Shown here piece by piece: positions 1 to 64,000 of a stretch of DNA of 64,000 nt. A program made the position numbers and the translations under genes. Origin of the DNA: Strigamia acuminata (taxonomy: Eukaryota; Arthropoda; Chilopoda; Geophilomorpha; Linotaeniidae); contig OX442320.1 of assembly GCA_949358305.1 (NCBI GenBank), forward strand, positions 9,812,259-9,876,258. The letters run 5' to 3'. Positions within the stretch are counted from its first letter, which is position 1; every line of letters starts with the position of its first letter. Below the pieces are notes generated by a model, which saw only the letters and a program-made list of their open reading frames with translations, did no database searches and was not told where the DNA came from.

Positions 1-472
1 GCGCACGTCCCAAACCATGGTAACTAGTCCCCAGGCTGCCATGGCAAAAACCATAGCAGTCACAAAACAAACAAAAAAAATTTAAAAAAATCGGAAAAAT
101 AATCAAAATGTTGAAAAAAAAACAAATTTAAAGTCCTGACAAGCAATGTTACACCCCCTCTCCCATCCAGACAACTTCCTGGGACCCGTCCTATGTCCGG
201 GCTACAGTACAGTCATGAACTAAGGATAACATGTTCAGTGTTTTGCCACCGATGGCACAACATAATATATATAGCCACACTGTATTCTGGGATGCAAGTA
301 AAAAACATCCTTAGTTAGCAAGCAATGCATGACACATGATTGCGGTCATCCAATCAGAACACAAAACCACAAATCAAATGGAAATGACACACGGACAACT
401 GTAATCCTTGGTTCATGGTAGTGTATAGGGTACATTGCAAATCTTGATTATTTTTTACGTATGTCATTATAG
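1..472. other. Noncoding left edge
   Basis: No coding exon is visible. The stretch holds a dispersed repeat (214-417), described separately, and should lie upstream of or within an intron of the degenerin-type gene whose first visible exon starts at 473. Confidence 0.5.
214..417. mobile_element. MITE-like dispersed repeat, copy 1
   Basis: The ends are inverted repeats: CATGAACTAAGGATAAC on the left and the complement of CATGAACCAAGGATTAC on the right. The interior, including 'TTTTGCCACCGATGGC' and 'CATCCAATCAG', matches a second copy at 58289-59045. It has no coding capacity and is probably a nonautonomous DNA transposon; the family is not recognised. Confidence 0.6.
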
Positions 473-1482
473 TTTATATTTCTGAATACATCATCTAATC
501 CATGCATTGATGAAAAGGATTTTATCAAATGTCAGAAGACATGCCTTCAAGATTTTTACAGTCAACAATCTTGCAGGTGAGGGATCTCTTTACACACAGA
601 AATAACCATTTAAAATGAATTTGAGAACAAATATAATACTAATATAATTAAATGTGTTTATTCAGATTGCCATTTATGAGTGGAAAAACGGGCGACACAT
701 GCAATAGTTCAGGTGGTACATTTCACCTGTATCTAAGCATTCTTATTAAACTAAAGAAAATGAACTCAGAATTAAAGTGCTTGTGCAACCGAATGTGCAA
801 TCAAAAAGAACAGTTAAAATTCTACACATCTACTACATCAGATGCCTTGTTGACAGAACATGAAAACGAAGCAGCATCAACTGTTATTGAAGTCATCAAA
901 GAAAGATTTGCTTACGGATTTGTCGATCTACTCATTGATGCAGCCGGAAACATTGGCCTTTACTTCGGAATGTCGATACTTTCAGTTTTGGATTTGATCA
1001 CATTAATCGTCAATTATCGAAAAAGTAATGCAACATCACAGAACAATAACAGAATTCACCTCAAAGTTTGGCATTATCTGCACAAAATAAAAAGCCATTT
1101 CCCATCCCTACTGAAAGAAAACGAGCCAATTCCTTGCAGCGGTATTCAAAACATATTGGAAAAGGTTGTTTACCTTGGCTGCACCTCTCTGTTTCTGGTC
1201 ATGGTCTATTTCAAATTGATGACTTACATGGCATATCCCATACGAGTAAACATTGCAGTTGCGGACAAAGCAAATGTAACCTTTCCAAACATAACAGCTT
1301 GTGTAATGACCGATCCGACAACCATTGAATTGGAGAAGATGTATGCTGATGAAAATAATCTTAGTCAAAGTGATTGTCCCATTTACATGTTGAGCCTACT
1401 AGATCTAAAAGGAGAAAACCTCACAATAGAAGAACTATGGGAGCAATCTTCCTCTTCAGAAGCTTTAATCCTAAATGATTTT
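473..1482 (+). CDS. DEG/ENaC channel, end of module 1 joined to start of module 2 (two exons)
   Basis: Exon 473-576 follows an AG acceptor and ends at a GTGAGG donor. It encodes a Cys-rich stretch (KCQKTCLQDFYSQQSC) typical of the extracellular domain of degenerin/epithelial Na+ channels. Exon 666-1482 continues in frame (CLCNRMC), then has TM2 with the pore motif G-M-S (GNIGLYFGMSILSVLDLI, about 960-1010). Without any stop it goes on through a cytoplasmic linker to a new TM1 (about 1150-1240) and the post-TM1 signature YPIRVNIAVADKANVTFPN, as in 'YP..T......V.FP.VT.C'. The donor at 1483 is a perfect GTAAGT. DEG/ENaC subunits are normally single modules with two membrane segments, forming trimeric amiloride-sensitive cation channels. 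Here two modules appear covalently linked. The 5' part lies outside the window. An alternative is a transcript boundary hidden in the linker. Confidence 0.75.
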
Positions 1483-1540
1483 GTAAGTAGGATTATGCAA
1501 CTTACCAGATAGTCATCGTATAAATGTTACCTTTTGGCAG

Positions 1541-2417
1541 GTACAGTACACAGACGTTGAAATGAATACCCCAAGAGGAATATGTACACATTACTTAATT
1601 GGTGTGTCTTTAACTGCAGTAAAATTCCCATTGAGTGGCACAGTATTGGAAGCAAACTTGTTATTACAATCGACACCTCAATACAAATAACTTATTGTAT
1701 CGAGAATTGTAGACAAAATGCTTACAACATTTTTTTATCTAAACGATTTAACTCAGTTTCCATCGACTTCTTCTGTTTTTAATATTATTTTAAATTACCA
1801 TTTTTTGTAGACCTTAAGACGCACTTTGATTAGTCGACTAAAAGTTGGGTGCGCCTTTTAACCAAATTTATGGCAAATATGAGAAATCCCACAGAATTAA
1901 TTCGAGCATTCATGAAAATTATAATAAAAAATTAAATTTGAAATTTTATATTTTAAAATTTTAAATCCTTTAGTCCTAAGCATCTTATCATTCAAAAAAA
2001 TTTGTTTTTCAGAATTGACTGAAAATTTTGCAGTACATCTTATGATCTAACACATTTTAACGTCCGCAAAATATGCGAAATGACGATTAACTGATTGAAT
2101 GATGGATTTGACAGAAAATGAGTGAATAACAATTTAATCACAACTCCTCTGTCTTTGTAGATGAAACTCCGTACAACGGCAGAGCCACAATGCTTGTGAA
2201 ATTTTACGAGACTACTAAATTGATGTTATGTGACCAATACTACGAGGTAAAAAAAAGCACATGAATCAGACATTCAATTTCGTATGTTAATTGATTGTCA
2301 TGTATCACAAAGTTTTTCATAACAACGAGAGAAGACCAAGATTTGGATTTGACTTCAAATGGATTATTATCACTCGAAGATGGCGTCGAAGTAGCTATTG
2401 GGTATCGCATGATAAAA
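1541..2417 (+). CDS. DEG/ENaC module 2, putative extracellular exons
   Basis: Three short exons fit by phase. Exon 1541-1601 (acceptor GGCAG, donor G|GTGTGT) encodes TPRGICTHYLI, resembling the family's 'T..G.CYTFN'. Exon 2161-2246 follows TTTGTAG and completes the split codon as Asp (DETPYNGRATML..). Exon 2313-2417 ends at AAA|GTAAGA and encodes GLLSLEDGVEVAIGYRMIK, like the region before the Cys-rich domain. Phases 1 and 0 match across all junctions. The acceptor of the third exon is weak. Exons for the Cys-rich part of module 2 should lie in 2418-5264 and were not identified. Confidence 0.45.
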
Positions 2418-3360
2418 GTAAGAAAACTTGAACACATCATACTTTAATCGAACACATCAATTGGTTCCAAACTCATAAAGCGATTTACCCGACTGCTTTT
2501 ATACAAAGATACGATATGTGGTAGTTAGTTTCAAACAATGATATTTTATTCTTAAATCATAAACTTTAAATACCCATGTGCTCGATCCTGATTGGTCGGC
2601 ACAACACGCAGGTTTAGTCACCTGGCGATAACAGGAAACAAACATTCAATTTCAACACTTTTATACAGCGTTCCAAGCGAGTAGTTTTTATGTGTCGAAA
2701 TGGGTCGCAAAGAAAACTTCTGTTTTTGAACAGAGAAAACAACAAAGATACATGTCAGGAATCTAGGTCCCCAATTTACGAAAGAGTATGGTTCCGAGAA
2801 CTTGTTCAATGGGGAAAAATTGTTCACCCTAATTAAAGAATACATTATTAATCTTATTTTTTTGTTATAACAACAATAAGAGCGTGGGTTTTCCGCTTGG
2901 CCAAAGTAGCTACAAATTGGTAGTTCATATCTCTGAAAGTTTGTAACTTCAATGTTTGTAAGTTGAGGACACACTGTAAATGTCATTGTCAAGTCTAAAA
3001 TGTAAAAACTGGCGTTTTACAAAGGGTTCACATTCCTTTTATGCATCATTTTTATTTTCTGATTTTTTACTATTTACATTTCACATTTGTTTTCATTTGA
3101 CTTAATTACTTGTATGTAGTGTTTAGCATTATCAACCCTTATTTTATATCTTATTAATAAATTTAAAGGATTAGATTTCATTTATCATTTTGGTTTGGCT
3201 TCAGCTCCCCAACTTTGGAATGTATGTAATTAAAGCAATTAAAGGATTAGTTGAGGTGTTTTCACAATTAATTAATTAAAGTTTTCTAAAAACAAACATA
3301 AAATTACAAACATTAAAATTACTGCTAAAAAAATTAAAAAATAAAAGTAAAAATTTTCAC

Positions 3361-3432
3361 ACACACACCAGGATTTGAACCTGTGTGGAAAGATTCCTAG
3401 TCCATTGCCTTAACCACTGGACCACAACTACA
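3361..3432 (-). ncRNA. tRNA-like pol III sequence (pseudogene or SINE head)
   Basis: On the minus strand it has a perfect A box (TGGTCCAGTGG, 3414-3424) and a B box with one mismatch (GGTTCAAATCC, 3371-3381) at normal tRNA spacing. The acceptor stem does not pair and the anticodon arm is irregular, so it is probably not a working tRNA gene. It lies in an intron of the channel gene. Confidence 0.5.
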
Positions 3433-3498
3433 AACTATTATTGTCTTCACGAAGACAGTCATAAAATTCCTGGATGTGACCATGTGACCAGAAAAAAA

Positions 3499-3549
3499 CT
3501 CCAGAAAAAATAGTTCTGGATTAGTGCTCCAGAACTATTTTCCTGGAGT
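3499..3549. repeat. Short hairpin repeat
   Basis: CTCCAGAAAAAATAGTTCTGG is followed after a short spacer by CCAGAACTATTTTCCTGGAG, a near-perfect stem. It is probably part of a small MITE. Confidence 0.5.
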
Positions 3550-4408
3550 TGTTGCTCAGCAACCAGTTGTTTACCATATCCCTACACAGCCTTTTCACTC
3601 AAAATGTCCATAATTACCATGATTAATCAGCTGACCATGGAGATTTAAAAATTTAGGCAATTATTAAGCTCACTTTAGACATCATTTGGCCAAAATTTGG
3701 CCAAAATCTAAAATGACTTATTCATGTGGTTCCCTTGTAAGTCTGTGACAATTCTACTTTAGAGATAGATTTGACCTTAAAATGTCTGCTAAACCTGATA
3801 AATACCCTACCAAGTTGCATTTTGACTTCATACGAAGCCAGAGACTTTTAGAACCGTGATTAACCACGAGACTCATCATAAAATGAACTTCAACGACGTT
3901 TTTCCAGAGACAACAAATCTCGACTATATTGCAAAACATAAGTTGTTGGGTCGAGAGACATTTTCTTTTTGAAAATTTGGGTTGGCATAAAAAAACTTTG
4001 AGTCATATGGGATGGCCTAGGCCCCAAAAAATGAGCCTAGTCCACACCCCACAAAGTCCAGTCGGAGTAGTACGAGCTTCGTTGTCCGAACTAAGATTGA
4101 TTAGTTGAATCCTGGTAACTGTGTAATTATAACAAAAATATAACCTGACAAATATTTTTTTTTAATTTATTAATAGTTTGACCGCATAAATACACCAATA
4201 AGAAAATGTATGCCACCAAACGATTTCTATCAGTGCAAAAAGCAATGTTACCGCAAAAAACTGAATGAAAAATTAACATGCCGGTAGATGCACCTAGTCA
4301 TAAAAATATCAAAGTTCCGAAACCAAACATCAGAAAAAATATTTATTCACTTCTTTCACACAAATTCTATTTATTGTTTGGGTAACAAATTATTCACTCC
4401 CCATCTTT

Positions 4409-5098
4409 GACTCATTTTACCCCCAAGAAGGACTTAAAGACCCCCAACTAAAAATATTGTTCTCCCCTAATATTATTTCCCCGAATAAAAGGTTTTAAAC
4501 TCTAACATTTTCCTCCCAATTATTGCCGAAATACCCAAATCTTATTTTTAGTTTTATTGTGAACACAATGCTACCTTAGCATTTGATGGGTATCTTCAAT
4601 GGTGTTTCTGACCAATGGGTACAGTTTTGCCTCTAATGACAAGAAAATCATATCTTGCAAATGTACATCTTTGCAAACACGGGGCACGTGCAAGTTCCAG
4701 TCATTCTTTCAATTTTGTCTTACCACAAATGATTTCTTGAATAGATATGACTTGGGCATCCAATGCCTGACCAAAAATCATTTGGTGGCATACCAAAATT
4801 GAAAACAATGACTGAACCATGGAACACGCAAATGTCCAGTGTTTGCAAAGATGTATATTTGCAAGATATTGTTGTCGTACCGCCAAAGGCAAAAGCTGGA
4901 CAGAAACATCATCGAAAGCTATGAAAGCATTGTGTTATCAATAAAAATAAATAAAAATTGGAGTACATTTGGCAATAATTAGGGTAAATATGTTGGGATT
5001 TGAAACTTTAGAAGAAAACCATTGGAAGAAAACTATAGTTTTCTGGAGGGTTTTTTTAGTTAGGAGATTTTAAGTCATTCTGGAATGGAAAATGAGTC
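4409..5098. mobile_element. Foldback element with arms of about 320 bp
   Basis: The left arm starts GACTCATTTTAC and the right arm ends with its complement (AAAATGAGTC, 5089-5098). Matching blocks run the whole way in: GACTTAAAGACCCCCAACTA against TTAGTTAGGAGATTTTAAGTC, AATTATTGCC against GGCAATAATT, and ATCTTTGCAAACAC (about 4668) against GTGTTTGCAAAGAT (about 4840). There is no ORF. It sits in an intron immediately upstream of the last channel exon. Arm divergence suggests an old insertion. Confidence 0.7.
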
Positions 5099-5264
5099 CT
5101 ATTGTTTTAGACTGGCACTTTCAGATCAATTTAATAGTGATTAACAGAGCACACACATTCCACTTTGAAATTAACTGCACGTAATTCGTTAATCGGAATA
5201 CCGAAGACAGATTTGTAAAACACAAACCACTAGATCATAGCTAACAAAATTGTTCTCTCCCCAG

Positions 5265-5631
5265 ATTACCGTACATAGACCAACTGCAATATCCCATGTG
5301 CAACACTTCTCTATCGGCGAAAACAACTGATTCTATCTACAAAAAGACTTTTCTTGACACCAATGTTAAAGATACATGTCAATGTCACATTCCCTGCAAA
5401 GAATCTAAGTACTCTAGCTTGGCACAACCTTCACGTCAAAGCCAACCTATGGCCGTAATAGGCCATTTTTTCGAAACAAACAAAATTCAAATTTTTATTG
5501 ACCGGCTTGAATATGACATTATCTCATTCATATGCGACATCGGGAATATTTTAAGTTTATCACTAGGTCTGTCAATATTGAGTGTGGCTAGAAAAATAGA
5601 AAAACTAATTTTTCAACATCACCAACAATAA
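5265..5631 (+). CDS. DEG/ENaC channel, C-terminal exon
   Basis: The exon follows a CCCCAG acceptor and ends with TAA at 5629-5631. It begins LPYIDQLQYPMC and carries the family's membrane-proximal cysteines (C-Q-C-H-I-P-C), then a segment before TM2 (FFETNKIQIFIDRLEYDIIS). TM2 (ICDIGNILSLSLGLSILSV) has the G-L-S selectivity-filter triplet. The cytoplasmic tail is only about 15 residues. The product sits in the plasma membrane as a subunit of a trimeric cation channel. It is most simply the end of module 2 that starts at about 1100, though the connecting exons are missing from my model. Confidence 0.8.
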
Positions 5632-7124
5632 TATCATTCAGAACGATTTTCTACATCAGACAACCTTACAAATTTACCAAATTTTCTAAATATTGTCCAT
5701 TTGCACACAAATGCAAGTATTTGATAGAAATTGCTGAAATTAGACTCAAAATCAAATAGAGTAACGCAATTTAATTCATGCAATTCTAACAAAAATCACA
5801 AGCAATTACAATTAAAACTTGATCAAGTTCGTTACTGAGCCATTTTGCTCCTTCTCTTCGGTTCACACATAAATGTCAATACTTTAAGTTTATCACTAGA
5901 TCTGTCAATACTCAATATTGAGAGTGGCAAAAAAACACCAAATGAATTGTTTTAATATTTAGATATCTACCAGTATTAGCTATTACTATTACTACTATAT
6001 ATCTTCAATGAAGAGCCGCGGCGCTTATTCAAAACTGGCCCTCTGAGCCATGGCTCTTAATCGAGAGCAGCTCTTATTGCAATTGGCGCAATGTTGGTAC
6101 CACATTTGATTCGTTACGAGTGTACCGTATTCGTTATGTAATGTCACGATTGTTCCATACATGTATATGGTCGTTTCCATTCTCATTTGCACCTTAAACT
6201 ATCATGGCGCCAAAACGATTTGCCTTCAAGCTTAAACTTGAATAAAAAAAATTCAATTAACAGCCGCAGCTCCTAATCGAAAGTGGCTCTTATATCAAAT
6301 CGCAACTCTTAATTGAAGAAGTATTATTACTAGTATTACTAGTTTTATTAATTGTTGTTTATCACACAACACCATCTTTGAAAAATGTATAACAATTAAG
6401 TACCTTTGTTGCCTGGCTCTAATTGCCTAGCAACCTCAATTTGCATATGAATAAATTAGTCCACACTCAAAATTTGACTAGTAATCATCTTTATATCTTT
6501 TGTGGGATTTAACCCTAATTTCCGCATTCCAATGTAGGTAGTCCAAGGTAGTCATTGCTCGGCTGGCCTGAATGCAGCACAGCATACAGCATACACTACA
6601 TTAATACTTGTGTGTCACTTCAATTTTCGAATACCTAAAATTTGTACACCAATTTTATATAGTAATTTCTGTAGTTACAGTCGAATTTAAGTGAAGCAAC
6701 TCAATTCCCGCACAATTGTAATCTCAATTTAATCCCGAATCATCAATCTGGAAAAATGTAACATTTGTATTCTACTCTTGAAATAATTAGCCAATAAAAA
6801 AATATACCCCCACCTTACGCATACTTGTTGATGTAAGTTTAATATTTATTAGAATTAAATAATTCAACATTGTTGCGCTTTGTGGTTCTTCCCACCGGTG
6901 GCATTGTTATTAACTAGAGAGCAGCACAGCCCGACCAGATTCACGTATTCACATAGACAAAATGACAAACTGACAGTAAAATAAACTAATCCGATAATCC
7001 AAATTCCCCATAAATCACCAAACAAACAAACGAAAAAATGCCTTTTTTCCATTTCTTTATTTCAACGGTCCAAAGTGTAAATTAAGATTGTTATCGCGAC
7101 AGCACAAGCGATAAGCTCGACCAA
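5632..7124. other. Intergenic region between channel and esterase
   Basis: No supported gene. Between 6010 and 6330 there are repeated, partly inverted fragments of the type 'GCCGCGGCTCTTATTCAAAACTG', which recur near 11560-11720 and 36520-36560, so this is a decayed repeat. The last 200 bases should include the esterase promoter, but I recognise no clear core element. Confidence 0.5.
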
Positions 7125-9305
<2,181 letters not shown>

Positions 9306-9390
9306 AATTTGTTTTCTCAACTCGGTATTTGTATTTCTATTCATTTTTTAGATTAATACGATTAAAATATAAACACAAATAACGTTACTT

Positions 9391-9616
9391 ACGATTACAT
9401 TCGGCAGCGGCGGCCATTTTCTGATGAGATATAAATAAGTGTGTTTCTCACGCATCACCGGGCTTTTTATGCGTAATTCCTGCTGATTTCTTTGCTGTGG
9501 TTCCTAAAATTGAAATTTAAAATCAATCCGATTGGATCGGAATGAAATAAATTAAATACAATTGATTGTACTCACGAGCAGTGGAAATTCATTACCGCCA
9601 TCACGATGTGACGTCA
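9391..9616 (-). promoter_or_regulatory. CRE-containing GC-rich island, possible minus-strand first exons (copy A)
   Basis: A TGACGTCA palindrome (9609-9616) lies beside a short transcript-like structure on the minus strand. A possible exon ends at a GTGAGT donor (about 9575). A second follows TTTTAG, contains AAAATGGCC (MAAAAECN..) and ends at GTAAGT (about 9392). No downstream exon was found, because that space is taken by esterase exon 9 on the other strand. It could be a leftover promoter or noncoding unit. The duplicate in copy B has the short ORF ended by a stop. Confidence 0.3.
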
Positions 9617-10160
9617 TCCTCGTCAATGTAACTATATCCTCGTCTGCAGATTCCGTTCCGAAAACCGACACAAAGATGGACGAAAATATAAATTCAAAAG
9701 TAATGAAAATAATGGAAAAAATGTTATTTATTTGTTGTTTTTAGAGTAAAAACTCGCTACCGGTATTTTCTTTTACATAAATTTGTTTATCGACATCTGG
9801 TAGTCATTGTTTGCTCAAATTCAATTCAAACTGTTAAAAATAATCAATTTTTTTTCTTTAATTCTCGTTTGAATAAAAATTACAATCGCTATGAAATCAC
9901 AATAATAATAATAAAAAAAACGTTCTAGACTAGAAATATAAACAATTCATATTCTCAGTTGACCAAAAAACAAATTAAATAAATAAAATCACAAATAATA
10001 CGAAAAAAAAAAAAAAAAAAAGAATATTAAACGGATAAAAATACAATTTAAACATTACAAAATTTATACACGCTGGATGTGGCCTCCATCTTCTAAATCA
10101 TCTAATATACATCTTATTACAATTTCAAAATCCGAATTAAAACGCTCATATCTGCCGAAA

Positions 10161-11127
10161 TCACTCAATTCCATGAGCGAAAATCATCACTAATCCCGGT
10201 TCGAGGATCAATTCTTCATTCATATGCGCATTCTCGCACGCCATGACAACCACAGCTTGTTTTCCTGTAAAAACAAACAAATTTTCGTCACTACAACACG
10301 CGAAATCGTAGCAAAAACACGCAAAATCAGAAAAAAAAAACATGCGAAAACGCAGCAAATTCGCTTTTAAATACCTGGAATTCTCTTGCAAACGTAATTC
10401 TCTTGCAAACGTAATTTTCGTAATATCGTCGATTAATGTGACGTGTTTCCACGAGCCGCGGGCTCGCGTTAGTGAATTGGACCATCTAAAAATTTTAAAA
10501 AATGCTATCAGTAACGTGGGATGAATATGTGGGAATGATTTTACTCACTTGACAACTTCGTCCTGTTCCATTCGCATGGCTCGCATGAATTCCTGATTAA
10601 TTTGAACATGGATTAAGAACAGGGTATGACACACAAAGCAAGGGCCAGATGGGCCACAAATTAATTAGATTTTCATCAAAAAATGACAAATTTCTCTATA
10701 AAAATTATTATTTTTCCCCGAAAAACGATAATTTTCCTCTAAGAATGACGATTTCCCACCGAAAAAAGATAATTTTCCTCTAAAATAGATCATTTTTCTT
10801 TATGAAATGATGATTATCTCTCGAATAACGATAATTTTCCATCAAAAACAACAATTCTCCCGTAAAAATTATCATTCCTCCTCATAAAATCATCATTTTC
10901 CCTCAAAAAACGAGAAATTCCCCTCCAAAAATGACAATTTTATCCACTCATCTAGTGTGGATGCCCATCAAAACCACATAAATAAGCATTTATACCTTTA
11001 ATAACTGTAATTCACGTTTTTGTTCATTTAATTGAAACTTCTGTTCCATTATTTCTTGTTGCTGTTCGGATAACTTTTGTTGCATCGTATTTACAACGGT
11101 TCGGAGTTCCCGAACACAATTATGAGC
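10161..11127 (-). pseudogene. RNF41 duplicate, broken unprocessed pseudogene
   Basis: It retains the intron-exon layout of the intact gene: exon 3-like 10996-11127 (132 nt), exon 4-like 10549-10592, exon 5-like 10375-10485 and exon 6-like 10161-10264, which still encodes the C-terminal block ending FAHGIE. The exon 4 equivalent lost 36 nt (in frame). The exon 5 equivalent is 111 nt against 242, a net loss of 131 nt that shifts the frame. The two RING-coding exons are absent. It arose by DNA-level duplication, not retroposition, because introns are kept. Confidence 0.85.
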
Positions 11128-11763
11128 CTAAAAAAAAAAAAAAAAATAAACAAAAAAAATTAAAAATCCATCCAATTCAAATAATTTTAATTTAATTAAT
11201 TAATTAATTAAATTAAATTAAATAATAAGCAAGGCAGAGAGGCCTTTTGCCTAAACTCTTTCCTCCATCTTCACTAACAGAAGATGGAGTCTTTATTTCC
11301 TCTTACCTGGCCAACCGTCACTAGGAGAAAAAGCTGCATGATGTCTTGTACATTGCATTGTTGTCAATAAAATGTAAATTCTCAATGCATTTAATCCTGC
11401 ATAATTCCTTGTGGTGTCAATACACGATGTGGCCTCCATTTAAATCATCTAATATACATCTTATTACAATTTCAAAATCCCAAATAAAACGACTTGGACT
11501 TGACAAGATGGTAAAAAAAACAACTACTGTATTTTAACAATTAAGAGTCACCCTCGAATTGTAGCCGCGGCTGAGGCACCAAGAATAGCGTATTTTTGCA
11601 TGAACGTACACTTCGTCTTCATTTGTTACATTAAACAAATGTAACAAACGAAAAATCGAAATTGTAATCGCTGACGAAAATTGCAGTTTTGAATAAAAGC
11701 TGCGGCTCTTAATCGATAAAATACAATATTATTATTACACAACTTAACCTTGACTTGTCAATA

Positions 11764-12065
11764 AGGGGCCGTCCATACATTATGTAACGCCAATTTTGGG
11801 CATTTTAGACCCCCTCTCCCCCTCTGTAACAAGGCCGTAACAAATTCCCAAACCCCCACCCCCCTAATTACGTAATAAAACTGAAATCACCCCCCCAAAA
11901 ATTCTCAAAAATCAGTCTCAAAACTGCGATATTTTCAATTTTAAAACATTAAAAAACATTTTTTCAAGGACCGTAACATTATTGAGAACCCCCCTCTCCC
12001 TTACTAATGACTGAAATCTGAAACCCCCTCCCCCTTGGAGTGTTACGTAATTTATGGAAGGCCCC
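11764..12065. mobile_element. MITE with GGGGCCGTCC termini
   Basis: It starts AGGGGCCGTCCATAC and ends with the near complement (TTTATGGAAGGCCCCT), flanked by TA on both sides. Subterminal CCCCCTC/TTACGTAAT blocks are typical of a family widespread in invertebrates. It has no coding capacity. Confidence 0.65.
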
Positions 12066-13249
12066 TAATTGAGGCTGCCGAAGCAGAGTCAGAACTAGGG
12101 TTGTGCGGTTATTTTATTTTGCGAGTGCGGTGCGGTTTCATGCAATATATCGCAAAATCGCAAAAAACCGCAAAAACCGCAAGAAAACCGCATAAAAAAA
12201 CTGATTTTTGTGACTGCAAAAAAACGCAGTCACAAAAATCAGTTTTTTATCGGTTTTTATTAAATTTCACCGATTTTTGTTTGTTTTTATTGTTTTTATC
12301 TGTTTTTATCTGTTTCTATCCGTTTTTATCAGTTTTTCTCACCTGATCAAATCGAAAAGTAAAAGCCACTGCTACTTGACACCTGCCTAAGGTCCATCCA
12401 AGCTAATCAGCTACAAGATCCAACAAGCACTTGCAGATTTCTGCCTGAGGAAGATCTACCTAAAATCATTAATTTATTTTAGTCTAAAATAAATAAATAA
12501 TTAAATAAATAAACCTCAATGACATGTTTCTGCTTTTTAGTGATTCTGGAACAAATTATGTCTTGTTATGTCTTATCTGTAGTCATCAAAAAGTGCATAG
12601 TGCATTAATAAGTTTGAAGTTAGTGGGCTGTTAATATAAAAAAAAATCAAAATCAATCAATAATATAAGATAAATCAAATAAATTACGCTGTCAATCTAT
12701 AGCAGTAATCCATAAAGTTACAACCGGCTAAAACCAAAAAATAAAAATTAATAACAAATGGGAATTTAACATACTGTATTACTTTTACTCCTGATGGCAT
12801 TGGGTGTCTGTAAGAACTTAGGGGCTTCATTGTTTCTTTCTTTTTTTTGTTGGCAATTTTTTTTCTTTTTTCCAGACATGATTTAGCTGAAAACAACAGA
12901 AAATGAAAGCTGCCAAATGAAATAATTCAAATAAGTTAAATAAATCATCATTAACCATGTTTACAATAATGTACTCAGTTGTCTAGATCTAGATATGTGA
13001 AAATTTTACTTTTCTAGAAAACTGATCATATAAAAAAATTAATTTTCCAGAAAAGACAAACTTATCTAATCTAGTTATTCTAGTTTTACGAAGCAGATTT
13101 TAAGCGTTTTGCGCATTGAAAAATGCATCTAAACACACGTCACACACATACTAGTACTTGTTTCCACTAGCTTATGAGAACCCTACCAGAGTACATACAT
13201 TATGAGAACCACAAGTTCTAATGTATGAATTAAAAAATGCTTAGAAGAA

Positions 13250-13497
13250 TTTTGTTTTGTTATGGGTCATTACTTTGGGAGAAGGCGTTTCAAATTTTGT
13301 TATGTTGCATGTAAAAAAAATTGTAATGTTTAATAACAAAATTATAATCATTTTTTATATGATTTTGGAAAATTGGGGGGGTGGATTTTAGTTTTGTTAC
13401 GTAATTAGGGGGTGGGGGGTTTGGGAATTTGTTACGACCATGTTACAGAAGGGGGAGAGGGTCAAATTCTGTGTTACGTAATTTCTGGACGGCCCCT
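13250..13497. mobile_element. Truncated MITE, same family, opposite orientation
   Basis: Its right end is CTGGACGGCCCCTTA, with the same TTACGTAATTAGGGGG and TTTGGGAATTTGTTAC blocks as the element at 11764-12065, inverted. The far end is not recognisable. It ends about 40 bp from the left border of duplication copy B. Confidence 0.55.
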
Positions 13498-13538
13498 TAC
13501 ATGACTGATTAGTCTGGAATGACTCATCAGTCACAGGA

Positions 13539-13700
13539 AACTGGAGACCAGCACAGCCCGACCAGATCCACGTACACCAGATGGACAAAGTGAGCACAGT
13601 GAGAAATTACCAAACGAAAAACGACTGGAGATTGGATTTTTGGCTCAGAAAAGTTCCATCCGTCATCAATAAACCTCAAATCATTAAATAAGAATTGTAA
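13539..13700 (+). pseudogene. Orphan copy of the last esterase exon
   Basis: The sequence matches esterase exon 9 from its codons NWRPAQPDQI to the stop, with a few changes. The copy reads ..KPQIIK and then stops one residue early. It has no upstream esterase exons, no acceptor and the left part of the exon is missing, so it cannot be expressed as esterase. Confidence 0.85.
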
Positions 13701-14004
13701 AATTTGTTTTCTCAACTCGGTATTTGTATTTCTATTCATTTTTTAGATTAACACGATTAAAATATAAACACAAATAACGTTACTTACGATTACATTTCGG
13801 CAGCGGCGGCCATTTTCTGATGAAATATAAATAAGTGTGTTTCTCACGCACCACCGGGATTTTTATGCGTAATTCCTGCTGATTTCTTTGCTGTGGTTCC
13901 TAAAATTGAAATTTAAAATCAATCCGATTGGATCGAAATGAAATAAATTAAATACAATGGATTGTACTCACGAGCAGTGGAAATTCATGACCGCCATCAC
14001 GATG

Positions 14005-14012
14005 TGACGTCA
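14005..14012. promoter_or_regulatory. CRE palindrome in copy B
   Basis: TGACGTCA is conserved at the same place as in copy A (9609-9616). The adjacent minus-strand mini-ORF reads MAAAAEM and then stops. Confidence 0.3.
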
Positions 14013-14530
14013 TTCTCGTCTGCCGATTCCGTTCCGAAAACCGACACAAAGATGGACGAAAATATAAATTCAAAAATAAAGAAAATAATGGAAAAGATGT
14101 TTTTTATTCGTTTTTTTTAGCGTAAAAACTCGCTATGAACTCGTTTTTCTTTTAGATAAATTTGTGCATCTTCATCTGGTAGTCGTTGTTTAATCAAATT
14201 CAATTCAAACTGTTAAAAATAATCAATTTTTTTTCTTTAATTTTCGTTTGAATAAAAATTACAATCGCTATGAAATCACAATAATAATAAAAAAAACAAC
14301 GTTCTAGACTAGAAATCTAAACAATTCATATTCTCAGTTGACCATGTAATCTTTCTTTAAATTTAAAAAAAACAAAAATAAACAAAAAACATGTCATCCG
14401 TCACCAAAAAACAAATTAAATAAATAAAATCACAAATAATACGAAAAAAAAAGAAAAAAAGAATATTAAACGGATAAAAATACAATTTAAACATTACAAA
14501 ATTTATACAAAACGCTCATATCTGCCGAAA

Positions 14531-16306
14531 TCACTCAATTCCATGAGCGAAAATCATCACTAATCCCGGTTCGAGGATCAATTCTTCATTCATATGCGCA
14601 TTCTCGCACGCCATGACAACCACAGCTTGTTTTCCTGTAAAAACAAACCAATTTCGTCACTAAAACTCGCGGAAACGCAGCAAAAACACGCAAAAACATG
14701 CAAAAACACGCAAAATTGCAACAAAAACGCAAAATCGCAACAAAAACATGCAATAACGCAGCAAAAACGCTTTAAATACCTGGAATTCTCTTGCAAACGT
14801 AATTTTCGTAATATCGTCGATTAATTTGACGTGTTTCTAAAGTGCTGAGTCCAGCGGGCCAGCGCCTTTCGTGCGCATTTTCTATTAGATCGTTGATTAT
14901 GTGCGCGGGACATCCGCTTTCACTCAGGGCTCTTTTGATGAGGGATTGTAGCATTGCGTCGGGGGTTGAAATCATTCCGCCCCACCGCGTGACGCGGGCT
15001 CGTGTTAGCGAATTGGACCATCTAAAAATTTAAAAAAAATGATATTAGAAACGTGGGATGGATATTTGGGAATGATTTTACTCACTTGACAACTTCGTCC
15101 TGTTCCATTTGATCTGCAATAGCACGCATTGTGGGGTTTGATATTCGCATGGCTCGCATGAATTCCTGATTAATTTGAACATGGATTAAAAACGGGGCCT
15201 GACACATAAAGCATGGGCCAGATGGGCCACAAATTAATTAGATTTTCATCAAAAAATGACGAATTTGTCTCTGAAAATTATCATTTTCTCCCGAAAAACA
15301 ATGATTTTCCACTAAAAATGATCATTTTCCCCTGAAAAACGATAATTTTCCTCTAAAATTGATCATTTTTCGTTATAAAATGATGATTATCTCTGGAATA
15401 ACGATAATTTTCCTCTAAAAATAATCATTTTTCTTTATTAAATAATAATTATCTCTCGAATAACGATAATTTTTCATCAAAAACAACAATTCTCCCGTAA
15501 AAATTATCATTCCTCCTCATAAAATCATCATTTTCCCTCAAAAAACGAGAAATTCCCCTCAAAAAACGAGAAATTCCCCTCCAAAAATGACAATTTTATC
15601 TATTCATTCACATAAATAAACATTTATACCTTTAATAACTGTAATTCACGTTTTTGTTCATTTAATTGAAACTTCTGTTCCATTATTTCTTGTTGCTGTT
15701 CGGATAACTTTTGTTGCATCGTATTTACAACGGTCCGGAGTTCCCGAACACAATTATGAGCCTAAAAAAAAAAAATTAAAAAAAAAAATTAAAAATCCAT
15801 CCAAAAATTAAACCAAAAAAAAAAAAAAAAAATCCAACCAAAACCAACAACATTACTTTGAGTTCATCTTTAGGTATCACAAGCCCGCACCCCAACTCAC
15901 AAGGAACCGGCCTTTTCGGATTATGCTCACAAGTGTCCAAATGAGAATTGAGTGTATCCAACCTAACGACCGCCGAGCATCCAAAACTCGAATTATCACA
16001 ACAAATCTGGAGACGCGATAAAAGATTCCTCAAAATCCGTGGCACTGGTTTCAACTGAGCCTGAGTGATCGTCTGTCTATCAACGGGACACGTCGGTTGA
16101 CGCAGCAGCCATTCGTTGATGCAGGAAGCACAAAACGCGTGTTCACATTGCGGAGCCTGGGAAAACCAAAGCAACACTTCAATTACTACAGTTTTACGAG
16201 TAAAATCGTCCGTTACTTGGAGCGGTTCGTCCAATACGCCCGTGCAAATGGGACAAATTAATTCTTCGTCCACGTCGCCTTTAAATCGCGCCACATCAAA
16301 ACCCAT
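14531..16306 (-). CDS. RNF41: E3 ubiquitin ligase RNF41/Nrdp1, complete, six exons
   Basis: Exons 16217-16306, 15857-16156, 15630-15761, 15086-15165, 14780-15021 and 14531-14634 sum to 948 nt, giving 315 aa plus stop; vertebrate RNF41 is about the same length. The N-terminus MGFDVARFKGDVDEELICPIC opens a RING finger of the C3HC3D type (CPIC, CEHAFC, CPVD). A TRAF-like zinc region (CDNSSFGCSAVV, CEHNPKRPVPC) follows. Exon 3 encodes a Gln/Glu-rich coiled coil (HNCVRELRTVV.. to LQLLK). Exons 5-6 carry the USP8-binding-type C-terminal domain (TRWGGMISTPDAMLQ, RRYYENYVCKRIPG, GLVMIFAHGIE). In animals Nrdp1 ubiquitinates receptors and adaptors such as ErbB3 in the cytosol. It is transcribed convergently with the esterase. 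A possible 5'UTR acceptor lies at 16357 and a strong donor at 16861. Confidence 0.95.
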
Positions 16307-16356
16307 CGCTTTTGTCTTCGTTTTTTGTATTTAATTCGGTCGAAATGACTCGAAAT

Positions 16357-17061
16357 CTGGAAAATATCAAAGGGAATTAATGGTTGTTCGATTAAATCAC
16401 GTATTGTGTGAGTGAGAGACGTTTTGTGAGTTTGTTTGGTCGTTTTTTGCTCGCTCCCGTTATGTCATCAAGGTCAAAACAGCTGATATCACGAAAAATT
16501 GGGTTTTTATTTGAAAATGTGTACCTAGTTGTGGTGGAATTGATTTCGGGGCACTATGTGGAGTTGTGCACGACTCATGCTTCGTTTGAACCGAGCTCTG
16601 GAAGTGAATTGGAGGAGTTTAAAGCGATTAAAATGTAAACATTGCTCAAACATACACACCTGTATTGGCGGCCATTATTCAACATGGCGAGCGCGAGACA
16701 TCTGGTGGCAAGTTGGAGAAGTTTTATTATTCAGCATTTACGTGGTCGCAGCAAAATAAATTGCTTTTACCAATTTTTATGTATAAATAAAATAAAAAAT
16801 AAAAAGAAATAAAACTCACTTTATGTGACATCTTCAATGATGAAGGTTGAAGTGCACTTACCTTTATTTTCTTTATTTTCTCGTCTCGCAAAGGAATTTA
16901 AAATAACTAAAATCGTTTCAATTGAAATTTTTATTCTAAATGAATTGACAAAATGGAATGCAATTTCTTTCAAGCAGCCTTTTTCAAACAAAAAAAATAA
17001 AATCAAAAAATACATAAATTAGCTACTGTAAATCAAACAAAACAAATTCCTATTCCACACA
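16357..17061. other. RNF41 upstream region and end of the factor locus
   Basis: On the minus strand a TTTTCCAG acceptor (exon from 16356) and an AAAG|GTAAGT donor (exon end 16862) would fit a noncoding first exon of RNF41 with an intron of about 500 bp. No coding sequence is convincing. The 3' end of the factor-locus exon at 17062 should also lie here. Confidence 0.35.
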
Positions 17062-17351
17062 TTAAATTAAATCATTAAAATCGTGACTTCTCGTATGATC
17101 CGATAATCCTTTAACGCTTCTGAAATGCAACTTGCACACTCGACAAACATGGTTGCTTCCACTGTGAATAGACTTGTGTTTGGCCAAATTAGCATTACAG
17201 TCTGAGCAATGGCCGCAAACGTCGCACTTGAATTTTCCCAAATGGATGTTCTGGTGCTTATGAAGAGCGTAAGTCGTAGTAAAAAGCGTACCGCATTGAT
17301 CGCATCGAATCCGAGCCGAACTCTTACTTATAGTCCTATACGGGTACATTC
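17062..17351 (-). CDS. Alternative terminal exon ZF38, three C2H2 fingers
   Basis: Phase-1 acceptor TTTAG, 96 aa. Fingers start CDQC, CDVC and CRVC. The second is CDVCGHC, with an extra Cys at the aromatic position. Linkers are HLGKFKC and HSGSNHVC. It is the most distal tail of the array, about 33 kb from the nearest candidate common exon. Confidence 0.85.
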
Positions 17352-17391
17352 CTAAATCAAACAAAAAGAGAAAACACAACACATTAATAAC

Positions 17392-17395
17392 CAAA

Positions 17396-17426
<31 letters not shown>

Positions 17427-17430
17427 ATAT
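17392..17430. repeat. (AAAT)n microsatellite
   Basis: About nine AAAT units upstream of ZF38. Similar tracts are at about 20498-20531, 23452-23503 and 39670-39704, each in an intron just outside a finger exon. Confidence 0.9.
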
Positions 17431-17639
17431 AACGATACTGTAAATACTTCTATTTCGTATTTCGTACTTTAAAAAATAATATAAAATATAAATATAAAAT
17501 AATGATATCGAAGAGCACCCTGTCCTCGACGACTAGTACGATTTAACTGAATTAGAATGTCTTATTTCGACAAAGTGCAAAAGAAAAACAGTTACGACAT
17601 CAGTGTGGTTCATGTAAACACTCTTTAATGCGACTTACT

Positions 17640-17947
17640 TCACAATTGCTTGTTGATAAACTGCTGGACAATTTTTGTTTTGCCCACTGCGTCTTTCTTG
17701 TGAGTTCTTCGGTGAAAGTTGAGTGTTGCAACACTGTTAAACTCCTTTTGACAAATGGAGCATTCGTGTTTTTGTCTTAGTGTGGGTGGTAAGTGAGTTT
17801 GAAGGTGCTGCTGTAGAAGTGCATTGCTCTCCCAACATTTACCACAAATATTGCATTTGAATCGCTCTAAATGCACATTCATGTGGTACTGCAGTCCACT
17901 TTTCCAGCAAAATGCCTTAGGACACAAATGACAGCGAAAAGCAGCGT
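17640..17947 (-). CDS. Alternative terminal exon ZF37, three C2H2 fingers
   Basis: Acceptor TTTTCAG, phase 1, 102 aa. Fingers are CHLCPKAFCWKS.., CNICGKCWESN.. and CSICQKEFNS... A 12-residue linker (LPPTLRQKHE) separates fingers 2 and 3. The tail is Lys/Gln-rich. Confidence 0.85.
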
Positions 17948-18123
17948 CTGAAAAGAAGTACAACAAAATCATAAACAAAAATCCTTTACATTTTTTACAA
18001 ATAAAAAAATTATAAATCAACAAAAACACGAATTAATTTCAAAAACCAATGCGATTTTTTTCGTTTTTCTTTTAATCGTTCACATTTACACAAATTTGAG
18101 GAGAAAAAAAATGTAAATTGTAT

Positions 18124-18338
18124 TCATCGAATGGATCTTCCAAACGATGTGGACACAAGGCGCGATTTTCCTTGGTTGTGCGACTCCAAATGTTTGTGCA
18201 GTCGGGCCTGACTTTCGCAGCAGTAGCCGCACACGAAACACTTGTAACGTTCTTCGTGCACGTAAAAGTGGTGATTGAGCGAGGAGCGCGAGAGAAAGCG
18301 TTTTGGACACAGGTGACAAACGTGTTTTCTTACTAGCC
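18124..18338 (-). CDS. Alternative terminal exon ZF36, two C2H2 fingers
   Basis: Acceptor TCTTGCAG, phase 1, 71 aa. CHLCPKRFLSRS.. and CFVCGYCCESQ.. are joined by HEERYKC. A short Ser/Arg-rich tail ends GRSIR. Confidence 0.85.
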
Positions 18339-18475
18339 CTGCAAGAGAAGAAAAGAAATAAAGAAATAAAGAAAAACAAAAATACAACAAAATGGCGTCA
18401 TCAACCCGACAAACATTGTGCGCGGTGACTGGTGAGGGAATATAGAATTAAATAGAAACAGAAAAGTGGAAAAAA

Positions 18476-18738
18476 TCAAAGAAACACTACCAAGTAGTCG
18501 CCCATTCTCGTCGGTAGATGTTGGCGACGCATTGCGACGGGGATGTGGGTGTGTTGATGTTTTTTCAACGACGCATTGCTTTCGGAGCAGTGTCCACACA
18601 CGTCGCATTTGAACCGTTCCCTGTGCACGTTCTTGTGATTGTGCAACGACGTGCGGGACGAGAATTGTTTCGAACACACACTACATATGTATTCGACGAC
18701 TGCGGATGATTTAGTTCTTGCATCGCAGTAATAAATAC
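18476..18738 (-). CDS. Alternative terminal exon ZF35, two C2H2 fingers
   Basis: Acceptor ATTGCAG, phase 1, 87 aa. About 18 residues precede CSVCSKQFSSRT.. and CDVCGHCSESN... The linker is HRERFKC. The tail is basic, then hydrophobic (MGDYLVVFL). Confidence 0.85.
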
Positions 18739-18967
18739 CTGCAATAACACAATGGCCCAGTGTCAGTATCAAGTGAATGAAATAAAATAACGAATTTTTG
18801 AGTATATTTTAGGAGATGTAAAAAAAAACAAATAAATAAAACTAATAAACAAAACAAAACCTGCATTTCTCCATTTCTCCTCGTTTAGCATCGATCAATA
18901 CAAAATTATCTATTGAAATCAAGTGCTGATGAATCCATATGTACGGTAATTACAATTTGAAACACCA

Positions 18968-19083
18968 GGTGCGTTCAATTCATCAAAGGAGAAGTGAGTT
19001 TTGACAAACGGAACATGCGCATTGGTAGCTTTCGTTGTAATGGCGGCCGATGTGACTTTACTTCGAGAATTGAACGCATCTAT
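18968..19083. mobile_element. Small MITE with 'GTGCGTTCAATTC' ends
   Basis: The left end AGGTGCGTTCAATTC and right end GAATTGAACGCATCT are inverted. The same end type occurs at 48731-49005 and, as TAGGCGCATTCAATA, at 45588-47137. It lies between two finger exons. Confidence 0.55.
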
Positions 19084-19347
19084 TATTTGTCAGTGTATTG
19101 GGAATGAAAAGCATTAAAACAGATTCAAAACTATTTATTTTACATATACTTATCTATACAAAAGTGGTAAAATTAAAAAAATTAAATGAAAAAATCCTCC
19201 AATTGAAGGTACCCCTAAAAAAAAAATATTAAAAAAATTAAATTAAAAAAAAATATAGATATATAAATATAAAAATATAAAAACACCAACCTTATAATGC
19301 GTTGCTGGGCAGAATAAAAGAGGTTTTGTATTTTAGTGATTTCTTTT

Positions 19348-19541
19348 CTAGCGGTTAAAATGCGACTGTTGATGGATCTGTAGCGACGCATTACTTTGAA
19401 AACAGTGTCCGCACAAGTTGCATTTAAAGCGCTCCAAATGCACATTGCGATGATGACTAAGCGCTTGTTTCGATCCGTACATCTTGTTACATACGTTACA
19501 CACGAAGACGGACGAAGGACGAAACGGTTTCCACGACGAGG
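19348..19541 (-). CDS. Alternative terminal exon ZF34, two C2H2 fingers
   Basis: Acceptor GATTTACAG, phase 1, 64 aa, stop TAG at 19348-19350. There is no internal Met before the fingers, so it can only be translated as a spliced tail. Fingers are CNVCNKMYGSKQ.. and CNLCGHCFQSN..; the linker is HLERFKC. Confidence 0.85.
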
Positions 19542-19880
19542 CTGTAAATCAATGCAAGATAAAAATCAACCCGACTCCGAAAGAAAACAGAAAGAAACGA
19601 ACCAAATCTATTTTTTCAAAAACCATCCCACTGACTCAACCAAAAAAAACCCAAACATAATCATACAAAAACGGTTTTACTGTACAGTTTCTCTCTCTAC
19701 ACACCACGTGACACACATTATATGCAAAATAAAAACAAGGAAAATGTTCGAAAAAATTCAACGAAAAAATTGTGTCGTTTAAAAATTTTTGCCTCTTGGT
19801 TTGGAATAACTGCAAAAGAAAAACACGAGAAATGTTAACTTTTTCAAACTTGGCTCGTCTATTGTTCGCAAAATAAAGTG

Positions 19881-20083
19881 TTAAAATTCAAAGTACCATC
19901 GTTTGTTATTGAAATGTTCCTTTAGGTGAGCATTGCTCTGAAAACAGCGTCCACAAGTTAGGCATTTGAACCTTTGCAAATGGATGTTCCAGTGGTGAAT
20001 TAGGGCCGGATGTGACGCATAACTCTTATCGCATTCAGTGCAGAAGAAGAGTGTCGATGAAAAGCGTTTCTTCTGTGATGGAA
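19881..20083 (-). CDS. Alternative terminal exon ZF33, one complete and one degenerate finger
   Basis: Acceptor CCGTAG, phase 1, 67 aa. The first finger (CTECDKSYASHP..H..H) is complete. The second, CLTCGRCFQSNAHLKEH, reaches its first His and then reads FNNKRWYFEF to the stop, so the last zinc ligand is missing at the normal place. The extra Cys could substitute, or the finger is decaying. Confidence 0.8.
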
Positions 20084-20248
20084 CTACGGTAGAATTCAAA
20101 ACAAAATGAATTTTCAAATATTAAAAATTGCGCCCCTCTTAATTTTTTTTTTCTTTCTTTTCGTGTAAGAAATAATTTTTTTTTTCTACAAAATAAACAA
20201 CAACAAACATTACACTGGTTAATTCATACACATTGATCTTTATTAAAC

Positions 20249-20457
20249 TCAATTCCTCTTATGCCAATTCATATGGTATTTCAACGCAGCTTTGCTCTTT
20301 AAGAAGATCCCACACAAAGAACAAGGAAATCTTCCAAGATGGATGTTGGTGTGGAAGTAAAGTCCTTGTCTCGAAAGAAAACTTTTGTCGCATATCGAGC
20401 AGTCAAAAGTCCTAAGTAGAATTTGCTCTTGGGTGGTAAGTGGCGGATAAAGGGAAA
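20249..20457 (-). CDS. Alternative terminal exon ZF32, two C2H2 fingers
   Basis: Acceptor CTATACAG, phase 1, 69 aa. CSICDKSFLSRQ.. and CSLCGIFLKSK.. are joined by HLGRFPC. This is one of the few tails without the extra Cys in finger 2. AATAAA lies just downstream (20239-20244, complement). Confidence 0.85.
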
Positions 20458-20890
20458 CTGTATAGAAATAAACGAAAGAAAAAAACAAAAAACAAAAATG
20501 AATAAATAAATAAATAAATAAATAAATAAATAGATAGATTGTTTTTTGTTTCCACACAATTTCACTTTATTAACGTTATACAAAGGAACGAGAAAGGAAA
20601 GAAGAGAACAAAGATTTTAAGCATCATCCATTTTAATCTCCCGTCCAACACCGTACAGATAGAGAGAAACAAGTTTATACATATATCAAAAAAGGCTTTT
20701 ATCAATGAGCAAAAAGTTTATAAATACCGTATTACCCCGCTTTAAGCGTTTTAGCGGCATGCCGCTTAAAGCGAGCTAATACGATAGTTACCGAATTTTA
20801 CGCCGGTTAGGCCTAAGATGCTACGCCGGCGATAGCGACAGTGTGGTTTGCTAGTGTCAAGTTAAATAAAAGCCTTTAAAAAGAGAATAA

Positions 20891-21093
20891 TTATATGCAC
20901 CGTTCGTGTATCTTGCTGTGATCCAGCAAAGCCACTCTGCTTTGACAACACACGCCGCAAATTCGGCACTTGAAACGACCGTTATGAATGTTAATGTGGT
21001 GAGTCAGACCCGTTCTGGATCCGTAGGTCTTCGAACAGATCGAACATTGGTATACTAAATTTGCGGCTTTCTCAGCGTGGAATATTCTTCTAC
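20891..21093 (-). CDS. Alternative terminal exon ZF31, two C2H2 fingers
   Basis: Acceptor ATTGACAG, phase 1, 67 aa. CSICSKTYGSRT.. and CRICGVCCQSR.., linker HNGRFKC. Confidence 0.85.
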
Positions 21094-21305
21094 CTGTCAA
21101 TCAACAGATACAGATTTTGTTTTAGAATATTTTACAATTTTTTTTTTCCAACTGTCAAGTTTAAAATGAAAATTTGAAGAAATAATTTCGAAACGAGTGC
21201 ATTAATTGTGATTTTTTTAAAATTACTCTTTAATTACAACTTACCTACAAAATTTATCAATAAATTACATCGTGTACAATGATTTACATTTGACAACAAT
21301 TTAGC

Positions 21306-21514
21306 TTAGTTTTGATGAGTTTTATTGTGAGAACTAAGTGCCCATTTGCTTTGAAAGCAACGCCCACAATAAGCGCATTTAAAGCGTTCTTCGTGAACGT
21401 ACGAATGATGTATAAGTGCCTCGCGAGAAGAATAAGTCCTTTGACACTGGGCACATATGTAAGACTTTACATTTTTATCGCATGGGTATTTATAGAGATG
21501 TAAGGAATACGCAC
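21306..21514 (-). CDS. Alternative terminal exon ZF30, two C2H2 fingers
   Basis: Acceptor ATTCCAG, phase 1, 69 aa, stop TAA at 21306-21308. Fingers are CAQCQRTYSSRE.. and CAYCGRCFQSK..; the linker is HEERFKC. It has no upstream Met of its own and is readable only as a spliced tail. Confidence 0.85.
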
Positions 21515-21897
21515 CTGGAATAATATAAAAAAAAAAGAAAAGAAAATTCAGTTCAAATTTTTTCTTTGTTTTTCTTGTCGTTATTCAAAACAAAAATTAA
21601 TTACCAAATTTGATTTTTTAAATAAAACAGAAGCTCCCAGTTGTTTTTCTCTTTCTCTCTCTTTATAAAATAAAAAAAAAAGTTGTCAAAAATGAAATAA
21701 AACGAGTGAAATGAGTAATTTTTTCATTTTACTACGACATTACTCCGCTAGAGCTGCCAAGCTACATCTTTTAACGGTTTTTAACACTTTCTACAGTTAC
21801 AACTAGTGTTCGAATGTAGGAAAGGAAAGAGAGCTTACAGGACTGTTTAAAAAACACAAAATTTGTGGCTGAATTAATGGCGACTAATGAGGAACAT

Positions 21898-22076
21898 TTA
21901 AAACTTTTTGCAATGCAAGTTCATGTGACGTTTCAAGTTGGCATTGCTGGCTGCACACAGACCACATTGAACACACTTGAACCGTCCAGAATGTTCATTC
22001 AGGTGATTGGACAATCCTTTTCTCGACTTGAAGACTTTGGTACAGAGTGGACAAAGATACTGAGCTGCAGATTTCT
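21898..22076 (-). CDS. Alternative terminal exon ZF29, two C2H2 fingers
   Basis: Acceptor ATTTCAG, phase 1, 59 aa, stop TAA at 21898-21900. CPLCTKVFKSRK.. and CVQCGLCAASN.., linker HSGRFKC. Confidence 0.85.
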
Positions 22077-22295
22077 CTGAAATGGAAAAGAAAAACAGAA
22101 AAGAAAATTGTTGTGATCAAAACTGAGCCAAAAACTGCGTCTACTCCAACTCTGAGATGACATAACCAAATGAAATCACTCAACAAAATGAAAAATAAAA
22201 CCACAATCCTCAAATCAACCTAACCCTAAACAAAGACGTAATGCGGCAAACCTGACCGGAGCTCAAAATCACACTCTGCGACTGCGATCGAACGA

Positions 22296-22421
22296 CGCGT
22301 TAACTTCACGTTAACGTAACTACCGATTGAATGATTTAGTGAGGTCTTTGGACCGAGCAGTCTCTGCGTTAACTTCCCGTTAACTTAACTACCGATTGAA
22401 TGATTTAGTGAGGTCTTTGGA
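22296..22421. repeat. Two-copy 70-bp tandem repeat
   Basis: Copies begin GCGTTAACTTC at 22296 and 22366 and share CTACCGATTGAATGATTTAG and GAGGTCTTTGGA. It lies just past the ZF28 stop. Confidence 0.75.
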
Positions 22422-22496
22422 CTCTCTACTCTTAATAATAAAACACGCGCTTCAACTTGTACAACGTTTCTTTTACTTCATACAATTTTGAGACAT

Positions 22497-22812
22497 TCAA
22501 CGTGAATGTATTAAAACATGTTTCTGCAATTGACACAAGCTTCCGCAACACCGGCCACAAATTGGACAGGTAAAGCGTTTCTTGTGAATGTCCAAATGCT
22601 GGTGCAGTCCACCACGGCTTTGGAAAGTCTTGGAACAATAGTGACAAGACAAGCGGTCGCTTGGCGATATTCGGTAATAAACTCGGTTCGACGAATCCTC
22701 GTTCTAAAAAAGGAAAATTAAAGTTGAATTTCTTTTTTTAAATTTCAAATTCAAAGAGCAAATACCAATTCACTTTCTTCTCTTTCACAATCCCAATGGT
22801 AAGATTTATTCC
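22497..22812 (-). CDS. Alternative terminal unit ZF28, two exons, two C2H2 fingers
   Basis: The finger exon 22497-22703 follows TTTTTTAG but opens in phase 0. A small exon, 22766-22812, begins after GTTTCAG in phase 1, encodes NKSYHWDCEREESEL, and ends in phase 0 at G|GTATTT. Together they restore the phase used by the other tails. Fingers are CHYCSKTFQSRG.. and CPICGRCCGSL..; the linker is HKKRFTC. Confidence 0.75.
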
Positions 22813-23071
22813 CTGAAACAAATAATAGAAAAACTCAAAATTAAGCCTTGTTTTATTACTACAAACAGCAAATAAATTAGAACTAAAACAACAGATTATG
22901 CATTAATAACTAAGAGGAACCTTTATTGACTACCAACAAGAAAACACTACAAATTTATCAGTAAACAGAAACACAGAAACCAAAAACAAAATAAACACCT
23001 AACATGAACGTTTAACAATCTATTTTTTAATGTTTTTCAATGTTTTTCATTGTTTTTCAATGTTTTTCAAG

Positions 23072-23382
23072 TCAGTAAAAATCGTGGTGCGATTTCAACT
23101 GAGCATAACCACTACAAGGATGAATGCGGTTCAAATGTCCTTCCAACCCGGAAAGTCTTGCGAAACAAGCGTTACAGTGCGAGCATTTATAGCGTTCAGA
23201 GTGTATGTTTTTGTGGTAATAAAGCATAGTCTTATTGGACACTTTTTCGTTGCACGTTGGACAGAACAAATCTCCCGACGACGAGGAAGAAGACGAAGAA
23301 GATTGTTCCAGTCTTCGTTGCGGCCCCTGACAGATGTTTTGCTTTGCTTTGTTTTGTGGCATTCTAGGCACGAATGACCGAT
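23072..23382 (-). CDS. Alternative terminal exon ZF27, two C2H2 fingers after a poly-Ser run
   Basis: Acceptor ATTTTGCAG, phase 1, 103 aa. About 40 residues, including nine Ser in a row, precede CPTCNEKVSNKT.. and CSHCNACFARL... The linker is HSERYKC. Confidence 0.85.
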
Positions 23383-23452
23383 CTGCAAAATAATTAATTA
23401 AAAACAAATAAAAGACAAATAAATTAAAAACAAATCTTATTTTATAACCGAA

Positions 23453-23483
<31 letters not shown>

Positions 23484-23548
23484 ATGAATAAATAAATAAA
23501 TAAACAGTAGACATTTCTTGACGTATATATACTTTAATTCACGTTAAT

Positions 23549-23996
23549 TCAATTCAACGAATGTATAATGGATCTATGTCTAAACAAACTATTTCTAGAT
23601 TGGAAAAAGTGGTGACAAATATCACATTCGAATCTCCGGTCGTGCAGTCCGCCATGTTGGTACAAATCAAACGCACTCGCGAATTTACAGTCGCATTCGC
23701 TGCACGTAAACGACGTTTTAGTCCTAACGCCGACGTGTAAGAGTTCGTGCGTTTCCAAACTCAACTCGTCGTCGAAATACACGTCGCAAAAAGTACATTT
23801 GAGTAACGACGAAGTTGGCAAACGAGTCAATTGAAACTCGGTGCAGTTAGGAACAGATTCTTCACACTGCGAAACGAGAGAAAAAACGAGAATGGAGGAG
23901 AAAGACACAGACAAAAATAAATCGTATATCCATTTAAAATTTATTTATTTACCCATCTCATTAATGATTTAATTCCAGTTGATGAATGAGAGAAAC
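23549..23996 (-). CDS. Alternative terminal unit ZF26, two exons, three C2H2 fingers
   Basis: Exon 23549-23866 (after TTTCGCAG) opens in phase 0 and carries CTFCDVYFDDE.., CSECDCKFASA.. and CDICHHFFQSR... A small exon, 23953-23996, starts in phase 1 after CTTGCAG (G-FSHSSTGIKSLMRW) and ends in phase 0 at GG|GTAAAT. This is the same correction as in ZF28. The finger order differs from most tails: the RFEC finger is third. Confidence 0.75.
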
Positions 23997-25018
23997 CTGC
24001 AAGAAATAGATTGAAAATGTACATCAAGTGCCAATTTGAGAAATAAGAATTTTTTTTTTCTAAATAAAATCTTCTAAGAAATCCACTTACCACATCATCA
24101 AAATTAAATAAATGAAATAAATCAACAAAAAAAATTTTAAAAAAATTTTTAAAAAAAAACCCACAAAACTACAATAACAAATGTTAATTCCTGAGAAAAC
24201 AGCCAGTTGTTTTTATTTCTAACTTCAATAAATTTCTCGCCTCAACACCACGTAATTTATACAGAATAAAAGAAATAAACAAAACCAGCTACACCGAGAA
24301 CCTAAGTCGACTTACAAACCGAGGAAGAAATAAAAAGACAAAATAATCAAAGTCAAAACTCAACTCTCCCCAACTATCATCCCCAAATCATAGAAAAAAC
24401 ACTGCCAAGACTATAATTCATCAAGTGCATTCAAATTCCCTTTTTTAAACTTGTTTTCGGTGTTTCTAAAACAGAGCGGACACCGAAAACACCCACAAAC
24501 CATCATGAAAAACCGCAAAAACAGAAAACACAACCACAACGGCTTTCTACAAAATGGCTGCCACACAAGCACCGTAGCTGCATTCAATTTCAAATCGCGA
24601 AAAAGAATCCGATTCTCAAAAATATGACGCGTTTTGCATAATTTCCGCCAGAGAAAATCGAGAAAATCGGTTTTTCAATTAGAAAATGGGTGCATTCAAT
24701 TCTAAAATAGCTTTCAAAAACCGTTTTTCATCGTTTTCCGACGTTTATTTTTCCAACATTCCAAAATGTGGACCTGGCCCTCCTAGCTGCGCCACTAATC
24801 GAGGATCAAACAAAATGTAATTTCTATTTACTCGTAAAGCCCAAAACCTAAACTACAAACACACGAAAAGCGAATAATCTCTTCTGTTTTTGCCGTTTTT
24901 AAGCAAACTTTGAATGCACCTTCACCCATTTTGTATATCACAACTGCACAAAAGGAAGCAAAACACCAAAAATGAAATAATGCAAGTAAAATGCACACTG
25001 GTTTCACGAAAAATAGTC
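23997..25018. other. Intronic gap between ZF25 and ZF26
   Basis: About 1 kb without a supported exon. It contains AT-rich sequence and inverted fragments with 'GTGCATTCAA/TTGAATGCAC' ends (24420-24920), probably decayed MITEs. Confidence 0.5.
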
Positions 25019-25332
25019 CTAATCGATCGTGTGGGCCAATGCCACGTGAGCTTTGTATTCGTTTTTAGTCTGAAAATAAACACCGCAAGCAGAACAGTAT
25101 TTTTGTTCATGCAAAATCACGTGTCTCTCGAGAGCCGATTTGCTCTGACAACAAGCATTACAAACTTGACACTTGAAGCGTGTAGTATGCACTTGCAGGT
25201 GATTGGTCAAAGCGTGTCTGGAACCGTAAATTCTCGGACAAAACGGACAACAATGACGATTGGACATGCTCAACTGTGACCGGCGACCGGGGCGACGTCC
25301 GCGGCGACGTATCAACTCAACTTCCGGTGGAC
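25019..25332 (-). CDS. Alternative terminal exon ZF25, AT-hook-like stretch and three C2H2 fingers
   Basis: Acceptor CTTTCAG, phase 1, 104 aa. RRRGRRPGRR near codon 10 resembles an AT-hook. Fingers are CPFCPRIYGSRH.., CQVCNACCQSK.. and CSACGVYFQTK..; the linker is HTTRFKC. Confidence 0.85.
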
Positions 25333-25515
25333 CTGAAAGAGTCCATTGCAAATAAAATGCTTTAATAAAAATTAAAAAAAACAAAAAAATAAAAAAAATA
25401 AAAGGAAAAATAAAAAATCATTGAAAAACATAATGAATAAATCAACTCGAATTTGCGTTCAAATTTCAACCAATTTTTATTTTTAAAACGAAAGAAAAAA
25501 TACAACATTTTATTT

Positions 25516-25787
25516 TCACACTTGTTTGTGATAAACACGCAAGTGCAACGACAGAGTGTACGACGACTTGTATCTACGATAGCATTGTGGACAGTGAAAC
25601 CACGACTGATTCTTATCGTGAGTTTTCTCGTGTCTTTGCAACGACTTAGTCGATTCTGCGCAGAAGCCGCACAGCGCGCACCGAAAAAGCCCTTTGTGCA
25701 CATTCTGGTGTCGTCTCAGTGTAAACCCGTTGGAGTACGGTCGTTTACAGATCCTGCAAACATAGCTGCACCGCCCCGACTCGCTAC
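25516..25787 (-). CDS. Alternative terminal exon ZF24, three C2H2 fingers
   Basis: Acceptor TTTTACAG, phase 1, 90 aa. CRICKRPYSNG.., CALCGFCAEST.. and CPQCYRRYKSS... The linker is HKGLFRC, then DKNQSWFH. Confidence 0.85.
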
Positions 25788-26028
25788 CTGTAAAACAACA
25801 AGAGAATAAAAATATTTTCTTTTCCAAACCGCCATTTTTTGTTCAAACGAACACGCCAAATTTCTAAAATGTAACTTAAAACGCAAACAAAGCAATGTTC
25901 GACGCCATTTTGTAAAAAATTCATTCGTTTATTTATTTCAGCCAATCCACACGAATAAATCAGACAAATAAATGTATTTTTTAAAGAAATTATTTATTAC
26001 AAATGTTCTATACAGAAAAATCAATGTT

Positions 26029-26207
26029 TTACGTCCAATTGCGATGCGTGGTCAAGTGTTTGCGCAGAACTGCATTGCTCGCGCAACACTGCCCACATTC
26101 CTGACATTTAAATCGTTCCAAGTGCACATTTCTGTGATGACCCAAAGCATCCCAACTCTTGTAAACTCGTGGACAAACGGGACAGCGATAGAGCGGGGAT
26201 TCCAAAC
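26029..26207 (-). CDS. Alternative terminal exon ZF23, two C2H2 fingers
   Basis: Acceptor TGTTTGCAG, phase 1, 59 aa. CPVCPRVYKSWD.. and CQECGQCCASN.., linker HLERFKC. It ends a few residues after the last His (RNWT). Confidence 0.85.
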
Positions 26208-26503
26208 CTGCAAACACAATGCAATTCAAGTAGGAATTTTTGACAAAATCACCCAATAAACCCAAAAAAATCAAACAAAATCAACTAAAACCAATAAAAA
26301 CAAATAAAACCGACGCGGCAAATTCACGAGAACTTTTATTTGCATTTCTATGATTTACACCGACAAAAATATCAATTTTTACTCTTTTTCTCGCCCCCAC
26401 AATTCCAGAATCGTTTCTCAAGAAACGTTCATCCCTCGTGTAGTTCTCCGAGTGTTTTATGTCAATCAAAGTGCACAGAAACACGCGAAACGTGACAAAT
26501 GTT

Positions 26504-26766
26504 CTACTCCGAATCCCCCTGTTGCAAAATAAAAACAATAGACACATGAAAAAGAAGAGAGAGATATAGAGAGAGAAAAATGAAGCTAAAACGTACTGGA
26601 TTTGCAGGATGCTGTTTTCTCATATGGTTTTTGAGAATATACGGAGTGTGTGCGCAATAACCACAGTGTGGACACTGGAATCGCTTAAAATGGACGTTGA
26701 GATGGAGCCTCAAAGAGTCCGCGTGCCAATATCGTTTCGCACAAAACGGGCAGAAAGCGGGCAAAC
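26504..26766 (-). CDS. Alternative terminal exon ZF22, two C2H2 fingers
   Basis: Acceptor TTGTTTAG, phase 1. CPFCAKRYWHAD.. and CPHCGYCAHTP.., linker HFKRFQC. The reading frame continues about 38 residues as a hydrophobic stretch to a stop at 26504. A donor-like CCA|GTACGT near 26596 and an acceptor TGCAACAG near 26520 would remove that stretch and leave ..NP-GDSE. Which form is used cannot be told. Confidence 0.8.
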
Positions 26767-26975
26767 CTAAACAAAAAATAATAATAAGAACACTGCTGTT
26801 TAGCAAAATCACGCACAAATTACTCCAAACAACCCACGAAATGTCTAACACGGAGCAAAACGAAAAGAAAATCAAGTTTGGAATTGCGACTAAAAATGGC
26901 GCCCGCCAAGTTAGGCTTATATAGGCCGCCGCCCGGCATGAAAAGAAGCGAGAGAACTGTTTAAAAGTTTTATTA

Positions 26976-27145
26976 TCATTTATGACGACATGTCACATGA
27001 CGATTTAGGGAATAAGTAGATCGATAGTAGTTATCGGGAATACAAAGCGGACATTTGTAAAGTTGAAAATGAATTTTTTTATGATGTTTTAGTGAGATTT
27101 TGCTTCTGAATTCTTTTTGACAATCGAAGCAAACGTAAATCGGAC
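26976..27145 (-). CDS. Alternative terminal exon ZF21, two fingers, long second finger
   Basis: Acceptor TTTCTAG, phase 1, 56 aa, stop TGA at 26976-26978. The first finger is CFDCQKEFRSK... The second (CPLCIPDNYYRSTYSLNRH..) has about two extra residues between Cys and His pairs, as in ZF19 and ZF20, so it is an older copy of that subfamily. The linker is HFQLYKC. Confidence 0.85.
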
Positions 27146-27344
27146 CTAGAAATACAGAAAAAACATAAAAAGGACAAAAAAATAAAAATAAAAATAAAAT
27201 AAACTACACAATTTAAGTCAATTTACAACTGATGTTAATTAACATTCACAATTCGAAGTTATTTGATGTTTTTCAGCGCGCAGAATAAACGAGAAAACGA
27301 TGAAAACAAGAAAATGCGAAGGAATACAATTTTTTCTCTTTCGT

Positions 27345-27529
27345 TTAATCGAAATAAATGACTTTGGTATGGCCCGCAATGTGTCGTTGGAGATGATAAG
27401 CAGTTCGAAAGTATTTATCGGAATTGCAAAGCGGACATTTGAACCGTTTTAAATGAATGTTTTCGTGACGACTCAGCGATTTTCTAGTTTTGAACTGTTT
27501 GAAACAAACGACGCAAACATACACCGCAT
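27345..27529 (-). CDS. Alternative terminal exon ZF20, two fingers, recent duplicate of ZF19
   Basis: Acceptor TTTCTAG, phase 1, 61 aa. CVVCFKQFKTRK.. and CPLCNSDKYFRTAYHLQRH.. with C-x2-C-x14-H spacing. It is nearly identical to ZF19, including flanking intron bases (CTAGAAATAAACAAAA on the plus strand). Confidence 0.9.
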
Positions 27530-27782
27530 CTAGAAATAAACAAAAAGAGAAATGGAAATAAAACAAAATATTTTTCTTTTTTTCTTTTCACATACAAAAC
27601 ATTTCGGTCAAATCAAACCGAAACATCAAATCCACCAAAAGAAAAAAACAAACCCGCGCACAAAACGCAACAATAAATCGCTATAGAATAAAAAAATCTC
27701 CAAAGAAAAAAACAACAACAAAAAAATAAAAACGAGAGAAAAAAATCCGTTCGAAAAATTCGATTTATTCCATTTTAATCAA

Positions 27783-27967
27783 TTAATCGATATTATAGAC
27801 TTTGCTATGGCCCGCAATGTGTCGTTGCAGGTGATAAGCAGTTCGAAAGTATTTATCGGAATTGCAATGCGGACATTTGAAACGTTTTAAATGAATATTC
27901 TCATGTCGTCTCAGCGATTCTTTAGTTTTGAACTGTTTGAAACAAACACCGCAAACATACACAGCAT
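27783..27967 (-). CDS. Alternative terminal exon ZF19, two fingers, recent duplicate of ZF20
   Basis: Acceptor TTTCTAG, phase 1, 61 aa. CGVCFKQFKTKE.. and CPHCNSDKYFRTAYHLQRH... It differs from ZF20 mainly near the first-finger helix (KESLRRH against RKSLSRH) and in the last residues. Confidence 0.9.
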
Positions 27968-28194
27968 CTAGAAATAAACAAAACAAAAATAAACAAACAA
28001 AAATAAATAAAATAAAATACAATTCTACAATAATTTTTCTCATTTTATTCGAAACATCACTCTAGAAACGTCTAAAAAGCAAACAAACAAACAAAGCACA
28101 AATCGTCGTAAATTGTGACTACGAAAACATAAAAACCGGTCAATTTGGCGAAAAAACGAGTTTTTCTTCTTTTTTGGAAAAAGAAAAGAGTTCA

Positions 28195-28376
28195 TCATAC
28201 TAAGTACTGCTTGTGATGCGTTTTGAAGTGTCTTTTCAAATGGGTATTGGACTGTAAACAAGTCCCACAAACTGGACACTGGTAGGTCGTTGAATGCGTG
28301 TTCATGTGATATTTAAAAGACATTTTATTCCAATATATTTTACCGCAAACATGGCACGTCAGAATAGGAAGTTCAC
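28195..28376 (-). CDS. Alternative terminal exon ZF18, two C2H2 fingers
   Basis: Acceptor TGTTTAG, phase 1, 60 aa. CHVCGKIYWNKM.. and CPVCGTCLQSN.., linker HSTTYQC. Confidence 0.85.
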
Positions 28377-28686
28377 CTAAACAGAAAAGAAAAAACAAAA
28401 GATAAGGAATCTAAACCTCGTCACAAATCAAAAACACACTCAAAATTTCACACAACAACAACTCGGAAAACAAACAAAAAACAAATCAAAAGTCCCCAAA
28501 AAAAAACAAAAAAAAGGAAAAACAAAAAACGAAAATCCGGAAAAAAGCGAAAATTAAATATATAAAAACACCCGGAACAAGTCTCGCAGCAAAACGATGG
28601 AAAAAAAAACAACAAACCCAAAACAATTCATCTAAAAAACTCACATTTATTTTACGTAAATTTCTATATTAGTACAAATGTCTCGT

Positions 28687-28856
28687 TTATTTGAGCGCCC
28701 TTTTTTTGTGCACCGCAATGTGTTCTTCCAGATTGAACTGCGTCCTAGAGCAGTAGCCACAAAACGGACACTGATATTTTTTCTCGTGCACATTCATGTG
28801 TAGTCGCATAGTCGGTTTATTCCGATAAACTTTCGAACAAATCGAACATCTGATAC
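28687..28856 (-). CDS. Alternative terminal exon ZF17, two C2H2 fingers
   Basis: Acceptor TTTGTAG, phase 1, 56 aa. Only three residues precede CSICSKVYRNKP..; the second finger is CPFCGYCSRTQ... The linker is HEKKYQC. AATAAA lies 40 bases past the stop (28646-28651, complement). Confidence 0.85.
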
Positions 28857-29073
28857 CTACAAACAAAAAGACAAACATTTACGTTACTTTTCCGTATCTT
28901 TTCGCACCAAAAACCCAACAAAACAGTTAAAAATCTACGTAATATTTATTTTCCGACCAGTCAAAGACCAAATACGAACAAAATTATTAAATTACAATTA
29001 AAAAAAAATTATTCAAGCATTAAGTATATAAATATTGAAGTAATTCAAACAAAACACGTGTGTTTTTAGTCCC

Positions 29074-29231
29074 TCAAAGCGAGTGAATTCTCATGTGTCG
29101 TCTCAGGTGAGATGACGACTGCGCACATTGGCCACATTCGGGACATCGGTAGCGCTGCAGGTGGACGTTCAAATGTTGTCTTATGGACGACTCCGAGTGA
29201 TAAACTTTAGAGCAGAACTCACAGATAAAGT
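29074..29231 (-). CDS. Alternative terminal exon ZF16, two C2H2 fingers, shortest two-finger tail
   Basis: Acceptor TTTTGTAG, phase 1, 52 aa. CEFCSKVYHSES.. and CPECGQCAQSS.., linker HLQRYRC. The stop follows two residues after the last His. Confidence 0.85.
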
Positions 29232-29349
29232 CTACAAAATAGAAATTAAAAACAAACAAACAAACAGATATTTATAACTCGACTTTGTACACAAAAATCA
29301 AAGAAATGAAAAAATCAAAATCAAAAAAATGAAAAAACAAACAGAAAAA

Positions 29350-29522
29350 TTAGTATTTCGACTTCTCGTGTGTCCCGATATGTTCTGTCAAATCGAACGG
29401 TGTTCTAGCACAATAACCGCACTGTGGACATTTGAACCGTTGCAAATGCACATTCATGTGAAGCATTAGAGATGCTTTATGGCGATAATGTTTAAAGCAA
29501 ACTGGGCAGGTCACGCCAGCGC
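29350..29522 (-). CDS. Alternative terminal exon ZF15, two C2H2 fingers
   Basis: Acceptor TCTTGTAG, phase 1, 57 aa. CPVCFKHYRHKA.. and CPQCGYCARTP.., linker HLQRFKC. The second finger closely resembles those of ZF17 and ZF22 (GYC-x-RTP/HTP/RTQ). Confidence 0.85.
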
Positions 29523-29693
29523 CTACAAGAACAAAAAAAAAAAAAAACAAAAAGAAAAAGCGAAACAAAAAACGTGAAAAAAATGATTTTTTTACACAGG
29601 AAGAAAATTCATTACAACCGTTAAACACCAGATTTATTTTTACCATCTACAACGAATCTTGTGACAAAAATGGCGACTGTTTTTGCACTGTTT

Positions 29694-29911
29694 TTACTTG
29701 AAATTCGCACGAATTTGTCGTTTTTCCTGCCGTTTCTCGTGAGTCTGTTTATGTTTCAGAAGACTAGAATTACTCACACAGCACAATCCACAAATCAAAC
29801 ACTTATATCGTTCCAAATGGATGTTTCTGTGGCCATTCAATGCGTCCACACTGCCATATGTCCGCGGACATAGAGGGCACTTGTATCTGCGCACAGGAAT
29901 ACCGAAGAAGC
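29694..29911 (-). CDS. Alternative terminal exon ZF14, two C2H2 fingers
   Basis: Acceptor CATTGCAG, phase 1, 72 aa. CPLCPRTYGSVD.. and CLICGLCCVSN.., linker HLERYKC. The C-terminal tail is basic (KRQEKRQIR). Confidence 0.85.
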
Positions 29912-30031
29912 CTGCAATGAACCAAAAGAAACAAAGAATTCCAAAAAACTGCCACAAAAACAAAAAGAAAAAATCAAAATAATAATAATACTAATAAAAA
30001 AATAAAAAATAAATTTCGGATTTTTAAATGT

Positions 30032-30270
30032 TCAATGTAAAGTCATGTGCATGTCGAACAATATCCTATTACGAAACGAGCACTTGCAAATGGCGCAACC
30101 GAAATTATGGGTCAACATGTGCCGTCTTAAGACCGCGTTACACGCGCAACATAAACCACACTCGAGACATTTGTATTTTCCCAGATGGATGTTGTTATGC
30201 GCAGAAAGGGCGGCCATTGATTTAAACATCTTTGGACACTGATTACATGAATAATGCTGCACACCGGAAT
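30032..30270 (-). CDS. Alternative terminal exon ZF13, three C2H2 fingers
   Basis: Acceptor TGTTTCAG, phase 1, 79 aa. CNQCPKMFKSMA.., CLECGLCCACN.. and CAICKCSFRNR... The last zinc-binding His is the final residue before the stop. Confidence 0.85.
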
Positions 30271-30766
30271 CTGAAACAATACAAAAAACCAATTTTGGAA
30301 AAAGATTCATCCCGAATAAAGACAAAAAAAAAAATGTTCATCTATCTAAATTGTAAAATTTAAACAAGAAAAGAAAAAACGTCATCCCGCTAGCATCGCA
30401 CGAAGAGGAAATTTAATTGTGGACTGCACTTAATATTTTTAGGATCGATAAACCATCAAATGAATAACGAGATCATAAACCCTAATGTTGTTTTCCCTAG
30501 CAACAGAAATGGCGGAATCTTAGCTAAGCCTATTTTCATAATCCAAGACAACATTCGCACACAAAAGCCTCGAATACCAGCGATACTTCTACTTTACGAC
30601 TTCCTCGAACCAATCTACTAATGTACACAACGTAAATGCTCCAAGAATCCAACAAATACGCTTTACAGTCAAAAATAGGCCTAACAGTTGTCGCGCTGCC
30701 ATGTGAAAACAACATAAATAAACGTATAAGTAAAACGAAAAAAGGAAACATTTTATTCATTTTTTT

Positions 30767-31026
30767 CTACATTTGACGCAAAATATGCACACGTTGAACA
30801 TGGCGTTTTAACTGTCCTGTCATAGCGAAAGAAAGATGACAGAAATTACATTTTTCCGTGTGTTTTAGGGCTAAATGGCGCTTTAGTGTGAGGTCAAACG
30901 AGAAACAGCATCCACAAGTGTGACATTTGTGTGTTTGCAGATGAAGATCCATGTGACTTGCAAGTCCACAAGCCGTTTTCAATCTTTTAAAACACAGTGA
31001 ACAGACGTAATTTGTTTCAGATTTAC
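30767..31026 (-). CDS. Alternative terminal exon ZF12, three C2H2 fingers
   Basis: Acceptor TTTTTCAG, phase 1, 86 aa. CSLCFKRLKTAC.., CHTCGCCFSFD.. and CNFCHLSFAMT... The linker HLQTHKC lacks the usual aromatic. Confidence 0.85.
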
Positions 31027-31235
31027 CTGAAAAACAAAAAATAAAACAAAAAATAAAATAAAAATCAATAATTCACGTCCCAAATTTCCATTTTTAAAAA
31101 AAAATCAACCTCACAAAAGAAAAAAACTCGTTTTATTATCAATTTCACAAAACACTAAACCTACACAACCATTTTTAAATCGACTAAATAAATACAAGAA
31201 AGAAAAACTATAGTTGGGGGAAAACGTCACTCATT

Positions 31236-31501
31236 TCAAAAGAGGTCGGTACCATGCACGATGTAGCTATGATTTTTAAGCATTTTGATATTAGTGAAAC
31301 AGTTGTCACAGAACGGACAAATAAAATCGTGTCTTGTTCTCAAATGACGATCAATATCGGTTTGAAATGCACAACACAAGCCACAATCCGGGCACTTGTA
31401 CTTCTCCAAATGAATGTTCTTATGCCCAACAAGTCCTGACGGAGATCTAAACACTTTCGGACACTGTGCACATGCGAAATAATTTCGAGTGGCAGATTTA
31501 T
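31236..31501 (-). CDS. Alternative terminal exon ZF11, three C2H2 fingers
   Basis: Acceptor TTTTTCAG, phase 1, 88 aa. CAQCPKVFRSPS.., CPDCGLCCAFQ.. and CPFCDNCFTNI... The linker is HLEKYKC. Confidence 0.85.
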
Positions 31502-32470
31502 CTGAAAAACACACAAAAACAAAAAAACATAAACAAACCAAAAAATAAAAAAAATAAAATATTCAACTAATAAAATAAAAAATCACTGACCATAATGTTT
31601 GATCTTCTTCCCAACAGAAAGTCGTTCTGTGGACAGACAAAAGACAAAATATTTCAGTTTTGGGATGCACTGTGCATGCATTTCAAACAAAACAAATCAA
31701 AATACGTGAGTGTGTATGTGTGAGTGTGTGTGCAGCAAGTCAAAGAAAACTCCAATTATTTACACCGTTTTATTCGCTAAAACAAATAGAAATTCAACCA
31801 CTCCAGGCCCATCGACAGACTAGATCTCACTCCGAAACAAACAACGAAGGCAGCGGTTACATATTTTAATGACGCGCTGTGATTGGTTGAGATCTATTAA
31901 TGTCGGTTGTTTCCTCAGTTTAATCTTCTTTTTTTCTTACACGGAAGACATTGACCCCCTAAACCTAACCTTATTAAAAACCCAATTTACACGTAGTCGC
32001 AGTACGATGGTGTAGACTGTAAACTCCGAAGGAAGCTCGCGGTGGTTTACAGTCGAACACGATAGTGCTCGACTACTTTTCATAAGTTTAGAAAAAAAAT
32101 TAAAAATAGCAAAGATCAAACTTTACGGCTGCAAAACCTAGAATTGAAAGCAGTTAGCAACCCGATTTTTCTACAGTGTTATAAAATGGTTCAAAAAGAA
32201 TTAATTAACCTAAAAATTACATCGATGTAGTATTTTCATCAATGTATCTCAATGCATCTCTCAACCAATCACAGCGCGTCATGAAAATAATACGTTTCCA
32301 CTTCGAACAATTAAATATCGCCCTTGACTTACGCTAAGCCCTGAATCTCTCTCTCTGCAATTAACCACTTAATATATTAAACATTTTTCTGAAGTGGGCC
32401 GGGTTTAACAAGCGCTGAACTACAGACTAAAAGGAATTACGTCACGCGAAACGTCTATAGTATACAACTA
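31502..32470. other. Intronic gap between ZF10 and ZF11
   Basis: No exon is supported. It contains dispersed-repeat fragments; the string TTGGT(C/T)GAGATCTATT with CCAATCACAGCGCGTCAT(T/G)AAAAT occurs here twice in inverted order (31870-32290) and again at 38590-38730. Confidence 0.45.
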
Positions 32471-32775
32471 TTACACAACGTCGCCCATTAAATTGGAATG
32501 TTTGAGCACGTGTTTGTGATAGTCGACCTGGTTCTTGAATTTCTGAGAACACATTTTGCAAATCAACCACGGCTTGTGACTTTGCATGTGCAACACGAGA
32601 TGCGCCTTGCTCTCCTTGCAACTGCCACACTCTCTGCACTTGAACCTCTCCGAGTGCACATTCTTGTGCAGATTCAACGATTTCCTTCTACTAAACACTC
32701 TGTCACACTGCAAACACGGAAACAGTTCAACCGGTAGTTCTTCGTCGCCTGCCATTATTGAACCAAGATGGCGAC
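32471..32775 (-). CDS. Alternative terminal exon ZF10, three C2H2 fingers
   Basis: Acceptor CTTTGCAG, phase 1, 101 aa. CLQCDRVFSRRK.., CRECGSCKESK.. and CKMCSQKFKNQ..; the linker is HSERFKC. Confidence 0.85.
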
Positions 32776-33318
32776 CTGCAAAGAACAAATGACAAACTGA
32801 GAATCTTCAAACGCCATTTTTTTTTCCACCTCATCAATTTTGAAACAATAAAAAACCCAACACAAAAAATAATTTAAAAAAAAAAATAAAAATAAAAATA
32901 AATAAAAATAAATAATAAAAAAAAGTCTGCCAATTTGACCTCTATTGTGTTAGCAATTTTCTATGCAGTTGCAGCGACCTCTTTCTACAAAACAAGCTGC
33001 CATATCACACCTGCAAACAAAGTGCGAAACTGTCTTGAATGGGCCATTAATAAACATTAACAAAACTTACAATAGTTTACGGCACGCTCTAAGTTATTCG
33101 TAGACTGATAACAACCGGAAAATTTACAGTAGCTGCATTCAAAAACTCTAAAACGTATGCAAAACTCGTTTCGTGTTTGTACATTTCCAAACTTTCAGAC
33201 ACCTAGCTCTTGCGGTTTCCTCGCTACGCCAACTTTAACATACAAAAAGTACATATCTCCAAATCAGTCGTATGGATTTTGCTTAAACTTGGTCCGGGGG
33301 TTGCAAACGCAGTTTCCT

Positions 33319-33709
33319 ATACTCCAAACCGATACAACGTTGTCCTAACTCCAATTGGTTGAGCCTGATTACGCCTAACTGTGGACTGTGCTCTACTACG
33401 CGGAAAAGTAGTTCTGTTTATTTTCAATGAATTTCAATGTAAAAAGTGAGTAGAATGATGAATTTAATTTATTTGATAATAAAATGTTTATTTTATTTGC
33501 TAAATAAGCTTCCCCCCCTTTTAATCAATCAAACAACGTTAGCGTAGTTTGTTGGTTTCTTTTGGCAGGTAAACAAAGGTTTAGTTTTTTATTGGTTGTT
33601 TTGCCTAGTTAGATTACAATTCTGGTGTTATGGGCTACTTTTTCGTGCCACTACACCAGTGAGACGGCTCAACCAACTGGTTAGGACATCGTTGTATCGG
33701 TTTGGAGTA
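33319..33709. mobile_element. MITE with TACTCCAAACCGATACAACG ends
   Basis: The left end TACTCCAAACCGATACAACG is matched by its complement at the right (CGTTGTATCGGTTTGGAGTA), flanked by TA. The interior has GAAAAGTAGTTCTGT and CACTACACCAGTGAGACGGC, shared with the elements at 36284-36514 and 47485-47707, so it is one family. Confidence 0.7.
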
Positions 33710-33844
33710 CACCAATATTATATTGCCAAGAAAACGTTGAAAACACGTCCCCCCCCCCGCCCACACCAATACAAAAACAGACCCATCAATCACCTAACAA
33801 AGCAATTTATTACTGATTCGACTCTACAATGCATCAACTTTGTT

Positions 33845-34191
33845 CTAGACATTGTCCAACTCTTCCTCGTCGTCGGTCACCGCCACGTCGACACTCAGAT
33901 TGTGAATGTGGCGCATGTGCAGTTCAAACTGCGACCTGCTCTTGAAAACGAGTGAGCAGATTGAGCAGGGAATCGAGTTGAAATGTTTGGCGCGATGTTT
34001 CTTCAGGTTGAAGGTGCAGTCGGAGCAGTGCCCGCACACATCGCACTTAAAGAGCCCCAAATGCGTGTTCGTGTGGCGTTTCAGCGCGTTCGAGCTGCTG
34101 TAGCACTTCGAACAAAGCGCGCAGCTAAAACGGTTTGTGTGCTGCTCTGCCAGTATCCAGGCGGACCGCCTGTTTCGGGAGGACGATTTAT
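33845..34191 (-). CDS. Alternative terminal exon ZF9, three C2H2 fingers, acidic end
   Basis: Acceptor TTGTTGCAG, phase 1, 115 aa. CALCSKCYSSSN.., CDVCGHCSDCT.. and CSICSLVFKSR..; the linker is HLGLFKC. The last residues are acidic (DDEEELDNV). The second finger closely resembles that of ZF38 (CDVCGHCSDC), linking the two ends of the array. Confidence 0.85.
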
Positions 34192-35341
34192 CTGCAACAA
34201 AAAGGCACAGGTCGTCATTTTCCATCAAATTCCAAAACCTTTCTACACAAAATACATCTCGCATCGAACCTTTCCGTCAATAATTTCATTCTTTCTCGCC
34301 CAACGGAATTGCTAACAAGATGCATTAAACATGTTTTATCGACACGTCCAACAACGTGCAGCTTTGAGTCGGGAGCAGCTTTGTGCCCGCATAAATTTAC
34401 ACTCGCTCGATTTACTCCAATACAAACATGAATTAATTGAATATGGCAGCTTACGAAGAATCCACGGGTGGTGGATGGGGGAAGACCGTAATACACAAAT
34501 AATCGATAGTTTTAATTGCCAAACCGAGTCAAGATTGATGTCATTGAATCTCAATGGATTTTTATGCCGCCTGGTGGATAAAATTAAAACGGATAAACTG
34601 AAGAGAAGTTTTTTTGTCCACAAACTCCGTTAGTTATATTGAAAATTTGTAGAGTGTTGAGCTTGTTTGTACAGATTTGAAGTTTTTGGACAAACTTTCG
34701 CTAAGAAAACATCTTGCAAAATGCATTCTCGTGAAACCCAATAGGCTTACATTTCAAAATTCATTGCGGTGTACACTGCAAAATAATTTCAGTAGGCGCG
34801 TTCGAAGTTTCGGTTTTTACAACCAAATTCAAAATGGCCGCCTCAAGCGTTAGATCGATGGATCAGGCTTTCAAGTGTCGTAAACACTTTCAGGTGAAGC
34901 ATCTACCTCCCAAAATGTGATTAAATGCTAAATTATGTTTAAATAAGAGGTCTACAACCACAATTCGTTGGTTAAATGAAAGAAAAGGAATTTTTATGCA
35001 CGATTGCAAAACCGATACAACAAACCGACCTAAAAATGAATACAATCACGATTAGGCACATTTTTGCGTACTATTTTGGCCATTTTTGTAAACAGCATAA
35101 ACGGTATAAACCAAAACTTTGAACACACCTATAATATATTTTTGAACCATATGTAGTGTTCAAAAAAAATATATTCTCCAGTCACTTCAAAGAAAATAAT
35201 TATAACATCATCATTTCTTTAAATCAATCACACCGCTGGATTTATAGGTTCTCATAAGAAAAAGGCCCCAAAAATCATCTTTTTTCAATCAAGGCCCCAA
35301 AAAGGGCTGCCAGAAGGACCCCACAGCCCAAAAACCCAACT
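34192..35341. other. Intronic gap between ZF8 and ZF9
   Basis: About 1.1 kb of AT-rich sequence with no exon that meets the phase-1 and finger criteria. Confidence 0.45.
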
Positions 35342-35664
35342 TCACACACACACACAACAAACAGTACAAAATAAAAAGAATAAAAATAAAAAATGAAAAT
35401 ACTTTGGTTTTTTGTAAGCCACCAATAATTTATGTTGAGGATTCATCTTCATTTTCGAGTGGATGGTCAGAAAGTGAGAATCCAATCCTTCCCTATTGTG
35501 AAACCACAAATTGCAAATTTGACAGTAGCATTTGGACAGATGCAGTTTCTTATGCAATTTCAAAGCATTCTCATTGTACGCCTTATGTCCACACGCTTTA
35601 CACACATAGCATCCCTTATCCTTCACCGACTCCTCATCAGAACTGTTCTTGTTCGCGCTAACAT
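35342..35664 (-). CDS. Alternative terminal exon ZF8, two C2H2 fingers, atypical linker
   Basis: Acceptor GTGTTGCAG, phase 1, 107 aa. A Ser/Asp/Lys leader precedes CKACGHKAYNEN.. and CQICNLWFHNR... The linker is HLSKCYC and the usual CGxC is absent. A hydrophobic C-terminus (FLFLFFLF) follows; whether it is part of the protein or read-through of a retained intron is unclear. Confidence 0.75.
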
Positions 35665-36733
35665 CTGCAACACAAGAGCACCGAATTAAAAACATTGAAT
35701 CCACTTCCAAACTCCCATTTTCTTCACTCCCCCATCCCCATTCCTAAATTCTCATCAAAAACAAAGACTTCTCATGCCCCATGTTGATTTGCATCATTTA
35801 TAAACTCCAAACTATAAAAAAAGCCATCAAATCTCGCCATGTAAAACAACAAAACAAACCTTATTGTACATTCAATACACAAACAACACAATTCATCTAC
35901 TCAACATCTCTTTTTATTGCTTCAAATAAAAACGACATAAAACAGTGCAAGAGATTCAAATTTCTTCGTATAAATTACAAACATCTTTCCATTATCATTA
36001 ATTACAGCTCTTCTTCTAGAATACTTCCACAGTTTTCTATTCAAAAATAAAACAAGCCATTTGAGCTCAAATTTCCTACCGATATATCACAACTTTGGCA
36101 GCCATTTTTCTAAACCAGACAAAAACGCGCTAAACCACACAACCTTCAGTACACCCCACACATCCATACACTCGAAAAACCCAGGATGGCTAACGGGCCG
36201 TTAAACATCCTCTGCTACCACTTGTAAGACACACCCGCTTTTAGCGATGTTTATAAGCAATTAGCACCGGACCCGATTAATACTATACTCTGTCTCACTA
36301 TAAGGTAGTAGGGAGTTCCGAGGCTGTTTACTCCCAACTGTTGCCTGTATACCACCACCAGGAAAAGTAGTTTTTTGTTTTAAATTTGTGTCATTACAAG
36401 GTCTGCACATCCAGTGCATTTTGGGTATTTTGGCCTACTTTTATGTATACATACACCAGTGAAATGGCTCGGCCAATAGAAACTCCCTACTACCTTACAG
36501 TGAGACAGAGTATACCGCATTTTATCGATTAAAAACCGCGGCTCTTATTCAAAACTGCCATTTTTGTCAGCAATTACAATTTCGGTTTTTCGTTCGTTAC
36601 ATTTGTTTTGTGTAGCATGTTGTTGCAACACGACTCCCCACAAGTCATCGAGCACAACTCTATTATTCAAATTTCACATTTCCAAATAAATATGCTCGAA
36701 TTGTCCTCACACACCCAGTTTTCAACTTATTTT
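35665..36733. other. Intronic gap between ZF7 and ZF8
   Basis: No exon is supported. It holds the MITE at 36284-36514 and an adjacent fragment of the 'CCGCGGCTCTTATTCAAAACTG' repeat (36520-36560). Confidence 0.5.
36284..36514. mobile_element. MITE with TATACTCTGTCTCACT ends
   Basis: TATACTCTGTCTCACTATAAG on the left is the complement of the right end (CTTACAGTGAGACAGAGTATA, one mismatch); GGTAGTAGGGAGTT extends the repeat. The interior is related to 33319-33709. Confidence 0.75.
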
Positions 36734-36936
36734 TCACGAGAAGTCAAAGTGTCTTTTTATGTTAAGGTGTCTCAACAGATTGGAATTGGTGTCGGCACAA
36801 TAACCACACACACTGCATTTAAACCTTTCCAAGTGCACGTTGCCATGTTGCAACAAAGCAGTGCGGGTTTTGTACGACCTGGGACAAAAGGAACAACGAA
36901 ACTGACGATCATCCGTTTCCAGACTATAACAGTCAC
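36734..36936 (-). CDS. Alternative terminal exon ZF7, two C2H2 fingers
   Basis: Acceptor TATTTTCAG, phase 1, 67 aa, stop TGA at 36734-36736. CSFCPRSYKTRT.. and CSVCGYCADTN..; the linker is HLERFKC. The last finger has a five-residue His-His spacing (HLNIKRH). Confidence 0.85.
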
Positions 36937-37158
36937 CTGAAAATAGAGAAAAATTATGCCAAAAAAAAAAAAATTATCCAAAAACCAACAAAAAAACCAA
37001 ACCAAAACGACACAAAACGAAGACACAAACACCAGAAACCCGTTCAAAAAAAAAAAAAAAAAAAAAAAATCCAAAATCTCACACCCGAGTCTCGATTTAC
37101 AAGTTCCACTCAATTTATTTCCACGAAATTTACATTTAAAACGTTTATTTCTCAGTCA

Positions 37159-37445
37159 TCACAACCACTGATGAGTCAAAACATGTCGATCTAACGTTTC
37201 CGCGTCTGGGAATTTCCTCCCACAGACAGGACACGGCACCCCCATGTGCCTGCGCGCGTGCCTTTGCAACGCAATGTTGCTGTCCCAACATTTGCCGCAC
37301 GTGGCGCATTTGAACCTCTCCGAATGGATGTAGGAATGATGGATGAGCGAAGTGCGTGACGGATACGACTTTGGACACAGAGCGCACCGGAAGATGCCCG
37401 GACGTCGCTCCTCATTCTTCGCTCCGCGGGGGCCACCAACACGCC
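37159..37445 (-). CDS. Alternative terminal exon ZF6, three C2H2 fingers
   Basis: Acceptor TTTCTCAG, phase 1, 95 aa. CALCPKSYPSRT.., CATCGKCWDSN.. and CPVCGRKFPDA... It is notably GC-richer than its AT-rich surroundings, as expected for conserved coding sequence. Confidence 0.85.
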
Positions 37446-37651
37446 CTGAGAAAGAAACATACGCCAATCAACAATATTTCAACCTGCACAATTCCTTGTG
37501 GTGCAAACACACCGATCACCATTCACAACAAAATAAATCATTCAATCAACTTCCACATTTCTTTTAATATATAGAAAAAATTTGTCTCAAACAAACAAAC
37601 AAACAAAAAAATCATACAAACATTCAATTGCCCCCTCGCCGGCCCCCCAAA

Positions 37652-37863
37652 TCAAAAAACACAATTTTTCCGTCGTCGAAGATGTTTGCGATTATGCCTA
37701 AACAAAGTCGATTCACTTATAGTGCAAAAACCACAGGTGGCGCATTTATACTTCTCCCAATGCACATTATAATGGGCGCACAATCCAGCTCTCGACTTAA
37801 AAACCTTACTGCACAATTCACACGGGTACACCACCGTGCCATCAACCAATCTCATGGCACCAC
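37652..37863 (-). CDS. Alternative terminal exon ZF5, two C2H2 fingers
   Basis: Acceptor GTGTTGCAG, phase 1, 70 aa. CELCSKVFKSRA.. and CATCGFCTISE..; the linker is HWEKYKC. The tail is basic (RRRKNCVF). Confidence 0.85.
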
Positions 37864-38030
37864 CTGCAACACAAAAAAAAACATACAAAAATACAAAAAA
37901 AAAAATTTAAAAAAAAATTATTTAAAAAACATTGAAAAAAGTCTTCCACGTATTAATCCACACAGACAGACACAGACACTTAAAGATTAAATTAGAATTC
38001 ACGACCCGCACTCCCATCGCTTCGCCCCCA

Positions 38031-38359
38031 CTAAAACTTCTTCTCCTTATGAATCGTCATGTGTTTGTTCAACGACGCATTGCTCGCAGAACAGTACCCG
38101 CAAATGTCGCACTTGAACCGTTCGCTGTGCACGTGCCTGTGGTTCAACATGGCCTGTTTGCTGCCAAAATGTCGTCCGCACGTGTCGCAGGTCGACTCGG
38201 TGTCCCGTGCCTCCGTGGGCAGGTGAAAACGACGATGAGATTGCAAGAGAAAAGTGCTACGAGCAGTGAAGTTGCATTCGGGGCATTTAAACGAGAGACG
38301 ACCCGAGGAATAGGACGGGACACTCCGATAAAAATCGACGTCGGCCGGAAAAAGAGGGC
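38031..38359 (-). CDS. Alternative terminal exon ZF4, three C2H2 fingers
   Basis: Acceptor ATTTGCAG, phase 1, 109 aa. CPECNFTARST.., CDTCGRHFGSK.. and CDICGYCSASN... The usual RFKC pair is formed by fingers 2 and 3, with a finger added in front. Confidence 0.85.
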
Positions 38360-38983
38360 CTGCAAATGGACCAATGAAGATCCATGAGTACAAGTCAAAT
38401 AACAAAAATAAAAAACACAAAAGAAAAAAACACTCATTTTCAACAAAAAAAAATAAAAAATAAATTAATAATTCCTTTTTAGTGACCCTTTTCGTCACCC
38501 CTGAACACGGTCCCTGAACCACCCACATGGTTCACAAATATATTTCACAACATGGCGACGTCCGACATCGACTTATTATTCTAATGTCGTTGGTCGAGAT
38601 CTATTGATGTCGCTTCGTTTCCTCAAAACGATCATATCGAGGTTTTATCTACAAGGGGGGCATTGACCCCCCCCCCAAACCTGAGTATTTTCATCAATGT
38701 AACTCAACCAATCACAGCGCGTCATGAAAATAATAAGTTCACGTCGGACATCAACGTAGCCACTTCGCTACAACAGCTTATTTCGCTCAATTCGCTTTCC
38801 ACCGAATTAAATAATTATTTTTATAGCATATGATTTGTTCTTTGTTTAATTTACGAATGTATTTTCGAACATCCCATCCACGACACAAACTCCAAACACA
38901 AATTTCAAATAAACTTTATTTTCTCCAAAAACTCTACAAAACTCCAACGTAATTATAATGAATTACACACGCGCGTCAATCAA
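38360..38983. other. Intronic gap between ZF3 and ZF4
   Basis: No exon. It contains dispersed-repeat fragments (GTCGGACATC../GACGTCCGACATCGAC, about 38557 and 38732), also related to 31870-32290. AATAAA for ZF3 lies at 38915-38920 (complement). Confidence 0.45.
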
Positions 38984-39252
38984 TCAACCCAAAACTTCCC
39001 CATGTTCGTTCAGCACGTGGCGCGCCAGCTGCCCCTTGCGGTCGAACCACTCTGCACAGCGCGGACACGCATAGCCCTTCGCCACGTGCGTGTTCAAATG
39101 CCTGTCGAACTTGTACTTGGACGCACAACACACACCGCACACCTGACACTCATACTTTCTCAGGTGAATGTTCTTGTGTTGATACAGCATCGCGGACGAG
39201 CGGTAAAACTTTGCACAAAACGGACACGGGTAGAGCCGTTCCCGGGCCTCAC
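38984..39252 (-). CDS. Alternative terminal exon ZF3, three C2H2 fingers
   Basis: Acceptor TCTTTGCAG, phase 1, 89 aa. CPFCAKFYRSSA.., CQVCGVCCASK.. and CPRCAEWFDRK..; the linker is HLRKYEC. Confidence 0.85.
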
Positions 39253-39384
39253 CTGCAAAGATCAAACAAATCGAAAAGAAGCAAAAAACTAAAATCTCAA
39301 CAACAAAAAACGCCCCGAACACACAAAATAAGCCCAAAAATTAACAAAATCTCCCCAGTAAATGTTTGTTTGTTCATGTTTTCT

Positions 39385-39614
39385 CTACGGACGAGACTTT
39401 CTCGTTCTGGGGGCTCTGGAATTTGCACCGTGATGCGTTCTGATGTGAATGATGCAGTGATCTTTGCGATCGTAAATGCGCCGGCAGTAAGGGCACTGAT
39501 GCCGTTTCATGTTGGGCATGTGTACTCGCAGGTGCCGGCCATAACTGCGCGGGTGTGTGTACGTTCTCGCACAAATCTGGCAAGTGTAGATGGCCTGCGG
39601 ATTAGAATCGAACC
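39385..39614 (-). CDS. Alternative terminal exon ZF2, two C2H2 fingers
   Basis: Acceptor TTTGGCAG, phase 1, 76 aa. CQICARTYTHPR.. and CPYCRRIYDRKD.. with a MPNMKRHQ linker. It lacks the RFKC/CGxC signature. The tail is basic (PRTRKSRP). Confidence 0.8.
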
Positions 39615-39672
39615 CTGCCAAACAAAATGACGACAAATTAACAAACCGATTCCTTCAACAAAAAAACAAAAA

Positions 39673-39706
<34 letters not shown>

Positions 39707-39772
39707 TTTTTTTCGTTAATTATTTAATTTAATTTTTAATTTTGTCTTTTTTCCACGCTAGTTTTTCATTTT

Positions 39773-39936
39773 CTAACAACCCGAACAAGTGCATTCTGTC
39801 TTGTACCTGTTATAAGTTGTTTTACTCCCCGGATGAAAACTTCTATGAATCAGTTTATGCCGACTAAGCGAACTGGAGTGTGAATACGTCTTGCCACAAT
39901 AGCCACAAACATGTGTATATTTGTATATGTTCACAT
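39773..39936 (-). CDS. Alternative terminal exon ZF1, single C2H2 finger
   Basis: Acceptor CGTTGCAG, phase 1, 54 aa, stop TAG at 39773-39775. One finger (CGYCGKTYSHSSSLSRH..) lies at codons 11-31, then a 23-residue tail ending in a Cys-rich CTCSGC. It is the first finger tail of the array in transcription order. It has no internal Met. Confidence 0.75.
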
Positions 39937-40908
39937 CTGCAACGGGAACAAGTGGACTACAAATTACTCAATACAAAAAAAAAAAACCTCCCAAAACACA
40001 AAAAAAAAAACATTTTTTTCACATTAATTTCTGAATAATTAATCACATCCTAACCAGCAAAACCCTATCTAAAAAACGCACCAAAACCCAGCGAACCAAA
40101 CGACCACAACGCTATCGGAACAAACAAAACCATCGAACCTCAAATCACGCGGAAATTCATTACTTCGCCACGAAAATTACAAAAACCAAAGTCCAACTGC
40201 AATTAATAATATTTATAACATAAAACACCATTAATGGGAGCACTGCGGATAGTTTCGTCACGTTTTCATGCTAAAATCGCTTTTACACAAAGAAAACTAC
40301 GATAGTTGTGTGTTTTTCTGTTTTGTCATGATCAAATGCAAATAATTTGTGTTTTCTACGCCACACCGCGCGATTACAGCGCTCTTTTCACTCAAAAGGA
40401 AATACAAAATCAAATAAAACAAAACAATAAAATAAACAAAACGAAGAACCACACTGAATAAAATAGCTGTGTATTCGTCTCATTTCACATCGCACGACCG
40501 AACGAAACCCAAAAATCGAATCGACGCATTCCAGTCGCCAGATATCTTCGCCGTTGAAATTTCCAATTTCCATTTTCATCTTCTTCGTAAATTATTCCAT
40601 CAATTTGCTTCCCCGCCATTTTTGTCCACATTCATCACCTCTTCCTTCATTATTTCTTCGTCTCATTTCCTTTTTACATCAAATTTATTCATCAACTTTT
40701 CGCCCATCTTCATTTTTTTTTAAATAATAATAATAATAAAAAAAATATATATATAGAAATATATTTCTTTCTCCAAAATTAAATCTTCGTCGTCAATTTT
40801 CGCAACGACGATCAAAAACAAGTTTCATATCAAAATTCTCTTCGAAATCCGAGCTCATCCTAAGCTAATGTTCAACGGTCACAAACGACGAGAAGAAATG
40901 GCACTTAC

Positions 40909-40917
40909 CTTTCCAAA
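40909..40917 (-). other. Candidate 9-nt microexon upstream of the finger array
   Basis: On the minus strand TGTTTTTTCTCCACAG, TTTGGAAAG and GTAAGTG follow one another. The acceptor is a strong polypyrimidine site and the donor a near-perfect consensus, only 9 nt apart. Read in the locus phase it would add two residues (Trp-Lys) and leave the phase unchanged. It sits 1 kb upstream of ZF1, where it could join to all 38 finger tails. A longer 5' exon using only the donor is the alternative. Confidence 0.4.
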
Positions 40918-41235
40918 CTGTGGAGAAAAAACACCCAACCCCCAATTTGCATACACAAAATATATAAAAATACATCAAAAAAGGTGTGGCCTCATTTATA
41001 CGGCAAAACAAAACAAACCCCCCCAATAAAAAAACGACCAAAGATTTAAATAAATTAAATAAATCAAATTAAAATTCAATCAAATGAAGAAACAAATCCT
41101 CAACCAAATGGAATAAATCGTTTCATTCACACACTCAAATGTCACTTTTCTCTATTTTATTTCAGATAAAAATAAAAATAAAAAAAATTAAAAATAAAAA
41201 TTTATTTAATTATTTGTAAAAATTAGAAATTTCCA

Positions 41236-41266
<31 letters not shown>

Positions 41267-41516
41267 ATTTTTATTTCAATGCAAAATAAATCACTCATCA
41301 CCACACTCAGGTTATTTCATTGGCATCCAATGTTTATCAGTTTAAAAATCTATTCTTTTCAAATGTCACCGCTAGGAGCATAAACAAAATGGCTCCTTTT
41401 CATTTTCCGACAGAAAAAAATCAATATTTAATTGACCACACTCATAAAGCTCTTTAAATCTTATGCGCATGCCCACTGCGACTGAAAACAGACTAAATCG
41501 TCAGCCATTTTAAATA

Positions 41517-41824
41517 CTACAGTTCGCACCCATTATCTTGATGCTAAATTCGTACTGCGCAGCGATTTTCTAATTCCAGTTGTTATTTAGCAGTATTAAG
41601 CCTAATATTAGGCCTAATAACGCTAAAATAAAGTAAATAAACAAAAATAAACGCATTAAAAGTAATTTACAGCGTAGTACCAAAATATATTTATTTATTT
41701 GACTTATTTTTTGCATTATTAGACCTAATATTAAGCTTAATACTGCTTAGAAATTAGAAAATCGTCTGCGCAGAATGGGATGCGCCGTACGAATTTAGTA
41801 TCAAGATACCGGGCGCAAACTATC
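41517..41824. mobile_element. Inverted-repeat element with arms of about 110 bp
   Basis: The left arm (CATTATCTTGAT.., AATTCGTACTGCGCAGCGATTTTCTAATT, CAGTATTAAGCCTAATATTAGG) is mirrored at the right (CCTAATATTAAGCTTAATACTG.., AATTAGAAAATCGTCTGCGCAG, ATCAAGATACC). A related fragment is at 55785-55880. Confidence 0.7.
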
Positions 41825-42742
41825 GAATGATCAATTTTTAAGACTAAAAATATATATCGGTAAAGTCTATTCCTTTATTTTAAGGCAAAACATTAATTTA
41901 CCAATGAAAATCAACCTTTGCCACACCTTTTTTACACATTTCACTAAATTCCATTTCCGTCCATCCTGGAATTCCATCACTTTCATTAAATTTCCGAAAG
42001 ATTCTTCCACAAATTCCAGAATCAACAAAAAAAATGAATATGCACTTTCTACACGATCAATAATGCAGCCAATGATGTTGTGTTCGATTACTTAAAACTT
42101 TAAACAAATTTAAAAAGTATATATTTTTCCTATTCACTATTTCCCCCAAAATCCATTTAGGCCTAAACCCGACTAATTTCATTTACTGCCTTTCACATTT
42201 TAATCAAACCAAACACCAATTCCAAACAAGATTTGCACTTCGCAAATTTAATTTCACAACCCTCCCAACTTTGAATATTAAAAAAAAAAAAGACAATTTC
42301 CTCTTTTAACCCAATAAAACCTCCATTTATTCTTCAAATTTTTATAATTAATAAAACAATTTTCGATCCAAAATGTCACCTCATTATCCTAACATCCCCA
42401 TCTGACATTTGCAAAATGGAGTCTAAAGCAGTCCGCTTGTTTCCTCACAAATTCACTCGTTATTGCTCGCAAATTTCTCTCGAAACAATTGACAATTACA
42501 CAGTGCGAGAGATAAATTAGTGCAATAAAAATGCGAGTCTAATCCAGAAAATTAAGAATATTAAAACAAATTTGGCACTAAAACGTCACTTAATACCGCA
42601 TTTCTCGTCCGAGAGCCTTGAAACAAAGCGCAGCGAGTGTTCAGCTCGATTATCAACTCAAACAGATTGCATTAGTCCATTTGCAGAAGCCATTTCGTTT
42701 CTTTTATGTATAGTCGAAGGATTGAAGTTGGTGCCCTACTGA

Positions 42743-43005
42743 CAGGGGCCGATCCAGAGCAACGTACAAGGTGGTCGCCATTTTGGTTCAATTTTTCACA
42801 AACAAAAATCAAATGTTTTTGGTCTAAAATTGGATCTTTTGTTCAAAAATTGGATTATTTTAATCAAAATTGGATGTTTTTGGTCAAAAATTGGATTATT
42901 TTAATCAAAATTGGATGTTTTTGGTCAAAAATTGGATGTTTTGGTCAAAAATTGGATTATTTTGATCAAAATTGAATGTTTTGGTAAAAAATGGATCCGC
43001 CCCTG
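42743..43005. mobile_element. hAT-type MITE with internal tandem repeats
   Basis: Ends are CAGGGGCCGATCCA and TGGATCCGCCCCTG. Flanking 8-mers CCTACTGA and CCTACAAA match at six of eight positions. The interior is repeats of 'AAAATTGGATTATTTT(A/G)ATC / AAATTGGATGTTTTTGGTC'. Confidence 0.65.
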
Positions 43006-43461
43006 CCTACAAAATGGTCACTTCAGCTGAAGAACTACCACTACAGTCCAACCCGTGGCAGCTGACATTCAACCAAATCCTCATAAGCTCATTGTGATTT
43101 GCAAACCAACCAAATGTTGCCGCAAATATCGTTGCAAATCTGCAAATCCGTAGGCATTACAAGTGAATGTCAAAATTATTCTAAACAACTAGATTCCCAC
43201 ACAAACTGCACAGAAATCAAAGCGTTTAGTAAAGCAGTTTCCATAAACGTTCCATCTAGGGTTTCTCCAAATCGGGACTTTTGGTAAAACCAGTATTTCG
43301 GTATTCAATATTCAAAAAACCGGTAATAAAGTAAAATAAAATAGCTACAATGTTAAATATTTTTATTTTAATCGTAATGTTTCAATTGTAATTTTTGTTT
43401 ATATTTTTTAAAATCTTATTTGAATGGGTTGTATCAGTTTGATGAATGTGGGGTTATGTTA

Positions 43462-43977
43462 TCAGGCGTTGTGGATTCTCTTTTGCTGACGTGTCGTGGA
43501 ACGAATGGCTCGTAGGAAGTTTGCCAACTTCTTCGCAGGTGGTTTGGTTAGTCCGCATTCAGTAATCTTGCAGAGGATTAACTTCGGTTTCGTAACGCCA
43601 TTTCGGAGCAATTCCAAAATTTTGTTCTTTACATCTTCCGGGATGCCCCTTGCAGGTCGCGAGTCGTGTGTGTGGGCAGCTGTAGTGTGGTGGACCTCAA
43701 CCTTGTCCGAGTCACAGCAATACAGTAGTAGCCTTTTGGCACTGCAATGGGTCGAATATTTGCAGTCATAAAACACTTTGTTACCCTCTGCAGTTGGATG
43801 TTTTCGTTTGTACGTCCACATCTTCTCACTTCGAATGTAATCTCTCGCTTCCTCACCGGATGGAAATGTTCGTATCCTGGTCCATTCAAATGCCTTACGT
43901 TTGGTTGGCGGCTCGCAATCAGAATTGCTCTCGGATTCGCTCGTAGAATCTTCAATTACAAGTCGAGTAGGTACCAT
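43462..43977 (-). CDS. MULE-like N-terminal ORF (transposon-derived), 171 aa
   Basis: A single intronless ORF runs from MVPTRLVIEDS to RQQKRIHNA. It has an acidic start, then a Cys/His module (SGEEARDYI..WTYKRKH.., YDCKYSTHC, HHTTAAHTHDS) typical of the FLYWCH/WRKY-GCM1-like N-terminal region of Mutator-like transposases, and a helical segment (KNKILELLRNGVTKPKLI). The catalytic DDE part is absent. A TATATAAG box lies about 50 bp upstream of the ATG (near 44022-44029). An in-frame stop lies just before the Met, and no phase-1 acceptor fits, so it is probably independent of the surrounding locus. Confidence 0.55.
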   Translation of the reverse strand: MVPTRLVIEDSTSESESNSDCEPPTKRKAFEWTRIRTFPSGEEARDYIRSEKMWTYKRKHPTAEGNKVFYDCKYSTHCSAKRLLLYCCDSDKVEVHHTTAAHTHDSRPARGIPEDVKNKILELLRNGVTKPKLILCKITECGLTKPPAKKLANFLRAIRSTTRQQKRIHNA

Positions 43978-45126
43978 TGTTCTTCAAACAGTGTCAAATG
44001 ATACCTAACATTGTCTACAATGGACTTATATACCCAATAACAGGTACGTTTACATGTTTACATGTTTAGGCACGTTCGGGGTTCTTGAGTTTAATTGGGG
44101 GGAGGGGGGGTTTGGATTGGAGGAAAATTAAAATCAATTTAGAGGGGAAAATAATTTGTTGCAGTTTTATTACTTGAAATTAAATTTATTTTTTAAATTG
44201 ATAAATTGATAGTTTATAAGATTGTTAAGTTAAGAAATTCGATAAATTCTCATTTTTAAGTTAAAAAATCGATAAATTCTCATTTTTAAGTTAAAAAATC
44301 GATAAATTCTCATTTTTAAGTTAAAAAATCGATAAATTCTCATTTTTAAGTTAAAAAATCGATAAATTCTCATTTTTAAGTTAAAAAATCAATAAATTCT
44401 CATTTTTAAGTTAAAAAATCGATAAATTCTCATTTTTAAGTTAAAAAAATTGACAACTTCGCATCTTTATGTTTAAAAAAATGCCATTCAACGTGCGTTA
44501 TAACTGTCACTATCGCAGTGATCTCTAACGGAAGAAACCGATACCAATACCAAACTAAAGATACCAATAAATACCGGTAGAGAAACCCTAGATCCCATTA
44601 CGTCATTATGTCAGCCAATCAAATTGCTGCTGCCACCGGAGGAGATCAAGGGTTGACAAAACTAAAAACAATTCTGGAACCCGTCTGGTATTTGTTGACC
44701 CCTGGATGTGACCAATAAGCTTTTAGTTCTATTTCTCTTCTAGCTTTAGCATATTGCAAAACTCACTTGATCAAATCCAATTTTATTTTAAGAAGCAAAG
44801 ATAAAATGTTTCAAATTTGGTAATAAAACAAATGCCACAAAAGACCTTCGGTAATTCCCTACCAAGGGATTGGACTGTACCATACAACTTCTAAATTTTC
44901 CAACAGCTGCATTTGAAAAGCCATTTCGTCTTGTTCACCATGGTGACGCTTAAGGCAGTGGTTAGACAATTCCCAGTACCGTAAGCGACACATTGGCTGA
45001 GTACAACGCGGCAGAACGAAGCAATCTGACCACAATACTCATGCGGTTAACTATAACATCGTCGTCGGCGTATTAGATTAATCGACGATAGCAATGGAAA
45101 AGACATGCGAATACTAACCTCTAGAT
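43978..45126. other. Intronic stretch with minisatellite
   Basis: Apart from the probable promoter of the MULE-like ORF (43978-44060) and the 30-bp tandem array, no feature is supported. Confidence 0.45.
44240..44449. repeat. 30-bp minisatellite, seven copies
   Basis: The unit is CGATAAATTCTCATTTTTAA plus GTTAAAAAAT. Copies are nearly identical, with one CGATAA to CAATAA change and an extra A in the last copy, so the array is young or homogenised. Confidence 0.95.
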
Positions 45127-45350
45127 CAGGACTTCTTAAACTGGGAGTAACAAAAGATTCGTTATAACGAGAATTCGTTATATCGAAAAATTTTTAACAT
45201 GGTGTTCTATGGCCAGCCAACCAAACCAGCCATTTTTATGTATTCGTTATATAGATAATTTGTTATATCTTGATTCGTTATGAAGAGTTTCGACTGTATA
45301 CCTATTACCTCTATAGGGAATCACAAGTGGGAAGAGTTTAAGAAGTCCTG
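45127..45350. mobile_element. hAT MITE carrying a Tigger-like fragment
   Basis: Ends are CAGGACTTCTTAAACT and AGTTTAAGAAGTCCTG, with the 8-bp target duplication CTCTAGAT on both sides (45119-45126 and 45351-45358). The interior includes a pogo/Tigger-type piece ('CGTTATATCGAA.. GGTTGGCTGGCC'-like, ending GAGTTTCGACTGTA) related to 54069-54249. Confidence 0.85.
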
Positions 45351-45837
45351 CTCTAGATAACTTGAATAAAGACCATTAAACCTAAGTGTAGTGTCTTATT
45401 TCTTATGTGCAGAGCCTAGGTTCACTGTCAATGGGTCATTTTAGCGATGGAAGCAACTTTAACCTAATCTAACATAACCACCACACTGCTCGCATCACCA
45501 AAACAACTCATCACTAAAGTGATTGAAACCCTTTTGTGTTAGGGAATCAATTTAATACACCAAATTCTGTTTTTACGCGATAGAGAGTAGGCGCATTCAA
45601 TATATTTTTGTGTAAATTTTCGTCTCGCACGAATTTTTACACAAAAAGCCTCTGAATGCAATGTTTGTTTAGCAAACAAACGTGCAAAATAAACAATTGT
45701 TTAACCACAGATTATAGGTTTTAAGCCCTAATTATAACTATGGTGATAATTATTATCATCATTCACTATAAAAAAAATAATAACAGCTGCAAAATTGTAC
45801 TTATATCTCCAATCGTCGCGATCGATCTAACGCTGTA

Positions 45838-46936
45838 CTGGGAGCAACATGCCTAAGAGCAACACTGCTATTTGGCATGTAAAAAAAATGTCTAAGAGCA
45901 ACACCATATTTTTTTCTGTGTTGCTCTTAGACATGTGCAGTTAGTTGCTGTTCGGCATGTAATTAAAATGTCTAAGAGCAACACCATTTTTTTGTGTGTT
46001 GCTCTTAGACATGTTAAGTAAGTTGCTGTTCAACATGTAAAAGAAATGTCTAAGAGCAACACCATAACGACCCCATCCATGGCAACGATCCTCTCGCGAA
46101 AGAAAACATCCCCATCAATTGTCCGGCCGTACGGCATCATGGCCAAGAGGTGCGCAAGTGCAGCTGCGTTGTCTGGCATTGTGTGGGGAAAACTAGCCTG
46201 CGACGCTTACTCATCAACGGGTCCTGCGACGCTTACTCATCACCGGCTCCAAGTGGCGATAGGTAATGGTTGCGTCACCTTCTTCTGCAAGTGCTACATC
46301 CAGGATATTCTTTAAACTTTGCGAGGGCTCTTCTTCGGCGCGCCTTTTGACGGCAACCGCCACTCGGCGATTAGCTATTGCCGCCCTTCGGTCTTCGTGA
46401 AGACTGCTGTGAGCTGTAGTTAGCTCAGCTGCAAAAGTGACAGAGTGGCAAACAGCCCGTCCACTACAACCTTCGTCGATGCATTTCAAATACATCTTCG
46501 TTTTCCGTTGAGAATCCCTCCGATACAATAATCCGTCAACAAGATACAGTCGAGATCCTTTTCGAAATCCTTCAATAGTTGTTGCTTGCATTGCTAGATC
46601 GGTAATCGGGTAATCAACTGGCAACTGGCAACTGGATAGTGTACCTGAAACATTGAAACGTGTTGCGTCACGTCATTGAAATGTGTTGCGTCACGTAATA
46701 ACGACGTGACACGATTCGCAATCCCAAATAATATCAATGTTGCTCTTAGTCATGATTACAACTGTTGCGCCACGTTATAATGTCTAAGAGCAATCTCAAA
46801 TAATATCGAATTTGCTCTTAGTCATTATTACACGCAACTTCGCCACGTCATTTTTTTATAATGTCTAAGAGCAATGTTGCTCTTAACCAATATTAGACCA
46901 AATTTCAACTGTTGCTCTTAGGCATGTTGTTCCCAG
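45838..46936. mobile_element. DNA transposon with many CTAAGAGCAAC repeats, contains the FLYWCH exon
   Basis: The ends CTGGGAGCAACATGCCTAAG and CTTAGGCATGTTGTTCCCAG are inverted (one mismatch), flanked by TA. About eleven direct and inverted copies of a motif around TCTAAGAGCAACACC lie on both sides of the central ORF (45850-46065 and 46735-46920). The superfamily is uncertain; the TA target would suit Tc1/mariner, while the FLYWCH cargo suggests a MULE-like source. Confidence 0.7.
46214..46644 (-). CDS. Alternative terminal exon with FLYWCH-type zinc finger
   Basis: It follows the acceptor AATGTTTCAG in phase 1 like the other tails and ends in TGA (46214-46216); 143 aa. The module FRKGSRLYLVDG..YRRD, KTKMYLKCIDEGC, GRAVCH, then HSSLHED has the ligand order of a FLYWCH finger (C..C..H-x-H type), with L-K-C in place of the usual W-x-C. 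The C-terminus is Arg/Glu-rich. FLYWCH fingers form the alternative tails of mod(mdg4). Here the exon lies wholly inside a DNA transposon (45838-46936). It could be a real isoform or an unused transposon ORF with a chance acceptor. Confidence 0.6.
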
Positions 46937-47137
46937 TATGTGGCAGCGATCCAAGATGGCGGCCAAAATGTGCAATTTGACGGGAAAACTCGTTACACGG
47001 AGATTTAAACGACCTAAAAAGGTCGTTTATTTTCAGCTCGTTTAAACCCATTTAAACGAGGTTTTAAACAAAAATCTCGTTTAAAAGTTCGTGCAAACGG
47101 GTTTAAACGACCGTTTATCAGTTATTGAATGCGCCTA

Positions 47138-48413
47138 AGTGTAAGTTCCAGAAACAAACGAGTGCCACAAAAGAAGACATAAGCTGCATTCAAAAATTTG
47201 TGTTAAAATTGTTACAGGCGTTTGGTTTTTTTTTTTATTTTGTGATGTTAAAAGATACAAAAACAAACACAAACACCAAAAACACGACTTTTTGACTGCA
47301 GCCACTATGTTCCCTTTTAAACATCTTTATAAAAAATCGTGTAAGAACGAAATTGAATTTATTTTTCAATCAAAATCATGTAAAAATAGATGTGTAAAAA
47401 CAGAATTGGATATATTTGGTAAACATCCGGTAATTGGTGCATCCCTTGTGCATTCACTAGTTAACTACAATACATTTTTCTAATATACTCAAAACCACCA
47501 CAACGTTGATCTATTTCACTGGTGTAGTGGCACAAAAAAATAGTCCAAAACACCAGAATTGTAATCGAACTCCAGACATTGTGATCGATTACCAACATTG
47601 TCAAAGGTGAGGCTTTGACACAGAACTACTTTTCCACGTAGTAGAACACAGTACACAGTTAGGCGTAAACCGGCTGAAATAGATCAACGTTGTGGTAATT
47701 TTGAGTATAGTATTGCTGTAAAATGCCACTTCAGAAATTTAAAATAATTTAAACGATGAATAAAAAACATTTTTGAAGTGCTGTTCATCAAAATACTAGC
47801 CACATTCAAACAGTCAAGTTTTAACTCATCTACCAGTGGAAAAAAAGAATTAAAAGAAAATGAAAGCCTAACGATAATACCCAAAAACCTGGCACCACGT
47901 GCAATAACTCCAGGTCAGACCATCGTCCACAATAACACCCAGATCCCGAATAGATGGGCAACGCGGTATTAAGCTAACTTATTCATTGCCAAAAGGATTG
48001 ATCCACCTTATCATGCACCGACCAAATACGACCGATGGAGATGAAAAAACACACTCTAAAATATATAGAGAAATTTTCTTCATTCTAAAGGTAATTTTAT
48101 AATGACTCAATCAGTATTATTATATTATAGTAAATTATGTTTTTAGTATGCTATTTTTACAGAAGCAAAGTCTAATTCCAGTGAAAGGAGGTGTTCAGTA
48201 CATCAGTACCCCCAGTACTGACGAAATTTAAAGCAGCATGATGAGAAATATAACAAGGTAAGATCATAATTTATTTGAAAAAATGTTTTATTTATTCCAA
48301 TTTTTTTTTAGGCAACGCTAGTTTCATTTGCTGCATTGGAAAAGGCAAAATGGCCTCCCTGCAAGTGTGATAAATGATTTCTGTACTAGGATAAATAATT
48401 TTTTTATATCTTA
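47138..48413. other. Intronic gap with one MITE
   Basis: No coding exon is supported. It includes the MITE at 47485-47707. Confidence 0.45.
47485..47707. mobile_element. MITE with TACTCAAAACCACCACAACG ends
   Basis: TACTCAAAACCACCACAACG is matched by CGTTGTGGTAATTTTGAGTA on the right (one difference). The interior is the inverse of the 33319-33709 family (CACTGGTGTAGTGGCAC, GAACTACTTTTCCACGTAGTAG). Confidence 0.7.
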
Positions 48414-48743
48414 CTAAATGCAGTTTTTACATTGTATGTTTACTGATGATGTGCACACACCGCACACATATTTGTTACATGAATTGCAGACAGAACTCGT
48501 TTTATTTCCGCAGTTACCGGCCTGGCACGAACGTCTTTTGCCACCTTTTTCTTTCGGTGTACTGGCCGCTGCACTCATAGTGGTGGGGTCAGTTTGTGTC
48601 CATTTACATAATTTTCGAACTAATTTCAAAATAAAATCCCGACACGGAATATTATCATTAGTTAAGATGATCGGATGATCGGTTTTTAAGAAAAAAAAGT
48701 ATAAAGTCCACGCCTTCATTCTAAGGACATTAGGTACGTTCAA
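48414..48743 (-). pseudogene. piggyBac-like transposase C-terminal fragment
   Basis: The last 80 codons read ..CRDFILKLVRKLCKWTQT, a linker, then a Cys-rich module (RRSCQAGNCGNK, VCNSCNKYVCGVC, IQCKNCI) to the stop. This matches the layout of the C-terminal zinc domain of piggyBac/PGBD transposases. The catalytic DDD domain is absent, so it is a remnant. Confidence 0.55.
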
Positions 48744-49005
48744 TTCAAAATCACAGCAAACTGATTAAAAAAAACTTGATTATACAATCGGTTTTTAACT
48801 TTGAATGAGTTAAATTAACTCGTTTAATTTCAATATGGCCGACAGAAAAACGTGTTGAAATCAGGTCAAAATCCAAAGAATCCACCCACACATGCGGATT
48901 ATAGAATCGGCTTTTCAATAATCCGATTATCAAAAATATGACAGGTTTGGCGTCATTTCCACCAAGGAAAAATCACAAGAATCAATTTTGAATTGAATGC
49001 ACCTA
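48731..49005. mobile_element. MITE with TAGGTACGTTCAATTC ends
   Basis: The left end is TAGGTACGTTCAATTCAAAAT and the right end ATTTTGAATTGAATGCACCTA is its near complement. It belongs to the group with ends at 18968-19083 and 45588-47137. It abuts the piggyBac fragment. Confidence 0.65.
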
Positions 49006-49221
49006 GTGTACATGCTAGATTTAGGCTTACTTATTAGAGAATACTTCAAATTTCTAAAGCTATTACAATTCTCAAATTTTTCTTCTAATTTACAATCACT
49101 CTAAACTATTATTTCTTCCGGATTGTGATATTTTCTAACGACCGCTTGTGACGTGAAATCGCTGGAACGACACCTGCGTCTCTAATCTGGCTGGTGATTC
49201 TGGAACCATCAGCAACTCTGG

Positions 49222-49593
49222 TCATTCTGGTAGTTCTGGTATTTCTTCTTCTCCTGGTTCTATGGGTACCAATTTGGTCATTTCTGCTACTCTCATCTCT
49301 TTCTTAGTTTTTCGCCGAGCTGCTTGAGGTGGATTACGAACTGGAACCAAGTTCGCCTCGTCGTCTTCTTCATCCTCCCCCGACGATGCAGCTCGATAAT
49401 TTGGCTCCAAATTACGTGTATTCCGCGTTCCTGATCTCAGTGGGGTAAGTGGGTGGGTGTTTGTAGATGTTCTTATCGCCGCTCCTCCCAGTGCTTGTCT
49501 AAACTCAGGTGGAGTAGTTCCCAAGACCGACAGCCGTAATGCTCTATCTTCTGCGACACCTACAAGTAACATCAATCGTTCCAGCGATTTCAC
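49222..49593 (-). CDS. Unrecognised acidic ORF inside a repeat
   Basis: 123 codons starting MKSLERLMLLVGVAED and ending EEEIPELPE. The middle is acidic (SGEDEEDDEA), with a basic patch (ARRKTKKEMR). I recognise no domain. It starts inside the inverted arm of the surrounding repeat, so it may be transposon-derived. Confidence 0.3.
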   Translation of the reverse strand: MKSLERLMLLVGVAEDRALRLSVLGTTPPEFRQALGGAAIRTSTNTHPLTPLRSGTRNTRNLEPNYRAASSGEDEEDDEANLVPVRNPPQAARRKTKKEMRVAEMTKLVPIEPGEEEIPELPE

Positions 49594-49647
49594 GTCAGAA
49601 GCGGTCGTTAGAAAATATCACAATCCGGAAGAAATAATAGTTTAGAG

Positions 49648-49912
49648 CAGGGTTTCCCAAACGGTGAGGCGGGCCTCACTGGTGAGGCGCGCGCTGATTA
49701 TTAGTGGGGCGCACCCATCATACATGCCGAAATAAAACAAGCTTATTTTGCAAACGTTTGTAAATTTTTATGCAAAATTATATAAAAATTTCTTTTTTTC
49801 TTTTTAGTAGTATATTTTTTAAAAATTTAATGCACTAGTAGATGAAGTGGGGCGCGGAAGATCGCCTTGCTTAAAAAGTGGGGCGCGATGTTAAAAAGTT
49901 TGGGAACCCCTG
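49648..49912. mobile_element. hAT MITE, copy 1 of a family
   Basis: Ends are CAGGGTTTCCCAAAC and GTTTGGGAACCCCTG. The 8-bp duplication GTTTAGAG lies on both sides (49640-49647 and 49913-49920). The interior shares GTGAGGCG.. and GTGGGGCGCGATG.. with 58793-59002. It interrupts the right arm of the 49012-50054 repeat. Confidence 0.9.
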
Positions 49913-50754
49913 GTTTAGAGTGATTGTAAATTAGAAGAAAAATTTGAGAATTGTAATAGCTTTAGAAATTTGAAATTTGCTGATTATTTTGTCAATTGTA
50001 AATATGAAATTGGGGCGGTGCTAGATTTAGGCTTACTTATTAGAGAATACTTCATATTAATAATGTAAAGAGAAACAATACGCGAACGTTTTGTAAACAA
50101 TGAGTCAAACATCAACAGAGTTATATTGTATTAAAGCAACACAATAAGTTGAAGTGGACACAACAGTACACAAAAAGTTTTAAAAAATTGTGCATAATTA
50201 TTTCAATTTGCATGTTCTGTCAGGGAAACCAAATTTTGGATGGACAAATTGGCAGTTGTCAGTTGCCTAATTCCACTGATTTATCCGAAAAAGACCCATT
50301 TCAGTTATCGGCATCGAGAGCTGTCGAATGCACATTTCAAACTCAAAATCCTCCGAACAATTAATTGAATTCACGTCTTTGACTTATAGAAGTGACTTAT
50401 CTCTTCCGCACCTGCTATTGGCGACTGTTACCACAAATTCTACAAACTTCAGTTCAGTTTTTAGGGCGTTCAATCGAAAATTCACTTCTTTAGTGAATTT
50501 GTCTTTTGAGGCTACAATGCACCCAATTATTCCTTCTAGAATATAATTTTCAAAACTCTTCAGAAAACAGGCAACAACTCTGTAGTGTTTGGTCTACATT
50601 TCCCCCTCCTCCTTAAATCCCATCCCTAACAAACTTTAGATAAAAAATATATTCAAAATTTCAAACTAATCACAACAAACAAAATTTCTGAACACATCAT
50701 CATTAGCTACACGACAAGAGAAATAAAAAAAAAAAGGTAAAAACGTCAACTAAC

Positions 50755-50994
50755 CTGCACTAGTTCCAGGAACAGCGGGTATTGCAGCCGAAGCGACAAC
50801 GGAAGAAGCACCAGATGAAGTAGATTGTGTGGCAGAAGGAACAGCAACGAGAACCGGCGGCAGCAGTGCCTGGGTGAGTTGAGGTGGTAGTGGCGGGCCA
50901 GCGACATGACTCATAGACGGACTTTCGGTCGTCGTTATATCGTCGTAAGGTTCATCTTTGACGGGTATAACTTCGGGCGAGGATTCAATTAAAG
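50755..50994 (-). CDS. Candidate common internal exon of the factor locus (phase 1-1)
   Basis: Acceptor GTTTGCAG and donor GCAG|GTTAGT, 240 nt. The encoded stretch starts LIESSPEVIPVKDEPYDDI; V-K-D-E-P is a classic sumoylation-type site found in linkers of BTB factors. It continues with Ser/Thr/Ala/Pro-rich low-complexity sequence and ends GTSA-G. Both borders are phase 1, so it can be inserted before any of the downstream tails. It is the last in-frame internal exon before the finger array apart from the 9-nt candidate. Confidence 0.7.
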
Positions 50995-53900
50995 CTGCAA
51001 ACAATTCCATCATTATGTTGAGCGTATTTCTTTCGTAAAACGTCATTGGGTTTCGTTTCGACACCCCAACGACAAATTCATTCATTTCACAAGGAGCTGC
51101 TTGATTCTTCGTTTATTTATTTTATTTATTTTTTTTTTTGCAAAATTCAATCAGAAAGATTATTACTATTTCCTGTTTTGAAAACTCGTCGTTTCAGACA
51201 CTGCAGTATTTTCTCGTCAATTTCACGCTTATGCATTCGAATATAGAAACATTTCGCCATTTCTCATTCAAATTTAGGACTATTTTTAATCTCCCAGCCT
51301 AATTGTATAAATAATACATTTCCAGACATAAATTATAGTTTTTATGCAATTTTGTACATAAATTGCCCTGTTTATTGCAATTGTGTACATAAATTACAAT
51401 TTTTAATGTTTTTTGATGCATAAATTACACTTTTTATGCTTTTTGGTGTATAAATCACTTTTGTGTGCATTTATGACCGAGGATTGTACATAAATTACTC
51501 TTTTTTTTGCATTTTTGTCACAAATTAATTTATACTTTTAATGCATGTTTTTTAGCCAAATTACAACTTTTTATCCATTTTGTAGATAAATTACACTTTT
51601 CTATGCATTTTTATACATAAATTACACCTTTTGTGCATTTATGTTTCTGATGTTTTGGTCAGCAAAAATCTTGCAAGCACCAACCCAATTCTTTGAGTGT
51701 CAAACAAAACTAAACTTCACGGCAGTGCACGGCATAAATGGCATCTTGCACCAAAAGCAACGCAGTGAAGCCAAACATTAAGCTCTATTTCATCTGCCAA
51801 ACAATTTTAAACACTCAAATTCAACTACTGTAAATTCATTATTTCCCTCCAAAAACACATTTACCACCAGTTTCTATTTTCGAATGCACGTACAGTGATT
51901 GCACAACTCTGCATTAACCGAAACATTAATTCTCAGAATTTCCATAACCGAAAAAAAAAATTAATTAATTCAAAAAATAAAATATTACTCTCTCGGCGAA
52001 TAGTCAGAAAATGAAGCCCGTAATTCATGTTCTCAGAAAACGTATTTTTCTCGCGCATTATTTTTTCCAAAATAAAAATTAAAAAAATAAAAAATAAAAA
52101 ATTAAATTTTTAAAATTACCAAACCACATTGTACAGTTTCACAGGTTTTTATTTCAAAGTAAAGCTTCATACAAAGCATATCTTTTCGATCGAATTAAAA
52201 ATTCAGCCTACAAAATACACTAAATAATATACAGACACACCTATCATCAATTTAAAAACAAAAGAAAACAAAAAAACTACATTTCACAAAAACAAAATAA
52301 ATCAAAAACAATCCAAAATAAATCAAATAAAATAATAATAATAATGGCGCTCCAATCCACTCATCCATTTTCAATATCATTACAACATGGCGTCGAAAAA
52401 CCAAATAAAAAATAATAATAATAATAAAAATAATAATAATTTTAATCATATATATCATAAATATCACACCGAAGCTAACCTTTAATGTATATGTATACTT
52501 CCAGAATACAAATTTTAAATTTTAAAATCCAAAAACTAAAAGAAAAATTACAAATCAATTTCAATTCACAACATGTGGACACAAAACATCCATTTTCAAA
52601 GGACAATTCCTCAATAATAATTATCAAAATTATGTAATTAAATTAATGATATGTGGCTGCTTTTTAATCTTTCTTTTATAATTAATTTTTTTGTTGTATA
52701 TTTTATTATTATTATTATTTCATTTTTTAATATCAAACCAAATATCACATCAGGAAACAGATGCTAAAAATTACATCATGGGCAATTATTATTATTATTA
52801 TTAATCCAATATATATATTTATATATATTTTTATGATATATATATATATATATATTTATATGTATATACATCACAACTTGCATATCAACTATTGTAAAAA
52901 TTAGTCAAAATGTTTTGTTTGGCGTTCAAAAAATTTATTCATTGTTATTAATATTAATAATAATAATTCCATTCTTTTTTTTCAAAAAATTAAAAACATA
53001 TCACAAAAAAATGGGCATCAAAACACCATCTCGACATCAAAGCTACACCGGAAGCAACTTGGGACTATTATTGTTTTTATTTACACTTCAAAAACAAAAA
53101 ATAATTAAATTTAAACCTCGAACCGGAGCTGACATCCAAAACAAGTTCCATTAATATGAGATCAACCTTGACACTTTTCCAGGTTGCTATGACAACGGAT
53201 CAAGCCTTTTCCCAGCTTGAAAAAATCCCAACAAACCCAAATCGAGCCTAGAAAAACAATAATAACAACAACAAAAATCACCTGACTCACTACCCAAGGC
53301 ACTAGGGAAGATTTGGCGTTCAATTTGCCACAAAACTCGATTTTAATTTTTAAAATCCTCTTTTAATAATTAAATTAAATCAAAAAAAATAAAAACAATA
53401 AATATAATAACCATCGAAATAAATAATAAAAACATTGGTATACACTTGGACGCATCGTGACACACTTTTCCTTCATTTAACATCTTTTGTTTGTCAACTC
53501 CGGCCCAAACTCCATCAAATATTGGTAAAAAAGATGGTAAAGAACACCGGTTTCGTTGCTCTTTGTGCATATGAGAAGTTAACAAACTACGAGACACGTA
53601 AAAAACACTTTTTATCTCAAATTAAATCATAGATAACAGCACACAAAATAAAGCAATGTTTTCACTACGATTTTTCTCTACATTTATTTTTTTTGTCCTA
53701 AAACACTTTTTTCTTGTCTCCCCCTCCCCCCCCCCCCTTTATTTTTACCAGGAAAAAGAAAAAAAAGCTGAGATCAGTTGGTCTGATCACAGTGGAGGGA
53801 AGATCGTAGATGGATGATATGCAGGGAAGTCACAGAGATACTTTAAATTCAATTGATAAAATGCAAACAAAAAATATCACCTTTGTATATATATTTATAT

Positions 53901-54068
53901 ATATATAACATATATGTGTGTGTAAGAAATATTAAGTGATCGGTGACTCTAGATATTAAGCTTACGTCGACAGAGCCTTCGGTACGAAAAGTCATTTCGA
54001 CTCGTCTAATCTCCAAACTTCGAACGCAAATTTGCTACAGTCGAACCGCGCCATAACGTACCGCAATA

Positions 54069-54341
54069 CAGTCAAATCTCTTTATAACGAATCGCGATAT
54101 AACGAATTATCGATATAACGAATAGCTAAAAATGGCTGGTTTGGTTGGCTGGCCATAGAACACCACGTTAAAAAAATTTTATATAACGAATTATCGTTAT
54201 AAATCGATTTTTAGGGTCCCCTGCGATCCGTTATAAAGAGTTTCGACTGTAACGAATTTATTGTTATAATGAAAAGCCAAAAATGGCTCGATTGATTGAT
54301 GTTAAAAAAATTTGATACAACGAACTTTCGAGGCTCGACTG
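54069..54341. mobile_element. pogo/Tigger-like MITE plus truncated second copy
   Basis: CAGTCAAATCTCTTTATAACGAA (left) and TTATAAAGAGTTTCGACTG (right, 54231-54249) are inverted with TA flanks. A second, truncated copy follows to 54341, ending CGAGGCTCGACTG. A further end, CAGTCGAACCGCGCC, lies near 54040. The ends match the CAGTCGAACCTC consensus of Tigger/pogo elements. Confidence 0.75.
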
Positions 54342-54546
54342 TATTTGTGATCTGGTCAGCCGGACAATTTTACTACAGAACTTCCCATCCGCCATTTTTG
54401 TGTGAATCGATGACATCTTACAAACGTGATATGACATTGGTTTTCTGTGGCCAAATGGCAGCTCACTGTGACTATAGCCACCGTTTTTGTCTGTATAACA
54501 ACATCATCTTTCATAATTCCAGAGACAGATGTAAAGTCCTGTAGTA

Positions 54547-54624
54547 CACCTACGGACAAAAAAATCTTCACATGCTGTCAGGCTGCTTCAGTTCCAAATG
54601 TGAAGATTTTTTTGACCATAGGTG
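54547..54624. mobile_element. Short mariner-like MITE
   Basis: CACCTACGGACAAAAAAATC..CACAT on the left mirrors ATGTGAAGATTTTTTTGACC..AGGTG on the right, flanked by TA. It is about 80 bp, almost all hairpin. Confidence 0.75.
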
Positions 54625-56181
54625 TACAATGGCTCCTTAAACTTTTTCCACTCGCGACCCCTTTTTACCCGAGATTTTTAACCACAAAAACGAGTTTAAA
54701 ATCAGATAAACTAGACTAAATGACTTTCCGACTGCAGCTAGTGTTAATACCAACACCGATTCCTATCAGACGATTTCCAGTATACGGATATCTTAAACTG
54801 GCTGACATTTTGTTTTGTTTCAAAACGGCTTTATGTTACCTATCCTGGAAGTAGCAATTTGTTCAAATATCACTCGGTTTGAGCTAAACTTTCAAGACCA
54901 ACTTTTCTTAAACAGTTTAATTAAATTAAAATCAATTAAATTCGATCCTATTTTCGAGTATTTCAAAAGATGATGGACTCAGGTGTGATTTTTCTTGTGC
55001 CTGAATGAACTAAGGCAAGCAAAGGAGAAATATTGTATAGTTTCATTTGATTTTCTAACTCAGTTTTGCATGTATGTTTCATTGTGTTATTATGGGATTA
55101 TTTTCTTGTATTCTCACCAGACGGAGGAACCAAGTGATGTGACAAAGGCCCATAAAGCGAAAATTGCATCAGTTTACAGAAACCTAATGGGCTGTAATAT
55201 TTGCATAAGTAAATTGTTATGATTTTTTTTGTCCGCGAAAAAAACAAGAAAAAAAAATTTCAAACCCCCAAAAAAATGGTCAAAGACTCCCCATCATTTT
55301 GTACTTTACATTTCACAAATTAAAAAAATAAGTAATTGTATACGGGGCGGCGGGAAGCACAAAACTTTACACGAATATTTATTCTGTACATCTAACGCAG
55401 AAAACAATCTCCTGTTTCACGAGTCATAAATTAACCGCTTTCATCCCCACTGAGATTCCATTCAATAAATGGCAAAAAAGTATACAACGAACAGACTATG
55501 GTAACATCATTACATATCGAAAGCTAACTATAGAAAAGCAAAAAAAAAATTAAAAATATCCTCACAATTTGCCAACTGGCCAGCAGATGGAATGAAACTT
55601 CAGAAAACTAAATCGTCAATCAAAGCTTCACAAAAAAAATATTAATCCCAGTAAACATGGGCTCACTCCTACGTTCCATATTGTTCGTTACACTCCGGCA
55701 TCTCGACACTCAGCCATACTCGCATTGAAACAGACTTTACATACATTTTCATTCGTTTAACCTTGCTTATATCGCTTTATTTTACCAACATTAGGCCTAA
55801 TGTCTCTAAAACAACAACCACTCAGGTTATATCTGCGCAGTATGAAGTTAGCGTCAAGATACCGGGCGTAAACTCTACGCAGAGCCAAATTCAGGGCCAC
55901 CTTTACCATTGGGCTAACTGGGCTGCAGTCCAAATGCACCAGACGTTTTCTATAATCTTCGTATGTTCATATATAACTTGTAATTGTAAAAATGATTTTT
56001 TTAAATTACGACAAGGAGCAAAGAGCGCCTGAATTTTTATTAGCCCAATGGTAAAGTGCTTAGGCTTAATCCCGCAAAGAATTAAACATGAGCCCATCTT
56101 TACATTCACAACGCAAAAAAAGGGATGACAAATTCCGAAGGGTCAGCACAATGAATTCAGAACCCTTCACATCATTCATTG

Positions 56182-56669
56182 TCAGTCCAGCGTGAGTACT
56201 TCGATCCATGGCGGCCTATTATCGTGTTCTTCTTCGATTTCTTCTTGTGGAAGCGGAACTTCGGGTCCCTTGTTTAAAGACGGATTCTGCATAGCTGGTA
56301 ATTGTTGCCCGACTCCTGCACGATTTGCGCGCGCGGCATCTTCGTCGTCCTCGTCTTCGTCCTCGTCCTCCGAAGACCCTTCCATCAACTCCACTTTTGG
56401 AATTCGAGACGAACAAGGCTCCGAATCGCCGGATTCCTCGTGAATTGGTGGTCGAATTGGTTCGAAAGTGATCGAAGAGGACGGCGGAAAGGTTGGGTTC
56501 ACCATCTTTTGATTCGATTCGTGGTTCTCTTCGTCTTCGTCGTCTTCGTCCTGACTCGAGTCCGACGTGCTTTCCGAATAAACCTCGCTGATGGCCAACT
56601 TCCTATTGTACGCTTCGTTCTTCTGCAGATCTTCTGAATCGGCAGGCCTCGGCCCCAGTGTCGTAGCAC
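56182..56669 (-). CDS. Alternative terminal exon, acidic tail without DNA-binding domain
   Basis: Acceptor GCATTAG, phase 1, 162 aa, stop TGA. It has two strongly acidic runs (SSQDEDDEDEENHES and SSEDEDEDEDDEDA) and ends PPWIEVLTLD. No zinc finger or HTH is present. AATAAA lies about 140 bases downstream (near 56036-56041, complement). It could produce an isoform that shares the common N-terminus but does not bind DNA, acting as a dimer partner or activator. If it were internal, the only donor-like site (GAA|GTACTC) would be in the wrong phase. Confidence 0.7.
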
Positions 56670-56934
56670 CTAATGCGTGCAACCATCTCTGTTAAACATT
56701 ACTATTTTACCACGACCCACAGCACCAACTTTCCTCCAATCAGCCATTTGACAGGTCCTTTCAAACCAAATTGAGTAAAATTCAAAAGCTTGCTAGCAAA
56801 AGTTTAAATGCTGGTCAGTGGTCAGCACACGCAAAACCCGATTCTATTTTCACGTCATTTACATTTACATTTTAAGGAAAAATATTTCTGTTGACTAGAA
56901 TATTTATTGAATTCCTCTGTCTTTGTCTCTAAAG

Positions 56935-57161
56935 CAGCGGTCGGCAACTGGCGGACCGCGGTTCGGATACGGACCGCGAAAGGTCGAAACTTGAACCGCC
57001 AGATATTTTTTATTATATATTTTTTTGGTGATTTTTGGTGTTTTTTTGGGTTTTTTGGTTTTTTTTGGTGTTTTTGTGTTTTATTTTGTTGTCTTTTTCT
57101 GGACCTTGATAAAATTTTTGAATTTTTCTGAACCACACTTAAAATTACTTGCCGACCCCTG
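56935..57161. mobile_element. hAT element with CAGCGGTCGGCAAC ends
   Basis: Ends are CAGCGGTCGGCAACTGG and TTGCCGACCCCTG. The 8-bp duplication CTCTAAAG is exact on both sides (56927-56934 and 57162-57169). The termini are those of a widespread hAT family; the interior is noncoding. Confidence 0.9.
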
Positions 57162-57535
57162 CTCTAAAGTGTAAAAACCAGGGGATAAATACCACAATCA
57201 GAACCTGCGTGTCAGAGATTTGAATCTTTCATAGAATTCAGATGGGATTCGAAAAGATTTAGATGGTTACTTCAATAAAAAAAAAAGTGGAAAAAATATT
57301 TTAACTTTTGTCCAATTTTCGACAAAAAATTCAAAATTTTTATAAAATGTAAAGATTCAGCATTCAAAAACCCACGTCAGAGATTCGGTTGACTATCATA
57401 CCTACCCCCTGGTAAAAACAAAACTGGATGTACACTTAACAGCAATATTTCAGAGCCAAATGCAACTGCAACCTTATGTTTGCTGAAGTGGACAAGGTTT
57501 TATCTTCTTCACTCACAAGCTTTTGAAGTTTAACT

Positions 57536-57972
57536 TTACGTTAAGCATATTTCTACAGATTTGAAGTGTTCTAATAATATGGATATTAAAATTTCTAAAA
57601 AGCCTCTGCTCCAAATGGACTTACTAATCGGAAAAAACTTGGCAAACCCCTTGAAAATATCTTTGTTACCCTGCGGACTTGACCAAGTATTCAACGGCGG
57701 AGGAGTCCATCCAGCAGGCAACGATGGTGTTTCCGAATCCGCCCACTCGGGTGGTTTGGCCATGCTGGCCACCTTCTTCAAGTAAACCTTCAGCGTCGGA
57801 TAAGGGATGCCAAACTGACGACTCGCTTTGGCCAACGACATTTGATGCGTCACAATCGCTTTTATGGCACTGAACATATCTTCCTGTTTCCAAGACCTTT
57901 GGCGCCCACGCGGCTTCACATTCATGCGATTCATAAACTCGTCTCCTTGTAGCAAAGGCAGCGCCACTTCCA
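57536..57972 (-). CDS. Alternative terminal exon Psq5, Pipsqueak HTH
   Basis: 145 aa. Near codon 20 is a basic GRQ, then the Psq-type helix-turn-helix: W-K-Q-E-D-M-F-S-A-I-K.., ..SLAKASRQFGIPYPTLKVYLKKV. Psq domains bind DNA (GAGA-type sites in Drosophila Pipsqueak). The acceptor (TGCAAAAAAAG) is weak but in phase 1. It lies only 76 nt after the common exon 58049-58165. Confidence 0.75.
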
Positions 57973-58048
57973 CTTTTTTTGCAAAACAACACAAATTCCA
58001 AATTAACAAACAAACAACTCTTTCTTGCCAACCACTAATCTTCCCAAC

Positions 58049-58165
58049 CTGCACTCAACGTGCTAGCGGACAACCCTTCCTCGTTGGCAGGACTCATCGG
58101 ACTAAAAGTAGTGTTGGACGTGCGGGGAGTGGACGTGGAACCGGTCTCGTTGTCAGGGGGCAGAG
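58049..58165 (-). CDS. Candidate common internal exon of the factor locus (phase 1-1)
   Basis: Acceptor TTTCGTCTAG and donor GCAG|GTTGGG, 117 nt. It encodes LPPDNETGSTSTPRTSN and continues Ser/Thr/Pro-rich (FSPMSPANEEG) to STLSA-G. No domain; a flexible linker. Both borders are phase 1, like the exon at 50755-50994. It lies downstream of four Psq tails, so those tails would have to branch from a common exon further right. Confidence 0.65.
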
Positions 58166-58488
58166 CTAGACGAAACGTGCACCATTTAAAACGTGTCCAA
58201 AACACACAAAATTATATTACTCCAAAAACGGTCTGGGTTGCTTTAGTGACTCCGCAAACTGACAGATTTAGTGTTTTACGCAACCCCAAATACCATAGGA
58301 TAACATGGACACATATCCAGATGATCAATGCGTTTTGCCACCAATGGCGCCACATAATATATAACCGCGCTGCATTCTGGGATGTCAACAGGTAACAAAC
58401 ATGCTTAGTTGGTAAGCAATGCACGACACATTATTGCTGTCATCCAATCAGCACACAAAACAACGAATCAATAGGATATAACACCTAC

Positions 58489-58788
58489 ACTACGTTTACA
58501 TGCACCAAATAATTCGAGTGGTGAATAATTCGAGTGGTGAATAATTCGAGTGGTGAAAAAATCAAATTGTTGTGTTTACATGCAGAAAATAATTCGCGAT
58601 CACTTTCCATTTTCGACCAATGGGCAAGTGCCAGAAGCGATGCGCGCATGCGCAATAAAAATAGTTGACTTCACTCGAATTGAACAACCTTATCCGAGGG
58701 ATTATTCACTACTCGAATAATCCTTGTCATCCCTGTGCACGCAGAATATTTCATCTCACTCGAAATATTCCGTGCATGTAAACATAGT
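58489..58788. mobile_element. MITE with ACTACGTTTACATGCA ends
   Basis: ACTACGTTTACATGCACC and CGTGCATGTAAACATAGT are inverted. Inside the left end a 16-bp unit (AATAATTCGAGTGGTG) is repeated three times (about 58509-58556); its complement-like form recurs at the right. Confidence 0.7.
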
Positions 58789-58792
58789 AATA

Positions 58793-59002
58793 CAGCGTTT
58801 CCCAAACGGTGAGGCGCACCCATTACACACGGCTAAATAAGACAAGCTTTTTTTGCAAACTTTTGTAATATAAAAATTTCTTTTTTTCTTTTTAATAGTT
58901 TATTTTTAAAAAAAATTTAAAGCAGTGGTAGATGAAGTGGGGTGCATAAGATCGCCTTGCTTAAAGAGTGGGGCGCGATGCTAAAAAGTTTGGGAACCCC
59001 TG
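58793..59002. mobile_element. hAT MITE, copy 2 of the GTTTCCCAAAC family
   Basis: It starts CAGCGTTTCCCAAAC and ends GTTTGGGAACCCCTG. The flanking 8-mers TAGTAATA and TAGTAACA differ at one base. It is about 55 bp shorter than copy 1 (49648-49912). Confidence 0.85.
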
Positions 59003-59475
59003 TAGTAACAGACACGTGTCCATGTTATCCTTGGTTCATGGTATTAGACAGTACAACCGGCAGTTTAAGAAGCCCTGTTGTAAACTATTAAAAAATCTTG
59101 ATAATAACAGTGATTTTAATGAAATTAATGACACTCTAAACCACCAACAATAAATCAAAACCATATGCCGGTTCCAAGGGGCATGACAATCGCCTAAATC
59201 TTTCTGAATCCCACCAGACTCCAGAATACCCAATTGTCACACCCCTATTGGTCATTGAACAAATCAAAAACACTAAATCCATCATCACTTCAATCCGCCG
59301 CATCCCTAATCCAACCCAGACGGCCAACACACAAAAAATAAATCAAACTGACTTAATTTTCCCGATCGACAAACCACGTTCATAATGGCGGAATTCAAAT
59401 CACTCTCAGCGATGTTGAGTGTTTTCCCATGTCGGCCTTTGATATTCATCTGATCGGCAGCAATGCAACTTCCTT

Positions 59476-59750
59476 CTATGCCAACGACAACAATTCATCA
59501 TCAATCCGGCCACCAAAAACACCTCGCCTCCCGCCGAGTCTTTTACCTGGCTGATAATCCTCTTTCTCCATAGGTTTCAACGATTTCCGAACACGGCTCA
59601 TATAATAATAGAAAGTAGGAACGGGAATGCAGAAATGATCGCACGCTTGTTGGTAAGTCATTCGACGGGCGAAGACGGCCTTGAGGGCCGTGAACATGGA
59701 CTCCTTCGTCCAGATTTTGTAGGTGGGCAAAGTGGGCCAATTGCTGCCAC
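59476..59750 (-). CDS. Alternative terminal exon Psq4, Pipsqueak HTH
   Basis: Acceptor AATGTTACAG, phase 1, 91 aa. The HTH starts KIWTKESMFTALKAV and ends PVPTFYYYMSRVRKSL. A basic Gly-rich segment (GKRLGGRRGVFGGR) follows, resembling the RGRP region after Psq3's HTH, then DDELLSLA. Confidence 0.85.
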
Positions 59751-60667
59751 CTGTAACATTCATAGTGGCCAACGGATGGTCAACAAAGGGTTAAATTATA
59801 TCAAAAAGATTTTTTTTCACAAAAAAAAAATAAAAAACTGTCCCACAAAAATTTAAAAAAATAATAATTGACTTTTGCCTCACAGAAGCTGCTTGATGTA
59901 GTTTTTCGTGTCAAAAAATGTTAAATTTAAAAAAAAAATTACTTTTATGCACATTAAATGTATTATATTGCATAGATACACAATTGCAAGCTAGAATTCT
60001 CACCACAAGGTAAAAAAGGGAGGGAAGGGGTAAGGGGAGACATTTTTTCTTTCTTTTTTTGGTATTTTGCTTTTTTGGTAAATATACAAAAGCCATTAAA
60101 AAATAGTATTCAATTTACTCCACAATTTTTTTTGATTCACTTCTAAAAACTGAAATAATAATAAAAAAAAAAAAGAAAAAAAAACTAAAAAAAAAAAAAA
60201 TATTTTTTTTCTGTCCGCTACAAATTACAAATACACATTTGCTTTTTCTAATAAATATCACAGAAGGAAACACAAAACAGTCTAGTTTCACTAAATACTA
60301 GTTTTATATTCTCCAAAATCAAGAGGGAAAAAAATCAGATTTTGTCCACACAAAAATTAGAAATTAAAAATAAAAATATCTAACATCTGCATATCACTAT
60401 CAACACTGCATATATATATATATGTTTTTCATATGCTTGAAAAAGCAGCACATTTCTTTTCTTTGCATATTCAGATTAAATAGTTGAATATATATCTTTA
60501 TATCGATACTAAAATTGTCTCTACACACAAACATGGATGGTTTTGGCATTTAATTTTTTTGGCATATGAAGAATCAATGATATTATGACAAACATAAACT
60601 CCAAAATAAATATATTTCGTCCACAAAATCAAAAATTAAAAAAAAAAAAAAATTAAAAAAAATTAAT
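59751..60667. other. Intronic AT-rich gap between Psq3 and Psq4
   Basis: No exon. Long A/T runs and a (TA)n at 60410-60422. This is probably the 3'UTR of Psq3 and the intron before Psq4. Confidence 0.5.
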
Positions 60668-61359
60668 TCAATTTTTGTCGCTCCCATCCTCATTCTCCTC
60701 CTCATCATTCAACTTGACCAGAAACAACTCGGGATTGCTCTCCACAACGACCGATTCAGCATTTTCACAACACACCTCGTCCTTCACGTCCTCAGCGTGA
60801 ACCGCCGCGACCGCCGCGTTATTCGCGCAGGCCGCATCGGGCTCTCCGACCGGCAGCGGCGGCGCCTGTTGCGCGAAAGCGAGCGGGCCAGCCATCAGTT
60901 TGGACGCTCCGTCCCCACCACAACCCCTCGGCGGGACTTGGTCCCGATAAACCACCCTGTTAATCGCTTCGTCAATCACCTCGTCGGACCAAAAGCCGCA
61001 GTAAGTCTTTGTGGGACGACCACGACGTCCGGAAAAATACTGAATGCGACCCTCCATCGACTGGCCCACCGTTCCTGTTGGGGGTATTAACATTTTGTGA
61101 GAACAACTCAAACCAATTTGACTTTTCCAACCTGTTGGAGGCCCCGCACTGCTTTTCTCATAGGGTTTCAGGATTTGTTTCACTCGCTTCGTGTAGAAAA
61201 AGAGGGTCGGGTAAGGTATGTTGGACGAGCGCGACGCTTCGATTATCGACAGACCGCGGGTGAAAATGCTGCGAATCGTCTGCACCATTGTTTCTTCGTG
61301 CCACGACTTGCACGGACCAGTGCGCGTGGGTGTGCGCATCCACACTCCAGGCTGAACTC
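60668..61359 (-). CDS. Alternative terminal exon Psq3, Pipsqueak HTH with GRP motif
   Basis: Acceptor CATTTTCAG, phase 1, 230 aa if read through. The HTH (KSWHEETMVQTIRSIFT.. to PTLFFYTKRVKQIL) is followed by a Tyr/Phe-Ser-Gly and AT-hook-like FSGRRGRPTKTY, a helix (FWSDEVIDEAINRVV) and an Ala/Pro-rich then acidic end (NDEEENEDGSDKN). A 57-nt in-frame stretch (61075-61131) is bounded by CCAACAG|GTTGGA and CCAACAG|GA, so it may be a facultative intron. The encoded joint would be PPTG-TVGQ. Confidence 0.85.
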
Positions 61360-61745
61360 CTGAAAATGGCCACAAGAAAATGGCCACAGAATGCAAAGGT
61401 TTTTTTTTCAGAAATTTTTTTTTTTTCGAAAATAATAATTTTAAAAAATAAAAAATTGTTATAGAGGCAACGCTAAACGAAACAATGAAAGAAAGAAAAA
61501 AAAAAAAAAAAAAAACCGAGAAAAAAGTGAAAAAATCAAAAATCCAATGTTAGATCAATGTAAAAAAAGGCTGCTTGATGTTACACGACAAATAAAACAG
61601 AAAAAGGGTTAAAAATACCGTAGTGGGGTTTTTTTTTAAAAAAAAATCCTAAACCAATCAACTAATTAAATTAACCAAAAAAAAAAATTTAAAAAAAAAA
61701 TTAAATTAAAAAAAAAATTATTTTTTTTGTTTTTTTTTTTCATTT

Positions 61746-62194
61746 TCATTCGTCAACAACAGTCAAATCGCCATGTTTCTTTAAGAAATAGAGAAGCCAA
61801 CGATGCTGGAACGTCTCGTTCCTAGCCAATTTCTCCGCCCTATCATAACTGGACTTGCGCACGATTCCGATCGCGAAATCCGCCACCTGACTCTTGTTAA
61901 TCGAGCCGCCATTTTTACACGCATTTCGCACATGCGCCACGATCGTCCGCTCCTCTTCCCGAGTCAAAAACACATCCACACGAAACTTTCTGTAGTTTTT
62001 CCCACGGATTCCATCCACGCGGTACTGCAGAGTCGACTCCGGCACCCGGTACTGCCTCGCCGCTAACGGCACCGACGAATGACCCGCAATCACCGTCTCC
62101 ATGGCTTTCATCATGTCATTCAGACTCCACCGTTTGTACTTCATATCTTTACGACTAGGTCGGTAATCTCCTGATTGATTGTAGTGCAGGGACC
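61746..62194 (-). CDS. Alternative terminal exon Psq2, Pipsqueak HTH plus transposase-like domain
   Basis: Acceptor AAACTAG, phase 1, 149 aa. The HTH KRWSLNDMMKAMETV.. to PESTLQYRVDGI is followed by FLTREEERTIVAHVRNAC and KSQVADFAIGIV, which resemble the start of the second (CENP-B-like) DNA-binding region of pogo/Tigger and Jerky proteins. It ends LLYFLKKHGDLTVVDE. This supports the known kinship of Psq HTHs with pogo transposases. Confidence 0.85.
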
Positions 62195-63426
62195 CTAGTT
62201 TAACAAGTGCCCGCACTTATTAAGAAAGCAGCCAAGAAAAAGAAGAAGACAAGGAAAAATCAAATCAAATTTTCTCTTTTTTTCTTTTAAAAACTCCATC
62301 AATCAAAAATAATTTTTAAAAACAAAAAAACCACGACCAAAGCGAGCTGCTTGATGCACCACGACAGCATCACTAAACCCCGACCAATCAACGTTTTTAA
62401 AAAAATCAAATTAAAAAAAAACAAAAAAAAAACAAAATGGAAGTCAAAATATCATCAAAAGCACAAGTCAAATTTATTTATCAACGACTACAACATACAT
62501 TTTTTTTAATATTACAAAAAAAAAATAATAAAAAAAAAATAATTAGTAAAAAAAGATAATAATAATAAAAAAGTTAAAATTAAATACAGCGAGTCCCCTA
62601 CACACGAACATCGAGTTTCGCGGCAGCGCATAATCTAGTTCGCGTGTCCAGCAGTAGCTGCATTCAAAAACTAAAATATTTTGTGTTTTACTTCAATTTT
62701 AAACCAAAAATGACATCATTTCCTGTTTATTCGCGGGTCTAGCAGTAGCTGCATTCAAAAATTAAAATATTTTGTGTTTTACTTCAATTTTAAACCAAAA
62801 ATGACATCATTTCCTGTTTAAACTTAAACTTAAAATACACTTAAACTAAAATTGTTATTTTTATTTTTGAATGCAGCTACTGTAATTTCTCATTAAAAAC
62901 ATTTTCTAATTTGGATTAACTCATTCGTATGTAAAGGACTAACTGTATAATTTTTTTTTTTTTTTTTAGAATTTTATATTTTTTCGGTATAAAAATCATT
63001 TCTCCACTACCTCAAATTTCTTCTCACTTTTAATATGTTCCTTTTAAAAAAGACGACGGGGCGGGAAATAAATGCACCTAAATTTATATTTTAAATTATC
63101 TCAAATTTAAAATTTAAAAAAAAAAATTCTACATATAAATAGAAACACTAATTTATTCATTAAACATTGTTCTAAACATCCTAAATACACACACCTGTGA
63201 ATCTCCTTTCACGTTAAACACCGCTCACTAACAAAAACAGTCAAAAACGCTTTTCAAAAATTTTTCAAAAAATCCAAAATGGAGGCGCACTGATCAACAT
63301 CAACCAGACCAAACAAAAAAAAAATAAAATAAAATATATAAAAAAAAAATAATAAAAAAATATAAAAAAATTAGCTTATATTTGCCAATATGTCACATTG
63401 CACATATATCTGCACTCTGTACTCAT
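62195..63426. other. Intronic gap between Psq1 and Psq2
   Basis: AT-rich. It contains one repeat element (62651-62882); no exon is visible. Confidence 0.5.
62651..62882. mobile_element. Element with GCAGTAGCTGCATTCAAAAA ends and a 91-bp tandem duplication
   Basis: The left end is CAGTAGCTGCATTCAAAAA and the right end TTTTTGAATGCAGCTACTG is its complement. The left 91 bp are duplicated in tandem (units from about 62641 and 62732). Single ends of this family are also seen near 33127, 24567 and 47170. Confidence 0.65.
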
Positions 63427-63668
63427 CTATCCGACCGAAAAATGACTGTTTCGCGTGGAGGTGGAAGCGGAAGCAGAATGATAGCCCTTAAAATAATTCA
63501 TCTTATAGCTGCTCGTTATGCCCAACTTTTGCGTACGTGTCCAGACGGTCATTGTGGGAATGCCATAGACGCGAGAGGCTAGCTTGATGGACATCCGTCC
63601 AGCCCGAATCTCCTCTATGGCCAGCTCCATCTGACTCTCTGTCCAGCGTTTGTTGCGACGAACCGTAT
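63427..63668 (-). CDS. Alternative terminal exon Psq1, Pipsqueak HTH
   Basis: Acceptor TTGCAACAG, phase 1, 80 aa. Right after the splice site is the HTH RRNKRWTESQMELAIEEI.. to GIPTMTVWTRTQKLGI, then a short Ser/Thr-rich tail (SASASTSTRNS). It is the most 5' tail visible. Confidence 0.85.
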
Positions 63669-64000
63669 CTGTTGCAAGAATAAAATGCAACGTTTTACTA
63701 ACTTTCCATTCCAACAATGGGCAGGGGGGACATTTTACAATTTCAATTTTGCTCTTTGCAAAAGCCCGAAAACCGGACAAATCGCACTTTCAAAAATAAA
63801 ACAAATTTGGCTCTCAAAGGGTTCACGACTCCTCAAAATATTCCCTCCACCTCACATCAAAAAAACAATTATTTCTTTTAAACTTTTAAAAAAGTATTTT
63901 TAAAAAAACTTCTCGACTTAATCCAAATTATCAAGTGTTGTGTGTTTGTATCGTTATCCACCCCTACGTCGCTTCCGTCACACATTCGTCATTTCCACTA
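63669..64000. other. Right edge, intronic
   Basis: No exon is recognised. The common N-terminal exons of the factor locus, probably BTB-coding, should lie beyond this edge. Confidence 0.4.

What the first reader, a model, noticed from the sequence alone, without database searches (positions are those of the whole stretch)
17062..63668. One locus with at least 45 phase-matched alternative C-terminal exons of several DNA-binding classes
Forty-five minus-strand units ending in a stop all take the same split-codon phase. In 43, two bases follow the AG and the frame then stays open to the stop; for two C2H2 tails a small extra exon corrects the phase. I checked exon length modulo 3 for each. Random exons would share one phase only about a third of the time each. 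The tails comprise five Psq HTH, one acidic, one FLYWCH-like and 38 C2H2 exons. Drosophila lola has about 20 tails and mod(mdg4) about 30, each mostly of one finger type. A locus mixing Psq, FLYWCH and C2H2 tails behind one stem would be a larger and more diverse combinatorial factor than those known to me.
Basis: partly seen in the sequence, partly recalled or inferred. Interest (0 to 1): 0.95.

Follow-up and report, generated by a model that had tools for sequence, protein, structure and literature searches.

The report
Centipede gene with ~46 swappable tails
A centipede gene appears to join one shared protein-assembly front end to any of about 46 different DNA-reading ends, like the fruit-fly gene lola; it is one of nine such front ends found in this genome, though the gene's one apparent FLYWCH end is most likely a jumping gene.

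Summary
The core observation holds. The predicted stem lies 4-6 kb right of the window: a TTK-type BTB exon, a linker exon and a 142-nt last exon whose donor leaves one base (G), i.e. phase 1. The rule repeats at three paralogous stems (16 of 16 psq tails) and in public tick, spider and millipede proteins (22 of 22 junction residues are of the GNN-coded kind).

Corrections. The FLYWCH "tail" lies inside an inverted-repeat element with dispersed relatives: most likely a transposon. Three further candidates of mine are dispersed repeats too. Supported tails: 38 C2H2, 7 psq (two right of the window), 1 acidic. Size is no record: Nasonia lola has over 180 alternates, Apis 58 (PMC5000498).

New: the genome, apparently of a centipede near Strigamia, has nine such stems; sister loci carry FLYWCH, BEN, Tc5-type HTH and psq tails. 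No transcript was available.

The parts
63427..63668 (-). psq-HTH tail, phase-1 acceptor at 63668
   Evidence: Pfam HTH_psq 34.4 bits; acceptor best, score 4.0
61746..62170 (-). psq-HTH plus weak Tc5/CENPB-type HTH tail, acceptor 62170
   Evidence: HTH_psq 21.0 bits, HTH_Tnp_Tc5 17.8 bits (below cut-off); acceptor best, score 0.7
60668..61359 (-). psq-HTH tail, acceptor 61359
   Evidence: HTH_psq 15.3 bits, below cut-off; acceptor best, 6.0
59476..59750 (-). psq-HTH tail, acceptor 59750
   Evidence: HTH_psq 21.7 bits; acceptor best, 1.6
57536..57945 (-). psq-HTH tail, phase-1 acceptor 57945 (weak, not the top-scoring AG)
   Evidence: HTH_psq 40.9 bits; acceptor -0.2, a phase-0 AG at 58048 scores 0.9
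58049..58165 (-). possible internal hub exon, 117 nt, phase 1 to 1
   Evidence: acceptor 0.1, donor 1.1: weak
56182..56633 (-). acidic tail, acceptor 56633
   Evidence: phase 1 but weak (-0.1); no other match of its own in the genome (two alignments of the joined query, at C4:2632327 and C4:2643135, reach into its last 40 residues)
50755..50994 (-). possible internal hub exon, 240 nt, phase 1 to 1, with a linker-like SPEVIPVKDEP stretch; could also be a BTB-less start exon because the frame is open upstream and holds ATGs
   Evidence: acceptor 0.1, donor 3.9
39773..39936 (-). C2H2 tail 1
   Evidence: phase-1 acceptor best, 5.0; zf-C2H2
39385..39614 (-). C2H2 tail 2
   Evidence: phase-1 acceptor best, 6.5
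38984..39252 (-). C2H2 tail 3
   Evidence: phase-1 acceptor best, 6.6
38031..38359 (-). C2H2 tail 4
   Evidence: phase-1 acceptor best, 5.9; zf-C2H2
37652..37863 (-). C2H2 tail 5
   Evidence: phase-1 acceptor best, 8.5
37159..37445 (-). C2H2 tail 6
   Evidence: phase-1 acceptor best, 6.0
36734..36936 (-). C2H2 tail 7
   Evidence: phase-1 acceptor best, 7.1
35342..35664 (-). C2H2 tail 8 (divergent fingers)
   Evidence: phase-1 acceptor best, 3.8; only zf-C2H2_jaz below cut-off
33845..34191 (-). C2H2 tail 9
   Evidence: phase-1 acceptor best, 6.2
32471..32775 (-). C2H2 tail 10
   Evidence: phase-1 acceptor best, 7.7
31236..31501 (-). C2H2 tail 11
   Evidence: phase-1 acceptor best, 5.8; zf-C2H2
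30767..31026 (-). C2H2 tail 12
   Evidence: phase-1 acceptor best, 9.4
30032..30270 (-). C2H2 tail 13
   Evidence: phase-1 acceptor best, 5.6
29694..29911 (-). C2H2 tail 14
   Evidence: phase-1 acceptor best, 7.7
29350..29522 (-). C2H2 tail 15
   Evidence: phase-1 acceptor best, 8.5
29074..29231 (-). C2H2 tail 16
   Evidence: phase-1 acceptor best, 4.1
28687..28856 (-). C2H2 tail 17
   Evidence: phase-1 acceptor best, 7.4
28195..28376 (-). C2H2 tail 18
   Evidence: phase-1 acceptor best, 8.1
27783..27967 (-). C2H2 tail 19 (recent duplicate of tail 20, dN/dS about 0.29)
   Evidence: phase-1 acceptor best, 4.9
27345..27529 (-). C2H2 tail 20
   Evidence: phase-1 acceptor best, 5.7; zf-C2H2
26976..27145 (-). 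C2H2 tail 21
   Evidence: phase-1 acceptor best, 5.9
26504..26766 (-). C2H2 tail 22
   Evidence: phase-1 acceptor best, 4.5
26029..26207 (-). C2H2 tail 23
   Evidence: phase-1 acceptor best, 4.0; relatives in this array, at the C8 stem and generic fingers; zf-C2H2
25516..25787 (-). C2H2 tail 24
   Evidence: phase-1 acceptor best, 8.8
25019..25332 (-). C2H2 tail 25
   Evidence: phase-1 acceptor best, 3.2
23549..23866 (-). C2H2 tail 26; best acceptor is phase 0
   Evidence: 7.4 at 23866, phase 0
23953..23996 (-). possible 44-nt exon (phase 1 to 0) that would bring tail 26 into phase
   Evidence: acceptor 6.9, donor 0.9
23072..23382 (-). C2H2 tail 27
   Evidence: phase-1 acceptor best, 3.6; zf-C2H2
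22497..22703 (-). C2H2 tail 28; best acceptor is phase 0 and no correcting exon was found
   Evidence: 5.1 at 22703
21898..22076 (-). C2H2 tail 29
   Evidence: phase-1 acceptor best, 8.2
21306..21514 (-). C2H2 tail 30
   Evidence: phase-1 acceptor best, 7.9
20891..21093 (-). C2H2 tail 31
   Evidence: phase-1 acceptor best, 3.9
20249..20457 (-). C2H2 tail 32
   Evidence: phase-1 acceptor best, 4.9; zf-C2H2
19881..20083 (-). C2H2 tail 33; phase-1 acceptor 20083 (0.3) is second to a phase-0 AG at 20072 (2.2)
19348..19541 (-). C2H2 tail 34
   Evidence: phase-1 acceptor best, 2.9
18476..18738 (-). C2H2 tail 35
   Evidence: phase-1 acceptor best, 3.9; zf-C2H2
18124..18338 (-). C2H2 tail 36
   Evidence: phase-1 acceptor best, 10.8
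17640..17947 (-). C2H2 tail 37
   Evidence: phase-1 acceptor best, 6.1
17062..17351 (-). C2H2 tail 38 (last)
   Evidence: phase-1 acceptor best, 5.5
45836..46938 (.). NOT part of the gene product by my reading: inverted-repeat-bounded element holding the FLYWCH-like ORF (46214-46672)
   Evidence: 29-nt terminal inverted repeats 97% complementary; dispersed relatives; FLYWCH 21.5 bits against a cut-off of 23.6
43462..43983 (-). NOT a tail: dispersed repeat ORF (WRKY/GCM-like by eye) with an ATG of its own near the start
   Evidence: 80, 77 and 71% aa to the nearest other places, 60 matches including itself; DNA similarity of about 74-84% over hundreds of bases to the fetched copies, in one running past the stop
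48223..48664 (-). NOT a tail: fragment of a transposase-like repeat (Cys-rich)
   Evidence: 84-86% DNA to four other places over the whole stretch; 71% aa within 632-aa frames
49222..49617 (-). NOT a tail: fragment related to repeated 1565-1600-aa frames (LTR-type by length only)
   Evidence: up to 51% aa

Best explanation
The region is the 3' part of one BTB transcription-factor gene, on the minus strand, of an arthropod that is probably a centipede close to Strigamia. The stem lies right of the window in L011: a TTK-type BTB exon (L011 6113-5472), a linker exon (5401-5297) and a hub exon (4370-4229) whose donor leaves one base, G. Alternative splicing (cis; trans not excluded) joins this hub, possibly through the optional symmetric exons 58049-58165 and 50755-50994, to one of about 46 last exons: 7 psq-type HTH (two of them in L011), 1 acidic and 38 C2H2, each with its own stop. 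Each protein would share an oligomerising BTB and differ in its DNA-binding end. Shown: exons, domains, phases, conservation of the split codon. Inferred: that the junctions are used, oligomerisation and DNA binding. The FLYWCH unit is a transposon insertion in the intron.
For: Stem found where predicted, hub donor phase 1. Best acceptor phase 1 in 45 of 50 units, 42 of the 46 that are not repeats; plus-strand control 45 of 140. Same rule at paralogous stems: 16 of 16 psq tails (C4 5, C10 9, neighbour 2), with a phase 0 to 1 hub-like exon at each of these three. The Strigamia protein T1JFA7 joins the C4-type stem and hub directly to the psq tail whose acceptor I had predicted at L052:5215 (match starts at 5214). 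Public proteins of four tick genera, one spider and one millipede part after the common stem at D, E, G, A or V, the residues of GNN codons, in 22 of 22 (tick orthologues are not independent). 39 of 50 units (37 of the 46 non-repeat units) have no Met between acceptor and domain, 28 of 50 none anywhere upstream in the frame. 27 of 37 gaps between neighbouring C2H2 units are under 400 bp, and between 40000 and 17000 I find no ATG-bearing exon of 60 nt or more with a phase-1 donor above 3.5 other than at 37388 (inside tail 6) and 16862 (beyond the last tail). No second BTB was found among the tails, in two searches that scored their best 150 candidates. 25 of the genome's 32 psq domains over cut-off lie downstream of such stems on the same strand.
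Against: No transcript was available. Tandem duplicates inherit phase, so equal phase alone does not prove a shared stem. Three of 38 C2H2 units and one of 7 psq units prefer another phase; only one of two correcting exons was found. Poly(A) signals are not enriched: AATAAA behind 26 of 50 units against 35 of 50 on the opposite strand. Five of the 7 psq acceptors are weak (-1.8 to 1.6). Three of the four repeat-derived units also show phase 1, so phase can agree by chance. At the stem C9:9612 no hub-like exon was found, and besides one clear C2H2 unit with phase 1 a doubtful 32-residue one has phase 2. The frame at 50755-51112 is open upstream and holds ATGs, so the C2H2 array could have a BTB-less start.
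Confidence: 0.87

Rival explanations
1. Two transcription units: the BTB stem serves only the psq tails near it (57-65 kb), while the C2H2 array has its own promoter and starts at the 50755-51112 exon, making BTB-less proteins.
For: The frame upstream of 50994 is open and has ATGs; the 50994 acceptor scores only 0.1 while its donor scores 3.9 and is phase 1. A 10-kb stretch with several repeats separates it from the array.
Against: By eye the exon carries the SPEVI-VK-type linker motif seen in BTB stems of this genome. The closest stem paralogue (C8, 87%) has a related C2H2 doublet 1.5-1.8 kb downstream on its strand (41 and 36% identity), and the Strigamia protein T1ILI6 has such fingers behind a BTB. 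A phase-1 donor fits both uses.
Confidence: 0.08
2. The C2H2 units are a tandem array of small independent genes, each with its own promoter, and the equal phase is inherited from the first copy.
For: Tandem duplication is plain (for example 27529 and 27967, 84% aa). Duplicates inherit phase.
Against: 27 of 37 gaps are under 400 bp; most units lack a Met before the fingers; no ATG-bearing exon with a good phase-1 donor lies between the units (donors above 3.5 only at 37388, inside a tail, and 16862, beyond the array); unrelated psq units share the phase.
Confidence: 0.03
3. The FLYWCH-like ORF at 46214-46672 is nevertheless a used tail, an exonised transposon.
For: Frame intact for 152 codons with a phase-1 AG at 46644 scoring 3.0. 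A clean FLYWCH tail exists at the sister locus C4 (acceptor phase 1, FLYWCH 47.8 bits).
Against: It sits wholly inside an element whose 29-nt inverted repeats still match at 97% (a second pair of arms, 37 nt, at 81%), which suggests a fairly young insertion; most full-length protein relatives are dispersed and their matches start near its own Met; similarity to other copies runs across the supposed acceptor. No clear target-site duplication was seen.
Confidence: 0.1

Closest known systems
lola (longitudinals lacking), Drosophila, Nasonia, Apis
   Same: TTK-type BTB stem with many alternative 3' exons; in Nasonia one hub exon with over 180 alternates, one per 1400 bases (median), in Apis 58 (PMC5000498, passages read); 17 of 20 Drosophila isoforms have C2H2 fingers (PMC11426971, passages read)
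   Different: Here 7 psq tails share the locus; the BTB tree does not place this stem with the one lola-like sequence included; use of junctions unproven
mod(mdg4), Diptera and Lepidoptera
   Same: BTB stem with many alternative 3' ends: 31 in Drosophila, 9 to 41 in six species (PMC4667647, passages read)
   Different: Most of its tails are FLYWCH and in several species partly on the opposite strand; here all supported tails are on one strand and the only FLYWCH unit is in a transposon-like element
pipsqueak (psq), insects
   Same: TTK-type BTB with psq-type HTH; a beetle protein that I take for psq (P0052, named bric-a-brac 2-like by its source) ends in a psq domain
   Different: No C2H2 tails seen with it; my search with the 61359 tail found no relative at E <= 1e-3
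Tick TTK-like genes (Amblyomma LOC144126116, Haemaphysalis LOC144169907, Dermacentor, Ixodes)
   Same: Public isoforms with one stem and different tails, several with C2H2, parting at D, E, G, A or V
   Different: Among the isoforms seen only C2H2 tails or tails without a listed DNA-binding domain
Millipede CHUAL_002398 (Chamberlinius)
   Same: One BTB stem with three products: psq, BEN and a BEN-related tail; junction residues E, G, G
   Different: Its nearest counterpart by tail (36% over 81 aa) and by tree (86/78) is the divergent neighbour locus rather than the window's
Strigamia maritima T1JFA7 and T1ILI6
   Same: Predicted proteins with nearly identical BTB domains (98% and 91%) joined to a psq tail and a C2H2 tail
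   Different: They correspond to the C4 and C8 paralogues, not to this locus

Membership tests
TTK-type BTB transcription factor | BTB domain | tested here: met
   PF00651 at C9:9882021-9882311, 97.9 bits
TTK-type BTB transcription factor | N-terminal FxLRWN motif | tested here: met
   MGTQQFCLRWNN in L011; definition from PMC11426971
TTK-type BTB transcription factor | hexamer formation | not testable with these tools
   -
lola-type hub-and-tails locus | one 5' stem with many alternative 3' coding exons of one phase | tested here: met
   hub donor phase 1; best acceptor phase 1 in 42 of 46 non-repeat units
lola-type hub-and-tails locus | transcripts joining stem to the tails | not testable with these tools
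   no RNA data for this species
lola-type hub-and-tails locus | orthology of the stem to lola | tested here: inconclusive
   BTB tree mostly unresolved; the single lola-like row (Aedes, so named by me) is a long branch
lola-type hub-and-tails locus | tails nearly all C2H2 | tested here: not met
   38 C2H2 but also 7 psq and 1 acidic
mod(mdg4) | FLYWCH tails | tested here: not met
   single FLYWCH-like ORF, below cut-off, inside an inverted-repeat element
mod(mdg4) | tails on both strands (in several species) | tested here: not met
   psq matches and C2H2-doublet matches within the locus are all minus-strand
pipsqueak | BTB plus psq HTH in one product | tested here: inconclusive
   psq tails with phase-1 acceptors share the locus; junction not shown

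The most novel reading that the evidence does not exclude
The G-ended phase-1 hub of TTK-type BTB genes is an ancestral arthropod capture port, kept since before the split of chelicerates and mandibulates, into which DNA-binding domains of quite different origin (C2H2, psq, Tc5/CENPB-type HTH, BEN, FLYWCH), several of them typical of transposases, have been plugged again and again as alternative last exons. In this centipede nine such loci field several of these classes, two or more of them mixed within single loci, and the FLYWCH transposon in the window shows how a new tail could be acquired.
Probability: 0.3. Interest if true: 0.75.

Novelty: new variant of a known kind. Interest (0 to 1): 0.55.

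Why it matters
It extends the lola-type 'one stem, many tails' design to a myriapod and shows it as a family of nine stems, with one locus mixing two unrelated DNA-binding classes (psq and C2H2) and sister loci mixing others (psq with FLYWCH; BEN with Tc5-type HTH and psq). The Strigamia genome paper stresses that this lineage makes Dscam diversity mainly by paralogues where insects splice (PMC4244043, passages read); here the same lineage would use massive alternative 3' exons for a transcription factor. The conserved split codon makes the origin of lola, psq and mod(mdg4) from a mixed ancestor testable.

Tried and rejected
Poly(A) signals as evidence for separate last exons: negative (26 of 50 against 35 of 50 on the opposite strand). 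Protein-database searches with the 61359 psq tail and the 43462 ORF: 43 and 115 candidates, none at E <= 1e-3. BTB tree of 34 rows: 15 of 31 inner branches open, so no orthology to lola, psq or others is claimed; P0029 was dropped because the motif cut failed. dN/dS: of the 14 closest pairs printed (648 computed), 12 are saturated at synonymous sites, 63668/64816 has dS 2.76 and only 27529/27967 (dN/dS 0.29) is usable; 'pN below pS in 648 of 648' is biased by protein-guided alignment and not used. Four Limulus proteins were dropped from the junction count because they came from more than one gene. PDB search with the neighbour's Cys-rich tail: no match. Rfam and tRNA scans of the window: none. 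Literature: eight answered searches (two of them returned nothing, and for 61, 72 and 73 only the first 12 of 374, 17 and 50 papers were listed) showed, in titles and abstracts, no paper on mixed psq/C2H2 tails or on these loci in myriapods; most subscription papers are not held. PMC11426971 (passages) does survey which domains go with TTK-type BTBs in proteomes including one myriapod order. Considered and dropped: my own candidate tails at 43462, 48414 and 49222 after they proved to be dispersed repeats.

Full report
What was checked. The window is C9:9812259-9876258 of a 237.5-Mb genome in 157 contigs.

The stem. Right of the window, on the minus strand, L011 holds a BTB exon starting MGTQQFCLRWNN (L011 6113-5472, donor 4.9, phase 0), a linker exon (5401-5297, acceptor 1.9, donor 3.6, phase 0 to 0) and a 142-nt exon (4370-4229; acceptor 5.1, donor 4.7) that ends one base into a codon. 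The FxLRWN motif marks a TTK-type BTB (definition in PMC11426971, passages read). Two further psq tails lie between stem and window (L011 1479-1142 and 816-440; acceptor scores -1.8 and 0.9, both phase 1).

The phase test. Each AG between the upstream in-frame stop and the start of the domain was scored with a matrix written from recalled general splice-site frequencies. The top-scoring AG is phase 1 in 45 of 50 units (35 of 38 C2H2; 6 of 7 psq; acidic 1 of 1; repeats 3 of 4). Plus-strand ORFs of the same span give 49, 45 and 46 for phases 0, 1 and 2 among 140 with an AG; the best acceptors score a median 5.3 in units against 0.6 there. Minus-strand non-unit ORFs give 23, 17 and 38 among 78; the excess of phase 2 probably reflects overlap with units in another frame. 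Exceptions among the units are 23866 and 22703 (strong, phase 0), 20072 (phase 0 slightly better), 57945 (weak) and the repeat at 43462. A 44-nt exon can correct 23866; none was found for 22703. Because the C2H2 units are tandem copies, the independent support comes from elsewhere: at three paralogous stems 16 of 16 psq tails have phase 1 as best, those stems have S/T/P-rich hub-like exons of phase 0 to 1 (214, 142 and 157 nt; none was found at a fourth stem, C9:9612), and the Strigamia protein T1JFA7 runs from the C4-type hub into the tail at the acceptor predicted here. At C9:9612 one clear C2H2 unit has phase 1 and a doubtful 32-residue one phase 2; the distant 31% stem C4:9513 has no unit in 20 kb. 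In public proteins of Amblyomma (6), Haemaphysalis (6), Dermacentor (3), Ixodes (2), a spider (2) and a millipede (3) the residue after the common stem is D, E, G, A or V in 22 of 22, as expected if the stem gives the first base G; the codons themselves were not seen, and tick orthologues are not independent.

Why a shared stem rather than an array of genes. 39 of 50 units have no Met between acceptor and domain and 28 of 50 none anywhere upstream in the frame; 27 of 37 C2H2 gaps are shorter than 400 bp; between 40000 and 17000 no ATG-bearing exon with a phase-1 donor above 3.5 lies outside a tail before the array ends; no other BTB was found between the tails, in searches that scored the best 150 of 321 and of 195 candidates. 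The weakest link is how the C2H2 array is reached: the proposed hub at 50755-50994 has a fair donor (3.9) but a poor acceptor (0.1), and its frame is open upstream with ATGs. A BTB-less start there is possible and does not exclude the joined form.

What is not a tail. The FLYWCH-like ORF (46214-46672) lies inside a 1.1-kb element with 29-nt terminal inverted repeats, 97% complementary. Its protein has 58 matches in the genome, itself included, seven of them with identical scores in 410- or 639-residue frames, and DNA relatives of its ends are dispersed (which scored 40 of 1719 candidates). The ORF at 43462-43983 has 60 matches, itself included, up to 80% identical, with DNA similarity in one copy running past the stop. 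The Cys-rich ORF at 48414 is 84-86% identical in DNA to four other places and matches within 632-residue frames; the type (piggyBac-like) is my recollection of the motif, not a call. The ORF at 49222 matches repeated 1565-1600-residue frames at up to 51%. These were set aside. The acidic unit at 56182 has no other match of its own in the genome, but its acceptor is weak.

The family. A six-frame search finds nine stems 72-100% identical to this one, the next being 31%. Of 32 psq domains over the Pfam cut-off in the genome, 25 lie downstream of these stems on the same strand. The C4 locus has five psq tails and a clean FLYWCH tail (47.8 bits; acceptor 4113, phase 1). The divergent neighbour, 3.6 kb away on the plus strand, has a BEN tail (29.3 bits, acceptor phase 1), a Tc5-type HTH tail (31.2 bits; the best AG upstream of the domain is phase 1, a better AG inside the domain is phase 0), two psq tails, a Cys-rich tail and an acidic tail, the last two with phase-1 best acceptors. 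The BEN tail is related to that of millipede P0033 (36% over 81 residues), and in the tree the neighbour groups with that millipede gene and C9:9612 at 86/78 support. C2H2 doublets of the window's type occur here and at the C8 stem; the other matches are weaker and look like generic fingers (which scored 150 of 572 candidates). At the C10 stem a Tc5-type ORF with its own Met and no phase-1 best acceptor looks like an inserted transposon.

Which animal. Two stems match Strigamia maritima proteins at 98% and 91% in the BTB, but only 88% and 66% over the longer stem, so the genome is probably that of a centipede near Strigamia. This is inference; no name was given.

Known or new. Nasonia lola has over 180 alternates around one hub exon and Apis 58 (PMC5000498, passages read), so the size is not exceptional. 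The design is that of lola. The mixture of psq and C2H2 tails in one locus, and of more classes at sister loci, was not seen in the listings of eight literature searches, though public proteins of a millipede gene already show psq and BEN behind one stem. Hence a new variant of a known kind.

Noticed in passing
L011/L012, window-scale 73674-80484 (+): A second, divergently transcribed TTK-type BTB gene with BEN, Tc5-type HTH, two psq, Cys-rich and acidic tails, each with a phase-1 acceptor upstream of the domain.
   Followed up: partly
L052 (C4:4752900-4762299): Sister locus with five psq tails and a FLYWCH tail (47.8 bits) behind one BTB stem; Strigamia T1JFA7 is its counterpart.
   Followed up: partly
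L053 (C10:7610200-7616900): Sister locus with nine psq tails in 4 kb, all with phase-1 best acceptors; the Tc5-type ORF at 1168-1854 looks like an inserted transposon.
   Followed up: partly
G000 C3:14.90-15.22 Mb and C10:4.84-5.14 Mb: Large clusters of BTB-containing frames (often about 570 and 330 aa) in the BTB search, apparently a separate gene-family expansion.
   Followed up: no
45836-46938: Element with 97% matching terminal inverted repeats and repeated TAAGAGCAACA-type subterminal motifs around a FLYWCH-like ORF.
   Followed up: partly
10161-16330 (-): RING finger and USP8-interacting domain on separate exons, an RNF41/Nrdp1-like gene just beyond the last tail (the name is recalled).
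   Followed up: no
652-8149 (+): Amiloride-sensitive sodium channel and carboxylesterase exons.
   Followed up: no
L013, window-scale 86883-89616 (+): Frames that look like sulfite oxidase by eye.
   Followed up: no
G000 C3:20828978-20830159 (+): Two strong psq domains in one 590-aa frame, the best psq matches of the genome and not near a BTB stem found.
   Followed up: no
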